A DNA stretch of 64,000 nt, from contig JAAXPZ010000024.1 of assembly GCA_012329065.1 (NCBI GenBank), positions 1 to 64,000 on the forward strand. The letters run 5' to 3'. Source of the DNA: Sulfurovum sp. Its GTDB lineage: Bacteria > Campylobacterota > Campylobacteria > Campylobacterales > Sulfurovaceae. Position numbers and translations under genes: made by a program. Numbering within the stretch: the first letter of the stretch is position 1; each line of letters opens with the position of its first letter. Of this stretch, positions 1 to 64,000 are shown piece after piece. Below the pieces are notes generated by a model that saw nothing but the letters and a program-made list of their open reading frames with translations, did no database searches and was not told the DNA's origin.

Positions 1-2
1 TA

Positions 3-1487
3 GCAGATATCAACAATAAATTTAAAAAAATTGTAGCGTTACAGGATAAGGCAATAATCTTTGTTAACAGCACGGGCAATAAAGTAGCAAAACGAAAAAT
101 TCTATCTACTATCAAAGAGGCCAAGAAAAATATAGAAAACTTTTCTTTAGAGAAAGAGCTACCCACCAAGTTGCTTTCGAATACTTTGGTATCTAAAAAA
201 ATGATGAAAAAGCAGTACCATAAGAAATTTGATTATCATGAATATCTACTGGCAAACGGTATCAGGGTTGCGTTTAAACAGATGGATTATAATAAGCGGC
301 GTATAGAGATGAAAGGGTTTAGCGAGGGAGGCATCTCTGTATACGAACTGAATGATTTGAATGACTCTAGGAGTGCTAGTAGATTTGTTAACATATCAGG
401 TGCTGGAGAATTTTCTTCTGTTGATCTTTCAAAAATGCTTTCTGGCAAGCAAGTTAGAGTATCGACTTATATAGGAATGCACAGAGAGATGATCAATACT
501 TCATCAGAAAAGAAAGATATAGAGACTATGTTTGAGCTTCTCTACCTTAAACTAACGCAGCCAAAGATAGATAAGGTTACTGCTGAAAATACAAAACAGA
601 TAATGAAGTACAGTATAAAGCAATCTGAGAGAAACCCAAAAGTAAAATTTGGTAGAGAATTAGCGAGGTTTTACGGAGAGAATCACCCTAGAATTATTTT
701 TGATACAGAAGAGTCTGTTGATGCTCTCAGTCTCGACAAAATGCTCCATATATTTAAGGATCGTTATGCAGATATGAATAGCTTCTCTTTTGTAATGGTG
801 GGAGATCTAGCTCCTGAAAAGATAGAGCCGATGCTAGAGAAATATTTGTCTAATCTCCCAACTCTAGATAGAAACGAAAGTTATGTCGATAGAAAAATGA
901 CTTATAAAAAAGGCAAACATAAATTTGTGCGTTTTTACAATAATCGATATATCTCAAATATCACAATCACTTACAAAAGTAAAATATCTTATAATCTAAA
1001 GACCAGTATGGAGCTGACTGCATTTAGAGGCATCCTGAGTGTTAGGCTGAGAGAATATATCAGAGAAGAAAAGTCTGGTGTTTATGGCGTTAGAGTCAAT
1101 GTTAGACTTGCAAGAGAGCTTGAGGATGAGGCAACTTTTGTTGTCAGCTTCTCTTGTGATCCAAAAAGAAGAGATGAGTTGATTTCATATGTTTATCAAT
1201 TGATAGATGAGATCAAAATCAAAGGTGTAACACAAAAAGAGCTAGATGTATTTTATAAAAAGTTCAAAACCTCTTTTGAGGTTCAAAAAAAGACTCCTAG
1301 ATACTGGATGCAGACATTGTATCGAACATATGCCTATGGAGATAATTTGGAAAATTTACTAGCAGTCGATAACATAGCAAAAGAGATAACAACAAGTGAC
1401 ATAAGTCGCGTAGCCAATCTTCTCATACAAGAAGATATTCTAGAAACACAACTAAATCCAAAAGATAAGGAAAAGGATAGTAAATGA
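3..1487 (+). CDS. M16 family zinc-peptidase-like protein, 3' part only
   Basis: The frame is open from the window edge, so the true start lies upstream; about 494 residues are visible. The visible part matches the C-terminal half of M16 (insulinase/PqqL-type) peptidases. A segment with HPRIIFDTEESVDALSLD and a VMVGDL strand is typical of the first M16 C-terminal domain. A later RLREYIREEKSGVYGV segment is the usual substrate-contact region of the last domain. The HxxEH zinc motif would be in the missing N-terminal part, so activity cannot be judged. The stop overlaps the next start (ATGA), so it is translationally coupled to the yej-type importer. Together they suggest breakdown and import of peptides. 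Family is confident; substrate is unknown. Confidence 0.85.
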   Translation, partial: ADINNKFKKIVALQDKAIIFVNSTGNKVAKRKILSTIKEAKKNIENFSLEKELPTKLLSNTLVSKKMMKKQYHKKFDYHEYLLANGIRVAFKQMDYNKRRIEMKGFSEGGISVYELNDLNDSRSASRFVNISGAGEFSSVDLSKMLSGKQVRVSTYIGMHREMINTSSEKKDIETMFELLYLKLTQPKIDKVTAENTKQIMKYSIKQSERNPKVKFGRELARFYGENHPRIIFDTEESVDALSLDKMLHIFKDRYADMNSFSFVMVGDLAPEKIEPMLEKYLSNLPTLDRNESYVDRKMTYKKGKHKFVRFYNNRYISNITITYKSKISYNLKTSMELTAFRGILSVRLREYIREEKSGVYGVRVNVRLARELEDEATFVVSFSCDPKRRDELISYVYQLIDEIKIKGVTQKELDVFYKKFKTSFEVQKKTPRYWMQTLYRTYAYGDNLENLLAVDNIAKEITTSDISRVANLLIQEDILETQLNPKDKEKDSK

Positions 1488-3259
1488 TAAAATATTTTAT
1501 CATTATTAGTATATTACTAGTTTCTCTTTTTGCTAAAGGAGAACATTATCTAGCTATAGGCTCAACACCAAAATACAAAAAAGGTTTTTCGCATTTTGAG
1601 TATGTCAATCCAAACGCTCCCAAAGGAGGTATGCTTAGACTCGCTAGTTTTGGTACTTTCAATACGCTCAATAGTTTTGTTCTTAAGGGTGCCAAAGCGG
1701 CTGGCTTAAGTCTACTCTATGATACACTGATGGAGTCAAGTGGAGATGAGCCTTTTGTTGCTTATGGTTTGATAGCAAAATCTGTTGAGGTATCAGCAAA
1801 AAATGATTGGGTGATTTTTCGACTCAATGAAAAAGCAAAATTTCATGATAATACACAGGTGACTGCAAAAGATGTCAAATTTTCATTTGATACACTTGTT
1901 TCCAAAGGAACACCTCTATATAAGCGTTACTATCTTGATGTTCAAAAAGCAGAAATAATCGATCCATTGACTATTAAATTTCACTTTAAAACAGATAAAA
2001 ACAGAGAGCTACCTTTTATACTTGGACAGCTGACAGTCATTCCATCCCATTTTTGGGAAGGCAAAGATTTTTTGGACTCCGATGCGGTAGTGCCACTTGG
2101 CTCTGGTCCCTACATGATAGATAAATATAAATATGGCAAATATATATCTTATAAGCTTAATCAAAATTATTGGGCTAAAGACCTTGGCGTCAATAGGGGA
2201 CAATATAATTTTAGTATAGTTAAATATGACTACTACAAGGATCGAAGTGTAGCATTTGAAGCGTTCAAGAGCGGAGAGTTTGACTATCAGCTTGAAAATA
2301 CCGCTAAAAGATGGGCAACGCAGTATGACAGTATAAATTTCAAAAATGGAAATATCATCAAAAAAGAGTTGCCTCATGAAAATGTGGAAGGAATGCAGGG
2401 GCTTGCTTTCAACCTAAGAAAAGCTATTTTTCAAGATATTGCTGTAAGAAAAGCAATCAATTTGGCATTTGATTTTGAGTGGACCAATAAGTACCTTTTT
2501 TATAATCAATATAAAAGACTGGACTCATTTTTTGCAAACTCAGAGCTAAGCTCAAAGGGTCTTCCTGGAAAAGAAGAGCTTGCACTACTAAAGCCGTTTC
2601 AAGATAGATTGCCTAAATCTGTATTTTCTGTACCTTTTACAAGTAGTATTACCAAAGGGGATGGTAATATCAGAAAAGAGCTCCGTGAAGCGATGGATAT
2701 GCTTAGACAAGCAGGCTGGAAATTAAATACAGATAAGCTGATGGAAAAAAATGGAAATGTACTGAAATTTGAAATCCTACTAGGCTCTGCTTCATTTCAA
2801 AAGGTTGTCAACCCCTTTATCAAAAATCTCAAAAAGATTGGCATAGATGCCACTGTTAGGATTATTGATAGGGTTGCTTATGCTAATCGTCTGAAGAGTT
2901 TTGATTTTGATATGATTGTTGCTAGATATAATGTTTCTCTTTCTCCTGGAAATGAGCTTAGGAATTATTGGGGAAGCAAGTCTAAGTATATTAAAGGAAG
3001 TAAAAATTACATAGGCATCGAGTCTGAAGTCATAGATGTACTGATAGAAAAGATTATCACTGCACCTGATAGGACGGCTCTTATCATTGCTGTAAAAGCA
3101 TTAGATAGAGTATTGCTTCACCATCACTATGTGGTACCAAACTGGTATATATCTTCTGATAGGTTAGCATACTGGGATAAATTTGAGCAACCAAGCAAAA
3201 AGCCGAAATACGGAATAGGACTTTTTAGCTGGTGGATCAAGGAGTCTTACAGAAAATGA
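1484..3259 (+). CDS. yejA: YejA-type oligopeptide ABC transporter substrate-binding protein
   Basis: Periplasmic family-5 solute-binding protein of 591 residues, the usual length for YejA. A hydrophobic signal segment covers roughly residues 2-17. The N-terminal [10 protein letters not shown] motif and the following [13 protein letters not shown] region are characteristic of the YejA branch rather than OppA or DppA. It would capture oligopeptides (in enterobacteria also microcin C) and deliver them to the YejBE permease encoded next. It overlaps the M16 peptidase gene by four bases and the yejB-like gene by an ATGA overlap, indicating one operon yejABEF. The peptide range here is not predictable. 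Confidence 0.9.
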
Positions 3260-4353
3260 GTGCATATATATTAAGAAGGCTACTTCTAATTATTCCTACT
3301 CTTCTTGGTATTATGACAATCAATTTTTTTATCGTACAGACTAGCCCTGGAGGACCTGTGGAGAAAATGATCATGGAGCTTAGTGGTGAGCAAGATGGTG
3401 CTCTAGAGAGAATCACAGGGAGCGATCAGGGTGATATGATTGGAAGTAGCACTGATGTTACAGAAAGTGCCTCATCTGCATATATGGGCTCCAAAGGACT
3501 TGACCCAGAGCTGATCAAGGACATCGAAAAACTATATGGTTTTGATAAGCCTATATGGGAGCGATATGTTATGATGTTAAAAAGCTATATTACTTTTGAT
3601 TTTGGAGATAGTTTTTTTAGAAATACCTCTGTTATAGAATTGATAAAAGAGAAGCTTCCTGTATCTATATCATTGGGAATATGGTCAACGCTGATTATAT
3701 ATTTTGTATCTATACCACTAGGTATCCGAAAGGCACTTAGGCACGGCAGTAAATTTGATATCTATACATCAACGGCAATTATTATTGGCACTGCAATTCC
3801 TGGGTTTTTGTTTGCAATTCTACTAGTCATTCTTTTTTCTGGGGGAAATTATCTGGATTGGTTTCCGCTTAGAGGATTGACTAGTGATGGCTTTGAGTCC
3901 ATGGCTTGGCATGAGCAGATACTTGACTATGTCTGGCACTTGGCATTGCCCATTACTGCGATGGTAATCGGAGGCTTCGCTACACTTACGATGCTTACAA
4001 AAAACTCTTTTTTAGATGAGATATCCAAACAATATGTAATCACTGCCAAAGCAAAAGGACTGAACGACAAGCAAGTACTCTATGGTCATGTATTTAGAAA
4101 CGCTATGCTGATTATTATATCAGGCTTCCCTGCGGCATTCATAGGCATGTTTTTTACTGGCTCTTTGCTGATAGAGGTCATCTTTTCACTCGATGGTATA
4201 GGCTTATTGGGCTTTGAGGCTACTGTATATAGAGATTATCCTGTCATGTTTGCTACGCTTTATATTTTTACTCTGATGGGGCTTGTGATTTCTTTGATTT
4301 CGGATCTGGTTTATACTTGGGTAGATCCACGAATTACTTTTGAGAGAGCCTGA
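3256..4353 (+). CDS. yejB: YejB-type ABC transporter permease
   Basis: Inner-membrane permease of the oligopeptide ABC transporter. The start is taken as the ATG at 3256, which overlaps the yejA stop as ATGA; an in-frame GTG at 3232 would add eight residues with no better ribosome site. The protein begins with the [16 protein letters not shown] transmembrane segment typical of DppB/YejB. It has a long hydrophilic periplasmic loop (about residues 45-85) characteristic of YejB. Further helices carry a binding-protein-dependent permease EAA-like loop around [22 protein letters not shown]. It should pair with the product of the next gene. Confidence 0.9.
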
Positions 4354-4355
4354 AG

Positions 4356-5387
4356 ATGCAAGAAGTTAGCAAAAAGAGAATAGCTGTTTTTAAAGCAAAC
4401 AAAAGAGGATATTGGTCTTTGTGGATATTTTCTTTTCTTTTTATTGTTTCTCTCTTTTCAGAATTTATTGCCAATGACAAGCCTCTATTTATCTCTTACA
4501 AAGGTGCTTATCATTTCCCTGTATTTAAAAGCTATTCCGAGAAAGTATTTGGGGGAGATTTTGAGAGCGAGGCAGACTATAGGGATCCGTATGTGCAAAC
4601 CCTGATTGAGAAAAATGGCTTTATGATATGGCCATTCATAAAGTATAGTTATCACACAATCAAAATGGATAGTAGCCTATCTTTTCCTTCTCCTGCGAGC
4701 AGTGAAAATATCTTAGGTACAGATGATCAAGGAAGAGATGTTTTTGCTAGAGTTTTATATGGATTTAGAATATCAGTATTGTTCGGTCTGGCTCTGACTA
4801 TTCTCTCTTCGATGATTGGCGTAGTGGCAGGAGCGATGCAGGGATACTATGGAGGCAAAGTAGATCTATATGGGCAGAGATTCATAGAGATCTGGTCTGG
4901 ACTACCTACACTTTACCTTTTGATTATCCTTGCAAACTATATACAGCCTACTTTTTGGTGGCTATTGGGGCTACTTCTGCTTTTTTCTTGGACTGGACTG
5001 GTTGGTTTGGTCAGGGCAGAGTTTCTCAGAGCTAGGAACTTTGAATATATCAAAGCTGCCAGAGCACTTGGGCAGAGTGACCGCATGATAATGTTTAGGC
5101 ATATATTGCCAAATGCACTAGTGGCGACAGTTACCTTTATGCCTTTTATCCTCAGTGGGAGCATCACAACACTAACTTCTCTTGATTTTTTGGGATTTGG
5201 TCTGCCTGCTGGAAGTCCTAGTTTGGGTGAGCTACTAGCACAAGGAAAAGAAAATATTCAAGCACCTTGGCTTGGCATTTCTGCTTTTGTAGTGCTTTCT
5301 GTGCTTTTGAGTCTTTTAGTTTTTATTGGTGAGGCGTTTAGGGATGCCATGGATCCAAATATTGCACAAAGCATGGAGATAAAATAA
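4356..5387 (+). CDS. yejE: YejE-type ABC transporter permease
   Basis: Second inner-membrane permease of the importer, 343 residues. After the first helix comes a periplasmic stretch with NDKPLFISYKGAYHFPVF, typical of YejE. A GTDDQGRDVFARVLYGFRIS segment, diagnostic of the DppC/OppC class, precedes the core helices. The EAA loop is visible as EYIKAARALGQSDRMIMFRHILPNA. The gene follows yejB by two bases and its stop shares a base with the start of the ATPase gene (TAATG), so all four subunits are probably made in fixed ratio. Confidence 0.9.
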   Translation: MQEVSKKRIAVFKANKRGYWSLWIFSFLFIVSLFSEFIANDKPLFISYKGAYHFPVFKSYSEKVFGGDFESEADYRDPYVQTLIEKNGFMIWPFIKYSYHTIKMDSSLSFPSPASSENILGTDDQGRDVFARVLYGFRISVLFGLALTILSSMIGVVAGAMQGYYGGKVDLYGQRFIEIWSGLPTLYLLIILANYIQPTFWWLLGLLLLFSWTGLVGLVRAEFLRARNFEYIKAARALGQSDRMIMFRHILPNALVATVTFMPFILSGSITTLTSLDFLGFGLPAGSPSLGELLAQGKENIQAPWLGISAFVVLSVLLSLLVFIGEAFRDAMDPNIAQSMEIK

Positions 5388-6958
5388 TGCTTAAGATTAG
5401 AAATTTCTCTCTGCGTATAGGTAAAAAACAGATTTTAGATAAAGTAGATTTGGATATCGAAGAATCACAAATGGTCGCTCTTGTTGGTGAGAGCGGTAGC
5501 GGAAAATCTATTTTAGCACAGAGTATATTGCGTTTATTGTCTAAAAATATAGGCTTTAAAGCTGACGGCTCTATTTGTTTTCTTGAGCAAGAGATATATA
5601 ATATGAGCCAAGCAGAGCTATTGGGTCTGAGAGGCAACGATATCTCTATGGTCTTTCAGGAGCCAATGAGTGCGTTAAATCCACTCCATACTATCTATAA
5701 GCAAGTTACAGAAGCCATAGAGATACATCAGCCAAACTCTAAAAATAGACTGAAGGAGCAGTTTGATTTGTTGATGGAAAAGGTAGAGCTATATAGAGAT
5801 GGCTTAAGTAAGCAGATTGCAAATGCCTATCCACATGAGCTTAGTGGCGGACAAAGACAACGAGTGACTATCGCTATCGCTATCGCCAATAGCCCTAAAC
5901 TTTTGATAGCAGATGAGCCTACCACTGCACTTGATGTGACTATTCAGCAACAGATTTTGACTTTGCTAAAAAAACTGCAAGAAGAAGAGCAGATGTCGGT
6001 GTTGCTCATCACTCATGATTTGGCAGTTGTGAAAAAATATTCTGACTATACCTTCGTGATGCATCAAGGAAAAATAGTAGAACACAATACTACTTTATCA
6101 CTCTTAAATAGTCCGAAACATCCATATACCAAGCTTCTACTTGATGTCGTTCCAAATAGATATCGATATCATGAGAAAAATAAAGAAATAGCATTAAAGG
6201 TTTCAGATCTGAGTGTTAAATTCCCCATTAAAAAAGGTATTTTCAAACGGATTATAGATTATTTTATTGCTGTTGATGATGTAAGTTTTGACATCTATGA
6301 GGGTGAGTCTTTTGGTGTTATTGGAGAGAGCGGTAGTGGTAAATCTACTCTTGCAGCAGGAATACTAAGACTAACAAATGCTACAGGCGACATTGAGCTT
6401 TTTGGAGAAGATATTTTAAGTTTGGATAAGAGATCATTGAGAAAACGCAGAGCAGATATGCAGATTGTTTTTCAAGATCCATTTAACAGCCTAAACCCAA
6501 GACTTAGTGTTTATTCGATCATATCTGAGGGACTTGACATACATACTAATCTCAGCAAAGAGCAGAAGCAACAGATGGTAAGAGAAATACTACAAGAGGT
6601 CGATATGCCTCAAGATAGTATTCATAGATATCCACATGAGTTTAGCGGTGGGCAGAGGCAGAGGATCGCAGTTGCTAGAGCATTGATACTGAAGCCCAAG
6701 CTACTCATCCTAGATGAGCCTACATCCGCTCTAGATAGACAAGTTCAGTTTGCACTTTTGGAGCTACTCAAAAAATTACAAAAAAAGTTTAACCTGACCT
6801 ATATCTTTATTTCTCATGATCTCAAAGTCATCCAAAATATATGTAACAAAGTTGCTGTAATGAAGGATGGTAGGATTGTAGAGCAAGGGAAAACTGACGA
6901 AACTTTTAGAGCGGCAAAACATCCTTACACCAAAGAGCTAATGAGTGCCTCAATTTAA
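5387..6958 (+). CDS. yejF: YejF-type ABC transporter ATPase with two nucleotide-binding domains
   Basis: Cytoplasmic energising subunit, 523 residues, containing two complete ABC domains as in YejF. Domain 1 has Walker A GESGSGKS near residue 35, signature LSGGQRQR and Walker B LLIADEP. Domain 2 has Walker A GESGSGKS near residue 310, signature FSGGQRQR and Walker B LLILDEP. H-loops (ITHDL, ISHDL) are present in both. It closes the M16-yejABEF operon. The A+T-rich region just after it holds a Fur-box-like dyad belonging to the next operon. Confidence 0.92.
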   Translation: MLKIRNFSLRIGKKQILDKVDLDIEESQMVALVGESGSGKSILAQSILRLLSKNIGFKADGSICFLEQEIYNMSQAELLGLRGNDISMVFQEPMSALNPLHTIYKQVTEAIEIHQPNSKNRLKEQFDLLMEKVELYRDGLSKQIANAYPHELSGGQRQRVTIAIAIANSPKLLIADEPTTALDVTIQQQILTLLKKLQEEEQMSVLLITHDLAVVKKYSDYTFVMHQGKIVEHNTTLSLLNSPKHPYTKLLLDVVPNRYRYHEKNKEIALKVSDLSVKFPIKKGIFKRIIDYFIAVDDVSFDIYEGESFGVIGESGSGKSTLAAGILRLTNATGDIELFGEDILSLDKRSLRKRRADMQIVFQDPFNSLNPRLSVYSIISEGLDIHTNLSKEQKQQMVREILQEVDMPQDSIHRYPHEFSGGQRQRIAVARALILKPKLLILDEPTSALDRQVQFALLELLKKLQKKFNLTYIFISHDLKVIQNICNKVAVMKDGRIVEQGKTDETFRAAKHPYTKELMSASI

Positions 6959-6960
6959 TA

Positions 6961-6980
6961 TAATAATAATGATTATTAAG
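6961..6980. promoter_or_regulatory. Fur-box-like dyad upstream of the metal-chelate ABC operon
   Basis: The sequence TAATAATAATGATTATTA is close to a palindrome and resembles the A+T-rich Fur operator (GATAATGATAATCATTATC). It lies about 90 bases before the start at 7072. If real, it would repress the binding-protein operon under iron sufficiency. This is a visual match only. Confidence 0.5.
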
Positions 6981-7071
6981 ACATTTATAATATTCTATCG
7001 GTTATTATAGTCTCAGTAAAGTTTCTAAAATCTAACTACACTTTACAATCAAATAATATTAAGGAGAATAG

Positions 7072-8733
7072 ATGAAGAAATTTATCAATATGCTTACTGT
7101 GACTATTGCTATGATTGCTTTAGTTGCATCAACCGCTTCAGCTGACAAGCTAGCAGGTATCATAAGTGCCAAGGACAACAAGGGGCCAAAAACTGCCAAA
7201 CATTTGAAGCTGGGTATATGGAACACAGCAGGAAATGTAACTACATATACTATAGGAAATAGTTGGAATGATTGGATGCTTTGGCTTGTATTTGACAAGC
7301 TGGTAGAGCCGTCTCCGTATGTAGGGCAAGCGGAGAATTGGCTGGCAACAAAGATTGAACAAAAGAGTGATGATGCTAGGGTTTGGGAGATAACTCTCAG
7401 AGAGGGAGTTAAGTGGCATGATGGCTCAGAGTTTACTGCTGAGGATGTAGCATTTACCTTTAATTATTATCGTGAAGGTCCACCAAACAGATGGACACAC
7501 CATGCATCATCTGTACCGAGGATAGAGGGTGTGGAGATACTTAACAAATACAAGGTTCGTTTAACATCAGTGAAGCCTATGCCAAACTTTGACAAAGTAA
7601 CAGCAGCAGATATCCCAATGATACAGAAAAAGCAGTGGGAGAATGTAAAAAAGCCAAGACAGTTCAAAGGACTTGGCATAGGTACTGGCCCTTATATATT
7701 GGTGGACTATAAGGCAGATGAGTACTATAAATTTAAGGCGAACAAAAACTATTGGCAGGGTAAGCCACTCGTTGACGAGCTAACTCTAATCATGATAAAA
7801 AATCCACAGACTATGTTTACCGCACTTCGTACAGGTGAGATTGATGGAGCTGCAAGATCTCTACCGCCAGAGCTAGTAAAACAGTGGAAGAGTGATCCTA
7901 GTATAGAGCTTGCAAAAGCACCGAGTCTTTGGGGTGTATGGCTAGATATCAACACAGGCACAAAACCATTTGACAATCTTGAGCTACGCCAAGCTATATC
8001 GTTGGCTATTGACCCAGAACCTATGCTAAAGAGAATAATGTTAGATATGGGCAAATCTGGCTCGACAGGCTGGCCTCATGTGGATAGTTTCTGGACTAGA
8101 CCTGATGCAAAAGTTGACTATGATCCTGCTCGTGCAAAAACAATGCTAGACAAACTCGGCTTTGTAGACAAGGATGGTGACGGTTTTAGAGAAGCAGCAG
8201 ATGGATCCAAGATCAACTGGGATATGGTAGTGGCAACGAACCGACCATTGCAAATCCGTGCTATAGAAATGGTAGTTAAGCAGCTAGCAGAAGTTGGACT
8301 CAAAGGTACAATCCGTACACTAGATCCTGCTTCTTTTTCTGGACTATGGAGATCTCGCAAGTTTGATATGCGTGTAGCAGATATCACACCACATGGGATT
8401 GCTGACCAAGATATGCTGATTATACTGTATAAAGGTGACAACAAAAGAGCACTTGTCAAAGATAAGGCAAAAGCAGAGATAGTTTCTCGATGGCTTGATG
8501 CAGACACAAGAGAGAAGAGACTCAAAGTTAGCTTTGAGCTTCAAGACTATCAAAACAAGTATCCAAACAGGATCATGCTTTGGTACCCAGATGGAATCTT
8601 TGCTTACAACTGGAAAGCATATGACAATTATGTATCATCAGCAGGCTACGGAATTTTTCATAAATATTCTTTTTTGCCAAGCAAGAGTAGAGAAGGCACA
8701 TCAGAGTCGATTCAAAATAAGATAGACTACTAA
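7072..8733 (+). CDS. Family-5 ABC transporter substrate-binding protein (metal or chelate import candidate)
   Basis: 553-residue periplasmic binding protein with a clear signal peptide ending near ASTASA (residues 19-24) and a good ribosome site (AAGGAGAA). Family-5 hallmarks are WEITLREGVKWHDGSEFTA, VAFTFNYY and GTGPYILVDY. Family 5 includes OppA/DppA but also NikA and CntA, which bind nickel or metal-opine complexes. The downstream HupE/UreJ and DUF364 genes make metal or metallophore import more likely than peptide import here. That is inference; the ligand cannot be read from the sequence. First gene of an operon running to about 15242. Confidence 0.85.
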   Translation: MKKFINMLTVTIAMIALVASTASADKLAGIISAKDNKGPKTAKHLKLGIWNTAGNVTTYTIGNSWNDWMLWLVFDKLVEPSPYVGQAENWLATKIEQKSDDARVWEITLREGVKWHDGSEFTAEDVAFTFNYYREGPPNRWTHHASSVPRIEGVEILNKYKVRLTSVKPMPNFDKVTAADIPMIQKKQWENVKKPRQFKGLGIGTGPYILVDYKADEYYKFKANKNYWQGKPLVDELTLIMIKNPQTMFTALRTGEIDGAARSLPPELVKQWKSDPSIELAKAPSLWGVWLDINTGTKPFDNLELRQAISLAIDPEPMLKRIMLDMGKSGSTGWPHVDSFWTRPDAKVDYDPARAKTMLDKLGFVDKDGDGFREAADGSKINWDMVVATNRPLQIRAIEMVVKQLAEVGLKGTIRTLDPASFSGLWRSRKFDMRVADITPHGIADQDMLIILYKGDNKRALVKDKAKAEIVSRWLDADTREKRLKVSFELQDYQNKYPNRIMLWYPDGIFAYNWKAYDNYVSSAGYGIFHKYSFLPSKSREGTSESIQNKIDY

Positions 8734-8754
8734 GTGCATGAAGGGAGTAGACCA

Positions 8755-9258
8755 ATGCTAACAGTACTTGATCATGGCAGAGAATATAGTTTTACTTTTG
8801 AGGAGATGCTGAAATACCATGGACCCATTGCTCCTGGTGGTGTTGCTCATGCTTATAAAGTAATGGAGCGAGCTTTTGCACACCTCTGCCCAAACACTCC
8901 TCCATCTCGTCATGATATCCGCATAGAGACAAGCTTTGGCGGGCCTGGAGCCAGAGATGCATTTGAAGTGATTACTAGGGCAGTGACAAGTGAGCGATAC
9001 ATTGTTGATAAAAAGTTTGCTAAGCCCTTTGTCAATTTTGGATACCGAAGTCGCTATATTTTTCGTCTATTTTATGGTGAGGATATGGTCACTCTTATGC
9101 TTAGAGAAGGTATGGTTCGTGAAGAGTTTTTGGCTCTTGGTGCTAAAAAAGATAGATCTGCTGATGAGAATATACATCTAGCTTGGCTAAAAGAAGAGAT
9201 GACAGCACGACTGATGAGTCATCACGCAAGTGCAGTTTATGATATAGTTGAGAGCTGA
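8755..9258 (+). CDS. FmdE-like domain protein lacking the usual cysteines
   Basis: About 167 residues, soluble, no signal peptide. ATG 8755 is chosen because GAAGGGAG lies at the right distance before it; an in-frame GTG at 8734 has no such site. The pattern YHGPIAPGGVAHAYKVMERA followed by FGGPGARDAFEVITRA resembles the FmdE/FwdE family (FHGHxCPG... DAI/F...). The family cysteines are absent: the CPG motif reads APG and the later zinc-finger part is missing. It sits inside an ABC transporter operon between binding protein and permease. A role in handling a metal or ligand after import is possible but unproven. The family call is by pattern only. Confidence 0.5.
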   Translation: MLTVLDHGREYSFTFEEMLKYHGPIAPGGVAHAYKVMERAFAHLCPNTPPSRHDIRIETSFGGPGARDAFEVITRAVTSERYIVDKKFAKPFVNFGYRSRYIFRLFYGEDMVTLMLREGMVREEFLALGAKKDRSADENIHLAWLKEEMTARLMSHHASAVYDIVES

Positions 9259-10234
9259 TTTGCTCTATTACATTAGACTTTTTTTACAATATGCAATAAC
9301 CCTACTTGCGGCACTTACTATAAATTTTATCCTGCCTCGTTTGGCTCCAGGAGAGCCAATCAATGCAATTTTACCTGAAGATGCAATAGAGAGCATGTCG
9401 GAAAATCAGTTGCAAAGAGTACTTGCTGATTATGGTCTCGATCTTCCGATATTTGAGCAGTATTGGAACTATATCACTGGTATTTTTTCTGGCGACTTTG
9501 GTATATCTGTTGCTCTTGGACAGCCTGTCTGGGATTCTCTCATAGAGAGACTGCCATGGACGCTATTACTCATGGGAACTGCTTTATTAATATCTACTAT
9601 TATCGGCGTTAGTTTAGGTGTGATCTCAGCATGGAAACGAGGCAACATAGCAGATGCATCTATCACTGGAATAGTGCTCTTTATTGGTTCTTTGCCTCCT
9701 TTTTGGTTAGCTATGATGCTTATCGTACTCTTTGCTACTAACTTAGGTTGGTTGCCAGCGTTTGGTGCCTATCCTATAGGGGTGGCTACGGGGAGTATGG
9801 AGTGGTATACAGAAGTAGGCAAAAGGCTTCTCATGCCAGCAGGCGCATTAGCTTTGGTGCATGGTGCTACAGTGTTGCTGATTGCTAGATCCTCCATGCT
9901 TATGTCTCTAGATCAGGACTATATTATGTTTGCCAGAGCTAAAGGATTACCCCAAAGACAGATATTTTTCAAACATGCTTTTAGAAATGCGTTGCTTCCT
10001 CTTTATACTAATGTAATGATGGGTATAGGTGGACTAATTGGAGGAGCTTTGGTAATAGAGACAGTGTTTGCATATCCAGGACTAGGTAGCTTGATAGTCA
10101 CAGGTGTGAGCTCTAGAGATTATAATTTACTACAAGGTATATTTGTCTTTGCAACAGTTTCTGTGATTGCAGCCAATTTTTTAGCCGACTTATTTTACCC
10201 GCTTATTGACCCAAGAACTAGAAAAGGCAATTGA
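9248..10234 (+). CDS. DppB/NikB-type ABC transporter permease
   Basis: Integral membrane permease of about 328 residues. It has the first-helix pattern ending NFILPRLAPGEPINAI, the loop LADYGLDLPIFEQYWNYITGIFSGDFGIS, and the EAA loop YIMFARAKGLPQRQIFFKHAFRNALLP, all typical of DppB-class permeases. No ATG is available near the start. TTG 9248, overlapping the previous stop, or TTG 9260 just after it are the candidates, so the N-terminus is uncertain by four residues. Its partner permease is fused to the ATPases in the next gene. Confidence 0.88.
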   Translation: MRADLLYYIRLFLQYAITLLAALTINFILPRLAPGEPINAILPEDAIESMSENQLQRVLADYGLDLPIFEQYWNYITGIFSGDFGISVALGQPVWDSLIERLPWTLLLMGTALLISTIIGVSLGVISAWKRGNIADASITGIVLFIGSLPPFWLAMMLIVLFATNLGWLPAFGAYPIGVATGSMEWYTEVGKRLLMPAGALALVHGATVLLIARSSMLMSLDQDYIMFARAKGLPQRQIFFKHAFRNALLPLYTNVMMGIGGLIGGALVIETVFAYPGLGSLIVTGVSSRDYNLLQGIFVFATVSVIAANFLADLFYPLIDPRTRKGN

Positions 10235-10238
10235 AGTG

Positions 10239-12737
10239 ATGAGAGCTTATACAAATACTCGTCGTTTCCTAGCACCCATAGAGACAATAACTGGCAAGGT
10301 ACAATGGATAGGGATAATTGTTTTAGCAGTCATGATTGTAATGGCAATATTGGCTCCATATATAGCGGGATTTCTTCCAGATACAGAAGTGTGTGATCCC
10401 TTCGCTGAGCCAAGCAGTACTCATATTCTTGGTTGTGATGATGCGGGACATGACCTCTTGTCACAACTTCTATTTGGAGCCAGAATATCACTTTTTGTAG
10501 GCTTGTCAGTTGCAGCTTTTTCTACATTTATAGCAGTAGTGTTGGCAATAATTGCAGGATTTTCAGGTGGCTGGCTTGACAAGTTAATTATGCGTATTGT
10601 GGATATAGTTTTGTCTTTACCGTTTTTGCCTCTAGTAATAGTTCTTGGAGTGGTACTTGGTGCTTCATTGATAACACAGATTATTGTTATATCTATAGTT
10701 ATGTGGGCTCAGCCTGTGAGAGAACTAAGGTCACAGATACTCTCCATCCGCTCTTTTGGTTTTGTGGAAGCGTCTAGATCTATGGGAGCAAATGGTCGCT
10801 ATATCGGGGTGCATCATATTTTGCCTGAACTAGCTCCTCTCATTGTGCCACAGTTTGTTCGTATAGCACACTCAGCCATACTTATTGAAACTTCATTGAG
10901 TTTCTTAGGGCTTGGTGATCCGACTCAAACAAGTTGGGGAACTATACTTTATCACGCCAATGTCAGAACAGCATTTCTCACAGGGTCTTGGGTGTACTGG
11001 ATAGTTCCAGCTGGACTTGCTGTGTCTCTTACTGTAACGGCATTGGCATTTATCGGATTTGGATACGATGCATCATTATCTCACAGGATTGCCAAGCGAA
11101 AGCAAAAGCAGAGGATACCCAAGGCAGAAAAAGCACCTGATGCTAGCAAAGCATTGTCGATTCGTGAGCTGCAGGTAGTATATCATTCAGAATTAGGTGA
11201 GACCAAGGCTGTGCAGGGCGTTGATTTAGACTTGGAAAACGGAGAACTTTTGGGGCTTGTAGGTGAGAGCGGGTCTGGTAAAACTACTGTAGCACTGGCA
11301 GTTTTGCGACTACTCAGATCATCAGCACAAGTTACAAATGGAGAAATTTTGCTTCAAGGTCAGAGTATTTTGGATATAAATGATGAGTCTGTGCGTAAGT
11401 TGCGTGGCAAGAAGCTAGCATTGATTCCTCAGAGTGCCATGAATGCACTAAATCCAGTGATGAACATAGGTGTTCAGATTGCTGAGTCACTAGACAGAGG
11501 CAAGAGACTGAATAGTAAAGAGAAAAAAGAAGAGATAGTAAAATGGCTTCAAAGAGTAGGGCTTGAGCCAAAACATGCAAAGAGCTATCCTCATGAGCTA
11601 TCTGGAGGCATGCGTCAAAGAGCAGTAATTGCTATTGCTATTTGCAATACTCCAGATATTGTAATCGCAGATGAACCTACTACAGGGCTAGATGTACTAG
11701 TACAAGAGGAGATCATGGAGTTATTATTGTATCTACGCCAAAGCCTAAACCTCTCTATACTCTTTGTCACACATAATCTACCTCTAATCGCTCGCCATGC
11801 AGATTGCTTGGCTGTTATGTATGAAGGTGAGATAGTCGATAGTGGAAGTGTAGAGCAGCTGTTAACAATGCCCACACATAAACATACAAGAGATTTATTT
11901 AAAAGCTTACCAAAAATAGATGAGCAAAAGCGTTGGGCTAACAGCAGTGTTTTGGCAAAAAGTTCTATCGTCTCCCTGAAGAATATTTCAAAATTATTTC
12001 ATAACTATAATGCTTTAGGACTAAAGGTGGGTAGTCCACACCACGCATTAAAAAATATATGTTTGGAGTTGCATGCAGGTGAGAAACTTGGTCTAGTAGG
12101 TGGTAGTGGTGCAGGTAAATCTACAATCGCTCTTATAATCATGGGGATGACCTATGTAGATAGTGGCGAGGTTCGATTTAATAATAAAATACTAAATAAT
12201 CGAAAAGACTATCAGCAGTTGTCCAAAGTAGTACATATGGTATTTCAAGACCCATATCAGTCCATGCGTAACTCTATGTCTATTCGTGATGTTGTAGCAG
12301 AACCTTTGAGAATACGAGGAATAAGTGACATGGAAGAGATGGAAGTCAGAGTAAAAGAAGCACTGGAGCGGGTGCATTTACCAAATGACGGGGATTTTAT
12401 ATCGAGGCTTCCCGTTGCACTCTCAGGCGGACAAAGGCAAAGGGTAGCTTTTGCTCGTGCAATCATTAGTAATCCATTGGTGATAATAGCTGATGAGCCT
12501 ACCTCTATGCTCGATCAATCGATACGAATGGAGATTATGGAACTCATGGAAGATTTGCGTCTTGGTCTAGGGACAGCATTTTTATTTATTACTCATGATA
12601 TAGTCTTGGCACGACATTTTTGTGACAGAATAGTAGTATTGAAAGATGGAGAGATAGTTGAGCAAGGGGAAGCAGATAGTCTTATATCTTCGCCAGTCCA
12701 TTCTTACACTCAAGCTCTGATTGGTGCAGCGTCTTGA
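10239..12737 (+). CDS. Fused DppC-type permease plus two ABC ATPase domains
   Basis: One 832-residue protein joins three functions that are usually separate. About residues 1-290 form a DppC-class permease (ILGCDDAGHDLLSQLLFGARIS, then EAA loop near VEASRSMGANGRYIGVHHILP). About residues 305-565 are a first ABC domain (Walker A GESGSGKT, signature LSGGMRQR, Walker B IVIADEP). About residues 590-830 are a second ABC domain (Walker A GGSGAGKS, signature LSGGQRQR, Walker B VIIADEP). Start ATG 10239 lies four bases after the preceding stop; upstream TTG and GTG codons are possible. With the upstream DppB-type protein this gives a complete importer from two polypeptides. No frame break is seen across the domain junctions. 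Confidence 0.88.
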   Translation: MRAYTNTRRFLAPIETITGKVQWIGIIVLAVMIVMAILAPYIAGFLPDTEVCDPFAEPSSTHILGCDDAGHDLLSQLLFGARISLFVGLSVAAFSTFIAVVLAIIAGFSGGWLDKLIMRIVDIVLSLPFLPLVIVLGVVLGASLITQIIVISIVMWAQPVRELRSQILSIRSFGFVEASRSMGANGRYIGVHHILPELAPLIVPQFVRIAHSAILIETSLSFLGLGDPTQTSWGTILYHANVRTAFLTGSWVYWIVPAGLAVSLTVTALAFIGFGYDASLSHRIAKRKQKQRIPKAEKAPDASKALSIRELQVVYHSELGETKAVQGVDLDLENGELLGLVGESGSGKTTVALAVLRLLRSSAQVTNGEILLQGQSILDINDESVRKLRGKKLALIPQSAMNALNPVMNIGVQIAESLDRGKRLNSKEKKEEIVKWLQRVGLEPKHAKSYPHELSGGMRQRAVIAIAICNTPDIVIADEPTTGLDVLVQEEIMELLLYLRQSLNLSILFVTHNLPLIARHADCLAVMYEGEIVDSGSVEQLLTMPTHKHTRDLFKSLPKIDEQKRWANSSVLAKSSIVSLKNISKLFHNYNALGLKVGSPHHALKNICLELHAGEKLGLVGGSGAGKSTIALIIMGMTYVDSGEVRFNNKILNNRKDYQQLSKVVHMVFQDPYQSMRNSMSIRDVVAEPLRIRGISDMEEMEVRVKEALERVHLPNDGDFISRLPVALSGGQRQRVAFARAIISNPLVIIADEPTSMLDQSIRMEIMELMEDLRLGLGTAFLFITHDIVLARHFCDRIVVLKDGEIVEQGEADSLISSPVHSYTQALIGAAS

Positions 12738-14008
12738 ATCTAAGATATATATTGATATTTATTTTTATGACAAGTTTTGCACATTCCCACTTCATGGTAG
12801 ATATGAAGAGTCGTAAGATCCAAATAATGATGCATGAGGAAAACAAGACAGTTGCTGTATTGCAGTTACCACTTGTTTTGGCATATGCCAAAGAGCTATC
12901 CAAAAGATCAGTAGATGAAGTATTTACAGCACCGTTTGTAAAACATGAGCTTGTAGCAGGGCGTACATATTATCGCCTAGATACTACAGAAGCTAAAAAT
13001 AATCCGAAAAAATTTATCAGTTTTTTATTGAGAGATATTGAATTTGAAATAAATGACAAGGTAGTCAAGCCTACAGAGCATAAATTTTTCATAGTAGATA
13101 CACACAGAGAACAAAACAGTAGTGACTCGAAAGCAATTACTAATATTGGACCAGACTTATTATTGTTTGAAGATCAAAAGATGCCCATAGATCCATATAT
13201 CGTCGGAACGCTAGCTATCGCCTCATTTATATTGCCAGAGACTGAAAAAGCTGACAACATAGCTGTAAAACTATTATCCCCATCTTTTCGAGTACCAGAG
13301 GGTAAATATTTTTCTACAGAAATTATAGATAAAAGATCTAGTAGACCTATAGTTTTTTCATTTAAGGGATTGACATTTCCACAAGTGACATTATCTGGAA
13401 GTCATATGGAGTCGTTTTGGCATTTTGTACAGCAAGGTATGTATCATATATTAATTGGTTTTGACCATATATTGTTTGTTTTATGCTTGGGGCTTGCAGC
13501 TGTGAGCCCAACGGCATTGTTTTGGTCGGTTACTGGATTTACTATAGGTCACTCTGCGTCTTTAGCAGCAGGCACATTAGGCTTTGTCCTAAATACAACA
13601 TGGTTTATCCCAGCAATCGAATTTTTAGTAGCATTCTCTATTGTCATAATGGCAACACTGGTTATTTTGAAAAAAAGAGGCAGTGTGGGGTTTTGGATGG
13701 CAACTGCTTTGGGGGTTCTTCATGGTTTTGGCTTCTCTTTTATGCTGATGAATATGATTGGCAGCTATGATGCAAGCCCTATCGTGCCACTCCTAGGCTT
13801 CAATATAGGCGTAGAGATAGGGCAACTGGCTATTGTAGCAACACTTTTTTTGCTTCTATTTTTAGTAAATATCTTTGCCCGCAAGCTAACAAGATTTTTG
13901 CGTTATGGTATAGTGATGTTTGCCTTTGTATCTGCAGCAGTTATGCTGTTTGATAGAGGAGCCATACTAGTCAAGCTATTTGATATTAGCCAGAAAACCG
14001 TTTTATAG
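12734..14008 (+). CDS. HupE/UreJ-family membrane protein with N-terminal periplasmic domain
   Basis: 424 residues, TTG start overlapping the previous stop (TTGA). A signal-like segment (about 3-17) is followed by a mainly beta, probably periplasmic domain of about 200 residues. The C-terminal half has six or more transmembrane helices with the HupE/UreJ hallmarks HILIGFDHILFVL, FTIGHSASL and LGVLHGFGFSF, whose His and Asp residues are candidate metal ligands. HupE/UreJ proteins are linked to nickel or cobalt uptake for hydrogenase or urease. Its place at the end of an ABC import operon points to metal transport. The specific metal is not known. Confidence 0.82.
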   Translation: MNLRYILIFIFMTSFAHSHFMVDMKSRKIQIMMHEENKTVAVLQLPLVLAYAKELSKRSVDEVFTAPFVKHELVAGRTYYRLDTTEAKNNPKKFISFLLRDIEFEINDKVVKPTEHKFFIVDTHREQNSSDSKAITNIGPDLLLFEDQKMPIDPYIVGTLAIASFILPETEKADNIAVKLLSPSFRVPEGKYFSTEIIDKRSSRPIVFSFKGLTFPQVTLSGSHMESFWHFVQQGMYHILIGFDHILFVLCLGLAAVSPTALFWSVTGFTIGHSASLAAGTLGFVLNTTWFIPAIEFLVAFSIVIMATLVILKKRGSVGFWMATALGVLHGFGFSFMLMNMIGSYDASPIVPLLGFNIGVEIGQLAIVATLFLLLFLVNIFARKLTRFLRYGIVMFAFVSAAVMLFDRGAILVKLFDISQKTVL

Positions 14009-14019
14009 GAGGATTTGTT

Positions 14020-14631
14020 ATGAAAAAAAAATTATTGTGTATTCAGTCACATTATGGAAAGCCACCAAAGCTATTTCAAAAAGCAAAAAAACGCGATGAT
14101 ACCATAGTTATCCGACAGTCGCAACTGAGCAGTAGAGATATCACAGATGCTACAGCACTAATTACAACCATGCATTTAGACCAAATAGGTATGATGGAGT
14201 TTTCCAAAGAGTTAGAAGTATTTTTAGAAAGAGGTGGGCGATGGTTCTTTAACGGACATATGATGCGTCCGCTAGTGTATGATCTAAAAAATTATATTTA
14301 TATAGACGAGGGTGGAGATAGAGAGTCGTTAAGGCTAACAGAACTCAGTGACCATTTTGTATTTAAAGACATAAGTAGGGATGCTTTCTTGGAACGCAAA
14401 GGAGTGGCAGGATTTTATGGCAGAGGTCACAACCCTATGCCCAAAGGTGCAGTAGCCATCACGGGAGTAGGGCGTAAAAAAGCTCCTATCGACTGGGTAT
14501 GTAAGTTTGGAACAGAAGGAGAGTTTTTTTCTCACTCTGGAAATGATATCTGGGGTGCCATAGGCAAGGGAGAGATGCAGAATAGACTATTAGAGAATAT
14601 TATCACTTGGGTTACGAAGGAGGAGTCATGA
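14020..14631 (+). CDS. Rossmann-like (class I glutamine amidotransferase/ThuA-like fold) protein, function unknown
   Basis: 203 residues, no signal peptide or membrane segment, preceded by a strong AGGAGG site. A short beta-strand start (KKLLCIQSH), a central ALITTMHLDQIGM stretch and FLERGGRWFFNGHM recall ThuA/GATase1-like folds, where a glycine-rich turn precedes a strand. No clear catalytic Cys-His-Glu triad is visible. It resembles the next gene in length and in the pattern of a hydrophobic strand, a glycine-rich turn and a C-terminal LLENIITWV-type helix, suggesting an old duplication. It follows HupE/UreJ by 11 bases, within the same operon. The function is not recognised. Confidence 0.7.
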   Translation: MKKKLLCIQSHYGKPPKLFQKAKKRDDTIVIRQSQLSSRDITDATALITTMHLDQIGMMEFSKELEVFLERGGRWFFNGHMMRPLVYDLKNYIYIDEGGDRESLRLTELSDHFVFKDISRDAFLERKGVAGFYGRGHNPMPKGAVAITGVGRKKAPIDWVCKFGTEGEFFSHSGNDIWGAIGKGEMQNRLLENIITWVTKEES

Positions 14632-15242
14632 GTATTTTAGCCATACAGCCTGGAGCATCATATCACATAGAAAGCCTAGAAGCCGAAAGATTTAGCCATT
14701 ATTTTGATAAGATATTGAGACCAGAAGAGTTAGACAGTGTTTTATTGGAGAAGTACTCTGTTCTTATCGTCCCTTGCCGTACACCTGCTGCCAGAATGAT
14801 TCCACACAAAGAGTTATTGCTTTCATATTTGGATAAAGGCGGAACAATAGTTGCAACTGGCGAGAGTCATTCTGAACTATGGCTACCTTCAGTTAAGTTT
14901 CATGAACAAGATACAAACTACTGGTGGTGGCTTGAAAAAGATAGTGACTTGGGTGTATCTGTAGCAAAACCTGAACATTCACTTTTTAAATATATCGACA
15001 AGCAAGCACTTACTTGGCATTTGCATGGATGGTTCGAGGTGCCTGATGGCGTTGAGGTACTTGCTGTCAACGCAGAAGAGAAGCCGATACTCTACATAGA
15101 CGAAGCTACAACAAATGGTCAAATGGTCATTACAAGCCTAGATCCTTTTTATCATCATGGAAGTAGATTCATGCCATCATCCACATCTTTTCTAGATGGG
15201 TTTTTACCATGGGTTAGAGACAAGTTGGATGTAGAAAATTAA
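14628..15242 (+). CDS. Second GATase1/ThuA-like protein, function unknown
   Basis: 204 residues from ATG 14628, which overlaps the previous stop (ATGA) and has AAGGAGGAG upstream. Features are SVLIVPCRTPAARMIPHKELLLSYLDKGGTIVATGES, a strand-turn-strand typical of amidotransferase-like folds, and later GQMVITSLDPFYHHGSRFMP with several His residues. It is rich in Trp and His but has no recognisable active-site motif. Probably works with the preceding paralogue-like protein. A binding role for a metal chelate or its precursor is only a guess from operon context. Confidence 0.7.
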   Translation: MSILAIQPGASYHIESLEAERFSHYFDKILRPEELDSVLLEKYSVLIVPCRTPAARMIPHKELLLSYLDKGGTIVATGESHSELWLPSVKFHEQDTNYWWWLEKDSDLGVSVAKPEHSLFKYIDKQALTWHLHGWFEVPDGVEVLAVNAEEKPILYIDEATTNGQMVITSLDPFYHHGSRFMPSSTSFLDGFLPWVRDKLDVEN

Positions 15243-15265
15243 AAATATTGAGAAAGGAAGTATGC

Positions 15266-15296
15266 TATAATCTTTTTGATAATGAATGCAAAAATT
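15266..15296 (+). promoter_or_regulatory. Extended -10 promoter and Fur-like site before the DUF364 gene
   Basis: TGCTATAAT (extended -10; TATAAT at 15266-15271) is followed by GATAATGAATGCAAAAATT at 15278-15296, a partial match to a Fur operator. The 80-base gap and this signal suggest the DUF364 gene has its own iron-responsive promoter besides readthrough. Motif match by eye. Confidence 0.4.
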
Positions 15297-15322
15297 AAAA
15301 CAATATCCATGAGGAGTATACT

Positions 15323-16333
15323 ATGTTAGATAAGAACTTAGAAGGGGTTGTATATATTTCAGCCTATAGTGAAGAGCTCAAAAATAAGTTTGATTTTGAG
15401 ATAAAACAATTACAGAGTTGTGGATGGGACATTGCTTTTGATGACAGAGAAGCAGATATATCTGTTATAGATTCTAGCCACATAGATATATTTGTGAGTA
15501 AACAGGATAGCCCATCAGCGTATATTGTAATATGTGAAGATGAAGCTGCTGCCAAAAAGTTTGACGCTATAGCTCCAGATGCATTCTCTATGCTGAGTGT
15601 TTTGGGTGGTGGAGGACTGGAGCGTGCGTTGGTAGAGAGTATAGATACAGATGCCACCATAGATGAAGTTGTGATAGGTCTGAATTGGAGTATGATCATA
15701 GCAGGCAGATATTGTGGTGTTGCCCGTAGTCCATCTCGTGGTACCGAGGGAGCTAGAACTATCAGACCGCCTGAAGGGTTTAGAGGAAAGAGCCTTAAGT
15801 CCATTGCTAGGTTATTGCTTTCGTGTGATGAGCTATCGAGGTCTCTAGGGCTTGCAGCTGTCAATGCATTTTGGAACCTGCCACAAGATGATTACTCTGT
15901 GAGTCAAAAGAAAAGTTGGGGATTTGCGGGCTTGGAAGCACCTGGTGACGGAGTAGTGGTTATCGGTGATTTTGGTGCAAATATGAAACAGAGACTACCT
16001 ATGGCAAAAGTTATAGAGAGAGAGCCAAAACTTGGACAAGTAGCAGCAGAGAATGCTTCCGATATCATAAATAATACAAAAAAACTCATCATAACAGGAC
16101 AAACACTTGCCAATGGCAGCTTGGAGCCGATACTTAGATCTTCAAATGCAGTAGATATGCGTATGTTGCTGGGACCGAGTGTGCCTATGGCTCCAGTGAT
16201 GTTTGAATATGGACTAAACCAGCTAGGCGCTACCGCCATACATGATGTAGACGCCGCCAAAAATTTCGTTTCTGAGACAGGCAGCATGATAATGTTAGAT
16301 GAGATAGTACAAAAGATAAACATGTCATCTTAG
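15323..16333 (+). CDS. DUF364 (putative heavy-metal chelation domain) protein
   Basis: 336 residues, cytoplasmic, with an ATGAGGAG ribosome region. The part from about residue 110 matches DUF364. VVIGLNWSMIIAG opens the domain, and EGFRGKSLKSIARLLLSCDELSRSLGLAAVNA matches the family's conserved 'IGlAAiNA' segment. VVVIGDFGANMK and LIITGQTLANGSLEPILR are Rossmann-like glycine-rich turns, and LLGPSVPMAPVMFEYG matches the family C-terminal region. The N-terminal 100 residues are less typical. DUF364 proteins often sit beside metal or siderophore transport genes, and the domain is annotated as putative heavy-metal chelating; the biochemical role is unproven. Context here supports a role with the metal-chelate importer. 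Confidence 0.75.
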   Translation: MLDKNLEGVVYISAYSEELKNKFDFEIKQLQSCGWDIAFDDREADISVIDSSHIDIFVSKQDSPSAYIVICEDEAAAKKFDAIAPDAFSMLSVLGGGGLERALVESIDTDATIDEVVIGLNWSMIIAGRYCGVARSPSRGTEGARTIRPPEGFRGKSLKSIARLLLSCDELSRSLGLAAVNAFWNLPQDDYSVSQKKSWGFAGLEAPGDGVVVIGDFGANMKQRLPMAKVIEREPKLGQVAAENASDIINNTKKLIITGQTLANGSLEPILRSSNAVDMRMLLGPSVPMAPVMFEYGLNQLGATAIHDVDAAKNFVSETGSMIMLDEIVQKINMSS

Positions 16334-16357
16334 AACAGCACGACAAAAGATATTATA

Positions 16358-16380
16358 TTGATAATAGATTTAATAATCAA
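16358..16380. promoter_or_regulatory. Fur-like dyad upstream of the first subtilase
   Basis: TTGATAAT and AATAATCAA form an imperfect inverted repeat about 55 bases before the chosen subtilase start. The spacing and composition resemble the other Fur-like sites in the window. Weak evidence on its own. Confidence 0.35.
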
Positions 16381-16433
16381 TTATACTAGATGCTGGTATT
16401 ATGGCGTTTCTAATATCATTCAAAGGGTTGTGT

Positions 16434-19400
16434 ATGTTAAGAACTAAACATTTGATTACTAGCTATTTTGTTGCCAATGTGCTTTTAGGTGCTGTGAGTT
16501 TTGCTGAAATTGTAAAGATTTCTTCAAAGTCAAATAATAATATTATTCCACAAAAAAAGATAATATTTACAAAAACATCAAGCAATAGTGCCATGCAGGC
16601 AATGCAGTCTGTTGTAAAATTGCAACAAAAAGATGTGCCATATGCCAAAGGTGAAGCGATAATTATCATGAAGGAAGGATTGTCCTACGCTAACATATCA
16701 TCAATACTGTCAAGCAATGGTGCCAGTACAGTAAAAGAGTTTAAAACCTTATCAGCAAAAAATTCTGCTAGTTATCTGTTGATATCTTCGGTCAACTCTA
16801 CAGAAAATCTAATTAAAAGTCTAAAGAATAATCCAAATGTAAAGTCTATATCACCAAACTATAAGCGTAAAAAATCTGCCTTACCTAACGACAGTAGAAT
16901 TTCTGAGTCATGGGGATTGTACAATACAGGACAAAGCGTAAATGGTACACTAGGCACCGCTGATGCTGATATCAATGCTATAGGCGCATGGCGTGTGGAG
17001 ACCAATGCCTCTGAAACAGTTGTCGCTATTTTTGATTCTGGTGTTGACTATACACATGAAGATCTCAAAGATAATATGTGGAGAAATTCAGGCGAAACGG
17101 CAGGAGATGGAATAGATAATGATAGCAATGGATTCATCGATGATATACATGGCTACAATTTTGCTGCACAGAGCGATGGCAGTAATAGTGCAGATGTTAT
17201 GGATAGTGATGGACATGGCACGCATATCGCTGGTATCATAGGGGCAAAAGGAGACAATACAAAAGGCATCTCTGGTGTGAACTGGGATGTTAAGATGATG
17301 GCATTTAATATTTATAGACCAAGCGGCTTTACTTATGACAGTGATATACTCGAAGCGATAGAGTATTTGCTTGATATGAAATCTAAGGGTGAAAATATAG
17401 TTGCAGTCAATGCGTCTTATGGAGGCACTGGAGGAAGCCAAACTGATCCTATGAAAGATGCAATAAAAAGCCTTGGAGATGAGGGTATAGTTTTTGTAGT
17501 AGCAGCAGGGAATGATGGATACAATAATGATATCACACCAAGCTATCCAGCCTCATATAATACAGGAAACATCATAGCCGTGGGAGCATCGGATCAAAAT
17601 GATGAATTGGTATCTTGGTCACATCATGGGAAAAATAGTGTCGACATAGTAGCTCCGGGAGTCAATATACTAAGTACTCTTCCTGGGGGAGGAGTGGTCG
17701 ATACTTCAATATTTTCTGATGATATGGAAAGCGGTATGGGTAGCTGGATACATACTGGCAGTGGCGATACATGGGCAATAACTAATGAGAATGCCCAAAG
17801 TGGTACGCTGGCTTGGTCAGATAGCCCAGATGCTAATTATACTGCAAATGATGATGCTTCTTTATCTTATAGTACTGATATAGATTTATTAGCTTATGCG
17901 GGAGAGAGAATAGGGCTGGGTGCATGCCTAATGTATGAACTTGAAGATGGTTATGATTTCTTGTATGTTGAAGTATCAGGAAATAGTGGTACTAGCTGGA
18001 CAGAAGTGAGTAGATTTACTGGTTCTCAAAATGATTGGTTTTGTGCTGGTGTTGTTATTCCAGAAGATTTAAAAACGGCAAACTTTAGAATGAGATTTAG
18101 ACTAGATTCTGATGGTTCAGGTCATAGAGATGGAGTCTATATAGACGATATACGCATTGGTAGTCTTGGTGACTCTGCAGCTTATGGGTTTAAACAAGGA
18201 ACTTCAATGGCAACACCATATGTTACAGGAAGTATCGCACTAGTAGCCAAACAATTCCCTTCAGAAAATGTGTATCAAAGAATCAATCGTATCTATAGTG
18301 CAGCAGATAAGCTTAGTGCTCTCACAGATAAAGTAGCGACAGGAGCACGATTAAATATAGGAAATGCTATGCAGGCTGATATATCACTCAAGCCGATGAT
18401 TATAGATGTCAATAAAACTCAGGGATTGAAAACAGGTGATATTTTGACTATAGTTGGCATGGAGTTTGGTGCGTCTGAAGGTAAAGTCTATTTTGATGAC
18501 GCAAACAGCAGCAACCAGCCTGTTGAAGCGTTGATGCTAAGTTGGTCTGATGAAGAAATTATTGTAGAAGTTCCAGAAGGTGCAGGAAGATACCTCTCTA
18601 TAGAAACAGCATCAGGTGAGAAATCAGTCAACTCATTAATAGTTACAGCATGGGAACCAGTAGCACCCATAGTGACCGCTAGACAAGATGCGGCTGTAGC
18701 AACATACAATGATAAACTGTATGTTTTTTCAGGTTCAGCAGATAGTGACAATCTTTCCTCATCAGAAGTTTATGACGCACAGAATGATAGTTGGGAAGAC
18801 ATAGCCAATATTCCAACACCTAGAACACAAGCAGCAGCCGTAGCTCTAAACGATAAAATATATGTCATAGGCGGATTTGCAAATTATGTATCTGTGGATA
18901 CTGTAGAGTCCTATAATCCTGCTACCGATGAATGGAACAGTACTGTAGCACCCTTGCCACAAACTGTGCACGGAGGGCAGGCTGTCATACTCGAGGACTC
19001 ACTATATTTTGTAGCTGGGGTAAACAATTGGGCTTCAGTAAATACTCTATATAGATATAATGAAAGCAATAATACATGGTCAGAAATGGCAACACTCAAT
19101 ATCGCTAGATCTTGGCATGTTGCAGCAGTATTCAATGGCAAAATATATGCCTTTACAGGCTTTACAGATACATATGAGTGGACAAAAACAGTAGAAGAGT
19201 ATGATCCAGCCACAAACACCTGGACAACAAAATCAACAGAAATGCCTTCAGCTAGATGGGTTGGTGCAGGTGCTGCAAACAAGGATGGCATCATTATCGC
19301 AGGAGGACATACGGGACCAGATGAGGGGTATTTCCCAACCAACAATGTAATGTTTTATGATCCATCAACTGATGTTTGGAACCATAATAAAGACTCCATA

Positions 19401-20678
19401 ACTGACTATCTAGCTCCAAAAACATATACATCCATGGCATTTATGGAAAATAGAGGCTTTTATATTATATGTGGACAGGGGTCTTTTAGTAATGAGGTTG
19501 AGATGCTAAATATCGCAGCAATTGCCCAGGATGATGTAGCCACGACCGATGAAGATAGCAGTATAGATGTAGCAGTTTTGGACAATGACAGTGATGCAGA
19601 AGGTAATATCACTATAGTATCTGTGACAACGCCTGTAAATGGTACATCAACAATTAGTGCTTCTGTTGTCAACTATATGCCAAATGTAAACTTCAATGGT
19701 ACAGATAGCTTCTCTTATACTATTACTGATGGCAATGGCGTAAAGAGAAGTGCAACAGTTACGCTCACTGTTAATCCTATCAATGATAAGCCTGTAGCTA
19801 TCGCAGATACTGTTACCACAGATGAAGATCAGGCTGTCAATATAGATGTGCTTGCCAATGATAGTGATATCGATGGGGATACACTAACAGTTTTAATTAG
19901 CAATAGTCCATCAAATGGAAGTACAACTGTTAATGCAGATGGTACAGTGACCTACACACCTAATGCAGATTTTAATGGCAGTGATAATTTTGAGTATAAA
20001 CTCGTTGATATGGCAGGAGGAAGTGCTGTGGTGGGTGTTGAAATGACAGTAAATCCTATCAATGATACGCCAGTAGCCATAGCAGACACAGCGACTACAG
20101 AAGAGAGTCAAGCTGTCAACATAGCGGTACTTTCCAATGATAGTGATATCGATGCAGACGCACTCACTGTATCTATAGTTGTAAGTCCGTCAAATGGAGT
20201 TGTAGCCGTCAATGCAGACAATACAATCAAGTATACACCAAGTATTGGATTTAGCGGAACAGATACTTTTACTTATATGCCAAATGACGGTACTGTAGAT
20301 GGCAATCCAGTAGTGGTGTCCATAGAGGTAAATGCTACAGTGGACACAAAAGTTATAGTTATCGCAAAAATACTAGAATATGCAGAAAATGCTGGAGAAG
20401 CCCCCACTGTTCAAGACTATCAAGATGCTGGTATAGAGGGTGTAACGGCTGAAAATCTAGATGTAGTAAATGAAGCAATGAGCACCCTCTTGCAAAACCA
20501 AAATGGCATACAGGCTGAAGATAGAATACAAGAAGTTGCAGATAATGCTATAGCTGGTCTAGGCAATAGTGGGGGCGGTTGTACCTATAATCCAAACAAC
20601 AATAGCATAGATTTTACAATAATCTTGATGATACTTGGTTCACTGCTGTATCCTATTAGACGCAGGCTTTTCTCGTAG
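16434..20678 (+). CDS. Secreted S8 subtilase with inserted beta domain, IPT, kelch and cadherin-like repeats, JDVT-CTERM-like tail
   Basis: 1414 residues from ATG 16434, chosen for its AAAGGG site (an in-frame ATG at 16401 lacks one). Signal peptide about 1-25. I9-like propeptide about 70-150. S8 catalytic domain has Asp201 (FDSGVDYTHEDL), His261 (DGHGTHIAG), oxyanion Asn360 (AAGNDG) and Ser591 (GTSMATPY). A beta-rich MAM-like insertion of about 150 residues (DDMESGMGSW...YIDDIRIG) sits between Asn360 and Ser591. Then come an IPT/TIG domain (about 650-740), roughly six kelch repeats (about 745-1030) and three cadherin-like/VCBS-type repeats starting with 'DEDxxIDVxVLxNDSD'. The end is GGGC (Cys1383), a hydrophobic segment and RRR, a JDVT-CTERM-type sorting signal. 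Probably surface-displayed after processing by the product at 23618. Confidence 0.88.
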   Translation: MLRTKHLITSYFVANVLLGAVSFAEIVKISSKSNNNIIPQKKIIFTKTSSNSAMQAMQSVVKLQQKDVPYAKGEAIIIMKEGLSYANISSILSSNGASTVKEFKTLSAKNSASYLLISSVNSTENLIKSLKNNPNVKSISPNYKRKKSALPNDSRISESWGLYNTGQSVNGTLGTADADINAIGAWRVETNASETVVAIFDSGVDYTHEDLKDNMWRNSGETAGDGIDNDSNGFIDDIHGYNFAAQSDGSNSADVMDSDGHGTHIAGIIGAKGDNTKGISGVNWDVKMMAFNIYRPSGFTYDSDILEAIEYLLDMKSKGENIVAVNASYGGTGGSQTDPMKDAIKSLGDEGIVFVVAAGNDGYNNDITPSYPASYNTGNIIAVGASDQNDELVSWSHHGKNSVDIVAPGVNILSTLPGGGVVDTSIFSDDMESGMGSWIHTGSGDTWAITNENAQSGTLAWSDSPDANYTANDDASLSYSTDIDLLAYAGERIGLGACLMYELEDGYDFLYVEVSGNSGTSWTEVSRFTGSQNDWFCAGVVIPEDLKTANFRMRFRLDSDGSGHRDGVYIDDIRIGSLGDSAAYGFKQGTSMATPYVTGSIALVAKQFPSENVYQRINRIYSAADKLSALTDKVATGARLNIGNAMQADISLKPMIIDVNKTQGLKTGDILTIVGMEFGASEGKVYFDDANSSNQPVEALMLSWSDEEIIVEVPEGAGRYLSIETASGEKSVNSLIVTAWEPVAPIVTARQDAAVATYNDKLYVFSGSADSDNLSSSEVYDAQNDSWEDIANIPTPRTQAAAVALNDKIYVIGGFANYVSVDTVESYNPATDEWNSTVAPLPQTVHGGQAVILEDSLYFVAGVNNWASVNTLYRYNESNNTWSEMATLNIARSWHVAAVFNGKIYAFTGFTDTYEWTKTVEEYDPATNTWTTKSTEMPSARWVGAGAANKDGIIIAGGHTGPDEGYFPTNNVMFYDPSTDVWNHNKDSITDYLAPKTYTSMAFMENRGFYIICGQGSFSNEVEMLNIAAIAQDDVATTDEDSSIDVAVLDNDSDAEGNITIVSVTTPVNGTSTISASVVNYMPNVNFNGTDSFSYTITDGNGVKRSATVTLTVNPINDKPVAIADTVTTDEDQAVNIDVLANDSDIDGDTLTVLISNSPSNGSTTVNADGTVTYTPNADFNGSDNFEYKLVDMAGGSAVVGVEMTVNPINDTPVAIADTATTEESQAVNIAVLSNDSDIDADALTVSIVVSPSNGVVAVNADNTIKYTPSIGFSGTDTFTYMPNDGTVDGNPVVVSIEVNATVDTKVIVIAKILEYAENAGEAPTVQDYQDAGIEGVTAENLDVVNEAMSTLLQNQNGIQAEDRIQEVADNAIAGLGNSGGGCTYNPNNNSIDFTIILMILGSLLYPIRRRLFS

Positions 20679-20742
20679 CATCTTTTTACTGGAGGCTGTC
20701 ACTTAGGCAGTCTCTCTAGACACACTAAACAAGAAGGAAACA

Positions 20743-23610
20743 ATGGTGTTTAAAAAACATAGAATCATTCACTGTGCATATATGATTATCTTAATAGCAA
20801 CTGCGAGTTTTGCCAAAGCTCCAAATGCTTCAGGCAGCAAAATGAAGACTCCATACGCCAAAGGTGAAGTCATCGTAGTCCTCAAAAAAGGAAAAGAGAT
20901 TAGCGATATAAACTCAAGCTTATCTCGTAGTAGCATAAGGGTCGTAAAATCGTATAAATCCATCGCTAGCAAAAGTAAAAGCTCATATCTTCTGATAAAA
21001 GGAAATCTACCCACACAAAAGCTTGTAGCTAAGCTAAAAAGCAATCCAAATGTAAAATCTGCCTCCCCAAACTATAGGAGAAAACTCAATCTAACACCAA
21101 ATGACCCTAAATTTTCAGACTTATGGGCACTTAATAACATAGGTCAACCCATAAGGGGCACTGCTGGAACTGATGATGCTGACATCAATGCAGTTGAGGC
21201 TTGGGATATCGAATCAAATGCATCAAATACAGTTGTAGTAGTGTTCGACACGGGTGTTGATTATAATCACGAAGATCTCCGTAGAAACATCTGGATAAAC
21301 AGTGTAGAGCTTAATGGAGCTATCAGCGTAGATGATGATAATAATGGCTATATAGATGATATATATGGTTATGATTTTGCTTCTGATAATGACGGTGGTG
21401 ATGATTCTGACCCTATGGATATACATGGGCACGGTACACATATAGCTGGCACTATAGGAGCTGTTGGAGATAATGGAGTTGGCGTAGTGGGTGTCAATTG
21501 GGATGTAAAGATCATGGCTATCAAGGTATTTAGACCAGAGCTACACAATTATGATAGTGATGTGCTCGAAGCGATTGATTATGTACTAAAGATGAAATCA
21601 AGAGGGGTCAACATCGTAGCAATAAACGCTTCTTATGGTGCGATGGAAGGAGAACAAGCAGATCCTATGAATGGAGCGATCGCTAGTCTTGGTGATGCTG
21701 GTATAGTTTTTGTAGCTGCAGCTGGCAATGATGATGTTGATACTGATGTTAGACCACACTATCCGTCTTCATACAGTGCCTATAATATACTTTCAGTTGC
21801 AGCTACGGATTATAAAGATAAGCTAGCATGGTTTTCAAATTTTGGCAGCACTTCTGTAGATTTGGCGGCTCCTGGAGTCAATATACTGAGTACTTATCCA
21901 GGAGGTGCAGATGTAGATCGCAGTATCTTTTTTGATGATGTAGAATCAGGTGTTGGTAACTGGATAAGTTATGGAGCCAATAACAGCTGGTCAATTACCC
22001 AAGAAGATGCCAATAGCTCTACTCATGCATGGACAGATAGCCCCAATAATAAATATAAAGATGATACAAATGCTTCTCTTGCTTATGATTCAGATATAGA
22101 CCTTACTGCTTATTTTGGAGAATCTATTGGGCTGGGTGCCTGCATGATTTATGAGCTTGAAAAAGGATACCATGACTGGATGTTGTGGGATAAGGTGCTG
22201 ATAGAGGTCTCTGCAGATAGCGGAAATAGTTGGGCTTTACTTCAAGAGCTTGGAGATAAGCAAAGTAGCTGGAAATGTACGGCTTACGCGATACCTAATG
22301 CCTACAAGACAGCAAACTTTAGAATGAGATTTCGTATAACAACTGATGGTTCGACAGTTTATGATGGTATCTATATCGACAATATAGCTATAGGGAGACT
22401 AAGTCCATCTAAAAGGTATGGCTACTCCTCTGGTACTTCCATGGCTTCTCCATATGTAGTTGGTACTGTAGCACTCATGGCGGCCCAGTATCCAGATGAA
22501 AATACAAGTTACCAAATAGCTAGGATTCTAGGTGGTGTTGATAAAATGGATAATTTAAGTCAAAAAGTTGTAGTAGGAGGCAGGCTCAACATATACAAAT
22601 CAATAGAACTTAGCCTTGTTGCACCAGTAGGTGTAGATGACAACGCAAGCACAGATGAGGATAATAATATTACAGTTTCAGTGCTTTCAAATGATAGTAG
22701 CTTAAATGGCAATAGTCTAAGTATAGTGAATCTTACAACACCAGCAAAAGGCAAAGTAAGTATAAATGGTGCTGATATTATATATGTCCCAAATGCAGAC
22801 TTTAATGGCATAGATAGTTTTAAATATTCACCAAATAATGGTCTATTGAATGGAAACAAAACAACTGTCACAATAACTATAAATCCTATAAATGATAGAC
22901 CTATTGCAACGGAAGACAACATAAGTACAAGAGAGGATATAAATGTAAGTATTTCTGTTTTAGACAATGATATCGACATAGACAGCAATACCCTAACGAT
23001 AACTAGTGTCGCTAAGCCTGCAAACGGAATAGCTACTATTGATAATAAAAGTATCACATACAGCCCAAATATCGGCTTTAATGGCATAGATAAATTTATT
23101 TATACTATCAGTGATGGAAATATGACAGCTAGTGCAAGTGTTAATGTTGCAGTATCTCCTGTCAATAGTATCCCAACAGCATATGATAAAAATATTACAA
23201 TAAACGAAGATTCAGTTAATATACCTATTGTGCTAAGTGGACAAGATGCAGATGGAGATACCTTGACCTATATTATAGTGTCAAATCCAAGTAACGGCAC
23301 ACTAAGTGGCACAGAAGCAAATATTAAATATACCCCAAATACTAATTTTAGCGGCACAGATAGTTTCACATATAAAATCAACGACAGTACAGTAGATTCT
23401 AATATAGCTACTGTCACAATACTAGTTAATTCAGATATTGATACAGATGATAATGATGATATATTGGATAAGAATGATTCTACACCACTAGGCGGGGGTA
23501 GTGGAGGAGGTTGTACATATAATCCCAATAATAAAGATTTTGACTTTATGTTGATACTCATGATATTTGCTACAATACTTTATTCAGCAAGACAAAAATA
23601 TTCACTATAG
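20743..23610 (+). CDS. Second secreted S8 subtilase with cadherin-like repeats and JDVT-CTERM-like tail
   Basis: 955 residues with AAGGAA before the ATG. Signal peptide about 1-25 and I9-like propeptide about 38-120. Catalytic Asp169 (FDTGVDYNHEDL), His230 (HGHGTHIAG), Asn329 and Ser566 (GTSMASPY) are all present. The same beta-rich insertion (FDDVESGVGNW...YIDNIAIG) splits the catalytic domain as in the upstream paralogue. Three cadherin-like repeats follow, then an acidic Ca-binding-like run (DIDTDDNDDILDKND). The end is GGGC (Cys924), a hydrophobic segment and a short basic tail. Kelch and IPT domains of the first paralogue are absent, so the two diverged by domain gain or loss. Likely exported and anchored the same way. 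Confidence 0.88.
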   Translation: MVFKKHRIIHCAYMIILIATASFAKAPNASGSKMKTPYAKGEVIVVLKKGKEISDINSSLSRSSIRVVKSYKSIASKSKSSYLLIKGNLPTQKLVAKLKSNPNVKSASPNYRRKLNLTPNDPKFSDLWALNNIGQPIRGTAGTDDADINAVEAWDIESNASNTVVVVFDTGVDYNHEDLRRNIWINSVELNGAISVDDDNNGYIDDIYGYDFASDNDGGDDSDPMDIHGHGTHIAGTIGAVGDNGVGVVGVNWDVKIMAIKVFRPELHNYDSDVLEAIDYVLKMKSRGVNIVAINASYGAMEGEQADPMNGAIASLGDAGIVFVAAAGNDDVDTDVRPHYPSSYSAYNILSVAATDYKDKLAWFSNFGSTSVDLAAPGVNILSTYPGGADVDRSIFFDDVESGVGNWISYGANNSWSITQEDANSSTHAWTDSPNNKYKDDTNASLAYDSDIDLTAYFGESIGLGACMIYELEKGYHDWMLWDKVLIEVSADSGNSWALLQELGDKQSSWKCTAYAIPNAYKTANFRMRFRITTDGSTVYDGIYIDNIAIGRLSPSKRYGYSSGTSMASPYVVGTVALMAAQYPDENTSYQIARILGGVDKMDNLSQKVVVGGRLNIYKSIELSLVAPVGVDDNASTDEDNNITVSVLSNDSSLNGNSLSIVNLTTPAKGKVSINGADIIYVPNADFNGIDSFKYSPNNGLLNGNKTTVTITINPINDRPIATEDNISTREDINVSISVLDNDIDIDSNTLTITSVAKPANGIATIDNKSITYSPNIGFNGIDKFIYTISDGNMTASASVNVAVSPVNSIPTAYDKNITINEDSVNIPIVLSGQDADGDTLTYIIVSNPSNGTLSGTEANIKYTPNTNFSGTDSFTYKINDSTVDSNIATVTILVNSDIDTDDNDDILDKNDSTPLGGGSGGGCTYNPNNKDFDFMLILMIFATILYSARQKYSL

Positions 23611-23617
23611 GAGAGTA

Positions 23618-24058
23618 ATGCTGACAAAAAAGCAAATACATGCAAGATATGCAGTTGCTATCGCTACGGCACCTGCATTTTGTGTCTTGTACGCAAAATT
23701 ATTTGGATACAGTGCAGAGAGTATCTTCTGGCTTTTTGATGATACGAGGTCATTGATTTTTCTGATTATCCTATACCCAATCATAGAGGAACTTGCTTTT
23801 AGAGGGCTTATCCAAAGCTTTATATCTGCAAAGACAAAGCATGCTGAGTTTTTTTGGGGTATCACTTGGGCAAATATACTGACTTCTGTTCTATTTGCAC
23901 TTATGCATCTTGTTTATCATACCCCTATTTGGGCTATACTAGTTTTTTTCCCATCTCTAATATTTGGATACTTTAAAGACAAGTATGATATCGTACTTCC
24001 AAGTATATTTTTGCATATGTTCTATAACTTATGCTTTTTTTCTATAGTTGGAAACTAA
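23618..24058 (+). CDS. CPBP-family glutamic intramembrane protease, probable JDVT-CTERM processing enzyme (MrtJ-like)
   Basis: 146 residues from ATG 23618, eight bases after the second subtilase stop, with AGGAGAG upstream. Four or so membrane helices. The three CPBP/ABI motifs are present: EExxxRG (Glu57, Glu58, Arg62), a conserved His97 in FALMHL, and HxxxN (His133, Asn137). Dedicated CPBP proteases are known to pair with specific C-terminal sorting signals, including the JDVT-CTERM system. Immediate linkage to two proteins with that type of tail makes it the probable sorting protease. The assignment to MrtJ is by context and motif, not by a profile search. Confidence 0.8.
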   Translation: MLTKKQIHARYAVAIATAPAFCVLYAKLFGYSAESIFWLFDDTRSLIFLIILYPIIEELAFRGLIQSFISAKTKHAEFFWGITWANILTSVLFALMHLVYHTPIWAILVFFPSLIFGYFKDKYDIVLPSIFLHMFYNLCFFSIVGN

Positions 24059-24084
24059 TACCAAATTAAAAAAGGAGCACTCAG

Positions 24085-24441
24085 ATGAAACAAATAATAA
24101 AAATACTTTTTATGGCATTACTCTGCATAGGATGCAATAGTCCAAATTTACCTAAAGAAGAAGAATCAAAAGTTGAAAAGAAACAGGCATCTCAAAAGAG
24201 CAATACTAAATCAGAGCTAATCGTCAGATTTAAAAAAGGCACAAGTGTACAGAAAGCGACAAATATAATTGAAGCTAACAATATGCTGGTGATAAAAGTG
24301 TATAAAAGTATCTCAAAGAGCAGTAATATGCCCATGCTTCACATAGGGTCATCTATGGACATAAAGATGATGAAGAGGATTGTCAAAGGTATTTCTAGTA
24401 TCTCTTCAGCTTCCGAGAATAGCAAGCGAAGAATGTTTTAA
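24085..24441 (+). CDS. Small lipoprotein resembling a free-standing subtilase propeptide (I9-like)
   Basis: 118 residues with AAAAAGGAG upstream. Lipoprotein signal peptide with lipobox LLCIGC (Cys17), then a charged linker. Residues about 43-118 line up with the propeptides of the two upstream subtilases. ELIVRFKKGTSVQKATNII matches their GExIxxxKxG start, VIKVYKSIS matches VVKSYKSIA, and the final SENSKRRM matches SPNYRRK. It has no protease domain. It could be an inhibitor that protects the cell from the surface proteases, or an intermolecular chaperone for their folding. The alignment is by eye. Confidence 0.7.
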   Translation: MKQIIKILFMALLCIGCNSPNLPKEEESKVEKKQASQKSNTKSELIVRFKKGTSVQKATNIIEANNMLVIKVYKSISKSSNMPMLHIGSSMDIKMMKRIVKGISSISSASENSKRRMF

Positions 24442-24460
24442 GCGTAATACAGTATAAACC

Positions 24461-24518
24461 GATAATCATTGTCATATTCAGCAACTCATACTTTTTTTTG
24501 ATTATCATTTTACTTCTT
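24461..24518 (+). promoter_or_regulatory. Two Fur-box-like sites before the haem/CobN operon
   Basis: GATAATCATTGTCATATTC at 24461-24479 and GATTATCATTTTACTTC from 24500 both match much of the Fur operator. They lie 20-75 bases before the start at 24537, where they would block transcription when iron is plentiful. Two sites in tandem strengthen the case. Confidence 0.65.
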
Positions 24519-24536
24519 TTATATTGAGGAGTTTTT

Positions 24537-25061
24537 ATGGTAGCAGTTTTAGAGAGTTTTATGTATGAGGTGTCAAATCTGTTTTTGGTACCAGTTCTTC
24601 TTATGATAATAGCACTTTTTGTTTATTCATTTTTTCAGATAGGTATTTTTATAATGGAATCAATCCAAAGACGAAAACATTCTTCATCCTATCAAAAGCA
24701 CTGTGAGTCCTCAAGTCCTAAAAAAATTAAAGGCTATCCAATATTTTCATATTTTGTAGCCAACCGCTTAGATGATGAGGATACTCTAGAGCTCTTTGCA
24801 TACAAAAAACTGGAAAATATCTCTATAGTCACTCGCGTAGCTCCCATGCTAGGGCTTGTGGCAACCATGATACCTATGGGACCAGCACTCAAAGCACTAT
24901 CTGATGGCAATGTGCAGGGCATCAGTGAAAACCTCATCATAGCATTTGCCGCAGTTATCTTTGCATTGATAGCCGCTTCTATTACTTACTGGATCGCCTC
25001 TAAACGAAAAGGATGGTACGCAAGTGAAATTATAGACATACTCAAGAGAAAAACAACATGA
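24537..25061 (+). CDS. MotA/TolQ/ExbB-family protein (HmuT-like position)
   Basis: 174 residues with three membrane helices: one N-terminal (about 18-38) and a pair flanking the family core TRVAPMLGLVATMIPMGPALKALSDGN. ENLIIAFAAVIFALIAASITY forms the third helix. The core matches the proton-channel region of TolQ/ExbB/MotA. In Bacteroidetes hmu operons a protein of this family lies beside DUF2149 and CobN-like HmuS genes, as here. It probably forms a proton-driven complex with the next two products. GAGGAG precedes the start; the 3' end overlaps the next gene. Confidence 0.82.
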   Translation: MVAVLESFMYEVSNLFLVPVLLMIIALFVYSFFQIGIFIMESIQRRKHSSSYQKHCESSSPKKIKGYPIFSYFVANRLDDEDTLELFAYKKLENISIVTRVAPMLGLVATMIPMGPALKALSDGNVQGISENLIIAFAAVIFALIAASITYWIASKRKGWYASEIIDILKRKTT

Positions 25062-25402
25062 AACTACTGCAAGAAGATGAATCTTTAAACCCTATTCTTT
25101 CAGCAGTGAACCTTGTCGATGTTTTTTTGGTAATCATCGCAGCTTTGCTTATCTCAATAGCTCAGAACCCTCTCAATCCATTTTCTGCTGATGATGTCAC
25201 AGTTATCAAAAACGCAGGCAAAAAAAACATGGAAGTCATCATCAAAAAAGGCAAAAAACTTACCAAATATAAATCAGATGGAAAAATAGGTGAGGGCGAG
25301 GGAGTAAAGGCAGGTGTTGCCTATAAGATGAAAGATGGAAACATGATATATGTTCCTGAAGACAAAAATACAGGAAATAGAAAAACAGGAGACAAAAAGT
25401 GA
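25058..25402 (+). CDS. DUF2149 protein (HmuU-like position)
   Basis: 114 residues. A short cytoplasmic start (EDESLNPILSAVNLVDVFLV) leads into one membrane helix. The periplasmic part contains NPLNPFSADDVTVIKNAGKKNMEVIIKKG and ends in AYKMKDGNMIYVPE, the conserved DUF2149 tail. The topology resembles ExbD, and it overlaps by four bases with both neighbours. It is proposed to couple the ExbB-like motor to the CobN-like protein. Family call is firm from pattern; function is inferred from gene order. Confidence 0.78.
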   Translation: MKLLQEDESLNPILSAVNLVDVFLVIIAALLISIAQNPLNPFSADDVTVIKNAGKKNMEVIIKKGKKLTKYKSDGKIGEGEGVKAGVAYKMKDGNMIYVPEDKNTGNRKTGDKK

Positions 25403-28400
25403 TAAAAAAACTACTTTTAATCATTGCAATGCTACCTATGTCTATACATGCAAGTACTCAAAAAGACATACTTATTATAAGTACAAGCATGGGTATCGTA
25501 TCGCAAAGTGCAAAAATGTCAGCATTTAAAAGAGCTGCTGAGAAAGAAGGTTTAAGTGTAGTCGTTAAATTTGAGAGAGAGATTGATGTAGAGAAGTTTA
25601 TAGAGCAGATCAACAGCTATAAGATAGTAATGTTTGATTCTTTAGCAGGAGCTAGAACTCTTGGTTCATTGCTTGGAAAGTTTGACCAAGCGGTACAAAA
25701 TGTCAATGAAAACATAGCTATCATCCCGCTACCGCTCAAAGATGAAAGTCCGTACAGAAAAAATATAACTATAGAGCAAAATATTGAGCTATATAAGTAT
25801 TGGGAAAATGGTGGAAGAACAAACTTTTCAAATATGGTAAAATATTTGAAGGTGCATATCTTAAAAATATCCAAAGAAAATATAGCTGAGGCAATAATAT
25901 TACCAAAAAATGGAGTATATCATCCAAAAAACCCTGATATTGCTTTTGCTAGTCTAAGTGAATATACCAAATCATTTGGTATAGATCTTCAAAATACTAA
26001 AAAGCCAGTTGTTGGGGTAAAGTTCCACAGAAGCTCGCTTGTTAGCGGTGCCATAGGTCACATAGATGCTATGATCGAGTATCTTGAAAGTAAAGGTGCA
26101 TATACTATACCATTTTACACAGACATAAGTGGAGGAGATCCCGTAGGAGTAAAATTTCTCATAGAAAACAATCAAACAGTAGCAGATGTAGTCGTCAATT
26201 TTCAAATCATGGTGATAGACCATGAGAGCCAAAGGGCTGCTTTAAAACAACTAAACATACCTACTTTGCATGCACTCAGTTATTCAAAAGGTAGCCAAAA
26301 AGAGTGGGAAGCAGATCCTTATGGTATAGATTTCCCTATGATTCCAATGTATTATATTATCCCTGAAACACTCGGATTTATTGACCCGCTAATAGTCGCT
26401 GTGCAGGATTATAAAACAAAAGAGATGATTCCTATAAAGGCACAGCTTGAGTCTTTGGCCAATAAAGCAATAAATATTTCAAAGCTAAAAAAGATAGATA
26501 ACTCCAAAAAGAAAATAGCCATCATGTACTACAACTACCCCGCTGGCGTTGACAACATGGGCGCTAGTTTTTTAAATACACCTGAGAGCTTGGAGTTGAT
26601 TCTAAAAGAGTTTAAAGCACAGGGCTATACAACACAAGAGCAGAACAATACCTACCTACGAAAAAAAGCCACAGCTGGACTCAAGGTGATGTATAGTGTA
26701 AATCTATACAAAGAGGCAAAAAAAATATTGGAAAACGATAGTGCAGCTCTGTTTCCTTATGATGAGTACATAAAAGAGTTTTACAAGCTTCCTGTAGATA
26801 CTAGAACAGATATGATTAGATTTTGGGGCTATCCACTTCAGTCAAAGATGTTGATTTTCAACAAAGAGGATCAAAAGTGGTACTTTCTAGTACCTAGAAT
26901 AGAGATAGGAAACATCGCCATCATGCCACAGCCTCGTCGAGCAGAGAGAGAAGATAGTATATGGGAGATGAATAAAGATATAAATAGAGATGATTCATCA
27001 TTGTGGCACAATCCAAAGGTATCTATAAGTCACTCGTATCTAGCCAGCTATCTGTGGGCTAGGAAGCAGTTTGCTGCCAATGCTTTGGTGCATCTAGGCA
27101 CTCACGGAACACAAGAATGGAGTCCTGGCAAAGAAAGAGGACTTAGAGTTGGAGATGATGCACTCTCAGTGCTTGGTGATGTGCCTGTTGTCTATCCATA
27201 TATCACCAACAACCTAGCTGAAGGGATACAAGCTAAAAGAAGAGGAAGAGCCACACTAATATCTCATCAGACTCCACCATTTGGATTGACGGGAACATAT
27301 AAAGAGCTTAGCGAAATCATGGATTTTATAAATCAATACAAAAGTGTAGATGATGGGATGCTCAAGACAGAGCTCAAAAAACAGATTAGCGAAGTAGTGG
27401 TCAAGATGAATATCAATAAAGATATAGAATTTACTCCAGAAATGATGGAGAATGATTTTGACAATATGCTGTCAAAAGTAGAAGACTATATACTGGGAAC
27501 CTCAAAGCAAGCTATGCCCTTGGGTATGCATACATTTGGTACATATCCAAAAGAAGAGCACCTCATCTCAACTGTCATGCAGATGGTGGGCTCTGAGTTT
27601 ATAACCAAAGTAGAGGGTGACGAAAAGTATTTTGCTAAAAACTACAAGGAGTTCAATAGTTCCAAAACCTACAGACTCATCAAGGATTATGTCATAGATG
27701 AAAAGTCCATGAAAGACATTGACGATGGAGAGATAAAAGCTTATCTGAGAGTTGCAGTTGACTATAAATACAGATTTATAAAAACCAAAGAGATAAAGAA
27801 TTTCATTAGGGCACTAGATGGGGAATTTATAGAGACTGGCATAGGAGGAGATAGTATCAGAAACCCAGACTCACTAGCAACAGGAAGTAATATGTACGGA
27901 TTTGATCCTTCCAAAGTGCCTACAAAAGCAGCCTACAAGACAGGCAGTAAGCTCATAAAAGATTTTATAGAAAATCATTATGCAGAAAATAAAAAATACC
28001 CTAGAAAGCTGACTTTTAACCTCTGGTCGCTTGAGACGATGCGTCACTATGGGGTGCTGGAGAGTCAGATACTATATGCCATGGGAGTGCGGCCTATATG
28101 GAATGAAACTGGTATCTCAAACAGAATGATACAGGGCATGGCGAAGCAACAGCTTGAGAGCTTTTTGCCAAGCGGCATGGCAAAGTGGATATCAGAGCTC
28201 GTAACTATACAGAGAATACAGTTTCTCCTAGACCTTACGCCAGATGATTGGCTAGTCAAGGCTAAAAAGATGATCAAACACGCTTATGCTGTAAGTAAAG
28301 GTCAGATAGAAGATATAGAGATTATCCCATATAGCGAGCTCAAAAGACCGAGAGTTGATGTGGTGATATCTGCTACAGGACTATATAGGGATACTTTTCC

Positions 28401-29583
28401 TCAAGTGATGCAGTTGATTGCAAAAGCTGTAGAAAAGGTAGCGGCATTAAAAGAAGATGGGAATTATCTGAGAGAAAATGCTCTATCTTTGGAGAAAATG
28501 CTTGCCAAAAGAAAAGATATAAATGAAAGTGAAGCCAAGTACCTCTCGACAATCAGAATATTTTCAAATAAAACTGGAGATTATGGTAGCGGAGTGGATG
28601 AGATAGATGATACAGGTAGGTGGGACGATGACAAGAGAATCTCACAAAATTATGTTCAAAAGCTAGGGCATTATTTCGGAAGTGATACGAGTAGATGGAG
28701 TGAAAAGAGAGTAGATCTTGACCTCTATTCAAAGAACCTAAGTGGCACAGAGGGGATCATATTTTCAAGAACCTCCAATCTCTATGGGCTACTCACAAGT
28801 GATGACCCATTTGAATACTTCGGCTCCATCGCAATGGCTGTTAGAAATGTAGATGGCAAAGCCCCTAAAACCTATATAGCAAACCTAAGAGATCCAAATG
28901 ATGCAAAAATAGAATCAACAGCCAAGTTTCTAAGTAAGGAGCTTAGGGGTAGATATTTCCACCCCAAATGGATAGAAGAAGCCATGGCAGAGGGCTATAG
29001 TGGCGCAACACTTATACAAGATGTGATGGCAAATTTCTGGGGCTGGCAGGTAGTAGATCCAAATGTCATAAGAGATGACCAGTGGCAGGAGTTTGTAGAG
29101 ATATATGTTAATGACAAGTATGATATGCAGATACAAGAGTGGTTTAAGTCACTCAATCCAGATGCCTATGCAAGAATCATACAGAAGATGCTTGAGGCGA
29201 ACAGAAAAGGCTACTTCAAGACAGATGAAGATACGCTCAAAAAGCTTGTAGAGCTATACAAAGAGCTTGAGACCAAATATACAATATCTAAAAACTATAA
29301 TGAAAAGTTCAAGAAGTTTGTCAATGACAAAGCAGTAGGCTTTGGACTCATGACACCATCAGGCAAGATGATAAACCAAACTATGCCAAAAGCCTCATCA
29401 AAAGCCAAATCAGAGCAAAAACAGAAGAAAGCAGATGCCCCAGCAAAAGTCAAAGGCCAAGAGCTAAAAAAAGTAGAAAAAAGTAAAACCGAAATTAGAT
29501 ATCAAGAGTATCTAGTCTTGAGCTTTTTACTGCTGATTATGGTTGGCGGCATGCTGTATCAATCCAGAAGAAAGGAGTACTGA
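25399..29583 (+). CDS. Periplasmic membrane-anchored CobN-like chelatase, HmuS type (paralogue 1)
   Basis: 1394 residues. It starts with a signal peptide (about 1-19) and ends in one membrane helix followed by RRKEY, so the large domain should be periplasmic. CobN/BchH family motifs: HLGTHGTQEWSPGKERGL (His565, His569), PPFGLTGTYKEL, GGDSIRNPDSLATG, LETMRHYGVLESQILYAMGV, RPRVDVVISATGLYRD and RYFHPKWIEEAM. True CobN works in the cytoplasm with CobS/CobT, which are absent here. The combination with ExbB-like, DUF2149 and a TonB receptor matches HmuS, reported to remove iron from haem. A Lys-rich stretch precedes the anchor. About 70 extra residues (near 900-970) are missing in paralogue 2. Substrate could also be a cobalt or nickel tetrapyrrole. 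Confidence 0.85.
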   Translation: MIKKLLLIIAMLPMSIHASTQKDILIISTSMGIVSQSAKMSAFKRAAEKEGLSVVVKFEREIDVEKFIEQINSYKIVMFDSLAGARTLGSLLGKFDQAVQNVNENIAIIPLPLKDESPYRKNITIEQNIELYKYWENGGRTNFSNMVKYLKVHILKISKENIAEAIILPKNGVYHPKNPDIAFASLSEYTKSFGIDLQNTKKPVVGVKFHRSSLVSGAIGHIDAMIEYLESKGAYTIPFYTDISGGDPVGVKFLIENNQTVADVVVNFQIMVIDHESQRAALKQLNIPTLHALSYSKGSQKEWEADPYGIDFPMIPMYYIIPETLGFIDPLIVAVQDYKTKEMIPIKAQLESLANKAINISKLKKIDNSKKKIAIMYYNYPAGVDNMGASFLNTPESLELILKEFKAQGYTTQEQNNTYLRKKATAGLKVMYSVNLYKEAKKILENDSAALFPYDEYIKEFYKLPVDTRTDMIRFWGYPLQSKMLIFNKEDQKWYFLVPRIEIGNIAIMPQPRRAEREDSIWEMNKDINRDDSSLWHNPKVSISHSYLASYLWARKQFAANALVHLGTHGTQEWSPGKERGLRVGDDALSVLGDVPVVYPYITNNLAEGIQAKRRGRATLISHQTPPFGLTGTYKELSEIMDFINQYKSVDDGMLKTELKKQISEVVVKMNINKDIEFTPEMMENDFDNMLSKVEDYILGTSKQAMPLGMHTFGTYPKEEHLISTVMQMVGSEFITKVEGDEKYFAKNYKEFNSSKTYRLIKDYVIDEKSMKDIDDGEIKAYLRVAVDYKYRFIKTKEIKNFIRALDGEFIETGIGGDSIRNPDSLATGSNMYGFDPSKVPTKAAYKTGSKLIKDFIENHYAENKKYPRKLTFNLWSLETMRHYGVLESQILYAMGVRPIWNETGISNRMIQGMAKQQLESFLPSGMAKWISELVTIQRIQFLLDLTPDDWLVKAKKMIKHAYAVSKGQIEDIEIIPYSELKRPRVDVVISATGLYRDTFPQVMQLIAKAVEKVAALKEDGNYLRENALSLEKMLAKRKDINESEAKYLSTIRIFSNKTGDYGSGVDEIDDTGRWDDDKRISQNYVQKLGHYFGSDTSRWSEKRVDLDLYSKNLSGTEGIIFSRTSNLYGLLTSDDPFEYFGSIAMAVRNVDGKAPKTYIANLRDPNDAKIESTAKFLSKELRGRYFHPKWIEEAMAEGYSGATLIQDVMANFWGWQVVDPNVIRDDQWQEFVEIYVNDKYDMQIQEWFKSLNPDAYARIIQKMLEANRKGYFKTDEDTLKKLVELYKELETKYTISKNYNEKFKKFVNDKAVGFGLMTPSGKMINQTMPKASSKAKSEQKQKKADAPAKVKGQELKKVEKSKTEIRYQEYLVLSFLLLIMVGGMLYQSRRKEY

Positions 29584-29584
29584 T

Positions 29585-29881
29585 ATGAAGAAAATTATTT
29601 TAGCAATATTTATTTCTAGTGGACTTTTTGCCCATACACCACTGCTCACTTGTATAGACGAAGGTGACGGAACTATCACTTGTGAGGGCGGCTTTAGTGA
29701 TGGATCGAGTGCAGGTGGAGTTAAATTTAGAGTAGAGCAGAAAGACAAGGTGATTCTTGAGGTCAAGCTTGATAGCAATAGTGAAGTAAACTTCAAAAAA
29801 CCACAAGGGTCTTACAGGGCTATCTTTGACGCAGGTGCTGAGCATATCGTAGTAGTCAAAAGCAAAGATATATTTGAATAA
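29585..29881 (+). CDS. Small exported protein in the CobN-like operon
   Basis: 98 residues from ATG 29585, with AAAGGAG upstream and one base after the previous stop. Signal peptide about 1-16 (ending LFA), mature protein starting HTPLLTCIDEGDGTITCEGGFSDGSS. Two cysteines and the N-terminal His could bind metal or form a disulfide. The remainder is beta-rich and acidic. Small proteins with this pattern accompany DUF4198 and CobN-like genes in other iron or nickel uptake loci, as I recall. Probably a periplasmic accessory or metal-binding protein; no named family is claimed. Confidence 0.65.
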   Translation: MKKIILAIFISSGLFAHTPLLTCIDEGDGTITCEGGFSDGSSAGGVKFRVEQKDKVILEVKLDSNSEVNFKKPQGSYRAIFDAGAEHIVVVKSKDIFE

Positions 29882-29895
29882 TACAAAGGGAGAGT

Positions 29896-30780
29896 ATGAG
29901 AAATTTTAAGAAACTAACAAGCAAGATTGCCTTGAGCATGCTGGCTTTGGCTATAGCTGCAAGTGCCAACCATTTTCAGTTGATGTACACGCCTGAGACT
30001 ACTCTGCAAAGCGGTAGAACGGTAAAGATGATTCATGCAATGATACATCCCTATACTGATAGGAAAATTATGGATATGGGTAAACAGCACAAGGGTGACA
30101 AGGACTTCTTGGAGCCCGAAGAGTTTTTTGTAGTCCATAAAGGTATCAAAACAGATCTGATGGAGACACTTGAACCGATCTTGTTTCAAGGTAAAAAAAG
30201 AGCAGGAAAAGGATACAGATCGAAACACAAGCTCAAAAAGATGGGAGATCATCTTTTTGTACTCAAGCCTGCCCCTTACTACTCTACACTAGAGGGTATT
30301 TATCTCAAGCAGATCACCAAGCTACTGGTCAATATAGCAGGAAAACCTACTGACTGGGACAGAGAGCTTGGACTAGAGGCTGAGATCATACCCTTATCCA
30401 AGCCTTATGGCATCTGGGAGGGCTCCAGCTTCTCTGCTATGGTCAAGGCTGAGGGTATCCCAGTACCATTTGCTCAAATCGAGGTAGAGTATCTCAATAG
30501 TGAGATAGACATAGAAAACCTAAAAGTGGGTGCTTTTAAAACTATGGCAAAGAACCAAAACTTCAAAACCATAGAGTTTAAAGCCAATGAAAGGGGTGAG
30601 TTTACCTTTCACCTGCCCAAAGAGGGCTGGTGGGGTTTTAGAGCCAAACATATAGGACTCAAAAAAGACTACAAAGAAAAGGAGTTGAGCATTGAGGGAA
30701 TAATATGGGTGCAGGTTAAAAAAGTAGAGATCAATAAGACAGAAAGAGCAAAGAGTAGCGAAGATAACAACAGCCAGTAA
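29896..30780 (+). CDS. DUF4198-like periplasmic protein
   Basis: 294 residues with a signal peptide ending near AIAASA (residues 19-24), followed at once by NHFQLMYTPE. The arrangement matches DUF4198: an N-terminal His-containing strand, a middle region (DHLFVLKPAPYYSTLEGIYL) and a C-terminal Ig-like part (EIIPLSKPYGIWEGSSFSAMVKAEGIPVPFAQIEVEY, then GEFTFHLPKEGWWGFRAK). DUF4198 proteins are annotated as nickel or metal uptake related and often sit with TonB receptors. It ends the first haem/CobN operon; a Fur-like site follows before the next one. Confidence 0.75.
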   Translation: MRNFKKLTSKIALSMLALAIAASANHFQLMYTPETTLQSGRTVKMIHAMIHPYTDRKIMDMGKQHKGDKDFLEPEEFFVVHKGIKTDLMETLEPILFQGKKRAGKGYRSKHKLKKMGDHLFVLKPAPYYSTLEGIYLKQITKLLVNIAGKPTDWDRELGLEAEIIPLSKPYGIWEGSSFSAMVKAEGIPVPFAQIEVEYLNSEIDIENLKVGAFKTMAKNQNFKTIEFKANERGEFTFHLPKEGWWGFRAKHIGLKKDYKEKELSIEGIIWVQVKKVEINKTERAKSSEDNNSQ

Positions 30781-30824
30781 TTTGCTCTATGTTGGCGAGT
30801 ATTTAATAATACTCTAAGCAATAA

Positions 30825-30845
30825 TTGATAATAATTATTATACTT
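30825..30845 (+). promoter_or_regulatory. Fur-box-like palindrome before the lipoprotein/TonB-receptor operon
   Basis: GATAATAATTATTATAC at 30827-30843 is an almost perfect A+T palindrome matching the Fur operator core. It lies about 22 bases before the start at 30866. AGAAGGAG is the ribosome site. This splits the island into separately controlled operons. Confidence 0.6.
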
Positions 30846-30865
30846 AATAAATAGAAGGAGAAGAG

Positions 30866-33547
30866 ATGAGAAATTTGATGATGATGTGTCTGGCAGTAGT
30901 TGCTGGACTTTTTATACTTAGTGGTTGTGGCGGTGGTGGCAATCCCCCATCTGAAGAAAATCCAGAAAAAGTGACAGGATATCTGATAGATTCAGCTATA
31001 GCAGGGATATCATATGATTGCAATGGCAGTGAAGCTGGAGCCGTAACAGCTTCTGATGGTGCATTTGAGTGCTACAGCCCTCCAGTGACTTTTAAACTTG
31101 GCGGTATGACATTGGGGACTATACAGACACTTCCTAGTGATAGCAAAGTATATCTACAAGATTTACTAGGTGTGGATAGAAGTGCTTTTACTGATCCAAA
31201 GGTTGTTAAGCTTGCAAGACTATTGCAGTCGCTTGATGAGAATAATGATCTCTCTGATGGCATTACAATTACAGCTGAAGTAGCAGCCAATTTTACAGCT
31301 AGTGACTCTATGAATCATGATTTATCAGATCTTGTGATAAAAGGTAATCCTCAGGCTGCACTTGTAAGTGAAGAGAGTGCTATACGACATCTACAGCAGA
31401 GTTTAAACAATAATCATCCTCATCCAGGAGAAACAGAAGCAGAGGTTATAGCAAGATATCTAAAAGATATACAGGCTACCAATAGAGATCTTAATACAAG
31501 TGATCCAGTGATAAGTACTGCTCTTGCTGAATTAGCAAAATGCTTATATAGAAAAGATAAGACACTACTACAAGCAGACATTATCGCTACTTTTGGTTCA
31601 CATGTCAGAGAGGAAGATCTGAATTCAACCAACTATTCTACTGTTGAAGGGTGTGATACTGTGACTATCAGAAAAGTAGGTGGAACATTTACTGACTCTC
31701 AAAAAGTACTTTACTATACCATCAATAACCCAGTTACAGGAAATGAACAGCTTCTAGCATACGACTATGACAACAAAAAGTCTCAGGTAGTCAATACTGA
31801 TGTAATCTTAGGTCATAAAGTATTTTTGTTTGAGGGTGAAAAAGATGGGGGCAAGGAGAAATTTACAGGTAAAAAGTTTGGTGTCTATCTAGATCCAAAT
31901 CAAAATTTTAAAGATCGAACACATACGGTAAATTCTAGATATGGATCCTATGATATCAACTATAGGTTTTATATGGATAATGCATTGATGAAGTTTGATG
32001 TTAAAAATCCTTCTAGGGTAAGTTATGTCTTTAGGTCAAATCAAATCCCTGCTGAGCTAAAAAACAGTGGTGTGTCAAAAGTTGGAAAAGCATTTAAGAT
32101 ACTGGAAAATATCGTTGACCCAGACAACTCTTATGTAGGACTCAAGGTTCTAGACTCTCTAGCAGATGATATTAGAGGAGAGACTGAGGACAACAAAACT
32201 CAAGCAGGACTTACAGTTAGAGTAGGAGACTCCAAGGCAGTAGCTGGTACGCCTATAGCGATTATAAAAGATACTGATTTCAAGAGTGATGGGCTACTTG
32301 TCCTATATGCACCTCCATATATACCAGAACAATCCAATGGAACATATACACTTAAAAAGTACAATGCATCACTCACGACGAGTACTACTATAGCGAACGG
32401 AAAGTACTATTTTGCTACAGAAAATGATACTCATATATATCTCTTCAAAGAGGGAAGCGATAAGATCTATGCATTTGGTAAATCAGCTGATACTCTCACT
32501 GAAGTAGCAGGTGTAACTCTAGCTGGTGCTTATAGCAGAGATGTACATGCCAAAGGCTCTAGTCACGGATCATCTACAAGACTCATAGATGGAGGTACAA
32601 CGCTGTCTGGCAGAAGACCTCATCTAGGTAGCGGTGATGATGCTTATGTCTCATTCCATTATGACCTGCATGCCAATATAGGAAGTGCTTTTATCTTTGG
32701 TTCATTTGGAGCATACAAAAGTGCTCAAGTCTTTAAGCTCACGGGAACTACAGGAATAAAGATTATGGACAATGGTGACGCAGTCGATCACAGTAGTGCT
32801 CCTACAACTGAGCCTATAAGTGGGCATATCAATCTCATAGCTGTCAGTGGAAATAAACTTCTATCAGAAATAGGCTGGTTTGATGGTAATGCTACACTAG
32901 GTGGCACTTGCAGGAGAGGTTACCCTATGCCATTTTCTATGAACGGTAAAGCGTGCGTCCATGTGAAGTATGGCTATGTTGAGACAAATACAACTAGCTC
33001 TGCGGATGATATAACTGTACTTGAATTTGATGACAATAACGCCAGTACAGATGACAGTATGGTGACAAAAAATCTTCCATACTATGTAGCTAGAAGAATC
33101 GGTCCAGTTGCAGTAGGCGATAAGCTTTATATATCACTATTTAAGGGCGGTTCTAGGAGAAATGGATATGTTCATCAGCAGTATCAATTTCAACTTTCAG
33201 ATATGTCAAAGGTGAAAACAGTAGTGGGCAGAACATACTTCACTAAGACACATCAGGCAAATAATGGTATTTATGATGGGACAGTGATAGCATTTTCACA
33301 AACACAACAGACTATATTTAATGTAGATGACAATACCGAGTTGGCTGATGTTTCAGACATAAACGGCAAGCCAGGATTTTCTATCTCCGCACTTACTAGT
33401 GGAGCACCACTCTCTGGAGTAGGTAGTCTCTCTATGCTGAAAAACAACATAGGAAATCATGCTTTTGAGATGTTTGTAGTTGATACAGAAAATGGTGGAT
33501 TTGAATATATAGACTTTGCTCCTTTTGGTGGCTGGATATATGAATAG
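30866..33547 (+). CDS. Large lipoprotein upstream of the TonB receptor, candidate surface haem or protein binder
   Basis: 893 residues with a lipoprotein signal ending LSGC (Cys21) and a GGGG linker. Residues about 35-85 form an Ig-like domain (GYLIDSAIAGISYDC...GAFECYSPPVTFKLGGMTLG) common at the start of marine surface lipoproteins. A helical region follows to about 250. From about 265 to the end the protein is beta-rich with repeated short blades, suggesting a propeller. Its 3' end overlaps the TonB receptor start by eight bases, so the two are co-translated. HmuY-like haem-binding lipoproteins hold this position in Bacteroidetes, but no sequence similarity to HmuY is seen. No functional family recognised. 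Confidence 0.7.
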   Translation: MRNLMMMCLAVVAGLFILSGCGGGGNPPSEENPEKVTGYLIDSAIAGISYDCNGSEAGAVTASDGAFECYSPPVTFKLGGMTLGTIQTLPSDSKVYLQDLLGVDRSAFTDPKVVKLARLLQSLDENNDLSDGITITAEVAANFTASDSMNHDLSDLVIKGNPQAALVSEESAIRHLQQSLNNNHPHPGETEAEVIARYLKDIQATNRDLNTSDPVISTALAELAKCLYRKDKTLLQADIIATFGSHVREEDLNSTNYSTVEGCDTVTIRKVGGTFTDSQKVLYYTINNPVTGNEQLLAYDYDNKKSQVVNTDVILGHKVFLFEGEKDGGKEKFTGKKFGVYLDPNQNFKDRTHTVNSRYGSYDINYRFYMDNALMKFDVKNPSRVSYVFRSNQIPAELKNSGVSKVGKAFKILENIVDPDNSYVGLKVLDSLADDIRGETEDNKTQAGLTVRVGDSKAVAGTPIAIIKDTDFKSDGLLVLYAPPYIPEQSNGTYTLKKYNASLTTSTTIANGKYYFATENDTHIYLFKEGSDKIYAFGKSADTLTEVAGVTLAGAYSRDVHAKGSSHGSSTRLIDGGTTLSGRRPHLGSGDDAYVSFHYDLHANIGSAFIFGSFGAYKSAQVFKLTGTTGIKIMDNGDAVDHSSAPTTEPISGHINLIAVSGNKLLSEIGWFDGNATLGGTCRRGYPMPFSMNGKACVHVKYGYVETNTTSSADDITVLEFDDNNASTDDSMVTKNLPYYVARRIGPVAVGDKLYISLFKGGSRRNGYVHQQYQFQLSDMSKVKTVVGRTYFTKTHQANNGIYDGTVIAFSQTQQTIFNVDDNTELADVSDINGKPGFSISALTSGAPLSGVGSLSMLKNNIGNHAFEMFVVDTENGGFEYIDFAPFGGWIYE

Positions 33548-35633
33548 ACTTTTGTTATTGGGGGCTTTGCCCCTGATACTTGGTGCTGAACTGCTCCAAG
33601 AAGTAGTTGTAGAAGAGGGCAACACCACAAGCGAAGAGAGCATAGCTGAAGAGTCTTTTTATCGTACATATACAAAACATACAGTCAGTAAAAAAGAGAT
33701 ATCAGAATCTGGTGCAACAGATATCAAGAGTGTATTGAGTGATATTCCTGGAGTCAGACTCAAAGAGTCGGGGTCATTTAACAAAAAGCTGATAGTCAGA
33801 GGACTAAGCAATGAGCGTGTAGTTTCTGTAGTGGATGGAGCAAAGCTAGTAAATCAAGGAATCACTCATGGCGGTGGTGGTGAACTTGGCTTAGTGGATC
33901 TATCTACTGTAGAGGATATAGAGCTTGTCAAGGGCAGTCCAAATGTCATCTATGACCCAGGGGCAACTGGGGGTGTTGTGCTTGTAAATACTATCAAGGA
34001 CACGAGTAAGTTGGAAAATAGCTGGGGCGGAAAGTATAGTTTTGGCTACAATGGTGGATATTTGATGAACAAGCATTCACTATTTTTAGAAGGAAAATAT
34101 GAGGGCTTTTATAGTTCGATAACAGTTACAGATACTGACTCAGAAGATAGAAATGTAGAAGATAAGCAAAGAATGCAAGACGCATTAGATAAAATCAATG
34201 GAGAAGATGAACGCTTCGGTACAGAGTTTGAAGTAACAGATTTGGGATATACAAGCAAGGCATATCAATATCTAGGTTCCTATCAGTTTGCTGATAGCGG
34301 CACTATTTATCTAAAGAGAAGCGAGTATAAGGCTGAGGATATAACCTTTATGCATGGAGCATCCAATCCCATGATTTTTCACTATAAAGAGTATAGCAGA
34401 GAAAACACAGCACTAGGCATCAATACACAAAGTATATGGGGTCTAGATAGCCTAAGGTTCAATTTCTCCAATCAAGCCATCAGTAAAGTCACACAACCCA
34501 ATATACTGACAAAACATATTATTGATGTAGAGAGCAATACTATCAAAATAGATGCTAAAAAAATGATAGATGCACATGAGATTCGATTTGGTTTAGAGAG
34601 AAGCAAGGATGATGCAAAGACAAATACTTTTTCTGAACAGACATATATGGCTGGCTACTTAAGTGGTGTGTATAATCATGAAGATTTTGTAATAACCGCT
34701 GGTCTAAGGTACAACAAGTATCACACAAAGCAAAACATAGAGCCTGGAAGAAATCTGGATACCATCTACGATCTTGTAGGGGTTTCTGGAGTATTGAAAG
34801 AACCTATAGACGAGAGTGGATGGAGCTATGCTGCTGGAGTGACATACCTCATAAATGATAACAACAATATATCCTTCAATTATGCAAAAACATATCGTTA
34901 TCCTTCGCTTTATGAGCGGTTTGCGTTTGATAGATTTATAGGTGGTGGTGCTGATATGAAGGCAGAAGAGGGTAATAATTACGAGCTCTCATACAAGTAC
35001 TTAGATGACACTCTCTCCGTAACAGCTACAGTATTTCGTACTAATTTTGATACATTCAATAGCTTGTATCGCTTTGTTACTATTAAAGACATAGATTATC
35101 TACGATCATGCAACAGAGATCCACTATGTGATCCATTTGACGGTGGAGACAATGAAAGAAAGATTTTTCAACTCTACCTAAAACATGCAAGTTTTAATGA
35201 TATAACCAACTCAGGCTTTGAATTTTCTATCAAAAAAACATTTCCTGAACAAAAAATCGATATAGGTTTTAATGCCTCCTTGAGCAAACTTACTGATGGA
35301 CATGTGTTGTTAGGGAATGCTACGGAGGCAACAACTATCAGATTTGCACAAGATCCACTGGAATTTTCTGCTTTTATCAAAAAAGAATTTGACTATGAAT
35401 ACAAGCCATGGATCAAACTGAAAGTAAGACATGTGACCAATAGGCCTGAAGTTAAGCAAGAGAATGGGTTTGAGGCATTTACTGTAGCAGATTTATCTTT
35501 TGGGGCAGAGTATAAAGACTTTACACTTAATGCAGGCATCAAAAATCTGACCAATGAGATATATCATGAGCCCTATATGGGACTAGATGGCATTAAGCGG
35601 TCGTTTTTTGTGAACCTGACGGCAGCATTCTAA
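33540..35633 (+). CDS. TonB-dependent outer-membrane receptor (haem or iron-chelate type)
   Basis: 697 residues from ATG 33540, inside the end of the previous gene. Signal peptide about 1-16, then a TonB-box-like EVVVEE. The plug domain carries GATDIKSVLSDIPGVRLKES, KLIVRGLSNERVVSVVDGAK and IELVKGSPNVIYDPGATGG. The barrel ends in IKRSFFVNLTAAF with a terminal Phe, as for beta-barrel proteins. A loop with CNRDPLC suggests a disulfide. It would move its ligand into the periplasm using TonB-ExbB-ExbD encoded at 42637-44333. CobN-like and ChaN genes nearby suggest haem or another tetrapyrrole, but the FRAP/NPNL haem signature was not seen clearly. Confidence 0.88.
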   Translation: MNRLLLLGALPLILGAELLQEVVVEEGNTTSEESIAEESFYRTYTKHTVSKKEISESGATDIKSVLSDIPGVRLKESGSFNKKLIVRGLSNERVVSVVDGAKLVNQGITHGGGGELGLVDLSTVEDIELVKGSPNVIYDPGATGGVVLVNTIKDTSKLENSWGGKYSFGYNGGYLMNKHSLFLEGKYEGFYSSITVTDTDSEDRNVEDKQRMQDALDKINGEDERFGTEFEVTDLGYTSKAYQYLGSYQFADSGTIYLKRSEYKAEDITFMHGASNPMIFHYKEYSRENTALGINTQSIWGLDSLRFNFSNQAISKVTQPNILTKHIIDVESNTIKIDAKKMIDAHEIRFGLERSKDDAKTNTFSEQTYMAGYLSGVYNHEDFVITAGLRYNKYHTKQNIEPGRNLDTIYDLVGVSGVLKEPIDESGWSYAAGVTYLINDNNNISFNYAKTYRYPSLYERFAFDRFIGGGADMKAEEGNNYELSYKYLDDTLSVTATVFRTNFDTFNSLYRFVTIKDIDYLRSCNRDPLCDPFDGGDNERKIFQLYLKHASFNDITNSGFEFSIKKTFPEQKIDIGFNASLSKLTDGHVLLGNATEATTIRFAQDPLEFSAFIKKEFDYEYKPWIKLKVRHVTNRPEVKQENGFEAFTVADLSFGAEYKDFTLNAGIKNLTNEIYHEPYMGLDGIKRSFFVNLTAAF

Positions 35634-35645
35634 AAAGTTCAATCA

Positions 35646-38600
35646 ATGAATAATCTAATAGTAAAGATCGTTTTTTTACTATCTATGATATTTGGCTTTT
35701 TGGAGGCTAATCCAAATAAAATACTCATCATATCAGCAGACACTCATAAATCTTCTCAAAGTGCAAAATTTGCATTTACCAAAAAGCAGGCCAAGGATAT
35801 TGGCTTAGAGTTTGACTATAAGTTTAGCAACCAGATAAAGGGGAGAAAAGAGTTGCTTTCGCAATATGATATGGTCATATTCGATTCGCTTAGAGTCAAA
35901 AATATCAAAAGAAGTGTAGAAGCTTTTAAAGACAGCATAAAAGCACTTGATAATATAATTTTGCCTATGGCAAAAGAAGAAAATCCCTATATGCAAAATA
36001 TAACTTCCGCACAACGAGATATACTCTATGACTACTGGCGTAATGGAGGAGTTTCAAATATACAAAATATGCTAAAGTATATCAAGCATAAAGTCCTTAG
36101 CAATGATACTATAGAGATAGAGAAGCCAAAGGTACTTCCTCTAAGTGGTATCTATCATCCTCGACACAAAGATTTGGTTTTTGCTTCACATAAGGAGTAT
36201 TTTGATTTTCTTGATGTTGATTTTGAGAGCAACAAAAAGCCTATAATAGCTATATATTTTGGTAGAAACTCAATAGTATCCAATATACTTGCACCTATCA
36301 ATGATGCTATAAAACGCATAGAGGCAAAGGGAGCTATTGCTTTGCCGTTTTTCTTCAAAACAAAGAGCAAACAAGATGCTATAGGATTGGAGTTTTTGCA
36401 AGATAACGGGCAGAGGATGGCAGATGTACTACTCTACTTTTTCAGTTCTATTCATAGTGGCATTGACAAGATAGACAATTTCAAGACATTAAATATACCC
36501 ATATTGCATGCATTAACCTATAGATGGGGAGATCAGAAGAAGTGGGAGAGAGATAAAATAGGTATGCCGTTTGGCAGTATTGCAAGTAGCTTTGTGATGG
36601 CTGAGAGTCTCGGCTTTACCGATAGCATGGTGGTGGCTACGCAGGACAATATTGATAAAGAGTTTCATCCTATCCCTTATCAGATGGATTCATTTATTAG
36701 CAAAGCCTTAAAACTTGCAAGGCTTCAAAAAATAGAAAATAGAGATAAAAAAGTAGCACTGATGTATTATGCACTAGGTAGAGACAAGATTGGTGCTAGC
36801 TTTTTAAATATACCAAAGAGCTTAGAATCTATTGTGAAGAAGCTAAATATAGAGGGTTACACAGTAAGAGATATCAATGCCAGCACTATTTTAGATCAGA
36901 CACTAAAAACAATAAAAGTGCTCTATGATATTGATCTATACAGTAATGCCAAACGAATGCTCGACGAGGGGCAGGCAGACTTGTATCCATATGATAAGTA
37001 TATGCAAGAGTTCTATAATCTTCCTGTAGAGTTGCGTACAGATATGATAAGGGTTTGGGGGTATCCACTTGAGTCGAAGATGCTCGTATATAAAAAGGAT
37101 GAGAAAAGATGGTATTTTTTGATCCCAAGGATAACGCTTGGCAATGTCATCATTATGCCTCAGCCCCACCCATTAGAAAGAGAAGATAGCATAAGGGATA
37201 TGAATCTTGATATTGGCAGAGAAGATGAGAGGGACTGGCACAACCCTACAGCAGCAGTCAACCATTCGTATTTCGCAACATATCTCTATCTAAAAAATCA
37301 ATTCAAAACTGATGCCTTGGTGCATCTAGGAACCCATGGGACAGTGGAATGGAGTTTGGGCAAAGAGAGAGGCTTGAGTATTTATGACTCTGCGCTAATG
37401 TGTATAGCAGATATACCGCATTTCTATCCGTACATTGTCAACAACACAGCTGAGACAATACAGGTGCGAAGAAGAGCTAGGGGTGTTATCATATCACATC
37501 AGACACCACCTTTTGCATTGGCAGGTTCATACAACGAAGTCAATGAACTTATGGAGCTTAACGCACAGTTCAAGACTGTCACAAAAGGGCTCATGAGAGA
37601 GCAGGTTAAAAAAGAGATCATCCAAAAGAGTATAGCTTTAAATATCCATAAAGATATTGAAATGAGCCAAAAGCAGATAGAGGGTGATTTTCATCATTTT
37701 CTACATGAACTAGAGAAGTACATCAGAAGCTTCACTGCTGTTTCACAGCCTTTAGGACAACATACTTTTGGTACTATTTATAACGAAGAGCATCTCATTA
37801 CTACAATCGCACAAATGCTAGGCAAAGAGTATTTAGTCAAAACAAACGGTGAGGATTATGCCATAGCAAACTACAAAGATTTTAATAGCTCAAAGGCATA
37901 CAGACTTATCAAAAAGCACATCATAGAGAAAAAAGAGATAAACAATAGTGAGTTTATAGAGTTTATAAATCAAGGCAAAGAGCTTTACAAGCTTCTTGCC
38001 TCTCAAAAAGAGAACAAAAATCTTATCCGTGCACTAGACGGAGAACATATAGAAGCAGGAACAGGCGGAGGTCCTATTAGAAATCCCCAAAGCTTACCTA
38101 CAGGGGTCAATTTGGTCAGCTTTGATCCCACAAAAGTACCCACTCCTGCTGCATATAAAACAGGCAGGTTGCTTATGGATAGATTTATAGAGGAGCACTA
38201 TAGAGATAATGGCATCTATCCAAACAAGATTACTTTTAATCTATGGGGCTTAGAGACGGTCAGGCATCACGGAGTGCTTGAGTCACAGCTACTAGCAGCA
38301 ATAGGAGTCAAGCCGATTAGAGATAGCAAAGGAAGAATTAAAGATACCGAGATTATCCCATATAAAGAGCTAAAAAGACCTAGGATAGATGTAGTAGTCT
38401 CTGCCACAGGGCTATATAGAGACATGTATCCAAATACCATCAAACTTATAGCTGATGCTATCAACAAGATTGCTAATCTCAAGGAGAAGTATAACTATCT
38501 GAGAAAAAATAGTATATCGCTTTTTGAGAATCTTAGAAAAAACCATGATATCAATGAGAGTGAAGCAAAATATTTCTCAAGTATCAGAATCTTCTCTAGT

Positions 38601-39566
38601 AAGACAGGTAATTATGGAAGCGGAGTGGATGCTATAGAGCAGACTAGTAGATGGAGAGATGATAAAAGAATAACAAAAGACTATCTAGAGCATACTGGAT
38701 ACTATTTTGGCAATGATACAAAAAGGTGGAATGAAAAACGAATGGATATCTCTTTGTACGCCAAAAACCTCAGTGGCACCAATGCAGTTATTTTTTCCAG
38801 AAGTTCAAATCTATATGGACTGTTGACATCTGATGATCCTTATGCACATTTTGGCTCTATCGGTATGGCAATCAGAAACATAGATGGAAAAACTCCAAAG
38901 ACCTATATATCAAACCTCAGAGACCCCAATGATGCCAAGATAGAAACAACAGCAAGATTTATGAGCACAGAACTAAGAAGTAGATATTTTCATCCAAACT
39001 GGATAAGACAGATGCAAAAAGAGGAGTATGGGGGCACAGTAGAGATATCCTCTGTAGTCAATAACTTTTGGGGATGGCAGGTGGTCAATCCTGATGTAGT
39101 CAGAAGTGACCAGTGGGATGAGTTTAAAAGTATTTATGTGGATGATAAATATAAGCTAAAAATAGATGAGTGGTTCAAAAAACATAATCCGCAAGCACTG
39201 GCAGATATAGTTGAAAAAATGCTAGAAGCATACAGAAAAAATTATTGGAAAACAGGCAAAGGCAATATTGAGGATCTACTAGAGCTTTTGGATGATTTAA
39301 AAAAGAATTACAATACAATCTCATACAATACAAAACTAGATGAATTTACAGAAAAGGCAAAACAGGGCTTTGGGATAGAGAGTCTTAGAGAGGGAATGCA
39401 GGCAAGCAAGGCAAAACAAAAAGGTCAAAAACTTAAAGAAGTACAACAAAGCAAGGTAGATAAAGATTATACCTATCTGTACTTTGTCTTATTTATTTTA
39501 GCCTTGATTCTTGCTGGTATGCTTTATGAATATAGGAAAAAAAATGAGCATAACACTCGGCAATAA
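35646..39566 (+). CDS. Periplasmic membrane-anchored CobN-like chelatase, HmuS type (paralogue 2)
   Basis: 1306 residues. Signal peptide about 1-21 and a C-terminal membrane helix (YLYFVLFILALILAGMLYEY) give the same topology as paralogue 1. The same motifs occur: HLGTHGTVEWSLGKERGL (His560, His564), PPFALAGSYNEV, GGGPIRNPQSLPTG, LETVRHHGVLESQLLAAIGV, RPRIDVVVSATGLYRD and RYFHPNWIRQM. It lacks the roughly 70-residue insertion of paralogue 1, joining IGVKPIR almost directly to TEIIPYKELKRP. It lies 12 bases after the TonB receptor, so it probably serves that receptor. No CobS/CobT genes are nearby. Whether the two paralogues share a substrate is unknown. Confidence 0.85.
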   Translation: MNNLIVKIVFLLSMIFGFLEANPNKILIISADTHKSSQSAKFAFTKKQAKDIGLEFDYKFSNQIKGRKELLSQYDMVIFDSLRVKNIKRSVEAFKDSIKALDNIILPMAKEENPYMQNITSAQRDILYDYWRNGGVSNIQNMLKYIKHKVLSNDTIEIEKPKVLPLSGIYHPRHKDLVFASHKEYFDFLDVDFESNKKPIIAIYFGRNSIVSNILAPINDAIKRIEAKGAIALPFFFKTKSKQDAIGLEFLQDNGQRMADVLLYFFSSIHSGIDKIDNFKTLNIPILHALTYRWGDQKKWERDKIGMPFGSIASSFVMAESLGFTDSMVVATQDNIDKEFHPIPYQMDSFISKALKLARLQKIENRDKKVALMYYALGRDKIGASFLNIPKSLESIVKKLNIEGYTVRDINASTILDQTLKTIKVLYDIDLYSNAKRMLDEGQADLYPYDKYMQEFYNLPVELRTDMIRVWGYPLESKMLVYKKDEKRWYFLIPRITLGNVIIMPQPHPLEREDSIRDMNLDIGREDERDWHNPTAAVNHSYFATYLYLKNQFKTDALVHLGTHGTVEWSLGKERGLSIYDSALMCIADIPHFYPYIVNNTAETIQVRRRARGVIISHQTPPFALAGSYNEVNELMELNAQFKTVTKGLMREQVKKEIIQKSIALNIHKDIEMSQKQIEGDFHHFLHELEKYIRSFTAVSQPLGQHTFGTIYNEEHLITTIAQMLGKEYLVKTNGEDYAIANYKDFNSSKAYRLIKKHIIEKKEINNSEFIEFINQGKELYKLLASQKENKNLIRALDGEHIEAGTGGGPIRNPQSLPTGVNLVSFDPTKVPTPAAYKTGRLLMDRFIEEHYRDNGIYPNKITFNLWGLETVRHHGVLESQLLAAIGVKPIRDSKGRIKDTEIIPYKELKRPRIDVVVSATGLYRDMYPNTIKLIADAINKIANLKEKYNYLRKNSISLFENLRKNHDINESEAKYFSSIRIFSSKTGNYGSGVDAIEQTSRWRDDKRITKDYLEHTGYYFGNDTKRWNEKRMDISLYAKNLSGTNAVIFSRSSNLYGLLTSDDPYAHFGSIGMAIRNIDGKTPKTYISNLRDPNDAKIETTARFMSTELRSRYFHPNWIRQMQKEEYGGTVEISSVVNNFWGWQVVNPDVVRSDQWDEFKSIYVDDKYKLKIDEWFKKHNPQALADIVEKMLEAYRKNYWKTGKGNIEDLLELLDDLKKNYNTISYNTKLDEFTEKAKQGFGIESLREGMQASKAKQKGQKLKEVQQSKVDKDYTYLYFVLFILALILAGMLYEYRKKNEHNTRQ

Positions 39567-39840
39567 ATGGCTAATGAGCATAAGAGTATTGACCGCAGTC
39601 ATTATAGGATATGGACTTACCGTGCTTTATACCGTAGCTATATCAAAAACACTTATGATTCTAGGTCTGACCAAAGTGAACGCAACTGTAAGCATGCAAC
39701 TTCTATCTTTTTTAATTTATTCTATAGTGGTTATGTGGGTATTTTCTGTTGCTTCTCTTAGAAAGCTTTGGCTTCATATCACCTACTCTATGATTATATC
39801 TCTAGTCTTGATATATCTAATAAATATGGGACTACAGTAG
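39544..39840 (+). CDS. Small membrane protein of the DUF3649/iron-uptake type
   Basis: 98 residues from ATG 39544, overlapping the end of the CobN-like gene by 23 bases. Three predicted membrane helices (about 10-30, 42-65, 73-95) with few charges. Genes of this size in front of a PepSY protein and a DUF3325-like protein are common in TonB-receptor iron loci, where the first is DUF3649. The match here is based on length, topology and order, so the family name is tentative. Confidence 0.6.
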   Translation: MSITLGNKWLMSIRVLTAVIIGYGLTVLYTVAISKTLMILGLTKVNATVSMQLLSFLIYSIVVMWVFSVASLRKLWLHITYSMIISLVLIYLINMGLQ

Positions 39841-41393
39841 TGAAAGATACATTTACTAAATCTATGAGTTGGCTACATACTTGGGCATCATTGTTGCTTG
39901 GTTGGCTTCTGTTTTTTATTTTTCTTACTGGCACGCTGGGTTATTTTCAAAAAGAGATTACACAATGGATGAAGCCTGAGTTGCCCATAAGCGTAAATAA
40001 ATTTACACAGCAGGAGTTGGTTCAGATTGCTATGAATCACCTAAAAAAAGAAGCTCCAAGTTCAAAAAAGTGGCTCATAAAATTACCAAATAGCAGAGAA
40101 AATATCTTGTCTGTAACATGGAGCCATGTAAGAAAAGACAAGGCTACTGCAATGGGAGGGCATGGTGGAGGCAGAGGAAAAAGAACAACTCATATCATAA
40201 ATCCTCACACAAAAGAGATAGTAAAGCCAAGACGGACAGGTGGGGGAGGATTGCTTTATCGTATGCACTATAGGCTGCACTATGTGAATGCACGAACAGT
40301 AGGTAGGTATATCGTAGGAATCGCTTCTATGCTAATGCTTATCGGACTTATTACTGGCATTATTATACATCTTCGCAAGATACTCAAAGATTTTTTCACA
40401 TTCAGGCAAGATAGAAATCTTCACTCGTGGCTTGATGGGCATATATTTACAAGTGTACTGGCACTGCCTTTTCATCTGATGATTACCTATAGTGGCTTGG
40501 CATTTTTTGTTTTTACCTATATGCCTCTGACTGCTTTGGCAAATTATGATGGAGACATGAGAAACTATATACAGGAAGCTTTCCCTAGAGAAAAAGCTAT
40601 TAAAATTCAAGGTATCAAAGAGCCACTAGCTTCGATAGAGCAAATGAGAAAAAATGCAGAAGCATACTTCGGCTCACCTATAAAATCTATTAGCATTATC
40701 AATCAAGGCGACAGTAGTGCAATCGTGAACTTCACTAGAGAAAACAGTACTCTTTTTAGTTCAGAAAAAGCGGACAAGGTTTATTTTTCTGGCATCGACG
40801 GAAAGATGATAGAAAATCAAAGCCCAAACAGACCAAAAGCAACACGAGCAAGAGATATACTGACTGGCTTGCATCGTGGTGATTTTGCAAATATTTATGC
40901 TAGATGGCTATATTTTTTATCTGGTGTTCTAGGTACCTTTATGATAGCTACAGGGCTAGTCATCTGGACAAAAAAAAGAGAAGCAAAACAAAAAGATACT
41001 CTCGGATTTAAGCTAGTGGATAATCTCAATATGGTTACTATTGCTGGATTACCAATCGCTGTCGCTGTATATTTTTGGGCAAATAGACTCATTCCTATTG
41101 ATGTACCAAAACGAGCCATGCAAGAAGCTGACGCAATGTTTATCGCATGGCTAGCAGTATCTGTATTTGTATTTTCTGTGAATTCAAGAAAAATGTGGGT
41201 TGTACTATTTTATCTTTCTGCTACTCTTTATGCATTATTGCCCATATCCAACTTTTTCTTGACTGGTCGTCATTTGGCTATCACTATAGCACAGGGAGAC
41301 TGGACATTAGTCTGGATGGATTTGATGCTATTTTTTACTGGTCTTGCTTTTTGGTACACAGGCCATAAAGTACAAAAAAAGATTTCATCATGA
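39840..41393 (+). CDS. PepSY-associated transmembrane protein, probable periplasmic iron/chelate reductase
   Basis: 517 residues starting with GTG 39840, which overlaps the previous stop (TAGTG). The family start is visible as SMSWLHTWASLLLGWLLFFIFLTGTLGYFQKEI. Later HYRLHYV, RDRNLHSWLDGHIFTSVLALPFHLMITYSGLAFF and LTGLHRGDFANIYARWLYFLSG segments carry conserved His residues that could hold haem groups. It ends in three further helices. PepSY-TM proteins such as FoxB/FpvG-like proteins reduce ferric chelates in the periplasm. In this operon it may reduce iron or haem for the CobN-like proteins. A Gly/His-rich loop (GGHGGGRGKRTTH) is unusual. Confidence 0.82.
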   Translation: MKDTFTKSMSWLHTWASLLLGWLLFFIFLTGTLGYFQKEITQWMKPELPISVNKFTQQELVQIAMNHLKKEAPSSKKWLIKLPNSRENILSVTWSHVRKDKATAMGGHGGGRGKRTTHIINPHTKEIVKPRRTGGGGLLYRMHYRLHYVNARTVGRYIVGIASMLMLIGLITGIIIHLRKILKDFFTFRQDRNLHSWLDGHIFTSVLALPFHLMITYSGLAFFVFTYMPLTALANYDGDMRNYIQEAFPREKAIKIQGIKEPLASIEQMRKNAEAYFGSPIKSISIINQGDSSAIVNFTRENSTLFSSEKADKVYFSGIDGKMIENQSPNRPKATRARDILTGLHRGDFANIYARWLYFLSGVLGTFMIATGLVIWTKKREAKQKDTLGFKLVDNLNMVTIAGLPIAVAVYFWANRLIPIDVPKRAMQEADAMFIAWLAVSVFVFSVNSRKMWVVLFYLSATLYALLPISNFFLTGRHLAITIAQGDWTLVWMDLMLFFTGLAFWYTGHKVQKKISS

Positions 41394-41671
41394 GTATTTT
41401 TATATCTGGTATTATTTTACTTGGATTGTTCTTTTTGTCACTAATATTATCTTATCCATACAAGAGATTATTTGGTGTTAAACCGAGTGGCAAGTACACA
41501 GTATACTTGCATCTACTTGGGTGGGGCATGCTTGTTGTTGGTATGATTTTATCTATCAAAACATACGGTGTCGGGATAGGTATCACATACTGGTTTGGAT
41601 ATATAACACTTATGGCTTTTTTACTAGTCATAGGATTGAGTTACAAAACAAAAAAGGAAAAAAAATGTTAA
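41390..41671 (+). CDS. DUF3325-like small membrane protein
   Basis: 93 residues, three membrane helices, overlapping the PepSY gene by ATGA. The pattern of a first helix, then YPYKRLFGVKPSGKYTVYLHLLGWGML, matches small DUF3325 proteins that follow PepSY genes in iron-uptake clusters. Probably a structural partner of the PepSY protein. Family match by pattern and position. Confidence 0.6.
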   Translation: MSIFISGIILLGLFFLSLILSYPYKRLFGVKPSGKYTVYLHLLGWGMLVVGMILSIKTYGVGIGITYWFGYITLMAFLLVIGLSYKTKKEKKC

Positions 41672-42552
41672 AATATATAAAGATTATCTCTATAGTAGCT
41701 ATTGTACTGATATTGTCTGCTTGTTCTACAAAGAAGCTGGTGACCGTGCCTCAACAAAGTGGAATTTACTCTGTGAAGCAGGATAGGATTATTACTGTAA
41801 AAGAGCTGACAAAAGAGGTTGAAAAGTATTCAGTGATTTTTGTAGGTGATCACCACAATACAAAGCCAACACACAAGTTTTTCAATAAATTTTTGAAATC
41901 TTTGGCGAAGAAAGGATACAGAATACATCTGGCAAACGAGTGGTTTACTCCTGAACACAATAGGGTATTGAAGCTATATACTGATGGTAAAATAAGCTCA
42001 AATACTCTGAAACACAAGAGAAAGTGGAGTAAGTTTACTTCTATGGACTGGAACCTTGTCTCTGCGTTATATAGAACTGTCAGAGAATCTGGCGGCAGGT
42101 TATATGGTGTAAATCTCTCAAAAAAGAAAAGAAGCAAAATCTCACTCAGACAGATTGATAAAATGAATAAAGAAGAAAGAGCATTTTATGAGCGCCTTGA
42201 CTTAGGTGTCAAAGCCCATAGAAACTTAGTTATGCCCTTTTTTAAGCATTGCCATATGATGCCAAAAAAGAGCAATGAGCCTTGCGAGGAGAGGATGTAT
42301 AGAGTGCAGGTATCATGGGACACATATATGGCAGAGCAGAGTGCCAAAATAGCCCAAAAGGCACTTAAGAGCAAAAAAGATAAATTGATCATCTTTGCAG
42401 GTGCTATGCATGTAGAACAAGGGCTTGGCATACCTCTTAGGTTTTCAAGATTGAACAACCTACCGTCTTATATAATAACAAATCATAGAAACAGTAAAAA
42501 GCCTGTAGATAGTAAAAAAGCAGATGCATTATTTATATATAATTCCAAATAG
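41665..42552 (+). CDS. ChaN-family haem-binding lipoprotein
   Basis: 295 residues from ATG 41665, overlapping the previous gene by seven bases, with AAGGAAA upstream. Lipobox LSAC (Cys20). ChaN/Tiki-type motifs are VIFVGDHHNTKPTHKFF, LANEWFTPEHN and LIIFAGAMHVEQGLGIP, where His and Glu residues cluster as in ChaN. Campylobacter jejuni ChaN was shown to bind haem and lies beside a TonB receptor and ExbB-ExbD-TonB. The same gene neighbourhood is seen here. Last gene of this operon; a Fur-like pair follows. Confidence 0.82.
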   Translation: MLKYIKIISIVAIVLILSACSTKKLVTVPQQSGIYSVKQDRIITVKELTKEVEKYSVIFVGDHHNTKPTHKFFNKFLKSLAKKGYRIHLANEWFTPEHNRVLKLYTDGKISSNTLKHKRKWSKFTSMDWNLVSALYRTVRESGGRLYGVNLSKKKRSKISLRQIDKMNKEERAFYERLDLGVKAHRNLVMPFFKHCHMMPKKSNEPCEERMYRVQVSWDTYMAEQSAKIAQKALKSKKDKLIIFAGAMHVEQGLGIPLRFSRLNNLPSYIITNHRNSKKPVDSKKADALFIYNSK

Positions 42553-42560
42553 ATTGAGGA

Positions 42561-42609
42561 GGTAATGATAATATAACTTTAGATACAATACATTATCATT
42601 ATCATTTAA
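42561..42609 (+). promoter_or_regulatory. Two Fur-box-like sites before tonB-exbB-exbD
   Basis: GGTAATGATAATATAAC from 42561 and CATTATCATTATCATTTA at 42591-42608 both resemble the Fur operator. They cover the 84-base gap before the TonB start at 42637. The second contains three TATCAT-type half-sites in a row. Confidence 0.65.
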
Positions 42610-42636
42610 AATATAAACAAAAGAGCTTCTATAGAC

Positions 42637-43404
42637 ATGAGAGATAATATTAGTTTTATAATAGCATTTATGACTACACTGATTTTTCATGCTTGGATAC
42701 TCTATAGTTATCAAATAGAGGTGGCTCCATTTGTAAAACCTCAAGAGAAAATCTCTCAAGTAATAAACATAGAAATAGCACATATCAAGGAACCAGAACC
42801 AATCCCAGAGCCACCAGAACCTATTATCGAACCAGAACCAATCCCAGAGCCACCTGAGCCTGAACCAGAACCACCTGAGCCAATCCCAGAGCCACCAGAA
42901 CCCATTGTTGAGCCTGAGCCAATCCCTGAGCCTGAACCAGAGCCGATAATAATCCCAAAGCCAGAACCACCTAAGACAGTTATAAAAAAAGAGATAAAAA
43001 AAGAGAAGAAGAAAGTCAAGAAAAAGAAAAAGGTCAAGAAGAAAGTCAAAAAAAAGAAACAAGTGAGCAAGCCAAGAAAACAACAAGTGGCATCAGCCCC
43101 AAAAAGAAGAGCCGCTAAAAACAGTTATCTCTCAAAAGTAAGAAGAATCATAGAGAGAAAGAAGAGATACCCCAGAGCTGCCAAGAGACTAAGACAGCAG
43201 GGCACAGTGCGTGTGAGATTTACTATCAGCAAAAGCGGACGCATCAGTGGCATAACACTAGCAGGCGGCTCATCTCATGCCAAACTGAACAAGGCAGCAC
43301 TTGCCACACTGAGGAGAATAGGGTCATTTCCCCCCATTCCAAAAGAAGCTGGCAAAAGCAGGTTTACCCTCACAGTGCCAATACGATATAGAATTACAAA
43401 TTGA
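42637..43404 (+). CDS. tonB: TonB energy-transducing protein
   Basis: 255 residues. One N-terminal membrane anchor (about 7-27). A long Pro-Glu-rich spacer (about residues 50-110, repeating EPIPEPPEP units) should span the periplasm. A strongly basic Lys-rich stretch (about 112-150) follows. The TonB C-terminal domain comes last, with [45 protein letters not shown]. It transmits proton-motive energy to the TonB receptor of this island. The DNA of the spacer is made of near-identical short repeats. Operon tonB-exbB-exbD. Confidence 0.92.
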
Positions 43405-43416
43405 AGGAGTAGATAG

Positions 43417-43938
43417 ATGATAGATATAACACAAATAGATATAATGCAATATGTAGATAGAGGTGGTGTCATAGTCACTGTATTGATAGGGCTCAATATC
43501 CTAGGATTTACGATAATGTTATGGAAATTGATGGTTCTGTTTTGGGCTAGATATAAAAAAGAGAAGATGATAAAGAGAGCATTGGAGTTTATACATAAAA
43601 ACAACCAAGACTATAGTAGAAAATCACTTCAGAATGCTATCAACCATCAAGCTAAAAAACTTGAGTTTGGACTAGGTACTATCAAAATCATAGCCTCTAT
43701 AGCACCTCTTCTAGGGCTTCTTGGTACTGTGGTTGGGGTATTGGCTGCTTTTGATGCTATAGGCAAACACGGCTTGGGCGATCCATCTGTATTCTCAGCT
43801 GGCATATCTGTAGCACTCATCACTACAGTTGCAGGTCTTATAGTTGCCATTCCTCACTATATCGGCTATAACTACTTCATAGGGCTACTAGACTCTATAG
43901 AGCTTAAACTGGAAAAAGCAGTATTGGAAAAACTATGA
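43417..43938 (+). CDS. exbB: ExbB proton-channel protein
   Basis: 173 residues, three membrane helices. Family core LGTIKIIASIAPLLGLLGTVVGVLAAFDAIG and SAGISVALITTVAGLIVAIPHY are present, with the conserved Pro and Thr residues of the ExbB/TolQ pore. It lies 12 bases after tonB with AGGAG upstream and overlaps exbD by four bases. Works with ExbD to energise TonB. It is distinct from the more divergent ExbB-like gene at 24537. Confidence 0.92.
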   Translation: MIDITQIDIMQYVDRGGVIVTVLIGLNILGFTIMLWKLMVLFWARYKKEKMIKRALEFIHKNNQDYSRKSLQNAINHQAKKLEFGLGTIKIIASIAPLLGLLGTVVGVLAAFDAIGKHGLGDPSVFSAGISVALITTVAGLIVAIPHYIGYNYFIGLLDSIELKLEKAVLEKL

Positions 43939-44333
43939 AACGCAGAGAGCCACTAGTGCCAGATATGACACCGCTTATTGATGTGGTGTTTATACTGCTT
44001 ATATTTTTTATCGTCACCTCTGTGTTTAAAAAAGAGGAGCTGGCTCTACTGTTAAATCTACCAAAATCACAAGCACAGAAACTTGAAGTAGAGAGAGAAA
44101 ACATAAATATTGAGCTGTCAAATGACAAACTTGCTTTTAAGGGCAAAGAGATAACCCTAGAGAATCTTGACAAAGAACTCAGTCAAATAGAGGACAAAGA
44201 GAGAGCAGTCATAGTCAGGATAGACGAAGAAGTGCCGTATAAAAAGGTAGTAGGAATATTGGATCTGTTGCAAAAATATAAGCTAAACAAGATGGCTTTG
44301 GTCACGAAGAGCGATGATAATGGTTCGATGTAG
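43935..44333 (+). CDS. exbD: ExbD accessory protein
   Basis: 132 residues. MTPLIDVVFILLIFFIVTSVF contains the ExbD/TolR membrane helix with the essential Asp near residue 14. A periplasmic domain follows, with VIVRIDEEVPYKKVVGILDLLQKYKL. The ATGA overlap with exbB supports coupled translation. Its stop lies three bases from the stop of the convergent RND gene, so the two transcripts may share or overlap their 3' ends; no clear terminator was seen. Confidence 0.92.
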   Translation: MKRREPLVPDMTPLIDVVFILLIFFIVTSVFKKEELALLLNLPKSQAQKLEVERENINIELSNDKLAFKGKEITLENLDKELSQIEDKERAVIVRIDEEVPYKKVVGILDLLQKYKLNKMALVTKSDDNGSM

Positions 44334-44336
44334 AGA

Positions 44337-47300
44337 TTATCTCTTCAGTGCATACCCCACAGGTAGGTAAAATAAATTTACAATAGTAGCCCATAGTAGC
44401 CCAAAGCCTATACTGACTGCCAAAGGTTGCATAAGTAGGCTCTCTCCTGATGCAAAAAATATCAGAGTTGACAGACCCAAAATAGTAGTAATTGATGTCA
44501 GCAGTATAGGTCTGAGACGCATTGAGGCTAGCTTCACTAAATCATTTATATTACTGGATTTTTTGATAAAACTAAGCATGATAAGCGTATCGTTCATGAT
44601 AATCCCAGTAAGTCCAACAAAGCCCAAAAGTGTAGAAAATGTGAGAGGCAGATCCAGAAGCATATGTCCTAGAAGAACTCCCATAAGAGAAAGTGGTATC
44701 ACACTTAGAGAAAATAGCGAGAGCCAAACGGAACCAAAAAACCAAGTCATGATTAGCAGTATCCCAAGAAGTGCAAAAAGTAGGCTTTTTATCATCTCGT
44801 TTTCTACCTGTTTGTTTTTCCCTGCCTCACCTTTTATGCTGATACTAACCCCGTCTTTTTTGATCTGCTCTAGCAGCGGTCTTAACTCTTCATAGAAGTG
44901 TTTAGATGTCATCTTCTTTTTGTCTAGATCAGCAGTAATGGCAAAAACTATCTCCATATTCTCTTTTTTGATTATTGTGATACTCTGGGATACTGCTATA
45001 TGAGCAATATCTTTTAGTGCAACCAGTTGCTTGGACTCTGGAAGTTCTATATTTAGATTTTCTAGATTATCTAATTGCTTTCTACTGAGCATTTTTAATT
45101 TTAGGTCTACTGACTCATTTTCTGTATTGGTCACCATGCTTATCTCTTGTGTTATCAGTTGCTTTTTTAGTCTTGTGGCTATGATTGCCTGTGTAAAACC
45201 TATGGATTTGCCATATGGATTTATATCTATGACTATGTCTAGAGTACCATAATCCATGTCATCTTTGATACTAGACACCCCCCCAAGTGTATTCATTTTA
45301 TTTTTTATTTTTTCCATAGAAGCTTTTATTTTATCTTCATTGGAAGCTGAGATTAAAATGGCAATATCACTTTTTACAACTCCTGTTTGAGGTATTTTGA
45401 TATTTAATTCTTCTATGCCAACTCTATTTTTGTGGGTCTGCAAAATATTTTCTAGACTCTCACCTATCTCTTTTGCAGTCTTGGTTCTTGTACGATTTTC
45501 ATCTTTTGATTTACCAAAAAATTGGAAGACGGGATTGATAACTCTATTGAAATAGTCATCAGCAATTTTTGGTTTGAGATAAATTGTAATAGTAAAAAGA
45601 CTGTTGTCCATCTCGTGTTTAGATCTACCATCACTCCTCATCCCTATAGTACTATGTATAGAGTTTACATCAAGAGAATCTAAGAGAGTTAGAAGCTCAT
45701 CTTCCAGCAGTTTGCTTTCTTTGCTTGCTAGAGAGAGTGACTTTTGTTTCACCTTGCCTGTGATATTGATGCTCATAGCGTCAAATTCTGGAAATAGTAT
45801 AAACCTCGACTGCTTTATGAATATATATGAGAAAAAAAGACTAAGAGAAACAAATGAAATCAGGAAAACATATTTATAATTCAATACAAAACGCAAAAGT
45901 CTTTCATATGCACGGCTAAGTCTTAGCCACATCTTGTCTCGAAAAGACTCTTTGTTATTATTCCCTCTTTTGCTAAACATTGAATAGTGGGCTGGAAGAA
46001 ACAGGAAGCTCTCTACAAAAGAGCTTGCAACCAGTATAATGACTATAATCGGAATAATCTTGATAAAAGCTCCTAGTCCACCAGACAGCGTAATGAGAGG
46101 TAAAAATGCAACTATAGTAGTCAGCATTGCGACAAATAGCACTGGCATCACTTCAGCGGTGCCATCTATGCAGGCCTGATGAACGCTTTTCCCCATTTGA
46201 GTGTGCCTGTGGATATTTTCACTTACTACTATCGCTTCATCTACCAGCATGCCCAGTGACAGAAGCACGCCTATCATAGAGAGGGTGTTTAGACTAGAAC
46301 CAGTTATATCTAGACCCATAATACCAAATGCAAAACTGACTGGTATTCCTATGATAACCACTATAGCAATTTTTAACGAAATAAATATCCATATAGCAAA
46401 AAATAGAAGCATTAACCCTATCAATATATTGGCAGAAACTACATTGAGTCTACTTTTTATCCAAAAGGAACTATCATTTAAAATCTTAAATTCAAGATAC
46501 GGGTATTGTTGTTTGTATGTAGTTATCATCTCTTTTATTTGAGCAGATAGCTTTATTGCGTCACCTTGTTTTGCTTTTTTTGTCATAATCATCAGTGAGC
46601 TTTTGCCGTCTGTCCTAGTGAGTAAAGAGTGTTTCTCATAATTTGTTGCTACTGTTGCTATCTCTTTTATATCTATTTTTTTCCCATCTATATATAGGCG
46701 GCTATCCAAGATATCCCTATGTGAGATATTGGAGCTACGAGTACTTATGAAATATTTAGTATCTGTTCCTTCGACTGCCCCTATGGGGTGTAGTAGATAT
46801 AGGTTCTGTAGAGCTTTTATGATTTTTGACTTAGGAAGACCATAAGCTTTGATTTTTTTATCATCTAGAGAAATAAGTATATTTTTGTCAAATTTTCCAA
46901 GCAATTTTGATGAGTAGATATGTGGAAGAGATCCTATTTTTCCTTTGAGTGATTTTGAGATTTCAACTATATCATCTTGGTTTTCGTTTTTAGGAAATAT
47001 TGCAATAGCAAGTAGCGGGAAAAACTGCTCTACTATTGTCACCGTGGGCAATTTCATTTTATCAGGAAGGTCGACATCTAAAGAGGCTATAGCATTGCGG
47101 ATGTCATTGATAATAAGGCTTCTCGACCCAGAGGTGATATGCGCTGATATGTGAAATTTTCCTTTACTGATTACCGAAGATATATCAGCTAAATGGGGAT
47201 TGTCTTTGAGTATTTGCTCACAATCTCTAACTATTAGCTTGTCTAAGAGTTCGGCATTTGCACTCCTATAGCTACCTGATATAACAATATTTTCCAAAGA

Positions 47301-47426
47301 AGTAGGTGGGAACATCTCTTTTGCAACTTTTTGAAAAGAAAAAAAAGAGAGCAGTAGAAGAGTTATCAGTAGTAGATGATTAAGTGATTTGTTATTTAGA
47401 AAGAACTCTATTGAAGATTTAAACAT
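44337..47426 (-). CDS. RND-family efflux permease (AcrB/HAE-like)
   Basis: 1029 residues, typical for AcrB-like pumps. A first helix (NHLLLITLLLLSFFSF) is followed by a large periplasmic loop. Helices 2-6 come next, with VSFAFGIMGLDITGSSLNTLSMIGVLLSLGMLVDEAIVVSENI, which includes the conserved Asp of the proton relay. A second loop and a C-terminal helix set with LTGIIMNDTLIMLSFI follow. No membrane-fusion or outer-membrane partner gene is adjacent, so it may use partners from elsewhere. Substrate unknown; it is convergent to exbD and could export a metal chelate or porphyrin, which is speculation. Confidence 0.88.
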   Translation of the reverse strand: MFKSSIEFFLNNKSLNHLLLITLLLLSFFSFQKVAKEMFPPTSLENIVISGSYRSANAELLDKLIVRDCEQILKDNPHLADISSVISKGKFHISAHITSGSRSLIINDIRNAIASLDVDLPDKMKLPTVTIVEQFFPLLAIAIFPKNENQDDIVEISKSLKGKIGSLPHIYSSKLLGKFDKNILISLDDKKIKAYGLPKSKIIKALQNLYLLHPIGAVEGTDTKYFISTRSSNISHRDILDSRLYIDGKKIDIKEIATVATNYEKHSLLTRTDGKSSLMIMTKKAKQGDAIKLSAQIKEMITTYKQQYPYLEFKILNDSSFWIKSRLNVVSANILIGLMLLFFAIWIFISLKIAIVVIIGIPVSFAFGIMGLDITGSSLNTLSMIGVLLSLGMLVDEAIVVSENIHRHTQMGKSVHQACIDGTAEVMPVLFVAMLTTIVAFLPLITLSGGLGAFIKIIPIIVIILVASSFVESFLFLPAHYSMFSKRGNNNKESFRDKMWLRLSRAYERLLRFVLNYKYVFLISFVSLSLFFSYIFIKQSRFILFPEFDAMSINITGKVKQKSLSLASKESKLLEDELLTLLDSLDVNSIHSTIGMRSDGRSKHEMDNSLFTITIYLKPKIADDYFNRVINPVFQFFGKSKDENRTRTKTAKEIGESLENILQTHKNRVGIEELNIKIPQTGVVKSDIAILISASNEDKIKASMEKIKNKMNTLGGVSSIKDDMDYGTLDIVIDINPYGKSIGFTQAIIATRLKKQLITQEISMVTNTENESVDLKLKMLSRKQLDNLENLNIELPESKQLVALKDIAHIAVSQSITIIKKENMEIVFAITADLDKKKMTSKHFYEELRPLLEQIKKDGVSISIKGEAGKNKQVENEMIKSLLFALLGILLIMTWFFGSVWLSLFSLSVIPLSLMGVLLGHMLLDLPLTFSTLLGFVGLTGIIMNDTLIMLSFIKKSSNINDLVKLASMRLRPILLTSITTILGLSTLIFFASGESLLMQPLAVSIGFGLLWATIVNLFYLPVGYALKR

Positions 47427-47502
47427 AGGGGTTAAGATAATAAATCGTATCTATTTAAGTTTTGAATATTACTGCACATATAATCGCCTTTGCCGTACCC
47501 AT

Positions 47503-47709
47503 CAAGTCTTATTACCGCACCAACATATAATCTGAATTTTGATGAAATCGCTGCACCCTTCGGGGAGAACGAGAAGAAGCGATCTGAAAGCAGATAAATA
47601 TTTGCATTCCCTACGGGGAGTCCTGCATATTTCTCTACTCACATCTCACTCCTTCTCGTTCTCTCAAAGTTTCAGATTATATGTTGGTACGGTAATAAAT
47701 ATAGACTTG
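47503..47709. repeat. MITE-like element with long inverted terminal repeats
   Basis: Arms at 47509-47536 and 47671-47698 are inverted copies with 27 of 28 bases matching (TTATTACCG...TCTGAA). Beyond a five-base bulge the repeat continues as CAAGTCT/AGACTTG at the outer ends. Inner stretches AGAACGAGAAG and CTTCTCGTTCT are also inverted. The element is about 207 bases, has no ORF, and fills the 307-base gap between the RND gene and the next gene. No target duplication is evident. It could be a non-autonomous transposon or a large bidirectional hairpin terminator. Confidence 0.7.
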
Positions 47710-47733
47710 TGAAACGACATTCTAAAAATGCCA

Positions 47734-47955
47734 CTAGCTAACGCTAGCCTCTTTGTTTGAATTCTCTTTTTTCTTATCAGGCTGGTATAGTAGATGATGC
47801 CAAAGTGAAAACCCTACCAATGCAAAACCTGCACCTACATGAAGATTTTTCATAGTTCTGTTTTTCATCTTGAAAGCAGTGGCTACTGTTATACCCATGG
47901 TTGCCGTCATACCTATCTTTGCTATCTCTTTTTGAACTTCTGAATCAATTGCCAT
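47734..47955 (-). CDS. Small membrane protein at the end of the fez-like cluster
   Basis: 73 residues. A short acidic start (MAIDSEVQKEIAKIG) precedes a glycine- and alanine-containing hydrophobic segment (MTATMGITVATAF). A second hydrophobic stretch is HVGAGFALVGFSLWHHLLY, with two adjacent His, then a Lys-rich tail. Preceded by GGAAAG. It overlaps the end of a 40-codon ORF upstream. No family recognised; its size and two-helix shape fit the small proteins of the neighbouring operon, possibly a membrane-shaping or metal-binding component. Confidence 0.55.
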   Translation of the reverse strand: MAIDSEVQKEIAKIGMTATMGITVATAFKMKNRTMKNLHVGAGFALVGFSLWHHLLYQPDKKKENSNKEASVS

Positions 47956-48067
47956 CTTTCCTTTGCTTCCTTCTTCCTCTTCTTTGTATCATCTTCTTGG
48001 TCCCTTTGAAGGTCTCATAGCTTAATGCTACTGTAAGAATCGAAGCTAGCGGTAAAAGTATTGGCAT
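47945..48067 (-). CDS. Possible 40-residue membrane peptide with basic tail
   Basis: An ATG at 48067 follows AAGGATATAGG, a fair ribosome site. The peptide begins MPILLPLASILTVALSYETF, one hydrophobic helix, and ends in a highly basic RRGRRKQRKDGN tail. Its stop overlaps the next start by 11 bases, compatible with translational coupling. It is too short for statistical support, but hydrophobicity, ribosome site and overlap agree. Function unknown. Confidence 0.4.
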   Translation of the reverse strand: MPILLPLASILTVALSYETFKGTKKMIQRRGRRKQRKDGN

Positions 48068-48120
48068 CCTATATCCTTCTGATAGTAATTATCGAAATTA
48101 TAGCATGCAATACTTTAATA

Positions 48121-48137
48121 CTGATAGTATTTATCAG
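48121..48137. promoter_or_regulatory. Perfect dyad CTGATA-N5-TATCAG, candidate operator
   Basis: Six-base arms are separated by five bases. On the minus strand it is followed by TATAAT near 48096 and by the small ORFs starting at 48067. It could be an operator (Fur-like half-sites) for them, or a weak hairpin after the ATPase gene. Confidence 0.35.
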
Positions 48138-48144
48138 CTTTTCG

Positions 48145-50250
48145 CTAAACTCCCTTCATTGAGTTTGCCAACAATCCGATTGTTGTTCCATTATGCAACA
48201 CTGCTGTAGTCAATGGACTAAACATGCCAAGTGTTGCACCTACTAATATCACCGAGTTTATTCCAACTGTTGCATTGAAGTTTGTGCCTATAAGCTTCAT
48301 CGTCTTCATGGACAATTCTTTGGCTTCTGACACAGCCTCTATATCATCTTTTAACAATCCCACATCTGCTGTTGCTTTGGCTATATCTGCACCTTTGCTC
48401 ATGCTTATGCCTACATCAGCACTCATCAGTGCAGGTGCATCGTTGATGCCGTCACCTACAAATGCAACCTTGTATCCATCTGCTTTAATCTTTTTGATGA
48501 TATCAGCCTTGTCTTGAGGTTGCATATTTGCATAAACTGTATCTATACCAAGTTCTTTTGCGAGTTTATTTGCTTTTATTTCGATATCACCTGTAAGCAT
48601 AATTGTCTTTTTGACTCCTAGCTCTTTCAGTTTTGTTATCATAGCTTTGGCATTGTCTCTTACTTTGTCACGCATTCCTATGGTTCCCAAAAGCTTCTTG
48701 TCATATCCTACATAGAGAATGGTTCTACCATCGAGCAGACAAGTCTCTATCGCCTTTTCGTGTTTTGAGAAATCGATACCCTCGTCATCTTCTAGAAAAT
48801 GCCTACTGCCAATGATGACATCTTTGCCATCTATGATAGTTTTAACACCGTGAGCAACGATGAATTCAACTTCTTCATGGTGCATATGGACAAAGCCTTT
48901 TTTCTTGGCAGCCCTAACAATCGCTTCTGCAACAGGATGAAAATAGTGCTCTTCCGCGCTTGCGGTCAAGTTTAGTATCTTTTCTTCACTCCATTTTTTG
49001 TCATATGAAGTTATCTTCTCCACAACTAGCTCACCATAGGTCAAGGTTCCTGTCTTGTCAAATACAAAAGCATCAGCCTCATTGAGAGCTTCTAAAGATT
49101 TAGCCCCTTTGATCATGATACCATTTTTGCCTGCTTTGGCTATAGAGGTTTTGAATGCCACTGGTGTAGCCAGCTTCAGGGCACACGAATAGTCTGCTTG
49201 AAGTACTGACGCCACAGTCTCCATGTCTCGACTTAGAAGATATGAGAATCCTGCCAGACCCAAAGTAACAGGCACAAGCTTATCTGCAAGTTTTGTTGCT
49301 TTTAATCCAACTGCTGACTTTTCATTTAGGGTGCTTGCGATATAGTTTTTGATCCTAGCAGTTGCTGTATCTTCTCCTACACTCTCGGCCCATATTTTTA
49401 TGCGACCCTCTTCCACTACGGTTCCAGAAATGACCCTGTCACCTCTCTCTTTTTTGACTGCCTCACTCTCTCCAGTCATGGAAACTTGATTGACTGATGA
49501 GGTGCCAGATATAATGTGTCCATCTATGGCTATGGTATCGCCAGCTCCAACAACTACTATATCGCCTACTTTGATAGTAGATGTTGCGACCAGTCTCAGC
49601 TCTTTTTTCCCTCTTATGTCAAACTCAACCCATGCTTCTGAGACATTTGGTTTTGCCAATTCTTTTATGAGATCGTCACTTTTGTGTACTGTTGTCTCTT
49701 CTATATACTCTCCAAGCTCCAGCATTACATTGGTACCATTTGCGGCTAGATAATCTTTTCTAGCTAGAGAAACACCCACTGCTAAAGCCTCTAAAACCTT
49801 TGAAGTTAAACCCTCACTATAAAGCTCTTTGACACCTTCGCTCAGAAGAGGCAGAGACGCTGCTGTGCTTAAAGCCAGTTTTGCCCTGTCGTCGCTCACA
49901 AGTCTCTCTGCTACTAGTGCAGACGATGCTCTGATAACTCCAGCCTTTGACGGTTTATCTTCTCCGACACAAGAGCCGCAAACTACATGCTCAGATAGAA
50001 AAGTATCACAAACCTGAAATTGGTCAATATTGAGTGTGTCCAGTTTGCTCTGTATCTGAGCCAAAACGCTCTCATCTTCGTATTTAAATACAATAGAGTT
50101 TGCAAGCTTATTGATACGAACAGAGCTTACTCCATCAATCTCATTTAGCTCATCTTCTAGGCTAGATGGATTGAGATCACTCTTCAAAATATCACAAAGA
50201 AATCTAGCTCTATGTTTGGTCTGGTGAATCAGTATACTATTTGCATTCAT
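48145..50250 (-). CDS. P1B-type metal ATPase with SCA motif (FezB/P1B-6-like)
   Basis: 701 residues. The N-terminal domain (about 1-75) is HMA-like but lacks CxxC; a CGSC pair follows near residue 92. P-type hallmarks: actuator MTGESE, phosphorylation DKTGTLT near residue 398, FHPVAEAIV (HP motif), MLTGD and GDGINDAPAL. The membrane metal-site motif normally CPC reads SCA (DYSCALKLATPVA, about residue 355). As I recall, SCA marks the P1B-6 group, which includes the ferrosome protein FezB. Last gene of the Fur-headed operon, seven bases after the disordered-protein gene. It probably moves iron across a membrane; this is inference from group and neighbours. Confidence 0.82.
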   Translation of the reverse strand: MNANSILIHQTKHRARFLCDILKSDLNPSSLEDELNEIDGVSSVRINKLANSIVFKYEDESVLAQIQSKLDTLNIDQFQVCDTFLSEHVVCGSCVGEDKPSKAGVIRASSALVAERLVSDDRAKLALSTAASLPLLSEGVKELYSEGLTSKVLEALAVGVSLARKDYLAANGTNVMLELGEYIEETTVHKSDDLIKELAKPNVSEAWVEFDIRGKKELRLVATSTIKVGDIVVVGAGDTIAIDGHIISGTSSVNQVSMTGESEAVKKERGDRVISGTVVEEGRIKIWAESVGEDTATARIKNYIASTLNEKSAVGLKATKLADKLVPVTLGLAGFSYLLSRDMETVASVLQADYSCALKLATPVAFKTSIAKAGKNGIMIKGAKSLEALNEADAFVFDKTGTLTYGELVVEKITSYDKKWSEEKILNLTASAEEHYFHPVAEAIVRAAKKKGFVHMHHEEVEFIVAHGVKTIIDGKDVIIGSRHFLEDDEGIDFSKHEKAIETCLLDGRTILYVGYDKKLLGTIGMRDKVRDNAKAMITKLKELGVKKTIMLTGDIEIKANKLAKELGIDTVYANMQPQDKADIIKKIKADGYKVAFVGDGINDAPALMSADVGISMSKGADIAKATADVGLLKDDIEAVSEAKELSMKTMKLIGTNFNATVGINSVILVGATLGMFSPLTTAVLHNGTTIGLLANSMKGV

Positions 50251-50256
50251 GATAGA

Positions 50257-50754
50257 CTAGCTTTCAGCATCCAGTTCAGCTTTTGCATCTTCAAATCTCT
50301 CTTTCATTTCTTCCATACCTGATTGAAACATACCTGTTGTTTTTACAACACCTTTAAATATTGTTTTTTGGGCTTTTTCATTTGTAAGCAAATATGCTCC
50401 TATTGCCCCAATCAAAGCACCTTTGATAAAGTTTTCAGTGTCAAAAGACCCAAGCAAGGAGCTGTTGTTTTGCTGCTGTGGCATTGCATTTACACTACCA
50501 AAATAAGGGTTTTGTCCAAAGTTTTGTGACATTTGATTTGGCATGTTGTCAACATTTCTCATATTGTCCATATTGCTATAGTAAGGATTTTGCCCAAGCT
50601 GATCTTGAGCCATAGTTTGATCTACATAAGGGTTTTTACTAAATCCTCTTTGAGATTTTTGACTAGCCTGTTCCATAGGGCTATTATTTCTCATTCCGTT
50701 GTTATTCATGCCTTGACCTTGACTTTGCTCCGATTGATTATTCGGGTTATTCAT
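50257..50754 (-). CDS. Disordered Asn/Gln/Met-rich protein with glycine-zipper segment
   Basis: 165 residues. The first 100 are low in complexity and rich in Asn, Gln, Met and Ser. NPY recurs three times (KNPYVDQ, QNPYYSN, QNPYFGS). Then one glycine-rich hydrophobic segment (FIKGALIGAIGAYLL) and an amphipathic charged helix (MEEMKERFEDAKAELDAES) follow, a YtxH-like end. No catalytic motif. Such architecture fits a membrane-bound scaffold that could coat or shape a compartment. Overlaps the upstream gene by one base. Function not established. Confidence 0.7.
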   Translation of the reverse strand: MNNPNNQSEQSQGQGMNNNGMRNNSPMEQASQKSQRGFSKNPYVDQTMAQDQLGQNPYYSNMDNMRNVDNMPNQMSQNFGQNPYFGSVNAMPQQQNNSSLLGSFDTENFIKGALIGAIGAYLLTNEKAQKTIFKGVVKTTGMFQSGMEEMKERFEDAKAELDAES

Positions 50755-51083
50755 TATTTTGTCTCCTTTGTAGCTAATTCTGGATTTTTTTCATACATTT
50801 CGGATATTTTCTGAGCACCATAGATACCCATTGCCCCGATACTTAATGCTGTCAATGCAGCAACATAGTTGCCTCTTCCAATATAGTTTGCCGTGGCTAT
50901 AGCACTAGCTGTACCTACACCACCTTGTGTAGCTAGTTTTGTTGTGTCTTGAATCATCTCATCTTTTGAAATCTCATTTTTTTTATATTTATTGTAGTTC
51001 ATTGATCCTGCAAATATGGCAGAAAAAACCGTACCACTAATAAAGTGTCCAGCTACACTTCTCTCATCACCTGTATCTATCAT
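50754..51083 (-). CDS. Small glycine-zipper membrane protein
   Basis: 109 residues with three hydrophobic, glycine/alanine-rich stretches: HFISGTVFSAIFAGSMNY, TQGGVGTASAIATANYIG and AALTALSIGAMGIYGAQ. Charged loops lie between and a Lys/Glu tail ends it. Overlaps its upstream neighbour by four bases. Small membrane proteins with glycine zippers occur in fez and magnetosome operons, where they help build the compartment membrane. No named family recognised. Confidence 0.68.
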   Translation of the reverse strand: MIDTGDERSVAGHFISGTVFSAIFAGSMNYNKYKKNEISKDEMIQDTTKLATQGGVGTASAIATANYIGRGNYVAALTALSIGAMGIYGAQKISEMYEKNPELATKETK

Positions 51084-51370
51084 TTTTCATCCTCTTTTAC
51101 TTTTGTTGTTGTTCTTTTTGTTGTAGCTCTTTTGGTCACTTTCTTTGGTGTTTCTGTTTTGACCTCATCTTCAGCTGTCATCTCATGTACTTTTTTCTTG
51201 ACAGTCTCTGCTGCTTTGCCTACTGTTTCTTTGACTTCTGTTGCACCTTTTGTGATCGCTTCTTTTGCTTCACTTGCACCTTTGCTTATGGTCTCTGTTA
51301 TCGTTCTTCTTTTTGTGACAGCGACTACTACAGCCACGCCCATTACGGTTCCTGCTATAAATGGTAACAT
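51080..51370 (-). CDS. Small single-helix protein with repeated amphipathic segments
   Basis: 96 residues from the ATG at 51370 (AAAGGA upstream, four bases after the previous stop); an upstream in-frame start would overlap that gene heavily. One N-terminal membrane helix (MLPFIAGTVMGVAVVVAV). Then come near-repeats of an 11-residue amphipathic pattern (SKGASEAKEAI, TKGATEVKETV, GKAAETVKKKV), like LEA or apolipoprotein helices. A Lys/Thr-rich tail follows. The repeats suggest binding along a membrane surface. No known family. Confidence 0.68.
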   Translation of the reverse strand: MLPFIAGTVMGVAVVVAVTKRRTITETISKGASEAKEAITKGATEVKETVGKAAETVKKKVHEMTAEDEVKTETPKKVTKRATTKRTTTKVKEDEK

Positions 51371-51374
51371 TTTT

Positions 51375-52103
51375 TTATCCTTTATCTTTTGTATCATGAG
51401 GATTTTCTTCATCCTCTGATTTAAATAGTTTGGGCAATATCGCTGCACCTAAACCACCTGCTACTACACCACCAATAAATGACATATTGGTATTTCCTAA
51501 TATCTTCATCATGTCTTCTTGGCTCATTTTGCCTGTAGCGATTTTTTGAGCTATTTCTGAAAACTCATTAATCTTCTCATTCATTTCCTGCATATTTGGA
51601 TTTGACTGAAAGGTTGTGTCACCTATATCGCCAGCCCCGTCGTTTGAGTAGGATCTCACACAGTTCCTAAATGCTGGGAGATGATTATTGTACGAAGCTG
51701 CTTGGACACGGTATAGAACATCCGTTACATCTGCATACTCTGTACTGTACTGAAGTAGATTATCATACATTCTGATATTTTCTATCTCAGCAGCAACACC
51801 AAGCTCACAACACTCCACTAGAGTATCAGGAACCTCTATTTTGTCATACCAGTTATCTATCGGTACGGGCACCTGATATTTCTCAAGTAGAGGTAAGAGC
51901 ATACTGTAGTGTCTAACCTCTGCCTTCATTATGTTTGCAAATGGTCTGACTGATCCAAATGTATCTATGATTTTTCTATAAGCTTCATATGCATGAAACT
52001 CATCATAGATGGCGATCCTTAGCACTTGATGTAGTATTGGCTCATCAAGAGAAGGATCAACCCTCTGGGCAACCAGCAGTGCTTCATCAAAATTTACTTC
52101 CAT
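51375..52103 (-). CDS. Ferritin-like (DUF2202-type) protein with C-terminal membrane segment
   Basis: 242 residues. Residues about 20-145 form a ferritin-like four-helix bundle: IYDEFHAYEAYRKI (Glu35), IMKAEVRHYSMLLPLL (Glu and His), GVAAEIENIRMYDNLL (two Glu) and SYNNHLPAFRNCV (His). These are spaced as metal ligands in DUF2202/rubrerythrin-like proteins. A flexible linker leads to a glycine-rich hydrophobic segment (FIGGVVAGGLGAAILPKLF) and an acidic tail, so the bundle is probably tethered to a membrane. It could oxidise or bind iron at that membrane. Starts one base after the HMA-like gene ends. Confidence 0.78.
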   Translation of the reverse strand: MEVNFDEALLVAQRVDPSLDEPILHQVLRIAIYDEFHAYEAYRKIIDTFGSVRPFANIMKAEVRHYSMLLPLLEKYQVPVPIDNWYDKIEVPDTLVECCELGVAAEIENIRMYDNLLQYSTEYADVTDVLYRVQAASYNNHLPAFRNCVRSYSNDGAGDIGDTTFQSNPNMQEMNEKINEFSEIAQKIATGKMSQEDMMKILGNTNMSFIGGVVAGGLGAAILPKLFKSEDEENPHDTKDKG

Positions 52104-52418
52104 TTACGCTACCTCCTTGTATAATTTATTTATAATTTCTGCCACCTCATCGAGGTTTTCTCCCTCAACTAAGTTATCCCACAGCTCTTTTTTAAAGATA
52201 CTAGGATTATACTCTATGGTTATGGAACCTATAAGTTTGTTAATCTTTATTTTGTTTATGCCTTCGATTTGTTTGGGCAGGTTTTCTATATCATTTATAG
52301 ATATAGTCCCTTTCTGCTCTACAATCTTTGGGCTAACTCTTAACCTTATTCTACCATTAGCATGGCTTATAGTACTAAAGTAAGATGCTAGTTCGATTAA
52401 TTTTTCTGCCGTTATCAA
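52104..52418 (-). CDS. HMA2-like small protein
   Basis: 104 residues, no signal peptide or cysteines. The pattern AKLI..ASYFSTISHANGRIRLRVSPKI, then KQIEGINKIKINKLIGSITIEYNPSIF, matches the beta-alpha-beta fold of HMA2-type domains without the CxxC. The N-terminus of the SCA-type ATPase has the same shape (HRARFLCD ... GVSSVRINKLANSIVFKY), so the two are probably related. AAAGGAGGC precedes the start. Likely partner of the ATPases. Confidence 0.68.
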   Translation of the reverse strand: MITAEKLIELASYFSTISHANGRIRLRVSPKIVEQKGTISINDIENLPKQIEGINKIKINKLIGSITIEYNPSIFKKELWDNLVEGENLDEVAEIINKLYKEVA

Positions 52419-52482
52419 TTTGCCTCCTTTCTTATATGTTCGTCATTATCGCTTCTTAAATTTAAGCGAAACTTAAAGTGAA

Positions 52483-54678
52483 TTAAGAGCCGATATCAAT
52501 ATCTTCTTTTGCATGAAGGTTGTCTTTACTGCCTATTGTGAGCCTAGATGAATTTAGCATAATAGCACCTGTATGTCCTATGTGGATGGCACCAGCAGCA
52601 GCTGGACTTAACATGCCAAATGCTGCAAATCCAACTCCGAGCAGATTTGTTCCTGTACCTATCCAATAATTTTGCTCTACAACCTTCAAGGTACTTTTAC
52701 TAATATTGTAAAGCTCTACTACATCTTGAGGATGCGAGTGACTTATGGCTATATTGGATACATCTATAGCAGCTTTGCTTCCACCTACTGCAAATGAGAT
52801 TGCTACATCTGCTTTGCTCATTGCTAATGTATCATTGACCCCGTCTCCAACCATTACAACATTATGATATTTTTTCTTTAGCTGCTCTACAGCATCTGCT
52901 TTGTCTCTTGGTGATTGGTTTGCATAGACTGTGTCAAAGCCAAATTCTTTGGCAAATGCATTGGCTACTTTTTCGTCATCACCACTGACTAATGCAATAT
53001 GTTTAACCCCATGAGCTCTCAAGTCACTAAGCATTTTCTTAGTACCTTTACGAACTTCATGCCTAAGCACTATAAATCCCAATGCCTTTTTATCAACAGC
53101 TATATATACTATGGTATCCCCATCTTGTAGGTGCTTATCTGCCTTATCTTTTAGATCCTTGGTAGATATTTTATGATTTGATAAGAACTTTTTATTTCCG
53201 ACCAATATGAACATGCCATCAAACTTAGCTTTCACGCCAAGGCCAGGTATAGTCTCACTTTGAACACTTTGGTTTATTTTAATTTTTTTCTCTTGTGCAT
53301 ATTTAACAATAGATACTGCCAAAGGGTGCGTATTGCGATACTCCGCCATTGCCGCGTATTTTAAAATCTCAGTTTTTGTACTACCCTTGAGGGCGTATAT
53401 CTCTTCTATGATTGGTCTACCTGTGGTTAGTGTCCCTGTCTTATCAAAACAGAAAACCTCACTTTGGCTTACTTGCTCTAATGCTTCTCCGCCTTTGATC
53501 AAAATACCTTGTTTTGCTCCTTTTGCAATACCAGCACTTATGGCTGTAGATGCTGCTAACACCGTAGCACAAGGACAAGACATCACTATCATTACAGAAA
53601 ATGCATTGAGATAGGAGCCTGTAAACATAAAAGTTCCAACTGTCAAGAAGCTTCCTAGCTTTAGAAGTCTGGATGCTAGCTTGTCAGCTTCCATCTGGGC
53701 GGGAGATTTTATAGCTAAAGCATTTTCTACATCACTCATGACTCTTGAGATATATGTTTTATTGCCAATTGCATTGACTTTTATTCCCACCCTACCTCTT
53801 TCGAGCATGGTTCCAGCGTAAACAATATCATCCATAGCTTTGTATGTGGCATCACTCCTACCATTAATAAGAGCTTCGTTGACCTCACAACTTCCATCGA
53901 TTATCATACCATCAACAGGAATTTTTTCTCCACTACGGCATACTACAATATCATCTTGCTTGAGATCAGCTAAATCAATCTCTAATTCGACCCCGTCACA
54001 GAGTATAAAAACTTTTTGTATATCAAGCTCTATGAGTTTGTGTATCTCATTTTTAGACTTGATCGCTATATAATCTTCAAGCAGCATAGCCCCACGAAGT
54101 ATATAGATAATCTCAAATGCAGCTGTAGCTTCTCCAAAAAGTATAGCCAAAGCAAGAGTTCCACCCATAAAAGTCTCAAGGGTAAATTTACCTCGTTTTG
54201 CATCTTCCCATGATTCTCTCAGAAGTGGTACCGCAGCTACCATAGCCACAACAGCCACGAGAGAAAGAGGACTTGCCACAACCGTAAGACCCAAAACAGT
54301 CTCAGTAACAAAAAGAAATATAGAATATCCTGTAAGTAGCCCAAACTCTATAGTTCTTCTTTTGAATGATACAGGGTTAACCTCTGTTCTAGTGCAGCTT
54401 GTACAATCCTCATCACTACCGCAGACAGCAGTAGAAGCTGGGATAGAATGTAATATAATAGTAGGAAATAGTGCTTTTATTTTTCTTATAATCTCATCTA
54501 GGGATGTATTGTCGTTATGTACAAAAACAATAGACTTGCATGATAAGTTTTCTCTAAAGCTCAGTAGGTTGCCAGAGAGTTCGTTTGATATCAATATCGT
54601 GTTTGATTTACTTTTAAATATATTAGATTTTAATCTTACACGATTTCCTGCGATGCTTTTAATTAGCAATTCATCCAT
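52483..54678 (-). CDS. P1B-type metal ATPase with CPC motif
   Basis: 731 residues from ATG 54678, chosen because AAGGAT lies upstream and it starts 13 bases after the fur-like gene; a longer form would overlap that gene. The N-terminal 120 residues hold a degenerate HMA-like part and a Cys cluster (CGSDEDCTSC). Helices about 125-165 precede the actuator domain. The metal motif is MSCPCATVLAAST (about 367). DKTGTLTTG is near 411, then the HP motif (NTHPLAVSIV) and GDGVNDTLAM. CPC ATPases usually export Cu+ or Zn2+/Cd2+, but clustering with iron-related genes leaves the metal open. Two P1B ATPases in one operon is notable. Confidence 0.85.
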   Translation of the reverse strand: MDELLIKSIAGNRVRLKSNIFKSKSNTILISNELSGNLLSFRENLSCKSIVFVHNDNTSLDEIIRKIKALFPTIILHSIPASTAVCGSDEDCTSCTRTEVNPVSFKRRTIEFGLLTGYSIFLFVTETVLGLTVVASPLSLVAVVAMVAAVPLLRESWEDAKRGKFTLETFMGGTLALAILFGEATAAFEIIYILRGAMLLEDYIAIKSKNEIHKLIELDIQKVFILCDGVELEIDLADLKQDDIVVCRSGEKIPVDGMIIDGSCEVNEALINGRSDATYKAMDDIVYAGTMLERGRVGIKVNAIGNKTYISRVMSDVENALAIKSPAQMEADKLASRLLKLGSFLTVGTFMFTGSYLNAFSVMIVMSCPCATVLAASTAISAGIAKGAKQGILIKGGEALEQVSQSEVFCFDKTGTLTTGRPIIEEIYALKGSTKTEILKYAAMAEYRNTHPLAVSIVKYAQEKKIKINQSVQSETIPGLGVKAKFDGMFILVGNKKFLSNHKISTKDLKDKADKHLQDGDTIVYIAVDKKALGFIVLRHEVRKGTKKMLSDLRAHGVKHIALVSGDDEKVANAFAKEFGFDTVYANQSPRDKADAVEQLKKKYHNVVMVGDGVNDTLAMSKADVAISFAVGGSKAAIDVSNIAISHSHPQDVVELYNISKSTLKVVEQNYWIGTGTNLLGVGFAAFGMLSPAAAGAIHIGHTGAIMLNSSRLTIGSKDNLHAKEDIDIGS

Positions 54679-54691
54679 TTTCAATCTATCC

Positions 54692-55150
54692 TTATTTTGT
54701 CTTACAGTTTTGACATAGCCCATATAATATCATACTGTGGCTTTGTAGAATAAAGTTATTTTCCTTTGCGATACACTCTTGTAGCTCTTCTATCTTTTCA
54801 TTCACAAATTCGATGATTTTACTACACTTGAGACAAACAATATGATCATGGTGTGCATATAGATCCAGCTCATACACTTTTGTATCACTGCCCTCTATGC
54901 TGATGCTTTTTACTACCTTTAACTCTTCTAGAAGAGTTAATATTTTATAGACTGTTGTCATGCCTATAGAGACCTTATGCTCATCTCTTACTTTAGACAA
55001 TATTTGCTCAGCATTTAAGTGATCTTCATTATTAAATAATACCTTGAGTACATATTCTCTCTGTATCGAGCTATTGAGACCCAGTGATTTTATCAATTCT
55101 TTAAATCTGATGATATATTCATCATAACCTATCGTCAAATCTTGACCCAT
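54692..55150 (-). CDS. Fur/PerR-family regulator
   Basis: 152 residues. Winged-helix part about 20-90 (LNAEQILSKVRD...SIGMTTVYKILTLLEEL) is followed by the Fur metal-binding region AHHDHIVCLKCSKIIEF (His and CxxC zinc site). The C-terminus CQNC provides the second cysteine pair. It heads the ATPase operon and has a Fur-like dyad upstream, suggesting autoregulation. Could be Fur, PerR or a cluster-specific paralogue; sequence alone does not separate them. Confidence 0.9.
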   Translation of the reverse strand: MGQDLTIGYDEYIIRFKELIKSLGLNSSIQREYVLKVLFNNEDHLNAEQILSKVRDEHKVSIGMTTVYKILTLLEELKVVKSISIEGSDTKVYELDLYAHHDHIVCLKCSKIIEFVNEKIEELQECIAKENNFILQSHSMILYGLCQNCKTK

Positions 55151-55164
55151 CTAGCTTCCTCTGT

Positions 55165-55184
55165 ATAATTGATAATTATAATTA
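55165..55184 (-). promoter_or_regulatory. Fur-like dyad upstream of the fur-like gene
   Basis: AATTGATAATTATAATTA is an A+T inverted repeat about 17 bases before the start codon of the regulator. It is the expected place for autoregulation of the whole operon. Visual match. Confidence 0.5.
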
Positions 55185-55217
55185 GTCTATAGTAAGTGAG
55201 CTTTCACCACACTTATT

Positions 55218-55553
55218 TTAGGCTGTCCCTCTTGGTGCAAACATAATAATTGCCATTCCCAGTATAGCGATAGTACCTCCCATCATGTCCCACATAGTAG
55301 GCTTGATACCATCTACAGCCCATAACCATAATAGTGCAGTAAAGATATAGACACCGCCATATGCAGCATACACTCTTCCTGCTGCTGTCGGATGAAGTGA
55401 CAATAGCCACGCAAACAATGCAAGACTGATAGCTGCTGGCACTAAGAGCCAAATAGATTTATCCTGCTTCAGCCAAAGATAGGGAAGATAGCAACCTATA
55501 ATTTCGGCAAGAGCTGTGATAAAAAATAGACTGATGGTTTTTGCTTCAAACAT
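55218..55553 (-). CDS. YnfA/UPF0060-family small membrane protein
   Basis: 111 residues with four membrane helices. Family motifs [35 protein letters not shown] and [21 protein letters not shown] match UPF0060. YnfA is distantly related to small multidrug resistance transporters, but its physiological substrate is not settled. It lies upstream of the fur operon on the same strand with its own gap; no operon link to neighbours is clear. Confidence 0.9.
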
Positions 55554-55629
55554 GATTATCCCTCATTAAATTTGTAGTTTCAAGGAAGTTATTCTATCAT
55601 ACTTAATGATCAAATTCCATAATTAGAGT

Positions 55630-56235
55630 TTAGATTCTAGGGAGATTCCACTTTTTATGATAAGCATACATTCTTACGATGATTGCCAGTGTGAAGAGTA
55701 TCATGATAGTTATGGTATTGATGAGGTTTATTTTTTCAAGCAGATAAAGAAGCATGCCAACACCGACAGCAATCACTCCATAAAAACCACCCTTTAGGAC
55801 ATATGGGACTTGATTTATCAGAATGTCTCTGAGTATTCCTCCTCCTATAGCTGTGGTAAATGCGAGTATCATAGTGCCTGCTAGGTTGAAGTTGTTTTCT
55901 ATAGCCAGCAGTGCTCCTGATATAGCAAAGGAGCTCATACCAACAGCATCTATGAACACAAAAGTAGGCTTATTGTCTATGTCGTGTTGGTATTGATGTC
56001 TCAACAGTAGCAGTGCAGTAACTATCAGTGCAACAGTAGCAGCAGGGATAGTTTGGGTAAATGTTATAGGTGCTCTATCTATGATTATATCTCGCATTAG
56101 TCCGCCACCAAGTGCGGTGAGGAAGGATACGATATAGATGCCAAGTATGTCCAGATTATTTCTTTTGGCAATATAGAAGCCACTGGCAGAAAAGGCAGTA
56201 ATACCAATATACTCAGCATACTCTAACATCATCAC
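55630..56235 (-). CDS. TRIC/UPF0126-family membrane protein (YicG-like)
   Basis: 201 residues, about seven helices in two similar halves. Both halves carry the glycine-rich family motif: FLTALGGGLMRDIIIDRAPITF and FTTAIGGGILRDILINQVPYVL. Such proteins form trimeric cation channels in related families; the ion or metabolite here is unknown. It lies six bases downstream of the aapP-like gene, so it may be transcribed with the amino-acid importer. Confidence 0.88.
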   Translation of the reverse strand: MMMLEYAEYIGITAFSASGFYIAKRNNLDILGIYIVSFLTALGGGLMRDIIIDRAPITFTQTIPAATVALIVTALLLLRHQYQHDIDNKPTFVFIDAVGMSSFAISGALLAIENNFNLAGTMILAFTTAIGGGILRDILINQVPYVLKGGFYGVIAVGVGMLLYLLEKINLINTITIMILFTLAIIVRMYAYHKKWNLPRI

Positions 56236-56241
56236 AAGTGC

Positions 56242-57024
56242 CTAATGAGCTAAGATTTGTTCTAGGAATAATTTAAGTCTGTCACTCTTTGGCTTGTTAA
56301 AGAATGTTTCTGGATCATTTTCTTCTACAACTTGACCTTCATCCATAAAGATAACTCTGTCTGCTACTTTTCGAGCAAAGCCCATTTCATGTGTAACACA
56401 TACCATGGTTTTACCTTCTTTGGCAAGCCCTATCATGACATCTAGTACTTCACCTATCATCTCTGGATCTAGTGCTGAAGTAGGTTCATCAAAAAGCATA
56501 ATATCAGGACTTTTGCAAAGTGCTCTTGCTATGGCAACTCTCTGCTGCTGTCCCCCAGAGAGTTGATTTGGAAATTTCTCTGCTTGCTCAGCGATGTTGA
56601 CTCGCTCCAGATAGTGCATGGCAGTCTCCACCGCCTCTTTTTTTGGTTTTCCGTAGACCCACATAGGAGCAAGTGTTAGATTTTCTATGATGCTAAGATG
56701 AGGAAAGAGGTTGAAATGTTGGAAAACCATCGCTACATTAGATCTAATCTCTCTGAGGTTTTTGACATCTGCGTTGACCTCAATACCCTTTACTTTAATT
56801 AGTCCTTCTTGGTACTCTTCTAGGCGGTTTATACATCTGATCAGTGTTGATTTACCTGATCCTGAAGGGCCAGCTACTACAACTATCTCTCCTCTACCTA
56901 CAGTTAGGTTAATGTCCTTTAGAACATGAAAATCTCCATACCATTTATTGATATTATCAATCTCTATCATGACCTCTGATAAGTCTTTAGTATTATTTGA
57001 TTGTATTACTTCTTGAGTTGGCAT
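56242..57024 (-). CDS. aapP: Polar/general amino-acid ABC transporter ATPase (AapP)
   Basis: 260 residues, one ABC domain: Walker [10 protein letters not shown]-loop [11 protein letters not shown], signature LSGGQQQR, Walker [15 protein letters not shown] and H-loop VTHEMGFA. The [12 protein letters not shown] stretch is typical of the GlnQ/AapP class. An N-terminal extension of about 18 residues precedes the domain. It follows the permease genes by one base, completing aapJQMP in order. Confidence 0.93.
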
Positions 57025-57025
57025 C

Positions 57026-58117
57026 TTAGTCCTTATTGTTAGTATCTAGTTTTTTCTCTAGGTTCTTGGAATATCTTGACATAAGGTAGTTGAATATCCA
57101 GTAGATAATCGCTACAAAAACAAAACCTTCTGTGCTTAGCCCTAGCCAGTCTCTATCGTTGGTAGTAAGCGTGACCATAGAAAGTAGATCAAACAGCCCT
57201 ATAATCATCACCAATGATGTGTCTTTAAACAGACTGATAAATGAACCAACCAAGTTTGGTATGGCTACCTTGATAGCTTGAGGAAGAATGACAAGCCTCA
57301 TCCGCTTCCAATAGGTCAGCCCCATAGCCTCTGATGCTTCGTATTGACCTCTAGGAATTGCTTGCAAGCCACCTCTAATATTCTCTGCCACATAAGCAGC
57401 CTGAAACAAGGTGATGCCTATGAGGGCTCTGATAAGTTTATCAAAATCCATTCCTTCTGGAAAGAAAAGCGGTAGAACCACAGATGCCATAAACAAGACT
57501 GTAATTAGAGGAACACCACGGATGAGTTCGATATAAAATACACTTAGTGTCTTGATGATTGGTAGCTTGGATTGCCTGCCTAGTGCAAACAGTATGCCGA
57601 TAGGAAAAGATAGAACGATTCCTACAGCAGCTATGACTAATGTCAAGAGCAATCCGCCCCATTGATTTGTCTCTATATATGCTAGACCAAAATACCCGCC
57701 ACTAAGTAAAATAATCGCCACTACGGGAAGCATAAGTATGGAAGCTATTTTGATAGATCTTGGTACTCTATCTATGACAGCCAAAGCAACAGTAAGAGCC
57801 CCTAGCCCCATAGTAAGATTAGCTCTCCACTGCTCTGATTCAGGATAGAATCCATAGATAAATATCTTGAACTTTTCTCGGATAAATATCCAGCAAGCAC
57901 CATCACCAGTACACTCTGCCTTGCTATTGCCCACAAAGTTGGCATCAAGAACAAACCATTTGACCATAGGTGGGATAATGATGTAAAGTATCCACAGTGA
58001 GAGTATTGTAAACAAAATATTAAAAGGAGAGGAGAGAAGATTGTGCCTGATCCATGCTATCGCACCTCTTTCGCTCAGAGGAGGCTGTTTGGTAGGTTTT
58101 AATTCATATACTGCCAT
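57026..58117 (-). CDS. aapM: General amino-acid ABC transporter permease (AapM)
   Basis: 363 residues. N-terminal helix and periplasmic loop with CTGDGACW, then the permease core with a [15 protein letters not shown] motif and an EAA loop ([32 protein letters not shown]). Length and the long N-terminal part match AapM rather than short HisM-type permeases. It shares a base with the aapQ stop (TAATG). Forms a heterodimeric channel with AapQ. Confidence 0.92.
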
Positions 58118-59268
58118 TATCTCTCCTTTATTTTCATTTTTTTATTGAACCAATTTAGAATCGCTGAAACAAAAAGACTAATGACGAGATAGGTAAGCAT
58201 CGTGATACCGATAATCTCCAGTGCCTGTCCTGTTATATTGAGACTAGTTCCCGCAAAGACTGTGACTAGCTCTGGATAGCCTATGGCAGCCGCCAAAGAG
58301 GAGTTCTTGGCTAGATTAAGATATTGATTGATAATGGGAGGTATAGCTATTCTGACTGCTTGTGGCAAGACAACAAACTTTAGTGATTGTGTTGGTGTAA
58401 GCCCTAGTGAGGTTGCTGCTTCTTTTTGTCCCTTGTTTACAGCTTCGATACCGCTTCTGACAGCTTCAGCTATAAATGTGGCTGTATAGATAGTAAGTGC
58501 AAAAAGAAGTGCTAAAAATTCAGGAGTGAAGGTTCTTCCTCCTTGAAAATTAAACCCTTTGAACACTGGATATTCAAAAGATACAGGACTGCCAGCGATT
58601 AGATAGGCTAGAATAGGGAGAGTGATAAGTAATCCTAAGTTTACTAAAAAGACTGGGAATTCTTGTCCAGTTTCGTCATGTCGTTTTGTCGACCATTTGT
58701 AAATAAGCCATCCTGCAAGCAAAGCGATTATAAATCCAGCAGCTATAAGCCATGAACCATCTTCAAATATGGGTCTAGGCGTATAGACACCTCTCTGATT
58801 GATAAAAATACTCCCAAAGAAGTTATAGCTTTGTCGCACTGAAGGCATAGACGCCAAGACGACATTGTACCAAAAGAGTATTTGTAGCAATATGGGAAGG
58901 TTCCTAAAAATTTCTATATACCCATTTGCCAAACGACTTATAATCCAATTGGATGACAATCTGGCAACACCTATGATAAGACCCAATATAGTAGCAAGTA
59001 CAATTCCAAAAGCTGATACAATAAGAGTATTGGCTAACCCTACTTTAAATACATCCCAGTGTGTGCTGGTATGGTTGAATTCTAATGGAGTTTCTGTGAT
59101 ATCAAAGCCTGCCGTAGACTGCATAAAATCAAGACCCGACTTGATGCCTCTTGCTTCAATGTTATCCGAAGTGTTTTGTGCGATGTACATTATAAATAGA
59201 ACAAATCCTACTATAGTAATCAGCTGATATAATATTCCTCTGACTTTTTCATTTCTCAAAAATGACAC
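58117..59268 (-). CDS. aapQ: General amino-acid ABC transporter permease (AapQ)
   Basis: 383 residues. First helix YQLITIVGFVLFIMYIA, then a FDITETPLEFNHTSTHWDVFKVGLANTL region typical of AapQ. It continues with GYIEIFRNLPILLQILFWY and an EAA loop (KGQKEAATSLGLTPTQSLKFVVLPQAVRIAIPP). It lies downstream of the binding protein with a 137-base gap that holds a small hairpin, which may lower permease expression relative to the binding protein. Confidence 0.92.
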   Translation of the reverse strand: MSFLRNEKVRGILYQLITIVGFVLFIMYIAQNTSDNIEARGIKSGLDFMQSTAGFDITETPLEFNHTSTHWDVFKVGLANTLIVSAFGIVLATILGLIIGVARLSSNWIISRLANGYIEIFRNLPILLQILFWYNVVLASMPSVRQSYNFFGSIFINQRGVYTPRPIFEDGSWLIAAGFIIALLAGWLIYKWSTKRHDETGQEFPVFLVNLGLLITLPILAYLIAGSPVSFEYPVFKGFNFQGGRTFTPEFLALLFALTIYTATFIAEAVRSGIEAVNKGQKEAATSLGLTPTQSLKFVVLPQAVRIAIPPIINQYLNLAKNSSLAAAIGYPELVTVFAGTSLNITGQALEIIGITMLTYLVISLFVSAILNWFNKKMKIKER

Positions 59269-59376
59269 ATAGCAACCTTTTTGTTTTTAATCATATACAG
59301 AAATAAAAACTCCAAGATAGAGTACTTGTCTCTGCATAATTGTAGAACTATTAAAGATGCCCTACACTTGTGAATC

Positions 59377-59393
59377 GCAGGCGAAAAGCCCGC
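59377..59393 (-). terminator. Possible attenuating hairpin between aapJ and aapQ
   Basis: In the minus-strand transcript GCGGGC and GCCTGC can pair (one G-U) around a UUUUC loop. No T-run follows, so it is more likely an RNA-processing or partial attenuation element than a full terminator. Weak evidence. Confidence 0.3.
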
Positions 59394-59405
59394 GAAAAGC
59401 CAATA

Positions 59406-60416
59406 TTATCTAAATGGTGGAGAATAGAGTAATCCGCCATTATCCCAGAGTGCGTTTAGCCCTCTTTTGATTTTGAGTGGTGTATTTTCACCAATGTTGT
59501 TTTCAAACATCTCACCATAGTTTCCTACTTGTTTGATAACTTTCATGAATGCATCACCATCAAGTCCAATATTTTTGCCCATAGTACCCTCAGCTCCAAG
59601 AAGTCTTCTCACTTCAGGGTCAGTACTATTTTTTGCGGCATCGTCAACATTTTTACTGCTGATTCCTTTCTCTTCTGCTGTGATAACTGCATTGAGAATC
59701 CATTTGATTGCATTGAACCACTGGTCGTCACCTTGTCTAACAACTGGACCTAATGGTTCTTTTGAAATGACATCTGGCAGTACAATGTATTTGCTAGGAT
59801 CAGTTGCTTTTGTTCTACTAGCATAGAGGCTTGACTGATCAGATGTCAAGATATCGCATCTGCCAGAGAAAAATGCATTGTCAACCTGCTCATTTGTATC
59901 AAAGGTAATTGCTTTAAATTTCATACCATTAGCTCGGAAATAGTCAGCTAGATTCATTTCTGTTGTTGTTCCTGACTGGATACACAAAGTAGCGTTATCA
60001 AGCTCTTTGGCAGACTTCACACCTAGAGATTTAGGCACCATAAAACCTTGACCGTCATAGTAATTCACACCAGCAAAGTTAAGCCCTAGAGTTGTATCTC
60101 TAGTATTTGTCCAAGTTGTGTTTCTAGCAAGTATATCTATCTCACCACTTTGCAGAGCTGTAAATCTCTCCTTTGCGTTGAGTGCTACATACTTGACCTT
60201 CTTTGCATCACCAAGTACCGCTGCTGCTACTGCACGGCAGAAGTCCACATCCATGCCTCTCCATGTGCCTTTGGAGTCTGCCTCAGCAAATCCTGGAAGT
60301 CCCGTGTTGACACCGCATTTAAGCGTGCCAGCTTTTTTGACATCGTCTAGTGTACCTGCCATTGAAAGTGTTGTGATCATCGCAACTGCTGTTGAAAGTT
60401 TGAGTAGTTTTTTCAT
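59406..60416 (-). CDS. aapJ: General amino-acid ABC transporter binding protein (AapJ)
   Basis: 336 residues with signal peptide about 1-20 (cleavage near SMAG). Family-3 binding-protein features: LKCGVNTGLPGFAEADSKGTWRGMDVDFCRAVAAAVLGD, FTALQSGEIDILARNTTWT and LCIQSGTTTEMNL. The C-terminus has NYGEMFENNIG and LNALWDNGGLLYSPP, as in AapJ/BztA. AAGGAGAA precedes the start. It captures L-amino acids for AapQMP. First gene of the aap operon. Confidence 0.93.
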   Translation of the reverse strand: MKKLLKLSTAVAMITTLSMAGTLDDVKKAGTLKCGVNTGLPGFAEADSKGTWRGMDVDFCRAVAAAVLGDAKKVKYVALNAKERFTALQSGEIDILARNTTWTNTRDTTLGLNFAGVNYYDGQGFMVPKSLGVKSAKELDNATLCIQSGTTTEMNLADYFRANGMKFKAITFDTNEQVDNAFFSGRCDILTSDQSSLYASRTKATDPSKYIVLPDVISKEPLGPVVRQGDDQWFNAIKWILNAVITAEEKGISSKNVDDAAKNSTDPEVRRLLGAEGTMGKNIGLDGDAFMKVIKQVGNYGEMFENNIGENTPLKIKRGLNALWDNGGLLYSPPFR

Positions 60417-60618
60417 TCATTTTCTCCTTAAGATTTTGAATTACTTGTTAAGTTTATACTTAAGATTACATAAGACTGTTACTAATTTGCAACTTTGTGT
60501 AAAATTAGCAATGGAGATAAGGAATATTTTAGGTATATTAAAAATGATATTAAAAATTAATATTAAATTAAAATAACTTTGTCATAATAAGGTTCAACTT
60601 CAATAACAAGGATGTTTT

Positions 60619-61218
60619 ATGCTCATAAAAACCAACGAAATAAACAGTATGATGCTGTTTCAGCATCTATCAACCTCAATAATGCCGCGGCCTATTGCGT
60701 GGGTCAGCAGTATGAGTTCCGAAGGAGTGCCCAACTTGGCACCTTACTCACTTTTTGGAATCCTTAGTGTCACTCCAGCCGTCATATCAATATGTGTCAT
60801 GAATCAAATGGGAGGGAAAAAAGATACACTAGTAAATATACTTGACACAAAAGTTTTTGCTATCTCAATGGTAAGTCGTGAACTTCTCACAAGTATGGCA
60901 CCTACAGGAATGCCATCGCCACCCTATGTAAATGAGTACGAAACTGCTGGAGTGACACCTGAAGAGTGTGATACAATTCCGTGCGTGAGGTGTGCGGAAT
61001 CCAAAATATCTTTAGAGTGCAGACTGAGAGAGGTGCAGAATTTTGGTGATGATGGTGATGAATCAGACAGTGTGATTATAGCTGATGTACTGGCAATACA
61101 TATGGATGATTCTATTATGACTGGTCAACAAATTGATATAGCCAAACTAGATAATATCGGACATATAATACAACATATGTACATAGGCACAAGTGATATA
61201 TTGGGTCCTATGGGCTAA
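60619..61218 (+). CDS. Flavin reductase-like FMN-binding split-barrel protein
   Basis: 199 residues, soluble. SIMPRPIAWVSSMSSEGVPNLAPYSLFGILSVTPAVISI is the typical FMN-binding start. KDTLVNILDTKVFAISMVS and ECRLREVQNFG match the core strands. Such proteins reduce flavins with NAD(P)H or act as FMN-dependent reductases. It is divergent from aapJ with about 200 bases between, and its 3' end overlaps the convergent phosphoribosyltransferase by 11 bases. Confidence 0.88.
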   Translation: MLIKTNEINSMMLFQHLSTSIMPRPIAWVSSMSSEGVPNLAPYSLFGILSVTPAVISICVMNQMGGKKDTLVNILDTKVFAISMVSRELLTSMAPTGMPSPPYVNEYETAGVTPEECDTIPCVRCAESKISLECRLREVQNFGDDGDESDSVIIADVLAIHMDDSIMTGQQIDIAKLDNIGHIIQHMYIGTSDILGPMG

Positions 61219-61675
61219 GTTGATTTGTTTCCAGTAAATCAACCTCCCAAAAGAAATCAATCCAGTCATGTGCTTTTTTGAGAGTATAGTCTGCCTCTAT
61301 CACAGCTGTTGGCTTATAAAATATAGTTGCTAGCTTGAATTTACAGTGAGGGTATTGCTCTTTTAGCATACGCAGTACCTCTCTCAGTGTTTCGCCACTG
61401 TCAATGATATCATCAACTATTAACACTTTTTTAGCGGTACTTAGGTCTGGTATATTAAATACCTCAAGAGTGTCTAATTTTTGCGTTTTATCATAATGGA
61501 TGGAGTTTAGAGCAAACAGCCTACGCGTATCCATGCCCTGTGCCATAAAATGTCCAAGTGTCAGTCCGCCTCTAGCAACTGCCAAGAGTGTATCTGGATT
61601 ATAATCCTTTATTTTGTGGACAAGAGCTGATGCATCATCAACAAACTCTTCATATCCATAATAGTGTTTTTCCAA
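61208..61675 (-). CDS. Purine phosphoribosyltransferase (xanthine/guanine type)
   Basis: 155 residues. The PRPP-binding motif VLIVDDIIDSGETL is clear, and LLAVARGGLTLGHFMAQGMDTR matches the Gpt-like N-terminal loop. It would convert a free purine base to its nucleotide in salvage. It lies 10 bases downstream of a purine permease gene, consistent with uptake followed by salvage. Exact base (xanthine, guanine or hypoxanthine) is not determined. Confidence 0.88.
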   Translation of the reverse strand: MEKHYYGYEEFVDDASALVHKIKDYNPDTLLAVARGGLTLGHFMAQGMDTRRLFALNSIHYDKTQKLDTLEVFNIPDLSTAKKVLIVDDIIDSGETLREVLRMLKEQYPHCKFKLATIFYKPTAVIEADYTLKKAHDWIDFFWEVDLLETNQLSP

Positions 61676-61685
61676 ATCCTATCCC

Positions 61686-62987
61686 TTACCCATGCACTAT
61701 AAACACAAGAAGAGATATAAGTGTAATGGCAATTACGCCAAGATTGAGATCTTTAAATTCACCTTTTGCAAGCTTAATAACTGTATACACGATAAATCCA
61801 GCTGCCAGACCATTAGTGATAGAGAATGTAAGTGGCATCAAGAGTATCGCAAAAAATGCACCAGATGCTGTAGCTGTATCCATCTCTTTGAAATTCATCC
61901 TGCCAAGTTCTGTAAACATGAGCACACCAACTGCTACAAGCACAGGATATATGGCTGGTCCTGGTATAGCTTTGAAGAGTGGTAGCATAAACAGAGTTAG
62001 TACAAAAAATAGCGCTGTAAATACAGCAGTGAGTCCTGTACGACCTCCTGCTTCAACCCCACTGGCTGACTCTATAAAAGAAGTTGTGGTTGATACACCA
62101 AGCAAAGAGCCACCCACTGTAGCTATAGCATCTGCCTCAAGTGTCTTTTCTAGAGCTTTGTCTTCACTACTGTTTTTTTGAAACAGATCAGCTCTGGCTC
62201 CAACTGCTGTCAGGGTTCCTAGTGTATCGAACATATCTGTGATTAGGAAAGTAATAATAACAGGAAGCAGAGACAAGCTAAGTGCAGAGACTATATCAAG
62301 CTCTAGTGCAATCGGTGCTATGGATGCAGGCATGCTTAGAACGCCATCTGGCAAGCTGCCTATACCAAAATTCCAGCCTGCGACAGATGTAATTATGACA
62401 GCCAGTATAAATGCTCCTTTGACTCTATATGCATACAATACGAGGGTGACCATGAGCCCAAAAGCACCAAGCATAACGCTAGGGTCTGAGAATTTCCCAA
62501 GTGCTACAAATGTTGCCTTATCCGCAACGATCATTCCCATCTGTTTGAAGCCTATAAATGCGATAAAAGCACCAATACCTGCAGAGATAGCACGACGCAG
62601 ATCCATAGGAATAGAGGTCATGATCCAGACTCTAAATTTGGTAAATGAGAGAATAGCAAAAATGATACCAGAGAGAAATACGATGCCCAAAGCCGTCTGC
62701 CAAGGAATCTTCATACCTAATACCAAACCATAAGCAAAATAGGCATTGAGACCCATGCCTACACTCATGGCTATAGGAGTATTGCCCCAGATGCCAGAAA
62801 AAAGTGTCGCAATGATAGTGATGAGGGCAGTAGCAGTCACAACCGCCTCCATAGGGAGACCTGCATCTGCAAGTATGAAACCATTGACTGGTACAATGTA
62901 CATCATGGTCAAAAATGTAGTAAATCCAGCGAGAAATTCTGTTTTTACATCAGTTCCATGTTCTTTGAGCTTGAAGCGAGATAACAT
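61686..62987 (-). CDS. AzgA-type purine permease
   Basis: 433 residues from ATG 62987 (AAAGG upstream; an in-frame TTG at 63017 has no site). About 12-14 helices. Hallmarks are EFLAGFTTFLTMMYIVPVNGFILADAG, TPIAMSVGMGLNAYFAYG, DMFDTLGTLTAVGARA and TTSFIESASGVEAGGRTGLTAV. These match AzgA/PbuG hypoxanthine-guanine permeases of the nucleobase transporter superfamily. In one unit with the phosphoribosyltransferase. Confidence 0.92.
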   Translation of the reverse strand: MLSRFKLKEHGTDVKTEFLAGFTTFLTMMYIVPVNGFILADAGLPMEAVVTATALITIIATLFSGIWGNTPIAMSVGMGLNAYFAYGLVLGMKIPWQTALGIVFLSGIIFAILSFTKFRVWIMTSIPMDLRRAISAGIGAFIAFIGFKQMGMIVADKATFVALGKFSDPSVMLGAFGLMVTLVLYAYRVKGAFILAVIITSVAGWNFGIGSLPDGVLSMPASIAPIALELDIVSALSLSLLPVIITFLITDMFDTLGTLTAVGARADLFQKNSSEDKALEKTLEADAIATVGGSLLGVSTTTSFIESASGVEAGGRTGLTAVFTALFFVLTLFMLPLFKAIPGPAIYPVLVAVGVLMFTELGRMNFKEMDTATASGAFFAILLMPLTFSITNGLAAGFIVYTVIKLAKGEFKDLNLGVIAITLISLLVFIVHG

Positions 62988-63206
62988 TTGATAAGCCTTT
63001 ATGTGGGAAGTTTCCAACCTTGGTTACAAATTGGTTTCAAAGTATAGCATTAGTAAGGTTATGTTTTAGAGAACATCACAGGCTACATCATGGCAGAACA
63101 GATGAAATCTATAGACTGCAACTCTAGAAAGATTAAATTTATAGAAAAGGCTGATGAGCAGACTATATCAATAGTGTATTGGGGACTGTGGATAGTATTT
63201 TGGCGT

Positions 63207-63230
63207 AGGGTGGAATTGCTATTCCATCCT
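63207..63230. repeat. REP-like hairpin
   Basis: AGGGTGGAAT and ATTCCATCCT form a ten-base stem with one G-T pair and a TGCT loop. No T-run follows, so it is not a clear terminator. Short palindromes of this kind are often dispersed repeats; copy number cannot be judged from one window. Confidence 0.5.
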
Positions 63231-63344
63231 GTGAGCAAATCTAGCTAACCAAGAGAGGTCCGCCGTAAGGGTTAGTATATGGGGTAATTATACATGAGTT
63301 ATCATTATCACCTGCCACCTAAGTTAACTAGGTTTTAACAATAC

Positions 63345-63364
63345 TATGGTAAAGTATGGTAAAT
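63345..63364 (+). promoter_or_regulatory. Tandem direct repeat, probable toxin-antitoxin operator
   Basis: TATGGTAAAG and TATGGTAAAT follow each other directly, giving a ten-base period just before the antitoxin start. Ribbon-helix-helix antitoxins typically bind such closely spaced repeats to repress their own operon. Confidence 0.45.
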
Positions 63365-63380
63365 ATGAAAGGTGGCTAGA

Positions 63381-63596
63381 ATGACAAAAAAAATGACTAT
63401 AACACTAGAAGAAAACCTTATAGAAGAGTTAGCAAGCTTGTCCGAAGAGACAGGCAAGAAAAAGGCACAAGTAGTACGCGAAGCACTACAAGACTACTTT
63501 GATGTTAATGCTGTCACTAAGACAGTACAGGATTACAAGATGGGGATGCTTGAGACTGTTTCTCATGAGGATGTGAAGGCAAGCCTTGGCTTATGA
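63381..63596 (+). CDS. Ribbon-helix-helix antitoxin
   Basis: 71 residues from ATG 63381, with AAAGGTGG upstream; an in-frame GTG at 63372 would add three residues. KKMTITLEENLIEELASLSEETGKKKAQVVREALQDYF is a typical RHH fold with the CopG-like strand and two helices. The C-terminal tail would wrap the toxin. Overlaps the RelE-like gene by 11 bases. Probably represses its own promoter through the repeats just upstream. Confidence 0.82.
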   Translation: MTKKMTITLEENLIEELASLSEETGKKKAQVVREALQDYFDVNAVTKTVQDYKMGMLETVSHEDVKASLGL

Positions 63597-63840
63597 GATA
63601 AAGTATGACCCAAAAGCTGTTAGGCAACTTCAAAAGCTCAACAAGCATGAGGCAACTAAAATCTTAGACGGCATAGAAGCCTATTCATCTGACCCCATCA
63701 AAACCAAGATTAAAAAACTAAAAACTCCTTTTGATGGAGCATATCGCTTGAAAATAGGTGACTATAGAGTTATCTTTTATGAAGAAGAGGACTTGATGCT
63801 TATATCTAAGATTGCACATAGGAAGCAGGTTTATTTGTAA
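63586..63840 (+). CDS. RelE/ParE-superfamily toxin
   Basis: 84 residues, TTG start inside the antitoxin end. The sequence AYEIKYDPKAVRQLQKLNKHEATKILDGI followed by GAYRLKIGDYRVIFYEEE and ISKIAHRKQVYL is the standard RelE pattern. RelE members cut mRNA at the ribosome; catalytic Lys, Arg and His/Tyr positions appear conserved. Works with the preceding antitoxin. Confidence 0.88.
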   Translation: MAYEIKYDPKAVRQLQKLNKHEATKILDGIEAYSSDPIKTKIKKLKTPFDGAYRLKIGDYRVIFYEEEDLMLISKIAHRKQVYL

Positions 63841-63887
63841 AATTCACCCTGTGGAAAAGGGGTTAGGTGACAATGACAATTCATACC

Positions 63888-64000
63888 CTACAACGATATC
63901 TTCTCAGAAATTTCAATATCATACCTAATTAGAGCATTTACCATTCCATTAAGAGAAAGTTCACTTTCTGGTTTTTTTAATTTCTGCATAAGTGCTGCCC
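63888..64000 (-). CDS. Partial gene, C-terminal 37 codons
   Basis: A minus-strand frame is open from the window end to a TAG at 63888. It encodes MQKLKKPESELSLNGMVN and then ALIRYDIEISEKISL, which looks like a folded helical C-terminus. The start is outside the window. Short length makes this uncertain; no family recognised. Confidence 0.4.
   Translation of the reverse strand, partial: AALMQKLKKPESELSLNGMVNALIRYDIEISEKISL

Follow-up and report, generated by a model that had tools for sequence, protein, structure and literature searches.

A putative lipoprotein resembling a free-standing subtilase prodomain beside a JDVT-CTERM/MrtJ locus of Sulfurovum

Organization of the protease locus

Four genes spanning positions 16434-24441 of a contig from the sulfur-oxidising genus Sulfurovum (Sulfurovum sp., GenBank assembly GCA_012329065.1, contig JAAXPZ010000024.1) probably constitute a surface-protease module, in which two subtilases would be sorted by the intramembrane protease MrtJ and controlled by a lipid-anchored propeptide acting as inhibitor or chaperone. 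The window considered here, i.e., the whole stretch of DNA that was analyzed, covered positions 1 to 64,000 of this contig (64,000 nucleotides). The open reading frame listing of the window placed the two subtilase genes head to tail on the + strand, and the main features of the locus were as follows.

16434..20678, + strand: subtilase 1, with signal peptide, prodomain, S8 domain, Kelch and Big_9 repeats and JDVT-CTERM (Pfam S8, 1.6e-40)
16584..16871, + strand: prodomain of subtilase 1 (match to the solo-lipoprotein profile, E 1.8e-10)
20568..20666, + strand: JDVT-CTERM tail of subtilase 1 (NF033191, 38.9 bits, six-frame search)
20743..23610, + strand: subtilase 2, with signal peptide, prodomain, S8 domain, Big_9 repeats and JDVT-CTERM (Pfam S8, 1.3e-38)
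20857..21087, + strand: prodomain of subtilase 2 (solo-lipoprotein profile, E 5.6e-13; PF22148, 5.4e-7)
23497..23607, + strand: JDVT-CTERM tail of subtilase 2 (NF033191, 31.7 bits in the six-frame search, 23497-23583; 26.7 bits for the whole protein)
23618..24058, + strand: MrtJ, glutamic-type intramembrane protease, 146 aa (NF033192; EExxxR, H and HxxxN motifs; Rce1 4cad)
24085..24441, + strand: putative lipoprotein, predicted free-standing subtilase prodomain (hhalign; AF2 model; kept beside MrtJ in four loci)

An alternative start was possible at 16401 for subtilase 1. For MrtJ, the ATG at 23618, with AGGAG upstream and 7 bases past the stop of subtilase 2, was a likelier start than the TTG at 23567, which would overlap subtilase 2. 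The lipoprotein gene lay 26 bases past MrtJ and had its own AAAGGAG upstream. Promoter and terminator scans returned matches at chance level only. The catalytic domain of both window subtilases contained a long insert ahead of the serine motif (window positions 17010-18350), part of which, in subtilase 2, matched a Reelin subrepeat/MAM-like model; the subtilase of locus L129, in another genome, was without insert.

A free-standing prodomain encoded as a putative lipoprotein

The fourth gene, which a previous sequence-only reading of this DNA had overlooked along with the haem- or metal-uptake-like surroundings, encoded a 118-aa product whose lipoprotein-like signal is followed by a linker and then by a domain aligning with the prodomains of both subtilases. 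Its alignment scores with both prodomains were higher than those of all 2000 shuffles. Comparison by hhalign of a profile built from four such stand-alone (solo) lipoproteins with five prodomains gave a probability of 98.9% (E 3e-17), and a genome search with the solo profile recovered the window prodomains of subtilase 2 (5.6e-13) and subtilase 1 (1.8e-10). By blastp, the window lipoprotein matched subtilase 2 (E 4e-5); because the comparison with subtilase 1 alone was not significant, the prodomain link rests on subtilase 2, the shuffles and the profiles. Pfam prodomain models stayed under their cut-off on the solo lipoprotein (PF22148, 16.8 bits vs 21), and a PDB sequence search with the solo profile gave no match.

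The AF2 model of the lipoprotein displayed block mean pLDDT values of 85 to 95 over residues 41-110. The ten chains matching this model best were subtilase propeptides (Z 8.1-9.7, rmsd 1.8-2.6 over 60-68 residues), and most of these structural alignments reached residue 118 of 118 of the predicted model. Foldseek alone returned no E below 0.001 for the model, and the propeptide matches required a second structure comparison (VIA). Profiles and predicted structure showed the whole folded part of the lipoprotein to correspond to a predicted free-standing copy of the subtilase prodomain. Since the chain stops at the point of normal prodomain cleavage, the lipoprotein would not be part of any protease precursor. 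The putative lipobox, as read from the sequence, was CIGC in the window (atypical at -3) and LSGC, LAGC, IVGC, LVGC or VVGC in relatives, with an invariant cysteine.

Distribution and role of the prodomain lipoprotein

The solo gene followed MrtJ in 4 of the 6 subtilase-type MrtJ loci: the window, L035 (genome G034), L037 (G017) and L042 (gene sizes the same as in G496). Two kinds of site were represented, L035, L037 and L042 sharing one chromosomal neighbourhood and the window lying in another. The subtilase-type loci L176 (G312; neighbours as in L052) and L177 (G334) were without solo gene, as were the MrtJ loci whose substrate was not this kind of protease. Solo genes were also encoded in two genomes with no MrtJ over cut-off: at L129 (G022), 4 bases from a subtilase that bears its own prodomain and whose Gly-rich tail has no Cys, and at L155 (G505), directly before a lipoprotein-like subtilase without visible prodomain. 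Given its presence beside related subtilases even in these two genomes, the solo gene goes with the subtilase and would serve the protease, not the sorter.

The subtilase of L155 having no visible prodomain, its solo lipoprotein must provide one in trans, if one is needed. This favours a role mainly as a folding chaperone in trans, or as a lasting surface partner, and not as an inhibitor; for the latter kind of partner the model would be PrcB, a small lipoprotein that PrtP requires and with which it interacts, the prcB gene lying upstream of that of PrtP (PMC8167434). The subtilases of the window, L035, L037, L042 and L129, however, carry prodomains of their own, and the inhibitor and chaperone roles are compatible, prodomains usually doing both. 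A chaperone or partner role in place of inhibition, the main rival reading, was held to be rather unlikely, and the split arrangement of L155 would constitute a natural test between chaperone and inhibitor.

A decaying, functionless remnant of a duplicated protease gene was judged very unlikely. The window solo did have the most diverged C-terminus of the four MrtJ-linked solos and had lost the SPNYKR motif, but all four were intact, retained the signal and the invariant cysteine, and shared residues absent from prodomains (e.g., PMLHxGS). They also branched apart from most prodomains (UFBoot 82), which speaks against recent local duplication. In the same tree, which was too short to place the solos of G022 and G505, the position of the L155 solo was unsupported.

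Sorting tails and MrtJ

The C-terminal tails of the subtilases were GGGCTYNPNNNSIDFTIILMILGSLLYPIRRRLFS (subtilase 1) and GGGCTYNPNNKDFDFMLILMIFATILYSARQKYSL (subtilase 2). As the sequence-only reading had stated, both carried GGGCTYNPNN followed by a hydrophobic segment and a basic end, with an invariant cysteine, and they matched the JDVT-CTERM model NF033191 (curated cut-off of 27 bits). Subtilase 1 scored over the cut-off both ways (32.7 bits for the whole protein, 38.9 in the six-frame search), and subtilase 2 was borderline (26.7 bits for the whole protein, just under the cut-off; 31.7 bits in the six-frame search, over it).

The CPBP glutamic protease that the same reading had placed directly after the subtilases was indeed encoded there, and passed the MrtJ equivalog model NF033192 (105 bits, cut-off 75); against the myxosortase MrtX model NF040593 it scored 38.2 bits, under the cut-off of 180. 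The catalytic motifs EExxxR, H and HxxxN were invariant in 8 aligned sequences. They read EELAFR, the first His of HLVYH, and HMFYN in the window, the variable letters differing in relatives. The best AF2 model had a mean pLDDT of 85 (five models spanning 85 to 47), and the predicted fold was Rce1-like (4cad, Z 9.1, rmsd 4.1 over 134 residues; next chain 4.5).

Co-occurrence of MrtJ and JDVT-CTERM, and range of substrates

Among 175 genomes of the family, MrtJ was found over cut-off in 23 and JDVT-CTERM in 24, all of the 23 being inside the 24 (hypergeometric p about 7e-28, kinship between genomes being ignored). The sole genome with tails and without MrtJ (G467) was a 78% complete assembly with its tails on small contigs. 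Seven of 99 relatives harbored MrtJ over cut-off, and the same seven harbored JDVT-CTERM; nearly every MrtJ of both genome tables directly adjoined a tail gene. A scan of GTDB genomes displayed the same pair in named Campylobacterota (L041-L054, L061, L094), Sulfurovum and Nitratifractor making up many of these. Family models, intact motifs, the predicted Rce1-like fold and co-occurrence support the CPBP gene product as the MrtJ sorter of the adjacent JDVT-CTERM tails. CPBP proteases have many different roles, but with the tail in 23 of 23 MrtJ genomes, MrtJ and tail genes adjacent, and the related MrtX processing MYXO-CTERM (PMC11980579), an incidental pairing in which the adjoining protein does not sort these tails is very improbable.

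The substrates extended beyond the locus. The sequence-only reading had described a self-contained system with all visible substrates adjacent to the enzyme; not all of them are, because a genome-wide family search located a third tail at C32:5051-5155, on a different contig of this genome, where it terminates a 299-aa protein. The term self-contained was unsupported, since the only MrtJ found must also serve this third, unlinked substrate, and several relatives also carried tails unlinked to MrtJ. With one MrtJ found and three tagged proteins, this genome would be a simple system for asking what the tail cysteine carries.

The third JDVT protein adjoined an ORF with TonB-receptor sequence. 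At this place on C32 (L031, 5045-9592), the 299-aa protein lay beside a 1170-aa ORF of which the first 211 residues were 44% identical to it, followed by a hydrophobic stretch and a basic end and then by a TonB plug; the 1170-aa ORF represents either a fusion or two separate genes that were read together. Next to the third JDVT protein, a cytochrome c peroxidase-like gene (L031, 3832-4783) was split over two frames, by frameshift or assembly error.

In the genomes searched, the substrates encoded beside MrtJ included S8 subtilases, C10 proteases carrying an I69 prodomain and one C39-like protease; a protein bearing a cellulase N-terminal domain and others of unknown type were also among them. 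One unlinked substrate was reprolysin-like (L039).

Genomic surroundings

Upstream of the module lay genes for two Dpp/Opp-type ABC importers, together with one HupE/UreJ and one DUF364 gene. Directly downstream, the possible uptake island at 24537-43938 encoded an ExbB-like protein, a small membrane protein (DUF2149) and a CobN-like protein with a C-terminal hydrophobic segment, and further downstream were DUF4198, a TonB receptor, a second CobN, PepSY and a ChaN-type haem-binding protein. The ExbB-like, DUF2149 and CobN-like genes, with a TonB receptor farther on, are shared with the Hmu haem uptake operon of Bacteroidota; here, in contrast, no HmuY or HmuT was identified, two CobN copies were present, and DUF364, HupE/UreJ and DUF4198 point equally to nickel or cobalt. 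In the Hmu system the haem de-chelatase HmuS is CobN-like and HmuU is homologous to ExbB (PMC12583661, PMC13227078), so that by analogy a haem- or metal-uptake island supplied by the proteases is plausible, nickel or cobalt being an equal reading. The window CobN was not found in 11 relatives, in a search run without positive control and with no empty insertion site demonstrated.

Proposed mechanism

After Sec-dependent export across the inner membrane, the two subtilase zymogens would remain anchored through their JDVT tails. MrtJ, judging from its family and its co-occurrence with the tail, would cut near the cysteine, which is probably lipid-bearing. Lipid on this invariant cysteine is proposed here as a hypothesis by analogy, and the Cys lipidation of MYXO-CTERM is likewise a hypothesis in the experimental myxosortase paper (PMC11980579). 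The folded protease would then continue to the outer surface, type II secretion being a possible route. GspD of the genome itself scored 256 bits against a TIGR02517 cut-off of 351, the match being cut by a contig end (C48). Because GspD homologues occurred in 99 of the 99 genomes searched (59 over cut-off), type II secretion was uninformative on MrtJ and was rejected as its correlate. Besides the low GspD score, points that weigh against the proposed module are the atypical lipobox and diverged C-terminus of the window lipoprotein, its absence from two subtilase-type MrtJ loci and the sub-cut-off Pfam prodomain scores.

Within the envelope, the lipoprotein would dock on the catalytic domain and place its C-terminus inside the active-site cleft, so that the proteases would be kept inactive, and it may also aid subtilase folding. 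Such docking would suggest how a cell keeps a broad protease in its envelope without self-harm. More speculatively, the proteases could supply peptides and haem or metal to the surrounding Dpp-like and Hmu-like uptake genes.

Comparison with known systems

The sorting pair is of an already known kind, and the added lipoprotein is the new part. JDVT-CTERM/MrtJ has been described in beta- and gammaproteobacteria as a two-gene neighbourhood of MrtJ and a single target (PMC11980579). The Sulfurovum locus agreed with it in tail model, enzyme model and the position of the enzyme gene directly after a tagged protein, but differed in belonging to the Campylobacterota, in having two tandem tagged proteins and a third unlinked one, in its tail core (GGGC[TS]YNP) and in the prodomain lipoprotein encoded as fourth gene. 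In Myxococcus, MrtX has been shown to cleave MYXO-CTERM, with surface anchoring (PMC11980579). Both systems rely on related glutamic intramembrane proteases and on tails with an invariant cysteine, a hydrophobic segment and a basic end, while the enzymes belong to separate equivalogs and the targets number dozens in Myxococcus and three here.

The stand-alone propeptide mimics named in one study are SUB1-ProM (Plasmodium), POIA1 (Pleurotus), the yeast proteinase B inhibitor and TgMIC5, all of them eukaryotic; the Plasmodium one is encoded beside subtilase genes and is a proven potent inhibitor (PMC6993865). The Sulfurovum lipoprotein shares with them a free-standing prodomain fold (predicted here) and, as in Plasmodium, a subtilase gene neighbour. 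It differs in being bacterial, in its lipoprotein-type signal and in its position beside a surface-sorting protease, and is a putative inhibitor. A literature search turned up no bacterial lipoprotein described as a prodomain inhibitor, and with the solo lipoprotein the stand-alone propeptide inhibitors would gain a bacterial member tethered to the membrane.

The dentilisin complex PrtP-PrcB-PrcA of Treponema likewise combines a surface subtilase with a small partner lipoprotein encoded alongside it (PMC8167434). No sorting tail or MrtJ is described for dentilisin, however, and PrcB is likened here as a partner only, not as a prodomain. The window subtilases scored 68.4 and 80.7 bits (the latter for subtilase 2) against the PrtP model NF033595, far under its cut-off of 300.

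Other proteases with adjoining small secreted proteins

A second kind of pairing was encoded at L037, where a 79-aa lipoprotein adjoined the C39-like JDVT protease, its residues 17-67 being 39% identical to residues 16-66 of the protease (E 7e-7). In this one genome the lipoprotein thus resembles the N-terminal segment of its own protease, a putative propeptide. That bacteria generally provide their surface-sorted proteases with a dedicated partner, a lipid-anchored copy of the protease's own pro-segment, is a possibility we hold with slightly more doubt than confidence. If true, the pairing would involve more than one protease family (S8, C39-like) and more than one anchoring mode (MrtJ tail, Cys-less tail, N-terminal lipid), and would be a general way of silencing a membrane-bound protease until the surface is reached.

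Secreted-looking proteins of about 136 aa without Pfam match were encoded directly before C10-type JDVT proteases (L032 5411-5818, L036 1-501). The product of L032 5411-5818 was dropped as a candidate inhibitor because it had no Pfam match and was not prodomain-like. At L130 (1642-4781), the gene of a related subtilase, which ended in a hydrophobic tail, overlapped a gene of the exosortase/archaeosortase family (TIGR04178, 50.8 vs 23 bits); by its sequence this is the same kind of putative protease with a different predicted sorter.

Follow-up and report, generated by a model that had tools for sequence, protein, structure and literature searches.

HmuS has been described as mainly a Bacteroidota protein and as diagnostic of haem use and, to our knowledge, it is the sole member of the group of anchored CobN-like proteins with a demonstrated reaction. 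Like other members of this group, HmuS of B. theta (9d26) and BtuS1/BtuS2 of B. fragilis combine the CobN fold with a signal peptide and a C-terminal anchor. Their hmuYRSTUV-type operons encode a TonB receptor, an ExbB-like protein (HmuU) and a DUF2149 protein (HmuV), which was earlier named an ExbD homologue (PMC10100974). The defining features of HmuS are Met79, His254, His538, His1209 and a Met-rich insert (Nath et al. 2025, PMC12583661); His538 is essential for turnover, and Ser1014 is predicted to hold a propionate (PMC12583661). The purified protein turns over haem with NADH, and HmuUV is not needed for this (PMC12583661). B. fragilis has two CobN-like copies, and a double mutant of both homologues still produced protoporphyrin (PMC6460266).

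A second described system is the PA1922-PA1925 operon of Pseudomonas aeruginosa, which has the four-gene module TonB receptor-CobN-ExbB-DUF2149 and is Zur-regulated (PMC4542158, PMC13083405, PMC10393844). The operon carries a Zur site, and PA1923 is 122-fold up in a znuA mutant (PMC4542158).

A 15-gene operon in Sulfurovum

The window analysed here, 64,000 nucleotides of a contig from Sulfurovum sp., contains 15 genes at 24537-44333, all on the + strand and with intergenic gaps of at most about 90 bp, which probably form an iron-regulated operon of about 20 kb. The Fur-box-like operator GATAATCATTGTCATATTC (24461-24479, + strand) lies 76 bp before the first gene, and a second half-match to the Fur box, GATTATCATTTTACTTC, starts at 24500. 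The operon opens with an ExbB/TolQ-like proton-channel protein (24537-25061; PF01618, E 9e-7, 29 bits) and a DUF2149 protein, the putative ExbD/HmuV-like stator partner (25058-25402; PF09919, E 3.5e-29, 101 bits), followed by p1, a periplasmic, membrane-anchored CobN/HmuS-like protein of 1394 aa (25399-29583; PF02514, 964 bits). The second CobN/HmuS-like protein, p2, has 1306 aa and is 50% identical to p1 (35646-39566; PF02514, 924 bits). Between the two lie genes for a NikL-like small secreted protein (29588-29881; NF058648, E 1.7e-7, 31 bits against a cut-off of 100), a DUF4198 (NikK-like) periplasmic protein (29896-30780; PF10670, 141 bits), an 893-aa lipoprotein with the signal motif LSGC (30866-33547) and a TonB-dependent receptor (33537-35633). 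After p2 come a small hydrophobic membrane protein with no family match above cut-off (39535-39840), a PepSY-TM protein (39843-41393; PF03929, 209 bits), a DUF3325 membrane protein (41390-41671; PF11804, E 2.3e-14), a ChaN-like haem-binding lipoprotein (41668-42552; PF04187, E 1.1e-31, 111 bits), TonB (42637-43404; PF03544, E 1.3e-19), ExbB/TolQ (43417-43938; PF01618, E 1.7e-29) and ExbD (43935-44333; PF02472, E 4.5e-29).

Family searches confirmed every gene that a sequence-only reading of this DNA had named, namely the CobN pair and the ExbB-like, DUF2149, DUF4198, TonB receptor, PepSY and ChaN genes. The NikL-like protein, the 893-aa lipoprotein and the TonB-ExbB-ExbD set (42637-44333), which extends the operon past ChaN, had been overlooked.

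NikL-like and DUF4198 proteins have relatives in nickel/cobalt transport. The NikL-like protein of the window has a His at its N-terminus after the predicted signal peptide, and its gene is kept beside the p1-type gene at L013, L014, L088/L146 and L138, with DUF4198 at the same loci. PepSY-TM relatives are found in siderophore and haem uptake operons, and a ChaN homologue also occurs near the L138 operon. For the receptor, the best NCBIfam model is TIGR01786, the haemoglobin/transferrin/lactoferrin receptor family; its 133 bits, like the 138 of Bacteroides HmuR, are far under the cut-off of 324. Pfam and PDB searches gave no match for the 893-aa lipoprotein. Its one homologue, of 742 aa (L016, 8278-10506), likewise lies directly 5' of a haemoglobin/transferrin-type TonB receptor, and it is possible that the lipoprotein is the surface partner of the receptor in a two-part system.

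Beside the operon, on the - strand (44337-55150), are an RND permease, two heavy-metal P1B-type ATPases and a Fur-family regulator (54695-55150). An empty-site test for an island gave no readable insertion site, the adjoining RND gene having no high-identity counterpart in the family (best full-length match 39%). On the other side, two large subtilisin-like secreted proteins (16401-20678 and 20743-23610) have cadherin-like tandem repeats and similar C-terminal tails (GGGCTYNPNN...).

Relationship to HmuS and CobN

The signal peptide and C-terminal anchor proposed earlier for both CobN-like proteins were borne out, the anchor being a hydrophobic helix followed by a basic tail. The maximal 19-residue hydropathy of the tail is 1.78 in p1 and 2.22 in p2, whereas six cytoplasmic CobN/BchH controls do not exceed 0.58. 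PF02514 is rare in the class, exceeding its cut-off in only 10 of 397 genomes, so the CobN-like calls are no chance annotation. Among these ten, one other genome (Sulfurospirillum BB15, G348, locus L014) also has two copies.

The sequence-only reading took the locus for a Campylobacterota version of HmuS. Its claim of kinship is supported by sequence comparison: of all PDB sequences, HmuS 9d26 matches p1 and p2 best (377 and 396 bits), ahead of ChlH (357 and 334) and CobN (299 and 273). The operon context, with ExbB-like, DUF2149 and TonB receptor genes as in Bacteroidota hmu operons, also agrees, as does the Fur-like box. The version claim as such is only partly upheld, since most of the HmuS signature residues are absent and the nearest clade is proteobacterial, with a zinc-type (Zur-box) branch among its members. 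The receptor, CobN-like, ExbB-like and DUF2149 components of the hmu set are present in the operon, but no HmuY- or HmuT-like gene was found in the window, so that the six-gene hmu operon is incomplete there.

The active-site His538 of HmuS is kept, with HLGTHG in p1 and p2 for the HmuS motif HFG(T/A)HG. The R.SN motif around HmuS Ser1199 is also shared; 69 of the 74 anchored proteins have it, as against none of six CobN/BchH controls. The axial haem ligands Met79 and His254 (HGR, head/neck site) are absent, these places being taken by FDSLAG/FDSLRV and VNFQIM/LYFFSS in p1/p2. At the HmuS site LSLDHxxEFMGG (His1209, Glu1212), p1 has LTSDDPFEYFGS and p2 has LTSDDPYAHFGS; both replace the His by Asp and so carry the Asp pair (SDD) typical of CobN, while Glu1212 is retained in p1 and is Ala in p2. 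The Met-rich insertion (domain IV) is missing too: the segment has 101 aa with three Met in p1 and 97 aa with one Met in p2, compared with 270 aa and 32 Met in a Prevotella HmuS. Further differences from the hmu systems are the NikL-like, DUF4198, PepSY, ChaN and TonB-ExbB-ExbD genes, a 63-aa insert in p1 and a ferrochelatase of the organism's own.

CobN (7c6o) and BchH/ChlH (4zhj) share with p1 and p2 the active-site His and, in the predicted models, the fold (Z 37-48 and 33-47, respectively); CobN also has the Asp pair. The AlphaFold models, predicted from alignments that left out the rows from the plasmid collection, have a pLDDT of 88 for p1 (residues 130-1320) and 90 for p2 (residues 25-1215). 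The p1 model, which is without the head domain, matches CobN at Z 37.4 and HmuS at 33.9-34.0; for p2 the values are 47.5 and 40.7-40.9. Such predicted matches to CobN, HmuS and ChlH at Z 33-48 do not favour HmuS and cannot choose the family.

Relatives were collected by a scan of species genomes, which gave 79 loci, mainly from Gamma- and Betaproteobacteria besides Campylobacterota. A locus-based genome search added BchH and a longer HxGRHST type, and plasmids supplied true CobN, BchH, and Bacteroides and Prevotella HmuS with complete hmu operons. The resulting tree of 80 proteins, made by a quick method that leaves its deep branches provisional, separates BchH, CobN, HmuS, the HxGRHST group, a Geobacter-type pair and a module clade of 64 proteins, with SH-aLRT values of 99 for the split from CobN and 100 for the module clade. 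Both p1 and p2 fall within the Campylobacterota part of the module clade. The phylogeny with HmuS, CobN and BchH that had been proposed as a check thus places them away from true CobN and BchH, and by sequence they form part of a clade of periplasmic CobN-like proteins, apart from HmuS, that is large, little studied and mainly proteobacterial.

Within this collection, near-identical CobN-like proteins in Marinobacterium weihaiense, M. iners and Allopseudospirillum japonicum (L030, L032, L037) suggest recent transfer. Two CobN-like genes are interrupted by a stop or frameshift: the second copy of Nitrosomonas europaea (L142, 7069-10456) and the copy of Sulfurimonas BM502 (L015, 9950-14068).

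Proposed removal of iron from haem-like tetrapyrroles

The reading that we prefer, at a probability of roughly 0.57, is that the operon serves hmu-like iron scavenging, with p1 stripping haem-like tetrapyrroles of their iron in the periplasm. Gene content, phylogeny, residues, promoter box and co-occurrence are observed, and the substrate, the direction of the reaction, its energy source and the role of p2 are deductions. The TonB receptor, the lipoprotein and the TonB-ExbB-ExbD set would import haem, or an iron tetrapyrrole resembling it, as far as the periplasm. Anchored in the inner membrane, p1 would bind this tetrapyrrole in its CobN-type cleft and pull the metal out, using His569 (the equivalent of HmuS His538) and the Asp pair that replaces HmuS His1209. 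The freed Fe2+ would enter the cytoplasm by FeoB. The ATPase partners CobST and ChlID cannot work in the periplasm, and the ExbB-like/DUF2149 pair would take their place as a dedicated proton motor for the CobN-like protein. The derived copy p2, with the His kept and the insert lost, would act on another tetrapyrrole or have an assisting role.

The ChaN and PepSY genes favour iron and haem. The genome encodes FeoB and ferrochelatase, and a search of it for DUF2470 (HugZ-type) proteins found none, so haem taken up by the cell would be used for its iron. Several observations count against haem: the missing Met79, His254, His1209 and Met-rich insert, the higher fold scores with CobN than with HmuS, a receptor below the haem-family cut-offs, the NikL-like and DUF4198 neighbours with their nickel/cobalt relatives, and the protoporphyrin still made by the B. 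fragilis double mutant. Against iron counts the nature of the Fur box, which is a consensus match with four mismatches in 19, in a group where 20 of 38 operons have none.

The ExbB-like/DUF2149 pair

Residues T110, P113 and L107 of the ExbB-like protein are conserved at 99-100% in 105 relatives, and hhalign aligns the protein to ExbB at 95.8%. In DUF2149, the transmembrane Asp21 is invariant in 91 relatives and falls in register with the Asp of the ExbD transmembrane segment (hhalign 92.7%; TonB and ExbB controls 8.2% and 0.2%).

In the published B. theta model (PMC12583661, PMC10100974), the role proposed for HmuU/HmuV is to energise TonB for the receptor. Were this the only role of the pair here, the CobN-like protein would work without a motor, as does purified HmuS, whose turnover of haem with NADH in the absence of HmuUV speaks against a required motor. 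This alternative is a serious contender, falling somewhat short of even odds. It has to account for the near-perfect coupling of the pair to CobN rather than to receptors: of 63 CobN-like genes in the module, HmuS and Geobacter-type groups, 62 have both partners no more than 2.6 kb away, against none of five cytoplasmic ones, and PF02514 and PF09919 exceed their cut-offs in the identical 10 of 397 genomes of the class. It also meets a separate, complete TonB-ExbB-ExbD set in the same operons, namely in the window and at about eight other loci. Lastly, components of the pair occur in archaea that have no outer membrane. DUF2149 is present in one such archaeon, Methanosarcina acetivorans (a search control, seen there without reference to the position of CobN), and HmuS- and HmuV-type proteins have been reported in Methanomicrobia (PMC10100974). 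From this coupling, the separate TonB-ExbB-ExbD sets and the archaeal DUF2149, we conclude tentatively that it is the CobN-like protein that the pair serves.

p2 as a derived copy

An insert of 63 aa lies in p1 at residues ~902-964, in the loop before the PRVDVV strand. Inserts of 59-63 aa are found in p1 and in every single-copy Campylobacterota protein of the branch, 12 in all, and in none of the other rows; p2, its partner in L014 and all proteobacterial relatives lack it. In a careful tree of a subset, built on well-filled columns, p2 and the second copy of L014 are sisters nested among the insert-bearing proteins (100/100), and monophyly of the insert-bearing proteins is rejected (AU p 6e-7). 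Because the p2 pair nests inside the insert-bearing group, p2 would most simply have lost the insert after duplication. The duplication suspected earlier is thus corroborated, with p2 as a derived paralogue of p1-like proteins.

At ten positions, p2 departs from a residue that all p1-like proteins and at least 85% of the proteobacterial DD proteins (defined below) have in common; Ser877 (HmuS Ser1014) and Asp818 of GGDxIRNP (p1 numbering) are among them. Highly conserved columns number 182; the p2 pair breaks 11 and 15 of them, where other members have a median of two. The ten altered positions fit a changed ligand or an assisting role, and p2 most likely has one of the two; duplication for different metals or tetrapyrroles, as first suggested, is possible.

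A further alternative is that p2 is no enzyme, and instead a haem-binding or regulatory partner of p1. The broken columns and the altered Ser1014 and GGD sites speak for it, but the active-site His and the Asp pair are intact, and the second copy has been retained in two families at 66% identity, which leaves this idea with an appreciable, though clearly minority, chance.

Promoter boxes and metal branches

Upstream regions were scored against Fur and Zur consensus sequences, each with 300 first-order Markov resamples of the same stretch and a threshold of p<=0.05. Up to two start points were scored per operon, relatives are non-independent, and the split described here was noticed before it was tested, so the p values are guides. 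The motif that takes the place of HmuS His1209 divides the operons into DD (the window branch and relatives), STDH and DTDH types.

Upstream of the first gene of the window, the best Fur match is 15/19 (four mismatches, p=0.010) and the best Zur match 10/17 (p=1.0); upstream of the receptor, Zur reaches 12/17 (p=0.26). The Fur-like box points to iron, in line with the iron link drawn at the outset. Among DD-type operons, 18 of 38 have a Fur box and one of 38 a Zur box. In the STDH type, Zur boxes precede six of seven operons (p 0.003-0.043) and Fur boxes none of seven, and in the DTDH type the counts are 2/15 for Fur and 0/15 for Zur. Fur boxes are thus found in 18/38 DD operons against 2/22 of the other branches (Fisher p 0.002), and Zur boxes separate STDH from the rest (Fisher p 1e-6). 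The Pseudomonadaceae loci were fetched after the Fur/Zur split had been noticed, and the same split followed there.

One Pseudomonadaceae genome (G440:C3) has two different DD-type modules 24 kb apart (L177 and L178), one with a Fur box. The DTDH modules (L029, L030, L032, L037, L046, L050, L051, L069, L084, L085 and others, from Nitrosomonas, Marinobacterium, Acidovorax and Methylococcales) are as a group without Fur or Zur boxes. The His or Asp at the 1209 site does not act as a simple metal code, His being present in HmuS (iron) and in the Zur-box branch (zinc), and Asp in the Fur-box group.

A cobalamin riboswitch lies upstream in six of seven loci of the HxGRHST type (L128-L134; G359:C4, G370:C1, G416:C36, G421:C113, G408:C34, G405:C163, G417:C10), and this group is a more distant, B12-linked sister of the module. 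Its long CobN-like genes have an ExbB gene nearby, and the two Campylobacterota genomes add a divergent DUF2149. The operons with Zur boxes and riboswitches do not fit the view, put forward in the literature, by which HmuV-type proteins serve no other ligands (PMC10100974).

These comparisons bear on two other substrates. Handling of nickel or cobalt tetrapyrroles (cobamides, F430-like) would account for the NikL-like and DUF4198 genes and for the CobN-typical Asp pair of p1 and p2, and a related Trichlorobacter plasmid locus adjoins cobamide genes. It is improbable: most relatives lack the NikL-like and DUF4198 genes, CobT is absent, and no cobalamin riboswitch was found in the window or its genome, in contrast to the HxGRHST loci. 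In 24 genomes with riboswitches at other sites, the module genes, about 28 in number, likewise all lack one just upstream.

Scavenging of zinc (or cobalt) by the same module, as in P. aeruginosa, draws on the induction of PA1923 in the znuA mutant and on the Zur boxes of the STDH branch, in the same clade. PA1922-PA1925 probably falls in that branch, as assigned from Pseudomonadaceae genomes rather than from the PAO1 sequence. The window belongs to the other branch, with DD where STDH has DH, its box is Fur-like and not Zur-like, and a Zur match is almost absent from DD-type operons, so zinc is a very unlikely substrate here.

A cobaltochelatase (CobNST) is rejected on the membrane anchor and periplasmic location of p1 and p2, their position outside the CobN and BchH/ChlH clades, the lack of a riboswitch and the absence of CobT, which the sequence-only reading had not seen beside these genes either and of which a profile search (CobT_C, PF11775) found no trace in the whole 1.94-Mb genome.

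Wider meaning

The three-gene core of CobN-like, ExbB-like and DUF2149 genes is wide in Proteobacteria and patchy in Campylobacterota, and promoter boxes divide it into iron-, zinc- and B12-linked branches. A broader proposal, which we advance tentatively and consider rather doubtful, would unite the anchored CobN-like proteins in a single large class of periplasmic demetallases. They would draw on the proton motive force by way of an ExbB-like/DUF2149 motor of their own, in place of the AAA+ ATPase of CobNST and ChlHDI. The class would have iron, zinc and cobalamin-related branches, and the pair in the window would be a duplicated case of the iron branch in which the second copy has moved to another tetrapyrrole. 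The split into branches would help to explain the unsolved zinc-starvation operon PA1922-1925 and would correct many "cobaltochelatase CobN" annotations. It also becomes testable whether a proton motor can power the removal of metal from tetrapyrroles.

Follow-up and report, generated by a model that had tools for sequence, protein, structure and literature searches.

Ten minus-strand genes at positions 47734–55150 of the window, by which we mean the whole 64,000-nucleotide stretch of Sulfurovum sp. DNA analyzed here, very probably constitute a Campylobacterota-type fez operon whose products would make ferrosomes. Ferrosomes are membrane-bound iron-storage compartments, bacterial organelles of a class discovered only recently. 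What we describe appears to be a fixed Campylobacterota version of the operon, in which a ferritin-like component is added and a minority of loci also have a further pump. A ferritin-like part in a ferrosome operon joins two modes of iron storage that are usually treated apart, and the operon ties together ferritins, ferrosomes and, via MamC, magnetosomes. The likeness to proven Fez systems is one of clade, motif, and gene order.

The extent of the operon was determined by comparing the open reading frames of the window with their homologues. The initial annotation had described a minus-strand operon of eight genes, and all eight are present in the order given (48145–55150), but the unit really contains ten. 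The two additional genes lie 3′ of fezB and encode proteins of 73 aa (47734–47955) and 40 aa (47945–48067); their position is kept in relatives, and the small conserved 40-aa protein is found at the same place in the majority of sampled loci. The boundary formerly drawn at 55184 is the edge of a Fur box. For a 122-aa open reading frame the likeliest start is the ATG at 51370, giving a protein of 96 aa, and the reading frame of the CPC-type ATPase is open from 54723; we prefer the ATG at 51370 for the former and the ATG at 54678 for the latter because their homologues start there. The gene order is repeated in 46 sampled Campylobacterota loci, and since 45 of these lie beyond the window, in other genera and families, a chance arrangement is excluded.

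The fezB gene (48145–50250, minus strand, as are all the genes below) encodes an SCA-type P1B-6 ATPase with an N-terminal HMA2 domain, carrying DYSCALKL in TM4 and HNGTT in TM6. The P1B-6 identity that had been proposed for this ATPase was tested by phylogeny, and the ATPase tree places the protein inside a single SCA (P1B-6/FezB) clade with an SH-aLRT of 98, together with sequences from gut Firmicutes, Methanobrevibacter, a Desulfovibrionaceae, and purple bacteria. P1B-6 ATPases are listed as Fe(II) pumps (Table 4 of PMC7558416). FezC is a DUF4405-like heme cytochrome (PMC11334425), and the 73-aa hairpin protein is FezC-like, probably a heme cytochrome half, judging by three features: sub-threshold DUF4405 matches (7 of 23 homologues), a conserved His pair (H53 invariant and H39 in 42 of 43), and a constant position in the operon. 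Its gene is present in 40 of the 46 loci.

The first gene of the operon (54692–55150) encodes a Fur-family regulator (PF01475, E=3e-31) that scores far under the Fur equivalog cut-offs and is not the housekeeping Fur. The genome encodes five Fur-family proteins, and the regulator gene leads 23 of the 46 sampled fez loci. A Fur-box-like site with two mismatches to TGATAATNATTATCA precedes the regulator gene (55170–55184, no strand assigned), and two others, likewise unstranded and with two mismatches each, lie in the gap between fezB and the 40-aa gene (48122–48136 and 48080–48094), so that the 40-aa and FezC-like genes sit behind tandem Fur boxes. In relatives the same gap contains Fur boxes in 17 of 22 cases versus 1.3 expected. 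As judged from these sites, the operon would be repressed by Fur and linked to iron starvation; its expression is therefore predicted in iron shortage and not in excess.

Between the two ATPase genes lie the genes for an HMA2-domain protein and a set of small membrane proteins. The HMA2-domain protein (52104–52418; PF19991, E=1e-7), which starts at a TTG with AAAGGAGG ahead of it, is likely a metal chaperone, and its gene is present in all 46 sampled loci. The 96-aa protein (51080–51370, 45 of 46 loci) is a K-rich Gly-zipper membrane protein with its start fixed by homologues. It is followed by a MamC-like membrane protein of 109 aa (50754–51083) and by an N/Q-rich protein of 165 aa (50257–50754, 46 of 46 loci) with a YtxH-like Gly-zipper and a coiled tail. 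These Gly-zipper proteins beside fezB keep their order in the 46 loci and in Azospirillum brasilense, where a six-gene cluster (NZ_CP033321.1, locus L087) encodes the HMA2, small Gly-zipper, MamC-like, and YtxH-like proteins and FezB in the order seen here. The A. brasilense cluster differs in having its FezC hairpin fused to an HMA2 domain at the front and in containing neither a ferritin-like gene nor a CPC ATPase. YtxH-like genes also occur in the Vibrio, Hahella, and Rhodobacter clusters.

The proven fez operons of Desulfovibrio magneticus, Rhodopseudomonas palustris, Shewanella putrefaciens, and Clostridioides difficile have in common with the window operon a P1B-6 FezB, a FezC-type DUF4405-like cytochrome, small membrane proteins, and Fur control. 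In R. palustris six fez genes give rise to ferrosomes (PMC12016538); we found no gene-by-gene description of its fez locus tags in the literature searched. To this plan the Campylobacterota operon appears to add two components, a ferritin-like protein of the DUF2202 type and, at a minority of loci, the CPC ATPase; neither is present in the Azospirillum, Vibrio, Hahella, Rhodobacter, Firmicutes, and Methanobrevibacter loci that we examined. The initial annotation had singled out these same two proteins as unusual parts, and the surveys below bear it out for each, as the profile matches do for its Fur, HMA2, and ferritin-like calls.

The ferritin-like protein (51375–52103) consists of a predicted DUF2202 four-helix bundle at approximately residues 20–155 and a Gly-zipper tail at approximately residues 175–226. 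The window protein matches DUF2202 (E=3e-4), 18 of 25 homologues do so too, and 16 of the 25 match the rubrerythrin profile. A predicted model of the protein matches the DUF2202 protein MJ0754 (PDB 3q4n), which has the same bundle, in a Foldseek search, with a PDB profile concurring. The bundle would bring together candidate diiron-type ligands (E35, E62xxH65, E106, and H141), with Y138 in place of the second ExxH glutamate. Stand-alone DUF2202 relatives share the E, ExxH, E, and H residues, but they end approximately 80 residues sooner and have neither the Gly-zipper tail nor fez neighbors. The tailed form is a real and conserved companion of fezB, being present in 124 of 136 FezB-positive genomes, and a profile comparison lends weak support to descent of the Gly-zipper tails from one ancestor. 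The metal-site residues are absent from about one-third of the sampled members, and thus a ferroxidase role is not general. We found no mention of DUF2202 in the literature searched, and an earlier description of this protein or of the CPC ATPase may exist in founding ferrosome work outside that search.

The CPC-type ATPase (52483–54678) would be a second pump. It carries a Cys motif at its N terminus, SCPCAT in TM4, and HIGHT in TM6. P1B-1 copper and P1B-2 zinc ATPases share with it the CPC in TM4 and the general P1B architecture, but TM6 of the fez protein has an unusual HxxHT in all 11 aligned sequences and not MxxSS; it thus lacks the combination of CPC and MxxSS that marks a P1B-1 copper pump. 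In the ATPase tree the fez CPC proteins form a separate clade of their own with a support of 100 and a long stem. The ATPase is present in 19 of 397 genomes, in all 19 cases within the fez operon, with its gene 2.0–2.3 kb ahead of fezB and in the same orientation. No copy on plasmids was found at E<=1e-100.

We considered three other explanations of the operon. The two ATPases match general heavy-metal-pump models, HMA2 chaperones are present, and a CPC motif is typical of Cu and Zn pumps, all of which would suit a metal-detoxification operon exporting copper, zinc, or excess iron over the cell membrane with no vesicle involved. We regard this as improbable, however: FezB falls in the SCA clade, the Fur boxes point to expression when iron is short, not when it is in excess, and the conserved FezC, MamC-like, YtxH-like, and ferritin-like genes do not fit an efflux system. 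A magnetosome-like, magnetite-forming island is suggested by the 109-aa protein, which matches the NCBIfam MamC profile over most of its length (residues 9–89, E=1.9e-6), as do 21 of 28 homologues (best 6.3e-10). The window protein scores only 28 bits against an equivalog cut-off of 100, though, and by its profile match is distantly related to the magnetosome protein MamC (Mms13) without being a member of that family. In profile searches none of the ten operon proteins matched any other magnetosome family, and a MamC-like gene is common to the Azospirillum, Vibrio, and Hahella fez-type clusters. Thus, we reject the magnetosome island, which has hardly any probability left.

The initial annotation had left the choice between a divergent ferrosome and a new iron compartment. 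A compartment unlike ferrosomes and built on the tethered ferritin-like protein would account for the constancy and linkage of that protein and the second ATPase, but apart from these two the operon has the six-gene plan, which makes a new compartment superfluous, and a few Campylobacterota loci (L071 and L085) keep the fez core without the ferritin-like gene. We give it very little probability. A divergent ferrosome is supported by the SCA clade, the FezC-type protein, the tandem Fur boxes, and the matching Azospirillum cluster.

On the ferrosome reading, iron shortage would take Fur off its boxes and the operon would be expressed. The HMA2 protein would pass Fe(II) to FezB, which would pump it into a vesicle with the small Gly-zipper proteins in its membrane, and FezC would carry electrons across that membrane and so set the redox state of the iron. 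Three roles are the least certain. The MamC-like protein may act at the membrane–mineral surface; the Gly-zipper tail may anchor the ferritin-like protein to the vesicle membrane, where the protein would bind and probably oxidize or stage iron; and the CPC ATPase may serve the same vesicle in releasing iron or in moving another divalent metal. The ferritin-like, FezC, and MamC-like proteins bear on iron oxidation and mineralization inside ferrosomes, and the second ATPase bears on how ferrosome iron gets out. More tentatively, the Campylobacterota ferrosome might be a hybrid of the two bacterial modes of iron storage with separate loading and unloading pumps, where a vesicle-tethered ferritin-like diiron protein oxidizes or stages iron and the CPC/HxxHT ATPase, dedicated to fez, unloads it on demand. 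The fez operon is present in about one-third of the sampled Campylobacterota genomes, and its carriers probably include the Campylobacter, Helicobacter, and Arcobacter families among others.

The operon comprises ten genes that run on the minus strand from 55150 to 47734 with short intergenic gaps or overlaps, in the order Fur-family regulator, CPC-type P1B ATPase, HMA2 protein, ferritin-like protein, small K-rich Gly-zipper protein, 109-aa MamC-like protein, 165-aa N/Q-rich YtxH-like protein, SCA-type P1B ATPase (FezB), 40-aa protein and 73-aa hairpin protein. The initial annotation had described eight genes, which are the first eight here; the 40-aa and 73-aa genes extend the operon at its end, beyond a 77-base gap containing tandem Fur boxes. 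Directly behind fezC, at 47530-47710, lies a repeat of ~180 bases with inverted symmetry inside, which has near-full genomic copies on contigs C78 (94%) and C23 (79%) as well as partial ones and may represent a small mobile element.

With up to two mismatches allowed, the Fur box TGATAATNATTATCA is matched at 55170-55184, 48122-48136 and 48080-48094, and equally good matches occur at only three other places in the 64 kb. When relatives were scanned at up to three mismatches, the interval separating fezB from the following gene held a site in 17/22, where 1.3 were expected from shuffles that preserve base composition only. The stretch before HMA2 held a Fur-box site in 19/28 (1.8 expected), and the far upstream stretch gave a less clear 16/46 versus 4.3. 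The window's genome encodes five Fur-family proteins; we rejected the operon regulator as the housekeeping Fur because its score is far under that cut-off.

FezB (48145-50250) has an HMA2 domain at its N-terminus, DYSCALKL in TM4 and HNGTT in TM6, the SCA motif being the mark of P1B-6. Placement of this ATPase outside P1B-6 would have counted against the ferrosome reading proposed initially; among 108 P1B ATPases in a tree, FezB instead falls inside a single SCA clade (SH-aLRT 98) together with those from gut Firmicutes, Methanobrevibacter, a Desulfovibrionaceae and purple bacteria, and separate from the sampled CPC-type groups. Table 4 of PMC7558416 gives P1B-6 ATPases as Fe(II) pumps. Fur-controlled loading of vesicles by FezB is the well-supported core of the mechanism predicted from these sequences, and we infer what the ferritin-like protein, the MamC-like protein and the second pump do. 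Within the SCA clade, FezB-type ATPases of gut methanogens (Methanobrevibacter and Methanovirga; loci L104, L105, L107 and L108) nest beside Anaerotignum, a Firmicute, suggestive of transfer across the bacteria-archaea divide. An adjoining clade from cyanobacteria, Chloroflexi and Acidocella has lost its TM4 cysteine, with MTG, VTG, ASG or GTG there (L116, L120, L126 and L135).

The operon core is very probably an already known system. Across 46 sampled Campylobacterota loci, that of the window among them, one gene order is kept almost throughout (HMA2, ferritin-like, small protein, MamC-like, YtxH-like, FezB, 40 aa, FezC-like), with few gaps. HMA2 and YtxH-like proteins are present in 46/46, the small protein in 45/46, ferritin-like and MamC-like proteins each in 44/46 and the FezC-like protein in 40/46, with Fur at the head of 23 loci and the CPC ATPase in 12. 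An Azospirillum plasmid bears a cluster of six genes (HMA2 plus hairpin, HMA2, small protein, MamC-like, YtxH-like, FezB) that has the identical plan but no ferritin-like gene. Because six fez genes give ferrosomes in R. palustris (PMC12016538), the shared arrangement is very likely that of known fez operons. In Vibrio, Cereibacter, Hahella and Rhodobacter clusters (L088:6658-7380, L089:6326-6877, L092:6671-7204 and L099:6831-7343), the position of the Campylobacterota ferritin-like and small protein genes, directly before the MamC-like gene, is occupied by a gene for a disordered P/W/Y/M-rich protein with a terminal EFWKGA-type Gly-zipper.

The 73-aa FezC-like protein matches DUF4405 below threshold (E=0.0036), as do 7/23 homologues; His53 is invariant and His39 is retained in 42/43. 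Published work established FezC as a DUF4405-like haem cytochrome and found that homodimerisation can create its sites (PMC11334425). The hairpin is a separate protein in the window, whereas in Azospirillum it is fused to HMA2. Five of 23 homologues carry a C-terminal SpoIIAA-like domain (best E=2.5e-21; fusions at L046:11868-12503, L048:11649-12299, L059:11984-12616 and L094:10416-11015), which suggests a regulatory or membrane-binding addition to the ferrosome cytochrome.

The window's MamC-like protein aligns with positions 8-88 of 97 in NCBIfam MamC, well under the equivalog cut-off, and 21/28 homologues match (best 6.3e-10), so that distant kinship to MamC, the magnetosome mineral-shaping protein, is likely. 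Since members also occur in Azospirillum, Vibrio and Hahella clusters, it is part of the general fez plan, beyond the Campylobacterota variant.

Among 25 homologues of the ferritin-like protein, 18 match DUF2202 and 16 rubrerythrin in Pfam, and a PDB profile search found MJ0754, a DUF2202 ferritin-like structure (E=5.7e-7). An AlphaFold model built from two sequences only is a four-helix bundle (block pLDDT mostly 76-87 across the bundle) for which Foldseek ranked MJ0754 best, followed by bacterioferritins with weaker E-values. E35, E62xxH65, E106 and H141 lie on the four helices as in diiron proteins, although the second ExxH glutamate is replaced by Y138. In other bacteria, stand-alone DUF2202 proteins have the same site residues but lack the last ~80 residues, and thus the fez version extends DUF2202 by a helix and a Gly-zipper segment; we found no other fez genes near them in five gammaproteobacterial loci. 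The segment may resemble, over a short stretch, those of other small fez proteins. All five site residues are present in 27/44, and E62 loss, mainly in family f10 (probably Campylobacteraceae), is mostly accompanied by loss of H65 (p=1.6e-6) and H141 (p=2.0e-9; Fisher, relatedness ignored). This joint loss argues for one predicted metal site, and against the idea that every member is catalytic. Two ordinary ferritin-family genes lie elsewhere in the window's genome.

Comparison of match lists from 397 Campylobacterota genomes placed the ferritin-like protein in 124/136 FezB-positive genomes, and the four remaining matches in the phylum span the DUF2202 part only. Among 16 genomes reached via other SCA-clade loci it occurs in two: a Sulfurospirillum MAG (L091) and a gammaproteobacterial MAG with a FezB that is nested among those of Campylobacterota.

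The second ATPase (52483-54678) was found at E<=1e-100 in 19 of the 397 genomes, all FezB-positive (Fisher p=6e-10 for co-occurrence alone), always 1968-2305 bases before fezB on the same strand. It forms its own clade on a long stem, with TM6 HxxHT in 11/11 aligned members where copper pumps have MxxSS. From these results, we conclude that it is a fez-dedicated predicted pump; its TM6 His may recall divalent-metal groups. The ferritin-like protein and this ATPase are two conserved, dedicated extra parts that make ferrosome chemistry testable. At locus L010 (2507-2914), a 135-aa ORF precedes HMA2; its match to the CPC ATPase is limited to the N-terminal part of that protein, and it is either a remnant or an N-terminal domain that stands alone.

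Distribution of the operon is patchy, with FezB in 136/397 genomes; of the members listed for the family to which the window belongs, only the window's genome has it (1.94 Mb, 82 contigs, Campylobacterota); the ferritin-like protein was not found in its 36 nearest relatives, one weak match excepted. The nearest FezB relatives (69-74% identity) belong to families f8, probably Arcobacteraceae, and f20, which groups with the Sulfurospirillum MAG. The assignment of the window's genome to Campylobacterota rests on the clustering of its loci with this MAG and on the presence of the cluster on Arcobacter plasmids. Horizontal acquisition is the simplest reading. The fez cluster also occurs on named Arcobacter plasmids; a 133-kb plasmid in two strains from chicken meat bears one, ferritin-like gene included (CP129951.1, 128912-133388; L086), and is a likely vehicle for its spread.
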